Below, in pieces: positions 1 to 23,966 of a stretch of 23,966 nucleotides of DNA. Source of the DNA: a virus; the IMG/VR virus record IMGVR_UViG_3300010399_000414, positions 1 through 23,966 of that record; one strand, given 5' to 3'. A program made the translations under genes and the position numbers. How positions within the stretch are numbered: the stretch's first letter is position 1; the number at the start of each line of letters is the position of its first letter. The notes under the pieces are model-generated. The model did no database searches and had not been told where the DNA came from. It saw only the letters and a program-made list of their open reading frames with translations.

Positions 1-75
1 CTCCCCCCGCTGACGTGGTGGCATTTCGTGCTGACGTGCTTCGTCGGCCGGTGTGTCACTGGGGCCCGGAGCTAA
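1..75 (+). CDS. possible 3' end of an upstream gene (partial)
   Basis: Frame 1 is open from the window edge to a TAA at 73-75, one base before the ATG of the next gene. The 24 residues include a hydrophobic, tryptophan-rich stretch (LTWWHFVLTCFVG). The close stop-start spacing is what the rest of this block shows, which is the main reason to think it real. It is too short to recognise and could be chance, since stop codons are rare in DNA this GC-rich. Confidence 0.3.
   Translation, partial: LPPLTWWHFVLTCFVGRCVTGARS
9..38 (+). repeat. 9-base direct repeat, 21-base period
   Basis: GCTGACGTG occurs at 9-17 and again at 30-38, two helical turns apart, just before the first gene. A related GTGCTGACGC lies in the gap before the polymerase gene. 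It could be an operator, but the first copy pair also lies in a possible upstream reading frame. Confidence 0.25.
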
Positions 76-76
76 C

Positions 77-622
77 ATGGCCTGCCGGATATGGCTCGAC
101 ACCGAGACCACCGGCCTCGACCCCAGCACCGGCCACCTCCTAGAGGTGGCCGTGCTGGCGACCGAGTCCGACGGCCCGGCGTACACCGAAGTCGCCGCAC
201 AGACATGGGTCATTCGCCCGCCCACGGGGTGGATTGCTGCGCTCGACCAGCACACCGCCGGGATGCACACCGCGTCGGGGCTGGTTGCCGACGTGCTGGA
301 GCGTGGGCTCCCCATCGCCGAAGTGTCCGCCGAGCTGGTCCGGTTCCTGCGTTACTTCGGGAATCCCGCCCCAGGCCGTGAACCCATCGCTGGGTTCTCA
401 CCACACTTCGACCTGGGCTGGCTGGAGGTACACCTCCCGCTGGTCCGCCGATACTTCTCGCATCGTACGTTCGACGCGAGCACGTTGCGTCAGTTCGCCC
501 GCGATTGTGGCCGGGGTGACCTGGTCACGGGTCACGACACGGCCGCGCACCGTGCCCTGGCGGACTGCCGCCAGGCGGCCGATTGTGCGCGGGCGGTGGC
601 GCGATTGCTCGGGACGCGCTAG
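77..622 (+). CDS. DnaQ/oligoribonuclease-like DEDDh 3'-5' exonuclease
   Basis: A 181-residue protein with the three exonuclease motifs of the DEDDh superfamily. Motif I is WLDTETTGLDP (D8 and E10, counted from the ATG at 77). Motif II is the GFSPHFDLGWLE segment. Motif III is H-x4-H-x4-D in GHDTAAHRALADC. Family members remove nucleotides from 3' ends using two metal ions. The size and the motif near the N-terminus fit oligoribonuclease or a stand-alone proofreading subunit. In a phage it may recycle short oligonucleotides from host RNA or DNA, or assist the polymerase encoded next. The ATG at 77 is preferred over the GTG at 53: GGAG at 68-71 sits five bases upstream and motif I then falls at the usual distance from the N-terminus. 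RNA or DNA preference cannot be read from the sequence. Confidence 0.82.
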   Translation: MACRIWLDTETTGLDPSTGHLLEVAVLATESDGPAYTEVAAQTWVIRPPTGWIAALDQHTAGMHTASGLVADVLERGLPIAEVSAELVRFLRYFGNPAPGREPIAGFSPHFDLGWLEVHLPLVRRYFSHRTFDASTLRQFARDCGRGDLVTGHDTAAHRALADCRQAADCARAVARLLGTR

Positions 623-702
623 TCTTTCCAACACCCCGTGTGCTGACGCAAGGGCGCTCCAAGTGTGTGCCGAAGTCGGCGCACGGGGTGACTGGATTGA
701 CC

Positions 703-2661
703 ATGCAATACATCGGCTGTGATTCAGAAACCGAACGATTCGCTCCGGGGTACATGGCCCCGGCCCTCGTGTGCATCCAGTGGCAACTGCTCGGCGAGAC
801 CGAGCGACACATTCTTACCCGTCGCGCCGGGGCCGTTAGCCAGTTACGCGCCTGGCTGAGAGACCCCGGCGTGACGCTGGTCCTCCACAACGCCGCGTAC
901 GACGCCGCCGTGTGGTGCGCCGCGGGGCTGACGGAGGAAGTCTTCCAGGCGTACCGCGCCGGCCGTATCCTGTGCACGTACGCCTACCAGCGCCTGGGTG
1001 AGATAGCCGGCCTGGCCCAGCGTGCGTCGGGCAAGCTCGGCGCGGTGTGTGAGGCCCACGGGTTGCCCTCACCCGACCTGAAGGACTCCGGCCTGGCGCT
1101 GGAGTTCGGCCAGTTCCTGGACGCACTCGAAATCCCCGAGCCGCACCGCTCGTACGCGCTGGACGACTGTATCGTCGCGAAGGTGTTCGAGCGCCAGCTG
1201 CGCCGTTTCGGTAAGTACGTCCCGCTGTCAGCACTACAGCGGCTGTCCTACCGCTCGTTCTGCCTCCAGTTGTCCTCGGTGTGGGGGCTCCCCGTGGACC
1301 AGCGCGCGGCCGACGCCCTCGCGGCCACAGCCCAGGCTGAGCTGGAGCGCCTGACGCCCGCGGCCGTCGAGGCCGGCATTCTGGAGTGGCGAGCGTGCAC
1401 GCGCCAGGGCCAGCGCACGCTCGGATGGGTCAAGAACCAGACCCTCCTCCGCGCGATGGTCACGGCCGCCTACGACGGCCACCCGCCGATGACCGAGCAG
1501 ACCCTTACGGCGAAGCGCGCCCGCGCCAAGAAGGATAAGGAGCGCGCCGCGGCGGGCCTGCCCCCGCGCCCACCGTGGCAGCCCCAGGTGTCCCTGGCGA
1601 GCGAGACCCTGCGCGAGTCGAACGACCCGGACCTGGTGGCGTTCGCGTCGTACGGCGAGTGGTCGAAGGTCGAGTCGGCCGACGTCCCGATGCTCCGGCT
1701 GGGGGGCGGACTCATCCACACCAAGTACGACATCACGGACACCCTCCGCACCAGCGCCGCCAAGCCCGCCATCCAGAACTGGCGCACTGGACTGGACGCC
1801 AAGCCCGGCACGAACGTCCCGCTCATCCGCGAATGCGTCGTGGCCCCGCCGGGGTTCTGCATCGTGTCGGTGGATATGGCCGGCCTGGAGTTGGCGTCGT
1901 TTGCCCAGAACGTATACAACCAACTCGGGCTGCGCCGGATGGTGGACGACCTGAACACGAAGGTGGACCTGCATGCGCGCATCGGGGCGCGACTCATGCC
2001 CGGCGGGGTGGGGTACGACGAGTTCCGGGCGCGGTTCAAGGCCGGTGACCGGGACTGCTACTGGTGGCGCCAGGCCGGCAAGGGGTCGAACTTCGGGTTC
2101 CAGGGCGGGATGTCCAACCCCGAGAAGCACGCCCGGTACTGCAAAATGCAGTACAAGGTCGCCATCACCCCCGAGCAATCGAAGCGGGCGCGGGCGATTT
2201 GGAAAGAGGAGAACCCCGACGGCGCGGCGTGGCTGGAGTACGTGGCCTCGACCGAGAAGCCCGGCAAGACGTTCGACGCAGACCTGCCCGGGTTCGGGAT
2301 GACCCGCAAGGACGTGTGGTTCTGCGCCGCGGCGAACAACCCCTTCCAGGAACTCGGCGCGTTCGTGTGCTCGGAAGGCACCATCGTGCTCAACGAGGCG
2401 ATGTACCTCGCGGGCGGGGCGCTGCGCCGGTGCCGGATGCTGGCCCACCTCCACGACGAATGGCTCATCCAGGTCCCACTGGACGAACTGGCCGCGGCCG
2501 ACCGGACGATTCGTGGGCTGTTGACGGATGCGGCTCGACGAGTCCTGCCCGACGTACTATCGTGTATCCCTGAGGCCAAAGCAATGCCGCGATGGTCTAA
2601 GCGGGCGAAGGAAGTCCGCGCCCCCAATGGGGACCTACTAGTGTGGAGTGACGCAGCATGA
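703..2661 (+). CDS. family A DNA polymerase with 3'-5' exonuclease domain
   Basis: The likely phage replicative polymerase, 652 residues. The N-terminal proofreading domain has DSE (D7, E9), LHNAAYD (D67) and YALDD (Y151, D155). The polymerase domain has motif A VDMAGLELASFAQ (D391, E396), motif B R456QAGK460 followed by NFGFQGG (O helix), and motif C HDE at 584-586. No 5'-3' nuclease domain is present, as in T7-type phage enzymes. Two deviations stand out: the usual Tyr-Gly at the end of the O-helix motif is Gly-Gly (468-469), and the Arg after motif A Glu-Leu is Ala. F464, at the Phe/Tyr sugar-selectivity site, is kept. The ATG at 703 is chosen because the 40 extra residues from 583 overlap the upstream gene and show no exonuclease character. 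The stop overlaps the next start (ATGA). Confidence 0.93.
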   Translation: MQYIGCDSETERFAPGYMAPALVCIQWQLLGETERHILTRRAGAVSQLRAWLRDPGVTLVLHNAAYDAAVWCAAGLTEEVFQAYRAGRILCTYAYQRLGEIAGLAQRASGKLGAVCEAHGLPSPDLKDSGLALEFGQFLDALEIPEPHRSYALDDCIVAKVFERQLRRFGKYVPLSALQRLSYRSFCLQLSSVWGLPVDQRAADALAATAQAELERLTPAAVEAGILEWRACTRQGQRTLGWVKNQTLLRAMVTAAYDGHPPMTEQTLTAKRARAKKDKERAAAGLPPRPPWQPQVSLASETLRESNDPDLVAFASYGEWSKVESADVPMLRLGGGLIHTKYDITDTLRTSAAKPAIQNWRTGLDAKPGTNVPLIRECVVAPPGFCIVSVDMAGLELASFAQNVYNQLGLRRMVDDLNTKVDLHARIGARLMPGGVGYDEFRARFKAGDRDCYWWRQAGKGSNFGFQGGMSNPEKHARYCKMQYKVAITPEQSKRARAIWKEENPDGAAWLEYVASTEKPGKTFDADLPGFGMTRKDVWFCAAANNPFQELGAFVCSEGTIVLNEAMYLAGGALRRCRMLAHLHDEWLIQVPLDELAAADRTIRGLLTDAARRVLPDVLSCIPEAKAMPRWSKRAKEVRAPNGDLLVWSDAA

Positions 2662-3185
2662 CCGATTCGAATCAAGAACTCAAGCGCGACGCGGGCAAGA
2701 CCCGACCGGACCTCATCCCGTGGAACGAGTTCCACCCCATCGCCATCGACCACGGGGTCGAGTCAACCGCAGAGGGTCTCAAAATCTGGTGGTCGGCCAA
2801 GCCGTTCAAGTTGGAGCTGTCCATCCCCCAACGCCAACTCCGCGGCATCGCGGCGGTGCTCGCGTTCGGTGCCGCGAAGTATGAACCCCGCGGGTGGGAG
2901 CGCGGCATCCCCTACTCACGCATCTACGCCGCGGCCCAGCGCCACGCCGAGTACGTCGCGGCCGGGGAGTTCATCGACGCCGAGTCCGGCCTGGCACACG
3001 AGTCCCACTTCTGGTGCAACGTGCTGTTCCTGGTCGTGTTCGCCGAGCGCGGGCGGGACGACCTGGACGACCGCCCCGCCCCCGTCGCGGCGGTGGTCGA
3101 GCGGATGGATGCTCTGAAGCGATTGGTCGACGGCCTGAACGGCTACGCCCCGGCCGCCCCCGAACCCACAACGAAAGACAACTGA
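2658..3185 (+). CDS. dATP/dGTP diphosphohydrolase N-terminal-type protein (DUF5664 family)
   Basis: 175 residues. The centre matches the phage family known as DUF5664 or dATP/dGTP diphosphohydrolase N-terminal domain: QLRGIAAVLAFGAAKY, then GWERGIPYSRI, RHAEYVAAGEFID, and ESGLAHESHFWCNVLFL. These are helices with conserved acidic and histidine residues resembling the MazG-like all-alpha pyrophosphatases. Family members are linked to cleaving dGTP or dATP to the monophosphate, including in the 2-aminoadenine pathway (MazZ), but relatives also occur in ordinary phages. The ATG overlaps the polymerase stop (ATGA) with GGAG at 2645-2648, so translation is probably coupled. The next gene is an HD phosphohydrolase, so the pair may reshape the dNTP pool for the polymerase. 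The family is clear; the substrate is inference. Confidence 0.72.
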   Translation: MTDSNQELKRDAGKTRPDLIPWNEFHPIAIDHGVESTAEGLKIWWSAKPFKLELSIPQRQLRGIAAVLAFGAAKYEPRGWERGIPYSRIYAAAQRHAEYVAAGEFIDAESGLAHESHFWCNVLFLVVFAERGRDDLDDRPAPVAAVVERMDALKRLVDGLNGYAPAAPEPTTKDN

Positions 3186-3188
3186 CCC

Positions 3189-3755
3189 GTGACGAACACC
3201 AACCGCTACGCCTACCGCACCTATTCCGGCTTGATGCTGGACCTGTCGAACCCCCGTCCCGAGGACATCTGTCTGGAGGACATCGCCCATCATCTCGCGC
3301 GGGTGTGCCGCTTCGGCGGCTCGGTGCACGAGTACTACTCGGTGGCGTCCCACTCGGTCATGGTGGCCAACATCGTGTCGGCCGGGTCCGGCACGACGGC
3401 CCGCCGTAACCGGTCCGCGCTGCTGCACGACGCGACCGAGGCGTACCTGGGGGACATGGTGTCCGGGCTGAAGCGCCTCAATCCGGACTACCGTATCCTG
3501 GAGGACTTGTGGGCCATCGCGGTCGAACAGCGTTTCGACGTGTCGTTCCGCCGGTGTCCCATCATCAAAGACGCCGACTTGCGGGCGCGGCTGTCCGAGT
3601 GCCGGGACCTGTTCTCGGGCAGCTACCCCCGAGAGTTGCTGCTCGGGGGCGAGGGCAACCGTGAACCGTGGGGTGACCCGTGCCGCCCACTGGACCCCGA
3701 GGCCAGCGAATGGGAGTTCCTGGCGACCGCCGACCGGCTGGGTGTGGGGTCGTGA
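3189..3755 (+). CDS. HD-domain (d)NTP phosphohydrolase, YfbR/DatZ-like
   Basis: 188 residues from a GTG start three bases after the previous stop. The HD metal site is visible: H55 in VASHSVMVA, H80-D81 in LLHDATEAYLGD and D130 in IIKDADLRARLSE. The RFGG...YYSVASHS entry segment is typical of phage HD hydrolases of the YfbR type. Cellular YfbR removes phosphate from dNMPs. The phage relative DatZ strips triphosphate from dATP in aminoadenine phages. With the DUF5664 gene beside it, a role in altering the deoxynucleotide pool is likely. Which nucleotide is attacked cannot be decided here. The stop overlaps the next GTG (GTGA at 3752-3755). Confidence 0.8.
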   Translation: MTNTNRYAYRTYSGLMLDLSNPRPEDICLEDIAHHLARVCRFGGSVHEYYSVASHSVMVANIVSAGSGTTARRNRSALLHDATEAYLGDMVSGLKRLNPDYRILEDLWAIAVEQRFDVSFRRCPIIKDADLRARLSECRDLFSGSYPRELLLGGEGNREPWGDPCRPLDPEASEWEFLATADRLGVGS

Positions 3756-4216
3756 GATGTCTATGTGTGGACCCGGGCAGCAAGCCCGGGTTCTGCCTGA
3801 CCGATGGCGGGGTCATCATGTGGTACGGGTACGAGTCGCCCGACCCGGCGGAACTGGCCCTCGACGAACTGATTGTGGAGGACCAATTCTCCGGCGCCAT
3901 CTACCGCAACGGGCGCAAGGTCCGCGTGTCGCGCAAGTCGCAGATGACGCTCTCCCACACCGCGGGGCGGCTGTTCGAGCGCTTCCCCGCCGCGCGGAAG
4001 TACCGCATCGGCCCGGATGCGTGGCGCCGGGTGTTGTGGCCCGGCGCCGTCCGGCTCACCAAGCCGGTCGTGCTGGCCCGGTTGACCCCGGAGTACGGGC
4101 ACCTGGTGGAGGGATTCCCCAAGACACACCGCCCGGACGTGCTAGAGTCAATCGGTATCGCGATGGCCTGGGCGCGTCTCACCCAGGCCCAGAAAGAGTC
4201 CTACCGTGTCGAGTAA
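3752..4216 (+). CDS. RuvC-like Holliday junction resolvase
   Basis: 154 residues with an RNase H-like fold signature. Strand 1 carries CVDPGSKPGFCL (D7), strand 4 carries LIVEDQF (E43), and a C-terminal helix carries HRPDVLESIGIAMAWAR (D129), the acidic triad of RuvC-family nucleases. The length is close to bacterial RuvC (about 170). It probably resolves branched DNA during phage recombination or before packaging. The GTG at 3752 is preferred: it overlaps the preceding stop as GTGA and puts motif I at residue 7, while upstream starts lie inside the HD gene. An endonuclease VII-like gene lies 1.2 kb downstream, so this phage may encode two junction-processing nucleases. Conservation outside the motifs is weak. 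Confidence 0.68.
   Translation: MRCLCVDPGSKPGFCLTDGGVIMWYGYESPDPAELALDELIVEDQFSGAIYRNGRKVRVSRKSQMTLSHTAGRLFERFPAARKYRIGPDAWRRVLWPGAVRLTKPVVLARLTPEYGHLVEGFPKTHRPDVLESIGIAMAWARLTQAQKESYRVE
4140..4148 (+). promoter_or_regulatory. candidate intragenic extended -10 promoter
   Basis: TGCTAGAGT matches an extended -10 box (TGN-TANNNT) and lies 57 bases before the metallophosphoesterase start. In the reading frame it forces GTG-CTA-GAG, using the rare Leu codon CTA. No -35 box is evident. Resemblance to the TGCTAGACT of the strong candidate elements is the only support. Confidence 0.3.
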
Positions 4217-4973
4217 CGTATTCCGTCTGCTCTGCTTGCCCGACGTACACGCTCCGTACCATCACGCCGCCGCGTGGGCGTGCGCCTTGGACGTGGCCGA
4301 GCGGTGGCGCCCCGACGGGTGCGTGCAGCTGGGGGACCTGGGGTCCTGGGACTCCGTGTCCCGGTACGCCCACGACCCGAAGTTGGTGCTGTCCCTGAAG
4401 GACGAAACGCGCGGGGTCAACCGGGCACTCGACCAGCTGGACCGCGCGCTGGCCCGTGGGGGGTGTGCGCCTGGGAATAAGTGGCTACTGGAAGGGAACC
4501 ATGAACTACGCATTGACGCATACATGCTGGAACGCGCCGCTGAAGCCCGCTTCGCCGTGGACTGGCGTAAGCTGCTGCGACTCCGCCGACGCGGATGGAA
4601 AGTCATTCCCTACAAGGAATCCCTGGTGTTCGGTGAGGCGCGCATATCGCACGACTTCGGTAGGGCAGGCGTCAACGCTGCACGACAATCTCTTACGGAT
4701 GTCGGTTCGAACGTTGTGTTCGGACACACGCATCGATTGCAGGTAATGTACCAGGGCCAGCAGTGCGGCAAGCGCCACGTCGGCGCCACACTGGGCTGGC
4801 TGGGCGACCCCGAATACATCGGGTATCGCCACCGAGATTTAGTACGCCGAGACTCGCAACTCGGATTCGGCGTGCTAGAGTTCACAGCGTCAGGTGAGTT
4901 CTGGTTGCAGGCCGTCCCCATCGTGGGCGGGCGCTGCGTTATCAACGGCCGTATCTACGGCGGAAAGCAGTGA
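4206..4973 (+). CDS. calcineurin-like metallophosphoesterase
   Basis: 255 residues with every core motif of the family: D13-x-H15 (PDVHAP), GD44 (QLGDLGSWDS), GNHE (N98, H99), SHDFGR and GHTH (H174, H176). These bind two metals and hydrolyse phosphoesters. Substrates vary widely among phage members (phosphoproteins, cyclic nucleotides, RNA or DNA ends), so the substrate is unknown. The GTG start lies inside the last codons of the RuvC-like gene (11-base overlap). The second half uses more A/T-ending codons than its neighbours, which may indicate separate acquisition. Confidence 0.88.
   Translation: MSSNVFRLLCLPDVHAPYHHAAAWACALDVAERWRPDGCVQLGDLGSWDSVSRYAHDPKLVLSLKDETRGVNRALDQLDRALARGGCAPGNKWLLEGNHELRIDAYMLERAAEARFAVDWRKLLRLRRRGWKVIPYKESLVFGEARISHDFGRAGVNAARQSLTDVGSNVVFGHTHRLQVMYQGQQCGKRHVGATLGWLGDPEYIGYRHRDLVRRDSQLGFGVLEFTASGEFWLQAVPIVGGRCVINGRIYGGKQ
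4873..4881 (+). promoter_or_regulatory. candidate intragenic extended -10 promoter
   Basis: A second copy of TGCTAGAGT, identical to the one at 4140, lies in the 3' part of the metallophosphoesterase gene, 101 bases before the next start. It again uses a rare CTA Leu codon (GTG-CTA-GAG). No -35 box is seen. Confidence 0.3.
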
Positions 4974-4982
4974 GGTTACCCA

Positions 4983-5300
4983 ATGAGCAACATCAAGAAA
5001 ATCGGAACCGTGGGTTACTGGGACATCGGCCGCGACGACGAAGGGGACCTGTGCCTCCTGTTGGACGTGCGCGCTGAATATCCGGAGGTGTTCTACCTAT
5101 CCGTCGCCGGGCAGTTCACGCTGGAGGAGCGGCTCGCCGAAATCCGCGCCGCGTGCTCGGACCCCCGCGACCGCGTCATTGCAGCCGCGCGTCGGCTCGC
5201 CGCGACGGGTGTGTGTGAGGACGACTACGAGGACTTCGACGCCCTCGTGTCGGCGGTCCAGGCCCTGGACGAACAGGAGGACGCCGATGACGAATCGTGA
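4983..5300 (+). CDS. small acidic protein of unknown function
   Basis: 105 residues, not recognised. The first half looks like a small beta domain (TVGYWDIGRDDEGDLCLLLDV). The middle is helical with many charges. The C-terminus is strongly acidic (EDDYEDFD and DEQEDADDES). There is no signal peptide or membrane segment. GAGG at 4972-4975, seven bases before the ATG, supports the start. Position in the early block and acidity would allow a host-binding inhibitor or DNA mimic, but that is speculation. Confidence 0.7.
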   Translation: MSNIKKIGTVGYWDIGRDDEGDLCLLLDVRAEYPEVFYLSVAGQFTLEERLAEIRAACSDPRDRVIAAARRLAATGVCEDDYEDFDALVSAVQALDEQEDADDES

Positions 5301-5445
5301 GTGGGTCGCGGCGTCGCTCGGGTCCTCGGCGATGTCAGTCGTCATGTGCGCCATGCTCAACCAGGCCGGATGCGGCCTGGTGGCCCTGACGTGCGTCGTG
5401 GCCAATCTGGTGTGGCTGCTATCGACGGCCACTCCGCGTACGTGA
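5287..5445 (+). CDS. small membrane protein of unknown function
   Basis: 52 residues, mostly hydrophobic, with probably two short membrane passes separated by NQAGCG (roughly residues 8-25 and 28-46) and three cysteines. The start is well supported by GGAGG at 5276-5280, six bases upstream of the ATG. The gene overlaps the preceding one by 14 bases, so coupling is likely. Its size and position resemble small phage membrane proteins acting on the host envelope or superinfection exclusion, but nothing identifies it. Confidence 0.6.
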   Translation: MTNREWVAASLGSSAMSVVMCAMLNQAGCGLVALTCVVANLVWLLSTATPRT

Positions 5446-5448
5446 TGT

Positions 5449-5904
5449 ATGGCTCGCGACCCTGTAAAGGTGAAGGCCGCCAAGGCCCGATATGCCGCCA
5501 GTGAGAAGGGGCAGGCCGCGGCACTGCGATACAGGACGAGCGAGAAGGGGCGCGCGGCCCAGGCCCGCGCCGACGCCAAGCCCAATATCGTGGCTTCCCG
5601 AAGGCGTCGGCGTGGGGTCACGAATGCATCGGGGGAGCGCCGCACAGGCCCGTGTGACCTGTGCGGCCGTCACATTGACGGCCTGCACCAGGACCACGAC
5701 CACGTGACCGGGATGGCGCGTGGCTGGCTGTGTAATGGATGCAACCTAGGACTGGGCCAGTTGGGCGACACAGTCGAAAGTCTCCAGCGCGCCGTCGACT
5801 ATCTCACCGTCGCCCGGACCGCGCACGAAGCTTCTTGTTCCGCATCACCTCAGCCACACGCTTTGCATACACTTGCTCCGGAGTCTCCTCCGGTTGCCAA
5901 GTAG
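5449..5904 (+). CDS. recombination endonuclease VII-like HNH nuclease
   Basis: 151 residues. The nuclease core is CDLC (C69, C72), LHQDHDH (D82, H83, H85) and LCNGC (C95, C98), followed by N99LGLGQLGD. This is the zinc-binding beta-beta-alpha arrangement of the endonuclease VII family, which cuts branched DNA. Two near-copies of RYxxSEKGxAA (from residues 14 and 27) precede it, a basic repeat common before phage HNH domains. The final ~34 residues lie antisense to the 3' end of the large terminase gene (101-base overlap) and look low-complexity, so they may be a passive extension. It probably works in junction resolution or genome clearing before packaging. Confidence 0.85.
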   Translation: MARDPVKVKAAKARYAASEKGQAAALRYRTSEKGRAAQARADAKPNIVASRRRRRGVTNASGERRTGPCDLCGRHIDGLHQDHDHVTGMARGWLCNGCNLGLGQLGDTVESLQRAVDYLTVARTAHEASCSASPQPHALHTLAPESPPVAK

Positions 5905-7168
5905 TCATGTGGGAGAAGCCGCCCCCTTGTAGTGAATACTGCAAGGCATCCGTCGCTTCATCGACGTAGCCCTCGCGGTGGTCGTCTTTCTCCAGGTTCC
6001 ACGGGAGTCCGCGCCATTCCTCCAGCAGCTGCCCGCACCGCCCTATGGACCCCCGTAGCGTGCGCGCATCGAGCATGGTCCGGACCTGTTCAATTCTAAG
6101 ACGCCGCGCCCGCTTGTCCGCGGGCTGACACGGCAACCCGTACGACCGAGCCAGGGTTTCGCACAGTGTCCGCCCACCACCCCCCGCGGCGTCCACGAAC
6201 ATTTCCGTGACGTGGTGCTGGGAGCGCATCCGCTCTGCGATGGCGGCCGCACGGGGCAGTGTGAGTTCCGCCTCGCGGTATACCTCCAGCACGTGGGCTC
6301 CGGGGTTGGGATACCGCGACCGCACCACAGCAAACCCCATACCATCTGACCACCCCAAATCGATACCCATCGACGTGTAGTTCGTGGACGGGGGCGGGGG
6401 TTCGTAGAACTCCCCGTCGAGGTCCAGCGTCGGCCGGTAGATGAGAATCCCCTCCTCCTGGACCCGGTGGCCGAGGTACTCCCGCCGGAACGTGGCGTTA
6501 TCGGCCCGCCCCGCGAACCGTTTCGCCAGGGCCTCGGCGATGAACTCCGACCCGGGCTTCTCCAGGTGGGGGTTCTCCGCGGCTGTCCAGCAGAAGTGTG
6601 CCCCCGCCTCGGCGCACGCCGCCATCTCGTCCTCGTAGAACCCCACGCCGGTGTCGGCGGGGGTCCCCAGTAAACACAGGTCCCCGTCCGTGTCCGCGAG
6701 GGTGGGTTCGATGACGTCCACCACCAGGTACTCCAGGAGCGGGTCGGCGATTTGGCCGCACTCGTCCACGCCGACGCGGTGGATTTTCGGGACGCCGCGG
6801 ACGAGGTTAGCCGACCGCCGGTCCTTACAGCCCATGTAGTACAATGTGAACCCGTTGGGCCAGGTCCACGTGGCGTCTGTGCCATTGTAGACCGCTCCCC
6901 ACGAGAACCGGTCGTTGAACTCTCGCAGGGCGTCCCAGCCGATTTTGATGGCCGACTCCTGGGACAGCGCGAGGAATATCGACGACTGGTTGGGGCGCCG
7001 CTTCCACTGCTCGACCAGCCACAACGTCACGGAGAACGACTTCCCCGCCCGGCGGCCGGAACAATTCGTCCGTCGTTTCGCACAAGAGGAGACGAATTGT
7101 AACTCCGGCGGGGTGAGGGCGCGGCGCTCCTCGGGGATTTTGAGGAGGCGCGTCAACGGCTGTAGCAC
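5804..7168 (-). CDS. terL: terminase large subunit (ATPase and nuclease)
   Basis: 454 residues from a GTG at 7168. ATPase domain: Walker A SGRRAGKS (K43), Walker B RVGVDE and coupling motif LLGTP. Nuclease domain: SMGIDLGWSDG, FVDAAGGGG and YVDEATDALQYS, each supplying an acidic metal ligand. It powers DNA translocation into the prohead and cuts the concatemer. The GTG is chosen because the upstream extension runs through the divergent portal gene, and TATACT lies six bases before it. The gene is alone on its strand, divergent from the portal and convergent with the endonuclease VII-like gene, which is unusual because terL normally precedes portal on the same strand. Confidence 0.93.
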   Translation of the reverse strand: MLQPLTRLLKIPEERRALTPPELQFVSSCAKRRTNCSGRRAGKSFSVTLWLVEQWKRRPNQSSIFLALSQESAIKIGWDALREFNDRFSWGAVYNGTDATWTWPNGFTLYYMGCKDRRSANLVRGVPKIHRVGVDECGQIADPLLEYLVVDVIEPTLADTDGDLCLLGTPADTGVGFYEDEMAACAEAGAHFCWTAAENPHLEKPGSEFIAEALAKRFAGRADNATFRREYLGHRVQEEGILIYRPTLDLDGEFYEPPPPSTNYTSMGIDLGWSDGMGFAVVRSRYPNPGAHVLEVYREAELTLPRAAAIAERMRSQHHVTEMFVDAAGGGGRTLCETLARSYGLPCQPADKRARRLRIEQVRTMLDARTLRGSIGRCGQLLEEWRGLPWNLEKDDHREGYVDEATDALQYSLQGGGFSHMTTWQPEETPEQVYAKRVAEVMRNKKLRARSGRR

Positions 7169-7174
7169 GGGTTC

Positions 7175-7180
7175 AGTATA
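7175..7180 (-). promoter_or_regulatory. candidate -10 box for leaderless terL mRNA
   Basis: On the minus strand TATACT ends six bases before the terL GTG, which would place transcription start on or beside the start codon. There is no Shine-Dalgarno sequence and no clear -35 box. The intergenic space shared with the portal gene is only 49 bases, so both divergent promoters must be compact. Confidence 0.4.
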
Positions 7181-7197
7181 GCGCGTTCGGCCGGCCG

Positions 7198-7220
7198 GTG
7201 CTAGACTAGGGGACACTATG
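7198..7220 (+). promoter_or_regulatory. shared start element copy 1 (portal operon)
   Basis: GTGCTAGACTAGG (7198-7210) is followed by GACAC and the portal ATG. The same 13 bases, GACAC and ATG occur at the head of the other late operon (copy 2). The element contains an extended -10 (TGC-TAGACT) ending ten bases before ATG, and CTAG-A-CTAG forms an odd palindrome. AGGGG could also act as a ribosome site. Either a phage-specific late promoter with a very short leader or an operator would fit. Confidence 0.6.
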
Positions 7221-9203
7221 ACTGGAGACCTGCCCTGGTGGGAGATGGACGCGCGGGCCGCCGCGCTGGCCATCGTGGAACTGGAGGACCAATACTCCCG
7301 GGATTTCATGTGGCGCCGCATCCGCGCCCGGCGCCTGGCCGGCGGATACCATGGCCGGGACCTGGCCACGCCGTTCGCTCGGGACGCCCGGTTCTCGTGG
7401 CGGGACGAGTCGGCCGACCCGGACCGCGAGACCATCACGCTCATCCGGAACAAGTTCTACGAATACGTCGAGACCCACGTGGGCAAAATCGGCGCGGTCG
7501 ACGCGCCCCAGCCCGCCCTCATGGTCACCGATGGCGACTGGGAGCTGAAGCGCAAAGTGGAGCTGTCCTCCCGGCTGCTCCTGGCCGAGTACGGTATGCG
7601 CCAGGGCCAGTTCGCGAACCTGCACGCACTGTGCCACCAGGGTCTCCGCATCGCCGACGCGGCCACTGGGTCAGTCGCCGCGAAGGTGTACCCCTGGCCG
7701 GAGGAGGACCGCGTGGTCGTCGAGCTGCACGACACGCTGGACATGTTCCTCGACGACACAGAGCTGTCCTACGGGGTCCCGCGCACGTTCGGTGAGGTCA
7801 CGTGGTGGCCACCGTATCGGCTGGTCCGCTCGTACCCGTCCCACCGCGAGGCCATCGTCAACGCCGTCGAGGCGCGCACCGACCGGGGCGGGCTGGTGTT
7901 CTCGGGCCGCACGGCACGCGCCGAGCTGGTCCCGATATGGGAAGCCTGGGCCGTCAAAATCGGTGAGGAGGCCGGGCGCCACATCGTCACGCTCCGCGAC
8001 GGGACCGTGCTACTGGACGAGGAATGGGACTCCGACGAGCCGCCCTTCGCGTTCCTGCACACGAACCCTAACCTCACGGGATTCTGGGCGAATCCGATGA
8101 TGGACATCGTGTACGAGGAAATCCTGAAGGCCAACGAAATCATCCAGCGTTGCGACGAAGCCCACACCCACACGGCCAAGCAGGTACACTACGTGGTGGA
8201 GTCCGACATCGTCGACATCAACGAAGTACTCGACGTCGACACCATCACGGTGGTCCGGCTGAAAAACGCGGCCGCCCGCGTGGCCGTCGAGAACCCCGCG
8301 CCGTTCAACCGCATCGACCTGGAGCTGCTCCACGAGCACGAGTCCGGCATCGCCCGCGCGCTCGGCATCGATGAGATGCACTCGGCCGCCAAGTCCGAGC
8401 CGGGCCTCCCGTCCGGCGTGGCCCAGCGCGAAGCCGGCGCCCGATTCGACAACCGGCACGCCACCACGCACCGTGCGTACGTTCAGTGGGTCGCCGTCGA
8501 CATCGGCCGGCACGTGCTCCGGGCCCAGCGGAAGCTGTACGAGCAGAACACCGCGTTCAAGCGCCGGTGGACGGGGGATTTCTTCTCCCGGGACATCGAA
8601 GCGAAGGACGTTGTGGACCTGGACTTGAACGCCCTGCACGTGCAGGTCAAGCCGACCGGGGAGAAAAAGAACACCCCGGAGGAGCGCGTCCAGTACGCCG
8701 AGGAGCTGCTGGAAAAGGGCGCCATCCCGTTCGAGGCGTACCTCATGGCCATCCAGACCTACGACACCCCCGGCGAAACGAAAGTCATCAAGACCCAGCG
8801 GCGCTGGGTCGCGTGGCAGATGGACCGCTGGTTGATGGCGAAGGACGCCGAGCTGAACGAGCCGGACTTCTACCAGGGGCCCCGGCCGTGGATGCGCAAA
8901 ATCGATGCGATGGTCCAGGTCGTCGACGCCCTGATGGAAGCGGAGCTGTCCGGCGTCCCCGTCGAGCGGCTCCAGTACTTCCTCGATTTCATTGCGGAGT
9001 TGTCCGAGGCCATGTCCGCGGAAGTCAACCCGCCCCAGGCCGCCGCGCCGCCACTCGGTGCTCCGGCGCCGATGCAGGGCTCGGCCGGCATGAACGTCGG
9101 CCTCGGTGGCTCCGTCGGTGGGCCGCCGGGCGCCGCGCCGATGGCCGCGCCACCTGGCGCCCCCGTCGCCGGGCCGCCCCCAGCTGGGCCGTCCGGCCTG
9201 TAA
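7218..9203 (+). CDS. portal protein (head-tail connector)
   Basis: 661 residues. Order, length and features fit a phage portal: an alpha/beta N-terminal half, then the long helical segment NPMMDIVYEEILKANEII...CDEAHTHTA, a HESGIARALGIDEM segment with SGVAQREAGARF, and a Pro/Ala/Gly-rich tail from about residue 605. Portals form the dodecameric ring at one capsid vertex, docking the terminase and later the tail. The ATG at 7218 has AGGGG at 7208-7212. A scaffold-like gene follows 56 bases downstream, which supports the call. Portals diverge strongly, so the assignment rests on size, context and the central helical region. Confidence 0.8.
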   Translation: MTGDLPWWEMDARAAALAIVELEDQYSRDFMWRRIRARRLAGGYHGRDLATPFARDARFSWRDESADPDRETITLIRNKFYEYVETHVGKIGAVDAPQPALMVTDGDWELKRKVELSSRLLLAEYGMRQGQFANLHALCHQGLRIADAATGSVAAKVYPWPEEDRVVVELHDTLDMFLDDTELSYGVPRTFGEVTWWPPYRLVRSYPSHREAIVNAVEARTDRGGLVFSGRTARAELVPIWEAWAVKIGEEAGRHIVTLRDGTVLLDEEWDSDEPPFAFLHTNPNLTGFWANPMMDIVYEEILKANEIIQRCDEAHTHTAKQVHYVVESDIVDINEVLDVDTITVVRLKNAAARVAVENPAPFNRIDLELLHEHESGIARALGIDEMHSAAKSEPGLPSGVAQREAGARFDNRHATTHRAYVQWVAVDIGRHVLRAQRKLYEQNTAFKRRWTGDFFSRDIEAKDVVDLDLNALHVQVKPTGEKKNTPEERVQYAEELLEKGAIPFEAYLMAIQTYDTPGETKVIKTQRRWVAWQMDRWLMAKDAELNEPDFYQGPRPWMRKIDAMVQVVDALMEAELSGVPVERLQYFLDFIAELSEAMSAEVNPPQAAAPPLGAPAPMQGSAGMNVGLGGSVGGPPGAAPMAAPPGAPVAGPPPAGPSGL

Positions 9204-9211
9204 CCCCACCC

Positions 9212-9238
9212 GGCCCGGCCTTATTATAGGCTCGGGCC
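9212..9238 (+). promoter_or_regulatory. GC hairpin with all-A/T loop in portal-scaffold gap
   Basis: GGCCCG pairs with CGGGCC and GCC with GGC around one bulged T, giving a nine-pair stem that closes an eight-base loop of only A and T (TTATTATA). No T-run follows, so it is not a standard terminator. The loop also contains a -10-like TATTAT and a TATAAC lies downstream, so the site could be an mRNA-stability hairpin or a weak promoter ahead of the scaffold gene. Confidence 0.35.
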
Positions 9239-9259
9239 CCAACCTATAACAGGACCCCC

Positions 9260-10249
9260 TTGTCAGACGCCAAGATTTCGTTCTCCGACTTCATCGCCAA
9301 GCTCCCCGACGCCCCGTCGGCCGACGCCCCCCGCCACACTCCCGACCCGGAGGCGCCGGCAGACGAAGCCGAGGCCCCTTTAGCCACGGAGGCGGCCGAG
9401 CCGGAGGCGCCCCGCAAGCCCCGCGTTCGACGGGCGTCCGACGACCACGACGCGCCCCAGCCGACGAGTGCGAAAACCCCTTCACCTGGCGCCCCGCCGG
9501 GCGAGGTAACCCCCGAGGTACTTCGGGCGGCACTAGCGGCCGGTGACCTCGACACGCTCGGGGAACTCCTAGGCGAGGACCCCGCGCTGTACGACGAGCG
9601 CACCCCCAAGTGGGCCGCGCGTCAGCGCAAGGAGCACAAGCTCAAGTCCGAGCGCGATTCGGTCGTCCAGAAGGCCGAAGCGGTCGTCGGGCGTTGGGCC
9701 CCGGTGCTGAACCTCGTGGAACGCATCGACGCGGGCGAAGTACAACTCGTGCCGGAATTGCTCCGAACGCTGACGAATCGCGACCCAGACGGGCTGTGGA
9801 TGGCCGCGGTACGTGCGCGGGCCTCGACGGACCCCCGCATCCCGGCGCTGACCGAGACCACCCAGCGCCAGGCGGCGCGGGTCGCGGAGCTAGAAGCCGA
9901 GCGGGTCGCCCGAGTCGACGCGGCGTTCTACGAAACCCTTCGCGACGAAGTGGCGACGGACTCCGTCGTCCGTAAAATCGACGGGTGGGAGGCCAAGGTG
10001 GCCGAGGTGTTGCGGGAGAGTGTCGACCCTGACCTGGGCGAACCGAAGCTGTCCGTCCGACAGGCGGCCGACCGCGTGGTCCGCCGGGAGCGGGAGGAGT
10101 TCGACCGGCGGGCCGCCGTGTTCGGGGAGGCGCCCTCGACGAAGAAAAGGACCCGCGCGGCCACCCCGGAGCGTGCATCCGGCGCGTCGGGTGCTAAGGT
10201 ACGAAAGCTCTCGCGTGAGGAATGGCTCGCGGCGAGGAACAACGGGTAG
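9260..10249 (+). CDS. scaffold-like capsid assembly protein
   Basis: 329 residues, highly charged and mostly helical. The N-terminal ~85 residues are Ala/Pro/Glu-rich and probably disordered. A long helical and coiled-coil region follows (KEHKLKSERDSVVQKAEAVV; QAARVAELEAERVARVDAAFYETL). The C-terminus is basic and short-helical (KVRKLSREEWLAARNNG), like the capsid-binding tail of phage scaffolds. Location directly after the portal supports the role: it would guide capsid assembly and then leave. Start is a TTG with AGGA five bases upstream. No sequence signature proves a scaffold. No protease is fused. Confidence 0.62.
   Translation: MSDAKISFSDFIAKLPDAPSADAPRHTPDPEAPADEAEAPLATEAAEPEAPRKPRVRRASDDHDAPQPTSAKTPSPGAPPGEVTPEVLRAALAAGDLDTLGELLGEDPALYDERTPKWAARQRKEHKLKSERDSVVQKAEAVVGRWAPVLNLVERIDAGEVQLVPELLRTLTNRDPDGLWMAAVRARASTDPRIPALTETTQRQAARVAELEAERVARVDAAFYETLRDEVATDSVVRKIDGWEAKVAEVLRESVDPDLGEPKLSVRQAADRVVRREREEFDRRAAVFGEAPSTKKRTRAATPERASGASGAKVRKLSREEWLAARNNG
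10192..10200 (+). promoter_or_regulatory. candidate intragenic extended -10 promoter
   Basis: TGCTAAGGT fits TGN-TANNNT and ends 57 bases before the ATG of the GroES-like gene, inside the 3' end of the scaffold gene. It could boost expression of the downstream gene. There is no -35 box and the evidence is pattern only. Confidence 0.25.
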
Positions 10250-10257
10250 GATTGCTA

Positions 10258-10998
10258 ATGCGCGCATACTGCAAAAACGGCCACGTGGTCGCGAAGGAAA
10301 CCAATCTCTCCGCGGCCAACGTGACCGTGGACTTCCACGGCCAGGCGGTCGGCATCACGGCGGGGTTCGCCACCGGCGGGGGAATCATCCTCCTGGACGA
10401 CAAGCTCGCCACGTCCGACACGTCCCACGAGATGGAAATCGTGGAGTCACGGTCACCCGACTTGAAGCCCGGCGACCGCGTCGTGGTGTACATCGGTGGG
10501 GACGACGGGGGCATTTCCGCGTCGGGTATCTCCGCGTTCCTGCCCTACAACGGGGTGGAGTCCGCCATCGTGCCGGATGCGTTCTTGTGGGCCCGCGTGA
10601 AGGACGGGGAACTCATCCCCCGCCTCGGCGTCGTCCTGGTCGAGCGCGACGACGCGGCCATGCAGCGCTATGCGTTCAACTCCTCCCCCATCCTGGCGCC
10701 CGACGGGGTGCTCGGGGTGGACCTCATGCGCCACGGCGTCGCGGCCGCCAACCGGCAGGACCCGGGCGACGCCGGGCACCGCACGCGGGACTCGGTGACG
10801 TTGCAATACGCGCGGGTCGTGCGTACGGGGCCGGACGTTCGGGACACGGAAATCGTCCCGGGCGCGGTCGTGGCCTTTAGCCCGAGCTTTATGTGCACCG
10901 CCCTCGTACGAAAGACTCGGTTGCCGTCCGGTGACTACGTCACGAAGTACTACGCCCTGGTCGCATCGAAGGAGATTTACTTTGTTGCCTACAACTGA
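10258..10998 (+). CDS. tandem GroES-like protein (putative phage co-chaperonin)
   Basis: 246 residues that read as two GroES-type repeats. Repeat 1 (about 1-117): VVAKET for the first strand, G40GGIILLDD at 40-48 matching the GroEL-binding mobile loop (GGIIL), MEIVESRSPDLKPGDRVVVY at 59-78 matching the GxVxxVG...VKxGDxVxF segment, and a closing strand AIVPDAFLWARV. Repeat 2 (about 119-246): PRLGVVLVERDDA, YARVVRTGP, EIVPGAVVAFSP at 198-209 and a closing strand YYALVASKEIYFVAYN. Its loop (SPILAPDGVL) is poorly conserved. GroES-like phage proteins (T4 gp31) help fold capsid protein, and the place after a scaffold gene fits. Fused double GroES units are known from plant plastids (Cpn20). The start has AGGA at 10248-10251. 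It could instead be a decoration protein with a similar fold. Confidence 0.55.
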   Translation: MRAYCKNGHVVAKETNLSAANVTVDFHGQAVGITAGFATGGGIILLDDKLATSDTSHEMEIVESRSPDLKPGDRVVVYIGGDDGGISASGISAFLPYNGVESAIVPDAFLWARVKDGELIPRLGVVLVERDDAAMQRYAFNSSPILAPDGVLGVDLMRHGVAAANRQDPGDAGHRTRDSVTLQYARVVRTGPDVRDTEIVPGAVVAFSPSFMCTALVRKTRLPSGDYVTKYYALVASKEIYFVAYN

Positions 10999-11515
10999 TA
11001 CGTTCCGCGCGTTTGCCAAAATCCCCCGACTGTACTCGCAGTGTCGCATCACCGAGAAAATCGATGGCACGAATGCGTGCATCGTGGTCAGCCCGGAGGG
11101 TGTGGTTAGCGCCCAATCCCGTACCCGGGTCATCACGCCCGGGTCGGACAACTACGGGTTCGCTCGGTGGGTGGCGCAGAACGCCGTCCAGCTAGCGCAG
11201 CTCGGCCCCGGATACCACTTCGGCGAGTGGTGGGGCGCTGGCATTCAACGCCGGTACGGGCTGGCGGAGAAGCGGTTCTCCGCGTTCTGGGGGCCGGGAT
11301 TGCCCGGCCTGGTCGGCCAGGTGCCCGTCATGTACGAGGGCGAGTTCTCCGACGTTGTGCTTCGGGCGTGCCTGCACGAGTTGGCGCAGAATGGGTCCGT
11401 CGCGTGCCCGGGGTTCGACCGCCCCGAGGGCGTGGTTGTATCGTGGGCGTACGGCGGCTCGTACAAGGTCATCCTGGCCGGCCACGCCGAGAAACGTGCC
11501 GATGTCCTCGGCTGA
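10982..11515 (+). CDS. small RNA ligase-family nucleotidyltransferase
   Basis: 177 residues with the covalent nucleotidyltransferase motifs: motif I EKIDGTN (adenylated K26), a YHFGEWWG motif III-like segment, PEGVVV (motif IV) and YKVI (motif V). The pattern is closer to phage RNA ligases of the Rnl2/RNA_ligase type than to DNA ligases. It contains little beyond the adenylation domain, so partner recognition must be minimal. Phage RNA ligases commonly repair tRNA cut by host defence nucleases. No polynucleotide kinase-phosphatase is seen in the window. The TTG start has AAGGAG at 10969-10974, seven bases upstream, and overlaps the GroES-like gene by 17 bases. Confidence 0.75.
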   Translation: MLPTTDTFRAFAKIPRLYSQCRITEKIDGTNACIVVSPEGVVSAQSRTRVITPGSDNYGFARWVAQNAVQLAQLGPGYHFGEWWGAGIQRRYGLAEKRFSAFWGPGLPGLVGQVPVMYEGEFSDVVLRACLHELAQNGSVACPGFDRPEGVVVSWAYGGSYKVILAGHAEKRADVLG

Positions 11516-12002
11516 CTCCGCCCTCGCCCCGCCGGGCCATGAACTGACCCCCGACTTGGCCGCCCAGCTGATAGCCGCGGCCAAGTCGGGGTTGTTCAAG
11601 GAGGCGTGCGCCCGGTGCGTGGGCGTGTCCGAGGATACCCTGGACATGTGGTTGCGGATGGGGCTATCCCCCGGCGCCACGAACCCCTATCGCGACTTCG
11701 CACGGGTGTTCGTAGCCCAAGAGGAGGCCCAACAGATACCCCACATCAACGCCATCAAGTCGGCCGCCGCGGTCGACTGGCGTGCTAGTATCGCGTGGCT
11801 CCAGCTACGCCATCCGGATGCGTGGGGCCCCCGCGCGACGCGGAACAACTCGGCGGCCAGCCTCCGCCCGACGGAGGATGACTCCGTGGCCGAGGCAGCG
11901 ATGGTCCGTCAGCTCGTCCAGTCGAACCCGGCGGTGCTGGAGCGCATTCTGGTGGAGGCGGGTTGGACCCCGCCTCCGACCCCGTCAACCGACCCGAGGT
12001 AG
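11502..12002 (+). CDS. terS: terminase small subunit-like DNA-binding protein
   Basis: 166 residues. A helix-turn-helix lies at about residues 31-52 (LFKEACARCVGVSEDTLDMWL). The next segment, ending in NAIKSAAAVDWRASIAWLQLRHPDAWG, is typical of small terminase proteins that recognise packaging sites. The C-terminal part is acidic and helical and may contact TerL. The ATG lies in the last codons of the RNA ligase gene (14-base overlap). Its 3' end overlaps the minus-strand 1421-residue gene by 18 bases. It sits 4.3 kb from terL and on the other strand, which is uncommon. It could alternatively be a phage regulator. Confidence 0.68.
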   Translation: MSSADSALAPPGHELTPDLAAQLIAAAKSGLFKEACARCVGVSEDTLDMWLRMGLSPGATNPYRDFARVFVAQEEAQQIPHINAIKSAAAVDWRASIAWLQLRHPDAWGPRATRNNSAASLRPTEDDSVAEAAMVRQLVQSNPAVLERILVEAGWTPPPTPSTDPR

Positions 12003-15000
12003 CCCCGCGGGCGCGGCCGACGCCGCGGCCACGTGTGACACGTTGCCGCTCGACGTCGGGCCCCCGCCGGGCTTCGTCGGTACGGCCTGCTCGTAGGCGT
12101 AGGCCGTCATAGCCGCCACGGTGGACGACATGGCGGGGTCCGCGAACGACCCGTCCCCGCCGAACAGCCGCCCGTACGACACGCGCGACTGGATGCTGGT
12201 GGGGGGCCCTTCGTCCCGGACCGTGAGGTAGGCCGCCACGCGGATTTCGGCCAGGAGGTCCGGGTACAACGCCTCGGTGGTCTCCATCAGTTCCACCCCC
12301 ACGTGCCCCTGGGCCGCGGCGTTGGCCCACGCCTCCTTCGGTCGGAGCGCGGCGTCCTCGTACCGTGCGTACTTCGCGATGGCCTCGGCCGACACGGGGA
12401 TGTCCCGCATCGAAATCGAGTTCTTCTTGGTGGCGTTGGGGAGGCGTTCTTTCAGGAACGCAGCCGCGGCGAACACCCCGCCGTGGGCCTTGGGCTGGAC
12501 CTCGGGCGGGACGTCCCGGAGTCCCTCCGCCACCCGGTCGACCAGCTCCTGGGGGTTCTCGCCCCAGGACTGAAACTCGGCTTGACGTTTAGCCAGGTCC
12601 GACCGGCTGTAGACCGCACGCGCAGCGAGCCGCGTGGCCAGCCGCCCCACCGTCGGGGAGAACAGCCGCCGGGCCACGTCCGCCACGAGGCGCCCGCGGG
12701 CCTGCTTGAACAGGCTGGCCGCACCGACGAATCCCATCCCCACACCACCCGCGCCGGCGGTACCACCGTCAGGTTTCTCCGCAGAATCGAGCGCCGCCGC
12801 GCCGATGGCGGGGATGGCTAGGTAACCCACGTCCTTCAGCCCGCCCGCGACGGTGGCGGGGATTTCCTGCATCGTGAACGTGAAGTTCCCCGTGTCGGGG
12901 TTGACGTACCGGCCGGTGACCTTGACCCGGGTCCCGGGCGTCAGGACCATTTCCATTTCGGCCGGGTTGACCCCGATGAGCGCCCCCGCGGAGTCCACCT
13001 TCGTGAACCGTAGTTCGTGCGGCCCGAAGTCCGTATCCGGATAGTACGAGGTTGAGATGTGGTTCGGGACTACGTACTCGTCTTTCGTGAGCAGTTCCGC
13101 CAGCCCCGAGTCCTCTAGGTCCACGTACCGGTACAAGTCCCCGTGCTTCGTGGGGTTCATGACGGTGAGTTTGTCCATCGCCGACTCGAACGACGCGGCG
13201 TTGCTGGGGTCGGTGGGCTCCTTGAACTCCGACACCAGGCCCGTACGCTGCTCGTACTTGATGGAGTGCGACCCGCCGACCCATTCGTTGATGGCGGCCT
13301 GCTCGGGCTCGTCCAGCTTCCGGGCGGCTTCGCGAGTGACTTCGAACAGCTTCTTGACGCCGGGCAGTTGCGGGGACTCGGCCATTCGGGCACTGTCCGT
13401 CAGGTGCCCAAAATAGTGCGTAGTGGTCTGGGGCGGAGGCGGGGGCAGCGCCTCGATAGCCTGCTTGACGATGGCCTTCGCCTCGGCCCGGCCTTCCTCG
13501 GTCAGCGCGAACTTCGCGCCGAGACGCATCGACGCCCCCAGCTTCCCCCGCTTCGTCAGGGCCATCAGCCCGAGCCCTAGCCCGGCCGACGCCCCGGCCA
13601 CGCCGTCTTCGCCGTCGGCCGCCGCGGCCGACGCACCAGCACCCAGCGTGATGAGCCCGGCGGCCTTCAGGGTGTCGGCGTTGCGGCGCAGGAAGTCCCC
13701 CAAAAGGGAACCATCGGGAGCCTTTTGTCCCGTGGCGTTCAGTCCGTCGACCACGTGGGCGAACTCACCCTCCGTGAGGGCCTGCATCCGCTTCGCCTCG
13801 GCGGACCGTGCGGCCTCGCCCGGCTGGACATGGCCTTCGAAGTACGCCATCCCCTCGGTTCGGTACGGGGCTGGGTGGGTGGGCGCCATCGCCTCGCCCG
13901 CGAGCGGGACCTCCGAGCCTTCACGCATCGACGGGAGCGCGGACTCGCCGGCCAGCTCCGATTCGAGCTTCGACGGCGGGGCCATCGGCTCCCACCCGCC
14001 GGCCGCGCCCCGTGCGGGGGTGTTGCCCGGCTCGGGCAACGGCCGGGCAGAGTCCGGTGACCACACCCCGTACTGCTCGGGGGCCCGGTGCGGGTCCCAC
14101 GCCGCGGCGCCCTGGTGGTACGCGCCGCCGGCCTCGGGCCGCTCGGTCGCTGTGCGGGCCAGCCCGCTCGCGTCGGTGGGACGCTCATCGGGGAATCCCC
14201 CACCGCCGGGCTCACGCGGGGGCGGCTCGGCGCCGACCGAAATCGGGCGCTGTTGGGGCGTGATGGCTTCCATTCCCGCGGGCCGGCGGGGGGTCTCCTG
14301 ACGTCCGACCTGGCCTGGGCCGGGGAACGGCCCCGCCGGGGCCTCCGGGGGCGCGGCCACACCAACGGCGCGCTGGGGCTGGCCCGCGATGGGGCCGGCC
14401 TCCCCGGGCGGCCGTAGGGACTCCGCCTTCGGGAACGGCGCGTCCATGATGTCGTCCGTGAGCCGGTCGGTGAGGCCCTCCGTCACGTCCTTGCCCGCAG
14501 CGGCGGGAAGGGCGTCCTTGGCGAGGAGTTCCGCCATCGAATGCAGCTCCCCCTTGAACAGCCCCAGCTTGGCCGCGGCCTGACCGAACCAGTGCCCCAT
14601 TCGTGCCCCGCGGAAGGCCCCAGCACCGACCGCGCCCCCCATGGGCCCGGCAGCCGCCAGCCCCAACCCCGCCGCCACGGCGGTGCCAGCCGCGTCGGCT
14701 ACGGTACTACGGGCGGCTGTACGCTCGGCCGCCGCGTTGATGAACGTGGAGTTCGCCATGTTCTTTCGGAGGCGGCGTACCGATTCGAGCGCCTCCCGGG
14801 CCGCCTTCGGGGCGTCGCGCTCGCCGGCTCGGGCGATAGCTTCCGCACCGTCGAGGTACTGGGTGAACAATTCCCGCGCCCGGTGTGTATCCGGGCTGGT
14901 CCCACCCAGTTGGGTGAGGAATTTACGCATTTTGCTGGGTTCACCTCGGTACGTCGTGAACCCCTGGGCGTCCTTGCCCGTGGCGAAGTGCAGGTCGGCC

Positions 15001-16250
15001 AGCACGGTCTTGCGGGCCGGGAACCATTTCTCGTGAAACGGGACGTTGTACTCGCGCTGCATCCGGGCCGCGGCCTCACCCCACGCATCCTCGCGCAGTA
15101 GCGCCGTGCGGGTGGCTTCCTCGGCCGCATCGATGGACGCTAGACCTTCGCGGGACAGCCACGCGGACCCCGGGTTCGTGTCGTACGCCTGGTGCAGGTC
15201 CTGGCGGTATTCCTGGAGCGCCTGGCGGTTTTCGTCTAGGATGCGCCACAGCTTCTTTCCTTTAGGCGCGGCCTCCAGCGCAGCGATGCGCTCGTCGAGC
15301 TGCTTGGCCAGGCGCTTGGCCGGGCCGCCGCCCGCGGACTCCAGCTCGTCGGTCAACGCGGTCCGGAGCCGCTGTAGTCCCTCTACCGCCCCGACGTTGA
15401 TTTCATGCTGTACGGCCGGATGGTCCACGACCGACGCCATGATGCGGGCGCGCTTCTTATCCTGGCGGCCCACCTCCGCCGTGGCGGTTTCCAGCGTGTC
15501 CAGGTCCTTCGCGCCGAGGTCCGCGAGCTGGTCGTGGTACACGTCGGCGTGCTGGGCGGTGCGGTAATCCCCCACCCACCCGCCCTTCGACAGCGTCCGC
15601 TCGGCGTCGGCCGCGACGGCGTCGCGTGCGGCTCGCGTGATGAGATTCCGGGCGCCGCCCAGGGTTTTCGAAATGGTCCACGCCCCGCCTCGGCCCATGA
15701 CTTCCGCGGCAACACCGGCCAGGGCCGCGTCGGTGAACGAGAAGTTCTCTCCGGCCTCGTGTGACTGCTCGGCCTCGATTTGGGCCCCGCCGACGGCGGC
15801 GTTGATACCGTAATCCGCCGCGACCGCGCCGGCTCGCGTAGCCAGTGACGCACCAGCCGCACCAGCGCGGATAGCCGACCCGGCCACACCACCGAGTACC
15901 ATCGCGGGGGCCTGACCTAGTACACTGGCACCCATGGCCGCGTACGGGTGTTCGGCCGTGTACCGGGCCGCGGTCGCCCCCGACCGCGCGTCACGCTCGG
16001 CCAGACCGAACGTCGCGCCGGAGACCGCCTTCGCCGTGAACTCAGTAACCGGGTCGTACCCGGTTTTCGTGTCCGTCGCCAGGCCGGTCGGCGCCCCGGC
16101 GGGGCGGGCCTCGACTTCAGACGCCTGGGCCTGGCGGACCTGTTCGGGGGTTAGGGATTGGTACCCCGCGTTCGCCGCGCCTTGGGCGTCGGCTTCGTCG
16201 AACACGACGACTTCGCCGGTGGTCGGGTCTTTTAGGTATAGGTCAGCCAT
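11985..16250 (-). CDS. giant internal virion/ejection protein with ADP-ribosyltransferase domain
   Basis: 1421 residues, last gene of the minus-strand operon, starting at an ATG overlapping the previous stop (TAATG). The N-terminus (LKDPTTGEVVVFDEADAQGAANAGY) resembles the opening of other large phage internal proteins. Gly/Ala-rich hydrophobic stretches at about 104-155 and 517-545 could insert in membranes. About 610-810 is Pro/Gly-rich and disordered. About 940-1135 matches the ADP-ribosyltransferase fold: HGDLYRYV with R1041, STS at 1066-1068 and E1098-x-E1100 in AEMEMVLTPGTRVKV. The last ~260 residues are helical and unrecognised. Placement after a transglycosylase-bearing protein suggests ejection into the host with the DNA, where the domain could modify a host protein. 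The role as an internal protein is inference; the R/STS/ExE pattern is visible. Confidence 0.7.
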   Translation of the reverse strand: MADLYLKDPTTGEVVVFDEADAQGAANAGYQSLTPEQVRQAQASEVEARPAGAPTGLATDTKTGYDPVTEFTAKAVSGATFGLAERDARSGATAARYTAEHPYAAMGASVLGQAPAMVLGGVAGSAIRAGAAGASLATRAGAVAADYGINAAVGGAQIEAEQSHEAGENFSFTDAALAGVAAEVMGRGGAWTISKTLGGARNLITRAARDAVAADAERTLSKGGWVGDYRTAQHADVYHDQLADLGAKDLDTLETATAEVGRQDKKRARIMASVVDHPAVQHEINVGAVEGLQRLRTALTDELESAGGGPAKRLAKQLDERIAALEAAPKGKKLWRILDENRQALQEYRQDLHQAYDTNPGSAWLSREGLASIDAAEEATRTALLREDAWGEAAARMQREYNVPFHEKWFPARKTVLADLHFATGKDAQGFTTYRGEPSKMRKFLTQLGGTSPDTHRARELFTQYLDGAEAIARAGERDAPKAAREALESVRRLRKNMANSTFINAAAERTAARSTVADAAGTAVAAGLGLAAAGPMGGAVGAGAFRGARMGHWFGQAAAKLGLFKGELHSMAELLAKDALPAAAGKDVTEGLTDRLTDDIMDAPFPKAESLRPPGEAGPIAGQPQRAVGVAAPPEAPAGPFPGPGQVGRQETPRRPAGMEAITPQQRPISVGAEPPPREPGGGGFPDERPTDASGLARTATERPEAGGAYHQGAAAWDPHRAPEQYGVWSPDSARPLPEPGNTPARGAAGGWEPMAPPSKLESELAGESALPSMREGSEVPLAGEAMAPTHPAPYRTEGMAYFEGHVQPGEAARSAEAKRMQALTEGEFAHVVDGLNATGQKAPDGSLLGDFLRRNADTLKAAGLITLGAGASAAAADGEDGVAGASAGLGLGLMALTKRGKLGASMRLGAKFALTEEGRAEAKAIVKQAIEALPPPPPQTTTHYFGHLTDSARMAESPQLPGVKKLFEVTREAARKLDEPEQAAINEWVGGSHSIKYEQRTGLVSEFKEPTDPSNAASFESAMDKLTVMNPTKHGDLYRYVDLEDSGLAELLTKDEYVVPNHISTSYYPDTDFGPHELRFTKVDSAGALIGVNPAEMEMVLTPGTRVKVTGRYVNPDTGNFTFTMQEIPATVAGGLKDVGYLAIPAIGAAALDSAEKPDGGTAGAGGVGMGFVGAASLFKQARGRLVADVARRLFSPTVGRLATRLAARAVYSRSDLAKRQAEFQSWGENPQELVDRVAEGLRDVPPEVQPKAHGGVFAAAAFLKERLPNATKKNSISMRDIPVSAEAIAKYARYEDAALRPKEAWANAAAQGHVGVELMETTEALYPDLLAEIRVAAYLTVRDEGPPTSIQSRVSYGRLFGGDGSFADPAMSSTVAAMTAYAYEQAVPTKPGGGPTSSGNVSHVAAASAAPAGLPRVG

Positions 16251-18649
16251 TACAGAGAGCGCCCCTTCGCGCGGATGGACCCAGCAGTTATATCACCCCC
16301 GTCGGCCGGACGCCAGGACGGGTTCTGCTCCCAAGCCTTGGAACCCTTGCGGTACGCCACCTGGCCGTCGGGCTTGCCGAGCAGGCCCGGCGCGGCCACC
16401 GCCAGGTACATCTCTCCCGCGTCCGCGTCCGACTTCAGACCCTTTTCCTGGAAGTACCGGACCACGAGGGGCATTTGCTCCTCCACGGTCAGGTCGCCCA
16501 GGTCGTCGTGCGTCACGTTTTCGTACCCGGGCGGCTTCGTCATGCCGTCGAACACATCGGGCATGAACTGAATCAGCCCTGACGCGCCCGACGGGTTCTT
16601 GGCCTTGGGGTTGCCCCCGGACTCAAACGCGACGATTCGCGACATGGCGTCGGGGTTGTACCCCGCCTCACTAGCGGCGGCCTGGGTAGCGCGCCGCCAC
16701 TCGTGCCGCGACTCCGCTAAAGGGGGCTGCGCCGGGCCTCCACCCGTGGGAGCCGCGCCGGCCGTCGGTGTCGTGGGTGCGGCCGGGGACCCGGGCTCGT
16801 TGGCCTTCAGGACGTCGGCTTCCCCGCCCGCCGCGCCCGGTACCTTGAACCCCGTGGAACGCTTCGGCGTGGGGGCCCCGGCCCGCGGAGTGGACGCGCC
16901 TTCCAGGTACTTCAGGTAGGCCTCGCCACGGCCCGGCGCGACTCCGTCGGCGACGGCTAGGGCGCCCTGGTGGGCGCGCTGTACGTACGACCGCACGGCC
17001 TTCGATGAGGTTTCCCAGTTGCTAGTTTCGAGGATATCCGTTAGCCCCTTCACCTCTTGTACGCCATCAAAGAACTTCGACGTGGAGGACGATTGCTTGA
17101 ACGCGAGTTTCAACTCCTCTTTCAGCGAACGGGCCTCCAGCACGTCCTTCGACGACTGGTTATTGAAAATCTTCGCCGACGTGGCCGAGCCGAACTCACC
17201 CGTGAGGCCCTCACCGGGGAGGGTGCCGCCGTTATTACGGGCCAACTGGTCCAGCCGGCTGGCGATTTGCTCGGCACGCTTCGCGCCGGTCAGTAGCCCG
17301 GGTAAATTGGCCCCCTTCGGGTCCGTGGCCTCCTGGTGCTTCTTGGCGTACTGGGGGCCGAGGATGGACTGGAGCTGTTGCTCGGCCTGGTTCGTCGGGG
17401 CCGCGGGGGTGGGGAGCGGCCGCCGCTCCTGGGTGAACCGCTCGTCCGTACGGCGCTGGACGTGCAACCCGATGGCCTGGGAGGCTTCGGCGGCCTTGAC
17501 GCGCATCTGGGCGCCGGCCGTCGACACCGCGGGCGGTAGCTCGGCCAGGCCGACCTGCTTGGCCTGGAGCTTGGCGCGGTCCTCGAATACCTTGCCGAGC
17601 TGCATTCGGACGGACGCCTCGGCGGTCTTGGCGTCACCCAGTTCCGCCATGCGCTTGTTCAGCTTGGACGTCTTGTCAGCACGCTGGTTCGCGATGAATC
17701 GCTCCTGCGCGGCGGATAGCGCCTGCATCATTTGTCCCATCGCGGGGTTGGCACCCTGGGTGGAACCCGACAGGAACCCGGACAGCGCCAACGCCACCCA
17801 CGCAGCGACCTGGCGGCCGGGCGAGTCCTTGTAGAAGTCCTCCTCAATCGGGGTGTCTTCGATGACCTTGACGACGCGCTGGGCTTCCTCGGTGTGTATC
17901 TGGGCGCGGTGCGCGTCGTCCGCGAGCTGTTGCTCCCGGGCGTTCGCCTGGTCCAGCTCGAATTGGTTCTGGGTCGCCGCGGCGTCCTGACGGGCCTGGG
18001 CGTCGGCGTCCAGGGTGTCGGCGATGTCGTTATACGCAGCCGGGACATCCTGGGCCAGTTGGGTGGGGTCGGTGACCGTGTCATTCGTGGTCACGCCGAC
18101 GGACTCGGTGGTCGCCGTCGGGTCGGTCGGGCCGCCCGTGCCGGGCGCCGTCACTATGGGGGCGTTCGGGTCGGGCTGGGCGGCCGGCAGTTCACCGCTA
18201 GCGTCGGGCAGTGATAGTGCAGCCGGCGGAGTGCCGGCCGGGCGGAACTCGTCGCCCGTGCGATACACCATCGGTCCCGACGGTGTCAGCGAGTTGCCGG
18301 GCTCGAATCGGCCGACCGGGGAGAACCCCTGGGAGCCTTGGGACTGCAACCAGGCATCGCGCGCCGGGTCACCCGGAGGGGGGGCTCCGTCAATGCCCTC
18401 GAACTCGCTGGCCTGGGTCTGGACGAATCCGCCCGCACCGGCGGGCGCCATCGGTGGCCCCATCGGGGCCTGGGGCACCTTCGGGAGCGTCTCCGCCTCC
18501 GACGTGGGGCGGGTCTCGGTGCGACCGTCAGCGAACTCGACCATGGCGTACGACGGGTCGATGGAATCGGGCGTGATGGACACGACCTGGTCACCGCCGA
18601 CGGACGGCCCGCCGGTCGCTTCGAGCACGGATGGGTCTAGCGGGTCCAT
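16250..18649 (-). CDS. internal virion protein with C-terminal lytic transglycosylase domain
   Basis: 799 residues. The N-terminal ~220 are Pro/Gly-rich and probably disordered. Coiled coil follows at about 220-265. A hydrophobic segment AAWVALALSGFLSG lies near 280. A long helical region leads to a C-terminal lysozyme-like SLT domain from about 650, with FESGGNPKAKNPSGASGLIQFMP giving the catalytic E676 and the GA-x-GLxQ-x-MP signature. The domain cleaves peptidoglycan glycan strands and would open the wall during DNA entry. T7 gp16 carries its transglycosylase at the N-terminus, so the order is reversed here. Start and stop are TAATG overlaps with both neighbours, implying coupled synthesis of three virion proteins. 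Confidence 0.82.
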   Translation of the reverse strand: MDPLDPSVLEATGGPSVGGDQVVSITPDSIDPSYAMVEFADGRTETRPTSEAETLPKVPQAPMGPPMAPAGAGGFVQTQASEFEGIDGAPPPGDPARDAWLQSQGSQGFSPVGRFEPGNSLTPSGPMVYRTGDEFRPAGTPPAALSLPDASGELPAAQPDPNAPIVTAPGTGGPTDPTATTESVGVTTNDTVTDPTQLAQDVPAAYNDIADTLDADAQARQDAAATQNQFELDQANAREQQLADDAHRAQIHTEEAQRVVKVIEDTPIEEDFYKDSPGRQVAAWVALALSGFLSGSTQGANPAMGQMMQALSAAQERFIANQRADKTSKLNKRMAELGDAKTAEASVRMQLGKVFEDRAKLQAKQVGLAELPPAVSTAGAQMRVKAAEASQAIGLHVQRRTDERFTQERRPLPTPAAPTNQAEQQLQSILGPQYAKKHQEATDPKGANLPGLLTGAKRAEQIASRLDQLARNNGGTLPGEGLTGEFGSATSAKIFNNQSSKDVLEARSLKEELKLAFKQSSSTSKFFDGVQEVKGLTDILETSNWETSSKAVRSYVQRAHQGALAVADGVAPGRGEAYLKYLEGASTPRAGAPTPKRSTGFKVPGAAGGEADVLKANEPGSPAAPTTPTAGAAPTGGGPAQPPLAESRHEWRRATQAAASEAGYNPDAMSRIVAFESGGNPKAKNPSGASGLIQFMPDVFDGMTKPPGYENVTHDDLGDLTVEEQMPLVVRYFQEKGLKSDADAGEMYLAVAAPGLLGKPDGQVAYRKGSKAWEQNPSWRPADGGDITAGSIRAKGRSL

Positions 18650-20073
18650 TACTTCTTGCTCCCCGCGTCACGAATGGCCTTCACCTCGGCCGCGAGCGCG
18701 GACAGTGCGGCGTGGTCGGCGAGCGCCAACCGACCCGTATCCACGTACAGCCCGTCGGCGCCTTCGACGACCACGGTCTTACCGATTTTGGATTTGGCGA
18801 GGTCTTGGGCCATGGGCCCGTAGTTCAGGCCCGCGCGCTGGCCGGGGGCGTTGGGTTGCTTGTACCGGTACAGCTTGCCCTTCGTGCGGCCGAGGAAGTC
18901 CTCCAGGTCCCGGAGGTCCGGGTCACGGATGTCGAACTTCGACCGGATGTCGGACTTCATCGCCAGCCCGCCCGCGACGGCCGCGCCAGCGCCGAAAATC
19001 CCACCCACGACATCCTTCATCGTCAGCTTGCCAGACTGGGCAATTTGCTTCAACGCCACCGTCGTATTCTGGTCGATGCCGTACTTCTTGAGCAACGCGT
19101 CCACGTCGGACTCACGGGCCTGCTCCCCGAGCTTCTGCAACTCCACGTTGACATTGCGGAGGTTTTCGATGTCCTGTTGCTTCAGTTGGGCGTCGATGCC
19201 GTACTTTTTAAGGTACGCATCCATGTTCGCCATCCCGGTCTGGACATCGATTTTCGCCAGCTCCAACTCGTTCGTGGCCTTCTGCCCGAGCGTGTTCGCC
19301 AGACCGGTCGCGTTCTGGGTCCGGAGCTGCCCCGCGGCGACTTCGTCGGCGTTGCGCTGGATGACGGATTGCTGGGCGCCTTGGGCGACCATCGCGGCTT
19401 GCTGACCCTGGGCCTGGCGCATGTTGCCCGCACGTGCCGTCGCGGTCGACAGCCCGCCGGACGCGATGCCGCCGGCCTGGGCGGCCGCGCGGTCAGTGGC
19501 CTGGCGCAGAAACGCCTGGTTCCCGAACGGGTCCACGCCGGACAACCGGTCCAGCTCAGATTGGAACGTCGACACGGCCCGGTCGTAGCCCTGGGCGGCC
19601 TGGTCGTACGCGGTACGGTCGACCTTCGTGTACCCCGGGTCGTACCCGATGACGCCACCGGCGGGCTTGGGCCCGCCCGAGCCCACGGGCGCGGCGCCCT
19701 GGCCAGCCGCGGTGGCGGCCTGCTCGGGCGTCTCGACGTAGTGGGCGCCCCACTGGGGCTGCTGGGACGCGACCTGGGCGTTCGTCTGGGGTGCGGCCGA
19801 CGCCCCGGCGTTGGCGTACGGCACGACGGGGGCCTGGCCGGCGGGGGACTGGCCACGTGACTGGGCCAGGTTCTGGTCCATCGTCTCCTTGGCCGAGGCG
19901 CCCTGGACTTCCCACGAGTTCGTGGCCGGGACGTATACCCACTTGTACCCCACACCGGGGTTGCTGGTAGGCATCGGGGGCTTGGCCACGGGAGCCGCGG
20001 GGGCAGGCGCACCGCCGTACTGGGCCGCCGCGGCCGTCGGGTCGGAATACTGGTCGTAATCGGTCATCGACAT
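18649..20073 (-). CDS. virion protein with C-terminal S74-type intramolecular chaperone domain
   Basis: 474 residues. Residues 1-125 are Ala/Pro/Gln-rich. The middle is helical, with two copies of LKKYGID about 40 residues apart. The last ~101 residues resemble the peptidase S74 domain: K-S374-D-I-R-S-K379, then LYRYKQP, a GPMAQDL segment, VDTGRLALADHAAL and a helical end. In endosialidase-type chaperones the Ser and the Lys five residues later form the self-cleavage dyad. Both are kept here, so cleavage before S374 is predicted. Such domains usually end beta-helical fibres, but this protein is mainly helical and sits next to internal virion proteins. Function beyond virion component is uncertain. 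No strong ribosome site is seen; the ATG at 20073 is nine bases after the previous stop. Confidence 0.65.
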   Translation of the reverse strand: MSMTDYDQYSDPTAAAAQYGGAPAPAAPVAKPPMPTSNPGVGYKWVYVPATNSWEVQGASAKETMDQNLAQSRGQSPAGQAPVVPYANAGASAAPQTNAQVASQQPQWGAHYVETPEQAATAAGQGAAPVGSGGPKPAGGVIGYDPGYTKVDRTAYDQAAQGYDRAVSTFQSELDRLSGVDPFGNQAFLRQATDRAAAQAGGIASGGLSTATARAGNMRQAQGQQAAMVAQGAQQSVIQRNADEVAAGQLRTQNATGLANTLGQKATNELELAKIDVQTGMANMDAYLKKYGIDAQLKQQDIENLRNVNVELQKLGEQARESDVDALLKKYGIDQNTTVALKQIAQSGKLTMKDVVGGIFGAGAAVAGGLAMKSDIRSKFDIRDPDLRDLEDFLGRTKGKLYRYKQPNAPGQRAGLNYGPMAQDLAKSKIGKTVVVEGADGLYVDTGRLALADHAALSALAAEVKAIRDAGSKK

Positions 20074-20082
20074 AGCGTCAGG

Positions 20083-23064
20083 TCACTTTCGGCTGGCAGA
20101 CGCGAGCCGCGAGGGCCCGTTCCGCTTGGTGTAGGATACCACGAGGCCGGTCAGCCGGCAACCTTCCGTGGTGGTTACGGTGGGGGTCATCGTGATGCGG
20201 AACCGGAACCGGTCCCCGCGTTGGCGGGCCGGGAACCACTCCCGCTGGAACGTGTCGCCGGTCGTCAGCCCGGACACGGTGTGGGTGCCGAGGGACGTCC
20301 AGGACTGCCCGTCGTCGTAGGAGATTTCCCCCAGGATGGCCGCGGCGGCCTGGAACTCACCCAGGACCTCCACGCACGCGAGCCGGCCCTGGCCGGCCAT
20401 TTCGAACGGGGCTACTTGTCCCGTAGTGACACGCAAGGCCACCGCCGTGGCCCCGGACGCGCCGTCGCCGTACGCGGCGGACTCCTGGGCCCACACCACG
20501 CCGTCGGACGCCACGGCGTACAGCCGCCCTCGGTGCCCCAGGAGCGCGATGGGTGTGAACGGGAGCCCGTCGCCGAACCACTGCTGGGTGTCCAGCTTGC
20601 GTGCAATCAGCGTGGCGTTGGATGCGGCCCACGCGGCGAGGTTGTCGGCGGACTCGTACCCGGACCCCACGACGGTGATGCTGGTCGAGAACCGGTCCTG
20701 GGCCGAGTGGTCGAGCACGGGGGTGCCCGACCCGCGGGGGATTTGGTACATCGCGTCCGGACCCCCCAGGAACCACAGCCCCTCAGAGGTCTCCAGGATG
20801 GAGGCGGTGGAGTAGAATCCCACGTCGGCGGGGAGCCGGTGCGGGGGGTCGAACTCGCCGTTACCCGCCAGGTTCGGCCCGGCGCCGCCCGTGACGTATA
20901 GCCGGCTGGACGTCCCGATGAACGCCAGCTCGTCCAGAGCCGCTACACCCGTGATACGTCCGGCCTCGACATCGTCGAAGTATGCCTGGGCCGGGTCACC
21001 GACCAACCCGGGCTCGGCGAACCAAATCTGGGTCTCGGGGAACGATACCTGCGACCACTGCCACGCCGTGTCGGCGGACCCGAGCACCAGCCGACGTTTC
21101 GTAGCAGCGATGAACGACGACGCCCGCGGTGGGCACATTGGTAGCACACCGGACGTGGCCCCGAACTCGCCCTGGGTAACGAGTTGGGGGTTGTGGATAA
21201 GTGTAGCGTCGGGCGTTACATCGACGATAGTCACCGAATCCGTGAACGTGTCCACCGCTCCGGTGTTGGTCAGGTAGAACAGCTCCCCCGGCTGACCGGG
21301 CACCAGGCCGTTCTCCGTGCGATACAACTCGATACGCGGATTGGTGATGAGATTACCACTACGGCGCAGTGTTTTCGGCACATTGACCTGGACGGTCATC
21401 GTATCCTCCGCGCCGACCAGGGTCTGGTTGGCGGCTAGGCTCAGGTCCGAGCGGTGCGTTCGATGCTGCTCGTCTTGCCACACCAGCTGTGCGATATACG
21501 AATACGTCCCGGTCAGGGTCAGTGACCCCGACCCGTTGGACGGCGACAGACTGGCCAGTGCCGGCGCGGCCAGGCTGGTCTCCGAATACCCGTCGGTCCA
21601 CTGCATCAGCACGCCGCCCGTGATATACAGCGCGCCGGCCAGCTCAGCCGACGGCCGCCGTTCGAGACTGGCAACTTTCAGTGACTGTACCTTAGCAGTC
21701 CGGGGCGTAGTGTCGGACGGGGCCTCCGGAGTGCGGTCAATCGGGGTCAGTATCAGGGCGTCACCGGTCGGTGCTAGCGCCGGCCAGAACGGCGCGTGCG
21801 AAGTGGAGGAGTCCCGCGCTCCGATGCCGAACTCGGCATATACCCATGGCTGTTCGATGGACTGGTACGCGGCGACTCGGCCGCGGTTGCCCGAGGGGAG
21901 TGGCCCACCCAGCGTGAACCCCGCCGCGGCGAATCCGCCATTGGACAGATACCCGCCGTACAACTGGACCGACAACTGCTCGAAACTAGTGTTGGCATGC
22001 GCCAACGTCAGCCGGTTGACATACGCACGGTTCAAGTCCGACGCGCCCGATGACCGCTCGGATGCCACGAATATAGATGACCCGGTCTCGCCAATCGCAA
22101 ACCGCCCACGGATGATGGTCTGGGCGTTCAGCTCCGTCGGGCCGGCCGACGTGGTGTACGGCGACGTCCCGGAGAACGACAGCAGCGATACGCGCGAGTC
22201 GGATGCCTTCTGGAACGCGACGTGCACGCGCGTGTCGTCCAGGGTGTAAACAGTCGACGCCTTCGTGTCGGTGGCTGCAACGGTCTTGGCCGCGCCTACA
22301 ATAACACCGGCGGTCGTGAACTGCCGGTACTCCGTCGCGCCGGTGCCCGCGGTGTCCGTCGTGACCAGGTGTATCTTGCCGGGCGTGGTGTCGGTCGCGA
22401 CCGCGACGTCGAACCAGTCTTGGGTCGCTGACAGCAGCGTGGCCGTCAGCGAGAACGCCGGGGCGGTGGCCGTCGGGGTCAGTGTATACAGGTCGATTTG
22501 GGTGCCGGAGTTCTCGACCAGACCGAACGTGGACCCCAGGGACACGACCTTGCGCACGCGGGAGCCATTGCTCAGCTCCACGACGGTCAGTGTCTGGTCC
22601 GAGTCACGTTCGAACACGCGCACGACGGACCGGGTGGCCGTCTGTACCAGCACGCATCCGTACACGCCGTCGGCGGTCAGGGCTGCGGACGCACGTTCGA
22701 CGTTCGCGTTCAGGTCGGGAATGTTGCCCACGTTGCGCAACTGGGTCACCGGAGACAACGCTGCCGCGGTGTTCAGTACCCACGGGCGCGTGGCGTTCGA
22801 TTCGACTAGCACGGCCGACCGCAACCCCGAGTCCACCATCACCAGGGACGAACCCGACGAGTGTAGGTCAATCGCGAACAGCCCCGTGCCGTCCAACGCA
22901 GTCATGGTTACCGGCCGCCAGCCCCGCCGTAGCCGTAGCGACCCGCCCTGGGGGATGCGGCCGTTGCGGATGTCCGCGAACACCCCGTTGGGGAGGAGCT
23001 TTTCGTCGATGGCATCGGACATGCCCCCGACGAACGGGATAGGGAGAGACTGGAGGCGCGACAC
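20083..23064 (-). CDS. large beta-rich tail protein, possibly tail nozzle/tubular protein B-like
   Basis: 993 residues, GTG start one base after the preceding stop. The start (PFVGGMSDAIDEKLLPNGVFADIRNGRIPQGGSLRLRRGW) follows the layout of phage proteins related to T7 gp12-type tail nozzle or propeller proteins: a glycine-rich opener, a D-x-K-LLPNG segment, and N-G-R-x-x-x-G-x-L-x-x-R-x-G. The rest is Ser/Thr-rich beta repeats of propeller type (GGPDAMYQIPRGSG; GHRGRLYAVASDGVVWAQE) ending in a jelly-roll-like strand region. It would sit at the distal tail beneath the portal and contact the ejection proteins encoded downstream. The family placement rests on the N-terminal pattern, size and context only. 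Confidence 0.62.
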   Translation of the reverse strand: MSRLQSLPIPFVGGMSDAIDEKLLPNGVFADIRNGRIPQGGSLRLRRGWRPVTMTALDGTGLFAIDLHSSGSSLVMVDSGLRSAVLVESNATRPWVLNTAAALSPVTQLRNVGNIPDLNANVERASAALTADGVYGCVLVQTATRSVVRVFERDSDQTLTVVELSNGSRVRKVVSLGSTFGLVENSGTQIDLYTLTPTATAPAFSLTATLLSATQDWFDVAVATDTTPGKIHLVTTDTAGTGATEYRQFTTAGVIVGAAKTVAATDTKASTVYTLDDTRVHVAFQKASDSRVSLLSFSGTSPYTTSAGPTELNAQTIIRGRFAIGETGSSIFVASERSSGASDLNRAYVNRLTLAHANTSFEQLSVQLYGGYLSNGGFAAAGFTLGGPLPSGNRGRVAAYQSIEQPWVYAEFGIGARDSSTSHAPFWPALAPTGDALILTPIDRTPEAPSDTTPRTAKVQSLKVASLERRPSAELAGALYITGGVLMQWTDGYSETSLAAPALASLSPSNGSGSLTLTGTYSYIAQLVWQDEQHRTHRSDLSLAANQTLVGAEDTMTVQVNVPKTLRRSGNLITNPRIELYRTENGLVPGQPGELFYLTNTGAVDTFTDSVTIVDVTPDATLIHNPQLVTQGEFGATSGVLPMCPPRASSFIAATKRRLVLGSADTAWQWSQVSFPETQIWFAEPGLVGDPAQAYFDDVEAGRITGVAALDELAFIGTSSRLYVTGGAGPNLAGNGEFDPPHRLPADVGFYSTASILETSEGLWFLGGPDAMYQIPRGSGTPVLDHSAQDRFSTSITVVGSGYESADNLAAWAASNATLIARKLDTQQWFGDGLPFTPIALLGHRGRLYAVASDGVVWAQESAAYGDGASGATAVALRVTTGQVAPFEMAGQGRLACVEVLGEFQAAAAILGEISYDDGQSWTSLGTHTVSGLTTGDTFQREWFPARQRGDRFRFRITMTPTVTTTEGCRLTGLVVSYTKRNGPSRLASASRK

Positions 23065-23065
23065 G

Positions 23066-23287
23066 TTAGGGCGCCCCCGTCACCAGGATTTTGACCGCCA
23101 CGGCCAGCACGGACCCCACGATGGTGGTCCACCCACCGGCCTTGACCCACTTGGGGGTCTGGTTGGACTGGATTTGGAGCAGGATGCGCTCGACGTTACT
23201 AAGGCGGTCGTTTAGGGACATCAGCGTTACTTTGGGGATGAGGGCGTAGCGTCCGGGGTCACGGGCGCTGCGGTCAGGTGGGGTCAT
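23066..23287 (-). CDS. small coiled-coil membrane protein, holin-like
   Basis: 73 residues. A short amphipathic coiled coil (LNDRLSNVERILLQIQSNQ, residues 25-43) is followed by one membrane span (about 51-69, GWTTIVGSVLAVAVKILV). This resembles XhlA-type lysis proteins or class III-like holins, which help holes form in the inner membrane at the end of infection. The ATG at 23287 is chosen over an internal ATG at 23221 because GGAGG lies five bases upstream. It ends one base before the next gene's GTG. No endolysin gene lies beside it, so a structural membrane role is also possible. Confidence 0.6.
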   Translation of the reverse strand: MTPPDRSARDPGRYALIPKVTLMSLNDRLSNVERILLQIQSNQTPKWVKAGGWTTIVGSVLAVAVKILVTGAP

Positions 23288-23807
23288 GGGAGCCTCCAGA
23301 GATGCCGAAGGCCCGGAATGCGGGCGCTTCGACGCAATCGACGAATTGAACATTGTGGATTTCCAGGCCCCACGCCTTCGCGGCGGTGACGACCTTGCGG
23401 CGGACCTTCTTTAGCACCGTGCCGTCGAACACCTCGGCGGCCGTGGCGGACATCACCGCGGACCCGAGCTGTCCCGCGGCGACGTCTTGGATGTTGTTGT
23501 TGGCGTCGTAGACCTTGAACGCGAACGTGCGCGGGTCCACGACGGCGTGGGACACCATCAGGCGCACGACCAGGGTCACGCCGTCGGACGTCCGGAGCGA
23601 CTGGGCGGGAAGCACGTCGGCCCACACCCGCACGTCGGCCTTCACGGCGTCCTCCACGAACGGCCACATCAGGTTGAACCCAGGCTTTAGGTCACGGACG
23701 GGGTGCCCGAACCGGATTATGACCCCGGAGTGTTCCAACCCGCACACACACCAGAACTTGAACCAGTGGATGACCGAAATCAGGACGTCTATGAGCTTGT
23801 CAAACAT
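23274..23807 (-). CDS. SPFH/band-7 (prohibitin-stomatin-HflK/C-like) membrane protein
   Basis: 177 residues. An N-terminal hydrophobic anchor at about 5-22 (LIDVLISVIHWFKFWCVC) precedes a clear SPFH domain: GVIIRFGHPVRDLKPGFNLMWPF, then DVRVWADVLPAQSLRTSDGVTLVVRLMVSHAVVD, and a helical half with AKAWGLEIHNVQFVD. These proteins form large membrane cages or microdomains. Bacterial HflK/C cage the FtsH protease. The long C-terminal coiled coil of host members is missing; the protein ends just after the domain. It is the first gene of the late minus-strand operon and overlaps the holin-like gene by 14 bases, so it may organise the membrane for lysis or modulate a host protease. That role is inference. 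Confidence 0.82.
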   Translation of the reverse strand: MFDKLIDVLISVIHWFKFWCVCGLEHSGVIIRFGHPVRDLKPGFNLMWPFVEDAVKADVRVWADVLPAQSLRTSDGVTLVVRLMVSHAVVDPRTFAFKVYDANNNIQDVAAGQLGSAVMSATAAEVFDGTVLKKVRRKVVTAAKAWGLEIHNVQFVDCVEAPAFRAFGISGGSHDPT

Positions 23808-23828
23808 TGTGTCAGCCTAGTCTAGCAC
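23805..23828 (-). promoter_or_regulatory. shared start element copy 2 (SPFH-tail operon)
   Basis: On the minus strand GTGCTAGACTAGG (23828 down to 23816) is followed by CT, GACAC, A and the SPFH ATG. This repeats copy 1 at the portal start, with 13 identical core bases plus GACAC and ATG, and one extra base in between. It contains an extended -10 (TGC-TAGACT) ending 11 bases before ATG. It lies in a 37-base gap after the stop of the upstream glycine-rich gene. Confidence 0.6.
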
Positions 23829-23844
23829 GGTTGGGCCGGTCGGC

Positions 23845-23966
23845 TCACCCGAACTCCTCGACCACGCATTCGCCTCGGGCGCCGTCGCCGCCGGCTCCGG
23901 CTGTAGCATTAGCGGCAACAGTAGCATGTGACGCGGCCCCGCCCCCCCCCCCCCCCCCCCCCCGGA
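23845..23966 (-). CDS. C-terminus of glycine-rich protein, probably tail fibre/adhesin (partial)
   Basis: On the minus strand an open frame enters from the window edge, runs through the poly-C tract as a run of glycines, continues with AASHATVAANATAGAGGDGA and ends RGECVVEEFG, then TGA (23847-23845). Gly-rich segments ending in a short beta strand with acidic or aromatic residues are common at the C-terminus of phage tail fibres and adhesins. It directly precedes the SPFH operon on the same strand. Only about 39 codons are present and the poly-glycine part may be distorted by assembly, so the identity is tentative. Confidence 0.45.
   Translation of the reverse strand, partial: RGGGGGGGGAASHATVAANATAGAGGDGARGECVVEEFG
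23942..23963. repeat. 22-base C homopolymer at window end
   Basis: An uninterrupted run of 22 C precedes the final GGA. Read on the minus strand it encodes poly-glycine in frame with a glycine-rich C-terminus. It may be a real low-complexity coding tract where assembly stopped, or a sequencing/assembly artefact. Its exact length should not be trusted. Confidence 0.85.

Follow-up and report, generated by a model that had tools for sequence, protein, structure and literature searches.

The tetranucleotide GATC is missing, completely or nearly so, from a clade of uncultured tailed phages of roughly genus-to-family depth, in which continuous selection has purged it over the whole of the clade's history. 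We infer that the selection reflects lasting exposure to a host enzyme cutting unmethylated GATC, probably a Type II restriction enzyme. An exact string search of the window, that is, the whole stretch of DNA analyzed, an IMG/VR virus contig of exactly 23,966 bases (GC 67.9%), returns no GATC on either strand, since the motif is its own complement. This confirms the first-pass annotation, which had noted the absence from the letters alone. The annotation had also supposed that random composition would predict several tens of sites, and base composition indeed predicts 71. In the comparison with Markov and codon-shuffled nulls that it had called for, the zero count stands against 77.6 under a second-order Markov model built on trinucleotide counts, and against 91.2 ± 6.5 (minimum of 75 in 400 shuffles) under synonymous-codon shuffling that holds every protein and overall codon usage constant. 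None of the 256 4-mers is more depleted than GATC (z −8.8), and the other four-base palindromes that had been listed as present (GGCC, CTAG, TCGA, and GTAC) occur near expectation. Strong depletion of the site against composition, Markov, and codon nulls, as is looked for in Type II site avoidance, is hence observed for GATC in the window. Avoidance of the CcrM type is ruled out, with 86 GANTC observed for 94 expected.

The window covers part of the genome, about 43 kb long, of an uncultured tailed phage. Its gene set comprises a separate 3′-5′ exonuclease, a family A DNA polymerase, a dATP/dGTP pyrophosphohydrolase, an HD-type dNMP phosphatase, a metallophosphoesterase, an endonuclease VII, both terminase subunits, a portal protein, a transglycosylase-bearing protein, and a Band 7 protein. 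The main features are as follows.

583–2661, plus strand: family A DNA polymerase (phrog_17, E 8e-33; PF00476; PDB profile match to DNA polymerase I), homology reliable from about 700
2658–3185, plus strand: dATP/dGTP pyrophosphohydrolase (phrog_801; PF18909 in relatives)
3189–3755, plus strand: HD-type dNMP phosphatase (weak similarity to dATP triphosphohydrolase)
5804–7168, minus strand: terminase large subunit (phrog_2; relatives 66–83% identical; conserved start near 7168)
7218–9203, plus strand: portal protein (weak PF23899; alignments with relatives)
11985–16250, minus strand: large protein of 1421 aa, probably virion-associated (orthologues in all complete relatives), 4.3 kb without GATC
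20083–23064, minus strand: large conserved protein of 993 aa, GATC absent over 3 kb
23274–23807, minus strand: Band 7/SPFH-domain protein (PF01145, E 3e-19), among structural genes

The pyrophosphohydrolase and HD phosphatase genes adjoin the polymerase, an arrangement that recalls phages with 2-aminoadenine (Z) genomes; a genome of this kind is rejected by the absence of a PurZ-type gene from seven relatives and fragments. Orthologues of the Band 7/SPFH protein in other genomes of the clade are 54–74% identical. No tRNA genes were found, and scans of genes from complete relatives, covering part of their ORFs, list no integrase or repressor domain; the clade is probably virulent.

Relatives were retrieved through polymerase, terminase, portal, and capsid searches. 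The complete or near-complete ones span 42–45 kb, and GC content in the clade is 63–69%. In one of them, G001, a large gene at 39473–43153 is still open where the contig ends and shares its frame with an open start at 1–480, as would be expected of a circularly permuted complete genome. The comparison of related phages, also proposed in the first-pass annotation, reveals that GATC is almost absent from all of them. Observed over expected counts are 0/78 in the window, 1/123 in G001, 0/123 in G003, 0/45 in G006, 0/84 in G008, 1/86 in G009, 5/162 in G010, and 2/52 in G012, with 0/14, 0/26, and 0/15 in the fragments L031, L035, and L036. Summed over these eleven lineages (the window and ten further IMG/VR lineages, leaving out G002, G007, and G004 as apparent near-duplicates of G001 or G003), 9 GATC are observed against about 806 expected. 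Identity among the GATC-poor lineages descends to 43–50% in conserved proteins, and the average identity of aligned proteins in G010 to 43–45%; the portal search likewise reached distant relatives (50–76% identity) devoid of GATC. Beyond the clade, the motif is ordinary in the outgroup G005 (259/274), whose polymerase is 28% identical, and nearly ordinary in L043 (51/72), whose terminase is 27% identical. A library or assembly artefact is ruled out, since several independent assemblies are involved and the outgroups, drawn from the same collection, have normal counts. No protein of the clade is more conserved than one encoded in G001 (L011:6603–7946), which is 58–85% identical to its orthologues and is, by position, probably the major capsid protein; PHROGs, Pfam, and cultured phages offer no match to it. 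In G010 (IMGVR_UViG_3300036938_000011), one protein gives a hit to the Acb2/Tad1 hairpin domain family (PF24729, E 1e-10), to which anti-CBASS and anti-Thoeris sponges belong.

Neither a host nor a cultured relative emerged from the searches. There is no close match to the window among 50,697 phage records and no DNA match in phages; among cultured phages the capsid and portal are unmatched, and polymerase and terminase matches reach only 22–34%. Two profiles, polymerase and capsid, detected no relative or prophage in GTDB genome contigs. No relative was found among plasmids, where the sole match, of 28 bases, falls within a coding gene and appears to be a chance hit.

Codon choice reflects the avoidance of GATC. 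In the window, Lys preceding an Ile encoded by ATC is written AAA in 11 cases and never AAG, against 216 AAG and 36 AAA elsewhere; Glu in the same position is GAA in 11 cases and never GAG, against 334 GAG and 126 GAA elsewhere. These counts bear out the codon avoidance that had been read by eye, with AAA-ATC and GAA-ATC replacing the favoured AAG and GAG. Asp codons with C as the next base are likewise GAC in all 131 cases and never GAT. Between clade lineages, 45–65% of four-fold sites differ, which suggests that synonymous sites are about saturated at this composition. Conserved Asp codons followed by C in both genomes show no GAC/GAT difference in 548 comparisons, against 576 in 2101 where the next base is not C, and the third bases of Lys, Glu, and Gln differ in 0 of 80 comparisons before Ile-ATC, against 2026 of 5670 elsewhere. 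Both zeros follow from GATC absence itself, so that the informative part is the contrast with free change elsewhere, and the genome pairs behind these counts are not independent, making any P value only indicative. Third positions in the clade thus vary freely except where a change would create GATC. The first-pass annotation had attributed the absence to past pressure, a reading that does not hold, since no fewer than eleven lineages with about saturated synonymous sites lack GATC and the purging must hence have been continuous.

The bases that replace G also bear on whether the sites were lost through mutation. A mutational process eroding them without selection, such as deamination of 5-methylcytosine in GATC, would leave AATC and GATT products, which in many contexts do not alter the protein, as with the AAA-ATC and GAA-ATC pairs. 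Of 854 four-fold codons that precede Ile-ATC, 2 (0.2%) end in G, against about 39% elsewhere, but the remaining bases (A 0.09, C 0.78, T 0.13) keep the shares seen before other codons starting with A (0.11, 0.75, and 0.14). This lack of an A excess indicates that GATC was lost by selection and not by deamination, and makes mutational erosion scarcely credible. The third-base differences and the replacement bases are therefore those of a depletion caused by selection, not by mutation bias, as site avoidance entails.

Other missing palindromes provide a context for the identity of the selective agent. In a scan of eight genomes (the window, G001, G003, G006, G008, G009, G010, and G012), GATC is depleted in all eight, CTCGAG in seven, ACGCGT in six, and GAGCTC in two. 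The XhoI word CTCGAG is normal in G010 and the MluI word ACGCGT in G001, the two genomes without GAGCTC are the window and G008, and losses confined to a single lineage, such as that of AGGCCT in the window, are also seen. This patchwork of 6-mers is what would be expected if the Type II restriction enzymes acting on the clade changed over time. The constancy of GATC loss while 6-mer losses shift implies an agent common to nearly all hosts over the time of the clade, for which the candidates are a GATC restriction enzyme of very wide occurrence and a core function of the Dam/MutH kind.

Under the model that we favour, a clade of probably virulent phages has been subject to continuous purifying selection against GATC since before its diversification, the selecting agent being most likely a host Type II restriction enzyme of DpnII/MboI/Sau3AI-type specificity, common among hosts. 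The enzyme would cut unmethylated GATC in incoming phage DNA, so that newly arisen sites would be removed by selection and replaced by the synonymous base favoured in other contexts. Site elimination in dsDNA phages has been found to involve almost only orthodox Type II sites, mostly in non-temperate phages (PMC6286503). The first-pass annotation had proposed a host nuclease cutting GATC, methylated or not, and nuclease pressure has good support as a type of cause and is still the best explanation for the selection against GATC, itself strongly supported, although the data do not single out a particular enzyme. The persistence of one restriction-modification specificity in all hosts over such depth would, however, be unusual, and could point to Dam/MutH instead. 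In such a case, hosts would methylate GATC, and MutH would nick or cut unmethylated GATC in replicating phage DNA, or the loss of GATC would allow escape from mismatch repair. A comparable loss is seen in T7 (6/140.7, computed here as a yardstick), which infects E. coli, a host with Dam and MutH, and the strength of the loss hence does not separate GATC restriction from Dam/MutH. Furthermore, phiX174 lacks GATC and adding the motif lowers its mutation rate, indicating that GATC can matter through mismatch repair, even if some sites are without effect (PMC5014478). A core host function would also explain constant GATC loss beside patchy 6-mer loss. On the other hand, those patchy losses mark restriction as a real force in the clade, and MutH was found only in E. 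coli among 14 control genomes. Dam/MutH occurs mainly in gammaproteobacterial orders with a GC content below the 63–69% of these phages, a poor fit, even though phage GC tracks host GC only loosely. On balance, Dam/MutH appears unlikely, but is the principal alternative.

The genes of the phages themselves inform two further possibilities. Pfam and NCBIfam scans covering most non-structural genes of complete relatives identified no DNA methylase or GATC restriction enzyme, the absence of DpnII from the clade being drawn from the Pfam scans and a DpnII family search having covered one outgroup and one plasmid. This absence of a phage GATC methylase, together with the findings of Rusinov et al. 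on Type II systems (PMC6286503), makes the cutting of unmethylated GATC more likely than that of methylated GATC. A methylation-dependent nuclease (DpnI-like, Type IIM/IV), present in some hosts and cutting phage DNA that had been GATC-methylated in a previous host, would accord with the under-representation of GATC in all 46 phages whose hosts encode a methyl-dependent enzyme (Rusinov et al., PMC6286503). That work holds ordinary Type II systems mainly responsible for the effect, and without a phage methylase the scenario needs some hosts to methylate and others to cut, which renders it improbable. A GATC-cutting nuclease of the phage's own, degrading host DNA while the phage is immune for want of the site, would explain why the loss follows the phage clade, and several conserved genes without known function might accommodate it; in one form of this proposal, a conserved gene of unassigned role would make or direct the GATC-specific cut, the genome being immune by clade-wide purging. 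Among non-structural genes, however, the only nucleases that Pfam scans recognise in relatives with complete or near-complete genomes are endonuclease VII, a Cas4-like PD-(D/E)XK nuclease, and exonucleases, and no MutH-family domain is present in seven clade genomes and fragments, so that both the general proposal and its specific form seem very doubtful. A RuvC-like IDPG motif was noticed by eye in one conserved gene of the clade.

Phage site avoidance is already known, and what is new here is its depth, completeness, and constancy over an uncultured clade. Near-complete avoidance of one 4-base word can persist over a clade of this depth even as 6-base words turn over. The set of missing words hence provides a usable fingerprint for finding the host group, in which enzymes cutting GATC should be common and those cutting CTCGAG and ACGCGT should occur more variably. 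The dsDNA phages surveyed by Rusinov et al. (2018; PMC6286503) resemble the clade: in both, phages of non-temperate appearance have almost completely lost a palindromic Type II site. Unlike those cases, the clade is uncultured, the loss extends to genus-to-family depth, and the absence of GATC is constant where 6-mer avoidance varies from lineage to lineage. The coliphages T7 (6/141) and phiX174 (none; PMC5014478) avoid the same motif with similar strength, but in hosts that have Dam and MutH, whereas the clade has a GC content of 63–69%. Lastly, the lytic staphylococcal podovirus phiAGO1.3 has only two GATC sites, ascribed to the avoidance of restriction such as Sau3A (PMC6346686); with a genome of 17.6 kb and a known host it differs from the clade, and the likeness drawn here is one of GATC scarcity.

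Follow-up and report, generated by a model that had tools for sequence, protein, structure and literature searches.

The locus at 10258-10998 raises the question of whether a gene of a soil-type phage, in what a first-pass annotation had called a capsid-gene position, codes for two fused domains of the GroES type, and of what a protein built in this way would do for the virus. The window, meaning the whole stretch of DNA analyzed here, is the entire virus record of 23,966 bases; this record is classed as linear and may therefore be a fragment.

The open reading frame and its parts

The ORF check of the sequence gave an open frame of 246 codons followed by a stop on the plus strand. An in-frame ATG at 10222 would lengthen the protein by 12 residues and is disfavored, because the starts of the homologues coincide with the Met of 10258 or lie a few residues away, with only L032, the most distant one, being longer by nine residues. 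A GGGTAGGA stretch lies directly 5' of the Met at 10258. The gene and its predicted parts are as follows.

10258..10998, plus strand: putative tandem GroES-like co-chaperonin gene, 246 aa and stop (open frame; ten-member family; both halves match a GroES profile; structure match to Cpn20)
10258..10608, plus strand: domain 1, about residues 1-117, GroES-like barrel (hhalign and VIA alignments)
10306..10407, plus strand: mobile-loop position of domain 1, residues 17-50, pLDDT <50 (model confidence, motif, length)
10378-10392, plus strand: GGIIL, residues 41-45, in the loop of domain 1
10447..10467, plus strand: shortened roof segment of domain 1, residues 64-70 (length comparison with GroES)
10609..10995, plus strand: domain 2, about residues 118-246, GroES-like barrel (hhalign and 1p3h match)
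10678..10794, plus strand: mobile-loop position of domain 2, residues 141-179, nearly all with pLDDT <50 (model confidence, P148, length)
10690-10701, plus strand: I145-L146-A147-P148 in the loop of domain 2
10828..10860, plus strand: shortened roof segment of domain 2, residues 191-201 (length comparison with GroES)

Sequence evidence for two GroES-like domains

In single-sequence searches, the 246-aa protein belonged to no family of Pfam, PHROG or NCBIfam and had no PDB match of note, and tblastn with three family members gave no match among 50,697 phage records. Relatives were gathered in successive scans of viral contigs, the query being first the protein, next its alignment and finally the portal encoded in the same genome; they share 28-74% identity with the protein, and the family alignment includes ten distinct members, one of them cut by the end of its contig. 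PF00166 (Cpn10) matched none of the ten up to an E of 10, so that its curated cut-off was reached by no member. Single sequences miss PF00166, and the kinship to Cpn10 becomes visible only when the alignment of the family itself is used as a profile.

The reference alignment of GroES was composed of 12 proteins, namely that of E. coli, two from PDB entries and nine from phages. Compared with it by hhalign, the N half (residues 1-118) gave P values of 3.2e-5 in local and 4.7e-6 in global mode, and the C half (residues 112-246) gave 1.7e-6 and 3.2e-7, respectively, the alignment running end to end with each half; the hhalign probabilities were 71-90%, from alignments that are shallow. Control pieces of the portal and of the small terminase subunit (TerS) gave P >0.1 against GroES, and the scores of reversed alignments were at noise level. 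In local mode, the best of 250 column shuffles per half scored 21.5 against the real 33.8 for the N half and 18.4 against 41.0 for the C half. In global mode, one of the N-half shuffles scored 127.5, an implausible value that is taken here for a program artifact, and the next best scored 12.8 against the real 32.2. The two halves had no match to each other in hhalign, so the tandem reading rests on the match of each half to GroES. The two rounds of a GroES pattern that had been read from the letters are borne out by these profile matches, and the motifs quoted for them were found at the places given. It is therefore very probable that the open reading frame codes for two GroES-like (Cpn10) domains in tandem.

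Predicted structure

The AlphaFold model is of moderate confidence (mean pLDDT 67, pTM 0.67, 80 residues <50) and consists of two beta-rich halves; where the mobile loop is expected, both have a long segment of low confidence (residues 17-50 and 145-179). Its best PDB match in VIA-align was 7ekq_R (Z 11.9, rmsd 6.1, 164 residues over 1-245, 16% identity), given in the PDB table as a Cpn20 co-chaperonin subunit, which is the tandem co-chaperonin CPN20 of Chlamydomonas. Rows 2 to 16 of the same list were all Cpn10, GroES or gp31 (15 of 15, Z 6.3-9.2). Within them, domain 1 was aligned to the GroES of H. thermophilus over residues 2-114 (Z 7.5) and to GroES over residues 3-113 (Z 7.0), and domain 2 to 1p3h (Z 9.2, rmsd 2.7, 75 residues aligned). 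Both domains thus correspond to a beta barrel of the GroES type, by their matches to Cpn10 structures as well as by hhalign. The resemblance to plastid Cpn20 mentioned in the first-pass annotation extends over both domains in the match to 7ekq_R.

The top match in Foldseek against the PDB was T4 gp31, with an E of only 3.2e-3. Against BFVD, only four viral matches were below 1e-3; they cover 246-256 columns in proteins of 183-304 residues and include a protein of Cellulophaga phage phi18:3 annotated as chaperonin cpn10 (S0A356, E 8e-6). That phage co-chaperonins are known as single-domain proteins only, as had been assumed, does not hold in view of these models, since phi18:3 gp096 and the three others align with almost the full length of the tandem model.

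Loops and roof segments

The mobile loop of GroES docks on GroEL through a hydrophobic tripeptide. Loop 1 of the family has [GS]-G-[IL]-x-L in nine of the ten members and S-G-L-I-A in L032; those nine thus carry, within a putative flexible loop, a motif of the GroEL-binding G-[IL]-x-[LI] type. Loop 2, which in the window reads S-S-P-I-L-A-P-D, has a mostly hydrophobic stretch followed by P148, which is invariant (10/10 members). There is no GG ahead of this stretch, making the binding of loop 2 to GroEL less certain than that of loop 1. The description of the second loop as degenerate had to be given up: it is longer and different but conserved, with its hydrophobic stretch and invariant proline, in a domain with a dN/dS close to that of domain 1.

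The loop stretches are of 30-48 aa in loop 1 and 42-52 aa in loop 2, compared with 21-23 in GroES. The roof segments have 7 aa in domain 1 of all members and 9-14 aa in domain 2 of the complete members, compared with 15 in most GroES.

Family, gene neighborhood and selection

The gene is present in all distinct relatives whose record reaches the place (10/10). In the relatives examined, the scaffold-like gene is followed by the co-chaperonin gene, and the small-terminase gene comes next wherever the contig continues. In the window, the neighbors are the following.

7218..9203, plus strand: portal protein gene, upstream neighbor (weak SU10-portal match, PF23899, E 0.0016, under the curated cut-off)
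9260..10249, plus strand: scaffold-like gene, directly upstream (assigned by position, size and composition; order conserved in relatives)
11499..12002, plus strand: small terminase gene, downstream (phrog_4102 terminase small subunit, E 2.5e-14)

The portal shares 49-76% identity with those of the relatives, and a search with it gave no match in bacterial or archaeal genomes. The scaffold-like gene had no family match of note in Pfam, PHROG or NCBIfam. Pairwise dN/dS in the co-chaperonin family is about 0.2-0.5; computed separately for each domain against L024, it is about 0.2 in domain 1 and about 0.2 in domain 2, which indicates that both halves are under similar purifying selection.

An RNA ligase-like ORF at 10985-11515 (plus strand) lies between the co-chaperonin and small-terminase genes of the window and matches PF09414 and just the N-terminal third of phrog_548 (E 1.6e-24); its absence from all relatives compared suggests that it was inserted recently and may be truncated. 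Two relatives have a small Lys-rich gene of phrog_2423 between the scaffold-like and co-chaperonin genes (L002:9798-9998, E 3e-16; L005:9762-10001, E 2e-19), for which there is no room at that place in the window. An HNH-endonuclease-like ORF at 5449-5904 (plus strand) adjoins the large terminase gene (5804-7453), which is on the minus strand and flanked by plus-strand genes. The minus strand also encodes, at 11985-16250, a probable internal virion protein of 1421 aa with no Pfam match, in which HISTSYYP recalls the STS motif of ADP-ribosyltransferases, a lead only. In the tail-gene cluster, a Band_7/SPFH (stomatin-type) protein, of a kind uncommon in phages, is encoded at 23277-23807 on the minus strand (PF01145, E 2.8e-19), and G001 has a similar-looking ORF (L015:1455-1988). 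Additionally, proteins in which a similar N-terminal region is followed by low-complexity sequence with much Ala, Tyr and Asp were seen at L014:6172-6723, L016:1-397 and 1838-2416, and L017:1029-1373, with several copies of such proteins in one relative, G004.

The probable capsid gene

As to the capsid-gene position, one part of the description stands, as the gene follows a scaffold-like gene and precedes TerS; the other does not, as the probable capsid gene is found in a different cluster, on the opposite strand and outside the window. This is a conserved gene for a 447-aa protein in the opposite-strand tail-gene cluster of six records, with five distinct versions that share 59-84% identity with the first among them. 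Its size, conservation and gene order suggest that the 447-aa protein is the probable major capsid protein. It had no profile match in the PDB and no kinship to the head proteins of SU10 or N4, and its AlphaFold model has a mean pLDDT of 36. A capsid identity was also considered for the 246-aa protein since its gene follows the scaffold-like gene, and was dropped on the GroES fold and on the existence of this other conserved candidate; the 246-aa protein has no fold of a capsid type and is not the sole candidate for a major capsid or decoration protein.

Proposed function

Here it is proposed that the gene encodes a phage co-chaperonin of two fused GroES domains, a likely reading in which a lid for host GroEL is the likeliest role. 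Having two joined copies of the domain that forms the GroES lid, the protein probably caps host GroEL. No Cpn60 gene was found in eight records, and no Pfam-detectable Cpn10 in eight records either, so the chaperonin partner would be the GroEL of the host. The tandem chains would be made along with the assembly proteins, several chains could form a ring and its loops could attach to host GroEL at the apical domains; the ring would then cap GroEL, and phage proteins may fold in a chamber with a wide, roof-poor opening. The likeliest client would be a component of the virion, for instance the probable capsid protein. The larger folding chamber that had been envisaged from the letters is compatible with the long loops and short roofs.

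Paired domains on a seven-fold GroEL would either leave one site or one domain unused or have a single-domain subunit added, as in plastid/apicoplast Cpn20; since the search of the relatives yielded no separate Cpn10, any added subunit would be host GroES. A mixed ring of three two-domain phage chains and one host GroES, which would place seven domains on host GroEL, is a tentative and rather doubtful proposal. If true, the virus would refit the lid of its host, which would then have a wide opening with little roof and would dock through loops of two kinds. In the 7ekq structure, two CPN20 chains are found together with single chains of CPN11 and CPN23, equal to seven domains. Plastid lids in their native form are probably mixtures of seven domains, and concatemers of six and eight domains work with GroEL (PMC5780408); also, the apicoplast cpn20 of P. 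falciparum substitutes for GroES in E. coli (PMC3542282). The P. falciparum protein and the six- and eight-domain concatemers indicate that even-numbered lids can work on seven-fold chaperonins.

Alternative readings

Domains of the GroES fold are also found in proteins that do not bind chaperonins. One way to read the gene is as that of a protein for the virion or its assembly, be it a decoration protein, a head-tail adaptor or a packaging accessory, which has taken over a GroES barrel and lost GroEL binding, given its place between the scaffold-like and small-terminase genes, where head-completion or decoration genes may sit, and a divergence too great for Pfam Cpn10. This is unlikely, as even the distant members keep the loop 1 motif of the GroEL-contact type and the proline of loop 2, the long low-confidence loops sit where co-chaperonins require loops, and no known decoration or adaptor protein ranks above the co-chaperonins in PDB or BFVD.

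A lid or inhibitor of another ring, for example host ClpP, or a protein by which GroEL is blocked instead of used, is brought to mind by the source of the best structural match, as 7ekq_R is part of a chloroplast ClpP complex with CPN11, CPN20 and CPN23; however, loop 1 resembles a GroEL-binding motif, and the known phage homologues of GroES, such as gp31, serve folding (PMC6318259), leaving this reading very improbable.

Hardly credible is a mere alcohol dehydrogenase (ADH)-type GroES-like domain without chaperonin link, for although one member matches ADH_N (E 0.0062), one matches the phage ADH family phrog_2640 (E 0.005) and ADH domains come after the co-chaperonins in the structural list, the ADH_N alignment covers a short stretch only (P 9e-4 and 2e-3) and fails in global mode, whereas GroES aligns end to end, and there is no catalytic or Rossmann part, so that this candidate was dropped as largely refuted.

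The fused co-chaperonin, the reading preferred here, provides a likely function for a family that has no name in Pfam, PHROGs or NCBIfam.

Comparison with known co-chaperonins

T4 gp31 is a single-domain protein that forms heptamers, and T4 and later phages have shown that an altered GroES lid can change which proteins GroEL folds. Longer loops and the lack of a roof in gp31 are thought to allow the folding of the large T4 capsid protein (PMC6318259). Similarly to gp31, the window protein has a phage-coded GroES fold with longer mobile loops and short roofs; unlike the single-domain gp31, it is fused, with two domains.

Single-domain GroES is widespread in phages: 89 phage records match E. coli GroES, and the co-chaperonin is a core gene in pelagiphages of the HTVC023P type (PMC9599517). 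Xanthomonas phage PBR31 is the closer parallel in setting, as its orf017 encodes a Cpn10 domain and lies, in a small genome, beside genes for terminase, portal and scaffold; orf017 differs in having one domain, ordinary roof and loop length and a clear Pfam match.

Tandem GroES-like proteins are already present in phage databases, for example gp096 of Cellulophaga phage phi18:3 (YP_008241289.1, 200 aa, annotated as co-chaperonin GroES), whose model matches that of the window protein nearly end to end. The gp096 gene is directly upstream of terminase and portal, and the Pfam Cpn10 match of gp096 is in its second half only. No match at the sequence level was found between the window family and gp096, and the fusion may thus have arisen more than once. 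The same Cellulophaga phage has a single-domain GroES (gp080, L044:31108-31362) as well as the 200-aa GroES of two-domain size (L044:41458-42060), which suggests mixed seven-domain lids. A literature search, mostly without subscription journals, found no description of a tandem GroES in phages.

To our knowledge, chloroplasts and their relatives are the only well-known source of comparable fused lids. Like the plastid and apicoplast Cpn20 proteins (7ekq_R, P. falciparum cpn20), the window protein joins two complete Cpn10-like domains in a single chain, and both domains have a position for a mobile loop; unlike these, it is viral, has longer loops and shortened roofs and adjoins packaging genes, and no Cpn10 or Cpn60 gene was found to accompany it. 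A fused, roof-poor lid in small-genome phages offers a natural test of even-numbered lids on a seven-fold chaperonin, and the family also tests whether the fused form originated independently in viruses and in plastids.

What the first reader, a model, noticed from the sequence alone, without database searches (positions are those of the whole stretch)
12850..13440. ADP-ribosyltransferase domain inside a giant, probably ejected virion protein
Residues about 940-1135 of the 1421-residue protein show the R (LYRYV, R1041), STS (1066-1068) and ExE (E1098/E1100) pattern of arginine-type ADP-ribosyltransferases, in order and with preceding helices of the right type. The protein follows a transglycosylase-bearing gene and has membrane-seeking Gly/Ala segments, as expected for proteins delivered with the DNA. 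This would parallel T4 Alt but as one module of a huge internal protein, suggesting immediate take-over or anti-defence modification of the host on entry. R-STS and STS-ExE spacings are shorter than in classical toxins.
Basis: partly seen in the sequence, partly recalled or inferred. Interest (0 to 1): 0.72.

Follow-up and report, generated by a model that had tools for sequence, protein, structure and literature searches.

The report
ADP-ribosyltransferase inside giant phage protein
A bacterial virus known only from environmental DNA carries, in the middle of a very large and probably injected structural protein, an enzyme domain that likely tags host proteins with ADP-ribose as infection starts; such weapons are known, but this carrier protein is new.

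Summary
The 1421-residue ORF (11985-16250, minus) has R1041, S1066-T1067-S1068 and E1098-x-E1100 as stated. Pfam, PHROGs, NCBIfam and PDB sequence searches find no ART. Profile comparison does: phage Alt (hhalign 86.9%, score 46.1; best of 200 shuffles 22.8), and two phage proteins that Pfam calls ADPrib_exo_Tox (92.2%, all motifs in register). A template-free model of the domain family (L009 as query, pLDDT 54.7) matches solved R-S-E ARTs (Foldseek 5e-7, prob 1.00; Z up to 10.0). R, the first two motif residues (S-T) and both Glu are invariant in 5 of 5 ART-bearing giants; the third motif residue varies.

Seven distinct giants share an N-terminal (~600 aa) and a C-terminal (~240 aa) block. 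Between them lies a variable stretch: ART (3), kinase-like module plus ART (2), GNAT-like module (1), neither (1). [quoted passage not shown] Presence in the virion, injection, activity and target are inferred. New variant of a known kind.

The parts
11985..16250 (-). giant protein, 1421 aa, carrier of the ART domain
   Evidence: single open frame; relatives L001, L009, L011, L012, L015, L028
12852..13370 (-). R-S-E type ADP-ribosyltransferase domain, residues 961-1133
   Evidence: hhalign to phage Alt 86.9% and to PF03496 phage proteins 92.2%; family model matches solved ARTs
13128..13130 (-). R1041, NAD-binding Arg of the R-S-E triad
   Evidence: conserved 5 of 5 ART-bearing giants; aligned to the Arg of T4 Alt
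13047..13055 (-). S1066-T1067-S1068 (STS motif)
   Evidence: S and T invariant in 5 of 5; third residue S, A, S, G, G
12951..12959 (-). E1098-M1099-E1100 (ExE; second Glu predicted catalytic)
   Evidence: both Glu invariant in 5 of 5; the ExE block alone aligns to the Alt ExE strand (score 28.0)
14424..16250 (-). N-terminal core of the giant, residues 1-609, shared with ART-less relatives
   Evidence: tblastn 1-604 to L015 and 5-508 to L028
11988..12716 (-). C-terminal core, residues 1179-1421, shared with ART-less relatives
   Evidence: tblastn 1179-1414 to L015 and 1174-1375 to L028
12717..14423 (-). variable middle, residues 610-1178, holding different enzyme-like modules in different relatives; a short patch near 825-865 is still alignable in most
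   Evidence: alignment A3; L015 GNAT-like, L011/L012 kinase-like insert, L028 short
14622..14678 (-). Gly/Ala-rich segment, residues 525-543, most hydrophobic of the protein (KD 1.39)
   Evidence: below the 1.6 threshold used
16250..18649 (-). 799-aa protein with SLT transglycosylase domain (residues 656-702), upstream neighbour in the same direction
   Evidence: PF01464 E 5e-7, PHROG hits incl. a family named internal virion protein with endolysin domain, over the SLT domain only
18649..20073 (-). 474-aa protein with Peptidase_S74 intramolecular chaperone (fibre or spike type)
   Evidence: PF13884 E 3.6e-6
7218..9203 (+). portal protein, used to find relatives
   Evidence: SU10_portal E 0.0016, below its curated cut-off; 49-77% identical in other contigs
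5804..7168 (-). terminase large subunit
   Evidence: PF03237/PF17289 over cut-off; phrog_2 E 2e-25

Best explanation
Residues 961-1133 are an ADP-ribosyltransferase of the R-S-E (Alt/VIP2, Pfam ADPrib_exo_Tox) type. It sits in a variable cargo stretch between two conserved blocks of a giant late protein that most likely rides in the virion of a podovirus-like phage and enters the cell with the DNA, as T4 Alt does. Shown here: the homology, the fold match and motif conservation. Inferred: NAD-dependent transfer of ADP-ribose to arginines of host proteins (ExE rather than QxE, family rule recalled), delivery at DNA entry, and a target in the host transcription or defence machinery. Host RNA polymerase is the first candidate, because no phage RNA polymerase gene was recognised in the ORFs scanned.
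For: hhalign of the 5-sequence family against an 11-sequence phage Alt profile: 86.9%, E 4.2e-6, score 46.1; 200 column shuffles: mean 13.3, sd 2.4, max 22.8; of 21 sliding blocks only those that reach into the ART region exceed 1.2%. Against Dolphis gp117/Touem01_29 (PF03496 E 1e-7 and 7.7e-7, over cut-off): 92.2%, score 47.7 against shuffle max 18.9, with helix, R, STS and ExE all in register. AlphaFold2 on the trimmed family without templates: Foldseek E 5.1e-7, prob 1.00, and the 50 listed PDB rows are ART enzymes, toxins or effectors (XopAI and Certhrax taken as ARTs from recall); VIA Z 10.0 for Plx2a, 9.8 for VIP2; phage ARTs incl. minor-capsid fusions top the viral library. R, S-T and both Glu invariant in 5 of 5. 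dN/dS about 0.30 in the ART between window and L001 (0.219/0.736), so under purifying selection. Late structural context: SLT gene directly upstream, S74 protein, portal and terminase nearby. Kinase-like module in L011/L012 is homologous to parts of four listed phage proteins annotated as ARTs and to Gordonia Forza gp78, next to the portal gene gp77.
Against: No sequence library names the domain; a plain HMM of phage Alt does not find the window protein significantly (E 0.19 among 7 proteins). Single sequences score less well and L012 alone is weak (1.7% and 0.5%). The first AlphaFold2 run, with the window as query, was poor (pLDDT 46.5) and its best Foldseek hit, an ART, was not significant (E 0.017); the useful model has L009 as query and only pLDDT 54.7. 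In the VIA listing anthrax lethal-factor rows reach Z 9.1, close to the ARTs (that part of lethal factor is recalled to be an ART-like domain). The third STS residue is not conserved. Nothing shows the protein in virions. Two of seven giants lack the ART, so it is dispensable for the carrier. No classical transmembrane segment.
Confidence: 0.66

Rival explanations
1. The ART is real and active but not an early injected effector: it is made late and acts in the producing cell, or serves superinfection exclusion or killing of competitors, like MuF toxins of temperate phages.
For: It is encoded among late structural genes, so it would be made late anyway; MuF-ART toxins of temperate phages are proposed as weapons (PMC5576092 passages).
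Against: No immunity-like gene was recognised beside it; the replication genes found (polA, endonuclease VII, helicase, primase) look lytic and no integrase was seen in the genes scanned (not searched for on its own); fusion inside a core shared with ART-less relatives points to a structural carrier.
Confidence: 0.15
2. The domain has the ART fold but consumes NAD (NADase) or modifies nucleic acid or a small molecule, for example to blunt or trigger NAD-based defence, rather than modifying host proteins.
For: [quoted passage not shown]
Against: Closest phage matches found here are Alt-type ARTs, which modify proteins; ExE is kept in 5 of 5.
Confidence: 0.1
3. The domain is a degenerate ART kept as a structural element, without catalysis.
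For: The third STS position varies (STS, STA, STG) and the region evolves faster than the cores (dN 0.54 against 0.34 for window-L009).
Against: R, S, T and both Glu are invariant across 5 distinct sequences; dN/dS below 1.
Confidence: 0.07
4. Chance motif in a non-ART domain.
For: The loose motif occurs in 54 of 1000 shuffles; no library hit.
Against: Profile scores far beyond 200 shuffles in two comparisons and fold match at E 5e-7.
Confidence: 0.02

Closest known systems
T4 Alt (RNA polymerase ADP-ribosylase carried in the particle) and the Alt/VIP2 R-S-E clade
   Same: R-S-E motifs in order, same R-STS spacing (25), profile match 86.9%; delivery mode proposed alike
   Different: Alt is a 682-aa protein with an insertion between STS and ExE (71 against 32); here the ART is one module inside a 1421-aa carrier of a small phage with unrelated flanks
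Polyvalent proteins of phages (Iyer et al. 2017, PMC5512222)
   Same: very large late phage protein with enzymatic modules of the same kinds (ART, kinase-like, GNAT-like across relatives), near virion genes
   Different: [quoted passage not shown] the window protein itself carries one recognised enzyme
Phage proteins with kinase-like module plus PF03496-type ART: Pseudomonas phages Dolphis gp117 and Touem01_29, Aeromonas phage ST4_109
   Same: ART domain related (92.2%; ST4 83.1%); kinase-like module shared with L011/L012
   Different: no similarity to the window giant at tblastn sensitivity; in Dolphis the gene lies among unannotated genes, with no named head gene in the stretch read; ST4 is below the PF03496 cut-off
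MuF-ART fusions and portal/minor capsid-ART fusions of phages
   Same: ART tied to a head-associated carrier (PMC9503650 section 27; BFVD rows named minor capsid or portal)
   Different: no MuF or portal domain recognised in the giant
T7-type internal virion proteins (gp15/gp16)
   Same: large late proteins in tandem, one with SLT (T7 layout recalled)
   Different: PHROG match of the neighbour only over the SLT domain and none for the giant; homology of the giant not shown

Membership tests
R-S-E ADP-ribosyltransferase superfamily (Alt/VIP2; PF03496) | Arg in strand 1, ST(S) motif, ExE (or QxE) in order | tested here: met
   R1041, S1066-T1067, E1098/E1100; invariant in 5 of 5; third S not invariant
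R-S-E ADP-ribosyltransferase superfamily (Alt/VIP2; PF03496) | ART fold (split beta sheet with N-terminal helices) | tested here: met
   family model, L009 as query: Foldseek 5.1e-7, listed PDB rows are ARTs, Z up to 10.0; model confidence only 54.7
R-S-E ADP-ribosyltransferase superfamily (Alt/VIP2; PF03496) | sequence homology to established members | tested here: met
   direct Pfam match absent
R-S-E ADP-ribosyltransferase superfamily (Alt/VIP2; PF03496) | NAD-dependent mono-ADP-ribosylation of a macromolecule | not testable with these tools
   needs the protein
Polyvalent proteins (phage) | two or more recognisable domains of the conflict repertoire in one polypeptide | tested here: inconclusive
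   window protein: ART only; L011 and L012: ART plus a kinase-like module with no convincing PDB or Pfam match; abstract of PMC5512222 speaks of 2 to 15 domains
Polyvalent proteins (phage) | encoded near late virion genes | tested here: met
   SLT, S74, portal and terminase genes around it
Polyvalent proteins (phage) | ART of the H-Y-D (Tox-ART-HYD2) type as described for the class | tested here: not met
   motifs are R-S-E; class description
T7-type internal virion (ejection) proteins | homology to gp15/gp16 or presence in the virion core | tested here: inconclusive
   PHROG gives no meaningful match for the giant and matches the neighbour only over SLT; presence in virion not testable
MuF toxins | MuF domain fused to a toxin domain | tested here: inconclusive
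   no Pfam family at E up to 1 in the giant; remote MuF not excluded

The most novel reading that the evidence does not exclude
A lineage of small podovirus-like phages injects a giant carrier protein with a cargo bay in its middle: conserved entry and exit blocks, and between them interchangeable host-modifying enzymes (R-S-E ART, kinase-like, GNAT-like), each reaching the cytoplasm as part of the ejected channel or core protein. Swapping cargo would let a phage of about 43 kb retool its first strike without changing its ejection machine. On the tree of the conserved blocks the GNAT-like L015 sits beside the ART-bearing L011/L012 (bootstrap 92-94), as a swap would give, but a tree with the ART-bearers together is not rejected (AU p 0.128).
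Probability: 0.35. Interest if true: 0.66.

Novelty: new variant of a known kind. Interest (0 to 1): 0.48.

Why it matters
Injected ARTs are known mainly from large contractile-tailed phages: a 2022 survey puts ARTs in 30% of myoviruses but only 3% of siphoviruses and podoviruses (PMC9503650 section 13). Here five distinct environmental phages (records of 12 to 43 kb, some of them fragments) have an R-S-E ART that none of the family libraries used flags, built into a giant carrier protein. If it is ejected, the carrier offers a set of natural cargo variants with which to test how folded enzymes pass through a phage tail and what first-strike protein modification does for a phage in which no RNA polymerase of its own was recognised. 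It also shows that counts based on Pfam-level matches miss ARTs of this sort.

Tried and rejected
Sequence libraries first: Pfam, PHROGs, NCBIfam and PDB sequences gave no ART for the domain or giant. In PDB the best profile row was a Cas7 subunit at E 0.01 and is treated as chance.

Relatives: tblastn of the giant and of the portal against 50,697 phage records found nothing; scans of bacterial and archaeal genomes with giant and portal profiles found nothing, so host and lifestyle are unknown. Four portal relatives (L008, L013, L014, L027) gave no giant because their contigs end before its place; they are not counted among the seven.

Structure: the first AlphaFold2 run (window as query, 226 aa) was poor, and its Foldseek list mixed C3 exoenzymes with cereblon at non-significant E. 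The second run used a trimmed core with L009 as query; the query was chosen after seeing that L009 matched the Alt HMM best.

Rejected: 'unusually short R-STS spacing' (equals T4 Alt); 'membrane-seeking' in the sense of transmembrane helices; cargo swap as shown fact (AU p 0.128); RNA polymerase absence as shown fact (PF00940 found nothing in 7 records, but also nothing in the 14 controls; a PHROG scan of 10 chosen ORFs out of 39 listed in one related stretch named none). The kinase label for the L011/L012 module is by eye and recall: no convincing Pfam or PDB match. The GNAT label for L015 is sub-threshold (PF13673 E 0.0011, 19.4 bits against cut-off 23.6) and no phage relative was found.

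Papers: PMC5512222 passages and sections 9-11; PMC9503650 passages and sections 13 and 27; PMC11654794 and PMC5576092 passages only; others search listing only. In seven searches no listed title or shown abstract start described this protein; full texts beyond those named were not read.

Full report
WHAT IS THERE. The window is a 23,966-base virus record that makes up its whole entry. The minus-strand ORF 11985-16250 encodes 1421 residues. Neighbours: upstream and in the same direction a 799-aa protein with an SLT transglycosylase domain, then a 474-aa protein with an S74 chaperone, then a 993-aa protein without convincing matches. Elsewhere in the window: family-A DNA polymerase, dATP/dGTP pyrophosphohydrolase-like, YfbR-like, metallophosphoesterase and endonuclease VII genes, terminase large subunit, and a portal with a weak SU10-portal match.

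IS IT AN ART. Family libraries say nothing. The motif alone is not decisive: a loose version appears in 54 of 1000 shuffles of the protein, a tight version in 0 of 1000, both written after the fact. Relatives were found through the portal and the giant. They give seven distinct giants: window; L001 (L002 and L003 taken as the same virus from their identical match values and ORFs); L009 (with L010); L011; L012; L015; L028. The domain profile rings in 5 of the 7 records searched (the five are its own source sequences, so the news is the two misses, L015 and L028). In those five, R, S-T and both Glu are invariant, while the third position of STS is S, A, S, G, G.

Profile comparison: the five-sequence family against T4 Alt plus ten other phage Alt domains gave 86.9%, E 4.2e-6, score 46.1. 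Unrelated profiles gave 0.1-0.2%. Two hundred column shuffles reached at most 22.8; a reversed profile gave 15.1; of 21 sliding blocks along the giant, those over the ART score highest, and the block that begins after STS (1084-1309) separately aligns NPAEMEMVLTPGTRVKV with the ExE strand of Alt. Against the ART ends of Pseudomonas phages Dolphis gp117 and Touem01_29, which Pfam itself names ADPrib_exo_Tox (E 1e-7 and 7.7e-7), the trimmed family gave 92.2% over 132 columns, with the helix before R, the R, STS and ExE all in register; the real score was 47.7 against 18.9 for the best of 200 shuffles. Middle segments of the ART-less L015 and L028, and the kinase-like module, gave at most 0.32%.

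Fold: AlphaFold2 without templates on the 226-aa window segment was poor (pLDDT 46.5) and its Foldseek hits were not significant, though the first was C3 exoenzyme. The trimmed family with L009 as query gave pLDDT 54.7, pTM 0.47. Despite the modest confidence, Foldseek returned 100 PDB matches at E up to 0.001; the 50 rows shown are ART enzymes, toxins or effectors (XopAI and Certhrax taken as ARTs from recall), best E 5.1e-7, prob 1.00. VIA-align gave Z 10.0 (Plx2a, 3.3 A over 151 residues), 9.8 (VIP2, 3.9 A over 158) and 9.5 (C3 of C. limosum); the only other group in the list is anthrax lethal factor, at Z 9.1 and below. I recall that part of lethal factor to be an ART-like domain, but did not test it. 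In the viral library the first rows are phage ARTs, with portal and minor-capsid proteins among them.

WHAT CARRIES IT. The giants share residues 1 to about 600 and 1179 to the end; L015 matches 1-604 and 1179-1414, L028 5-508 and 1174-1375. The middle differs: ART alone in window, L001 and L009; a module of about 250 aa plus ART in L011 and L012; a GNAT-like stretch without ART in L015 (PF13673 E 0.0011 on the segment, below the curated cut-off); a short middle in L028. The extra module of L011/L012 looks kinase-like by eye and recall (glycine-rich start, Lys, late Asp-Asn), but has no convincing PDB or Pfam match. It is homologous to parts of phage proteins annotated as ARTs (Dolphis, Jeremy, ST4, fHe-Yen8-01) and to Gordonia phage Forza gp78, which lies between the portal gene gp77 and, two genes on, the ART gp80; in phage DSL-LC01 it is part of a 3289-residue protein, with a capsid protease gene three genes downstream. 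So kinase-like module and ART recur together in otherwise different phages. In the tree of the conserved blocks L015 groups with L011 and L012 (94/97 and 92/96, not at the tool's starred level), as a cargo swap would give, but a tree that keeps the five ART-bearers together is not rejected (p-AU 0.128). The ART evolves somewhat faster than the flanking blocks but under constraint (window-L001: dN 0.219, dS 0.736; N block 0.179, 0.96; C block 0.204, 0.612).

HOW IT MOST LIKELY WORKS. Shown: R-S-E ART homology and fold, conserved active-site residues, a conserved carrier with a variable middle, and a late structural gene neighbourhood. Inferred: the giant is packaged, enters the cell with the DNA (the SLT neighbour opening the wall, Gly/Ala segments perhaps helping passage), and the ART modifies host proteins, probably on arginine because the motif is ExE (recalled rule), in the first minutes. 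T4 Alt is the model: injected and acting on host RNA polymerase (PMC5512222 passages; section 9). No RNA polymerase gene was recognised in the window ORFs scanned or in ten chosen ORFs of a related 43-kb record; the PF00940 search is uninformative because its controls were empty. A phage that depends on host RNA polymerase from start to end would gain from the Alt strategy. Anti-defence action is an open alternative.

COMPARISON. It works like T4 Alt and like polyvalent proteins. By the tests here it is a member of the R-S-E ART superfamily. [quoted passage not shown] It differs from MuF-ART and portal-ART fusions by its carrier. Large phage proteins with R-S-E ARTs do exist in databases (Dolphis gp117, 1222 aa; BFVD rows of 1192, 1201 and 1285 aa), so the step beyond the known is the carrier and its variable middle, not the enzyme. 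Hence 'new variant of a known kind', interest 0.48.

Noticed in passing
window 23274-23807 (-): Protein with a Band_7/SPFH domain (PF01145 E 2.8e-19) at the head of the structural gene run; unusual content for a small phage (judged from recall).
   Followed up: no
L011:11340-12077 (-), L012:6458-7219 (-): About 250-aa kinase-like module (GSNEGG start, NWDV...DN...DNG) shared with ART-annotated proteins of Pseudomonas, Aeromonas and Yersinia phages and head-side proteins of Gordonia phages; no convincing Pfam or PDB match.
   Followed up: partly
L015:15222-15932 (-): GNAT-like stretch in the place of the ART (PF13673 E 0.0011, below cut-off).
   Followed up: partly
window 5804-7453 (-) against 7218-9203 (+): The terminase frame stays open about 285 bases past its likely start into the antisense of the portal gene, and this antisense part looks conserved in tblastn; probably a shadow of portal conservation in a GC-rich genome.
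   Followed up: no
window 20083-23064 (-): 993-aa structural-region protein with no match in 50,697 phage records; among the loci blasted it matched only L001 and L003.
   Followed up: no
L028:14080-17388 (-): Most distant giant (1103 aa) with a short middle; a stretch in its second half looks like a winged helix by eye.
   Followed up: no
L052:5656-11188 (+), Gordonia phage Forza: gp78 (kinase-like module) and gp80 (PF03496 ART, E 7e-18) follow the portal gene gp77: the same two activities as separate genes.
   Followed up: partly
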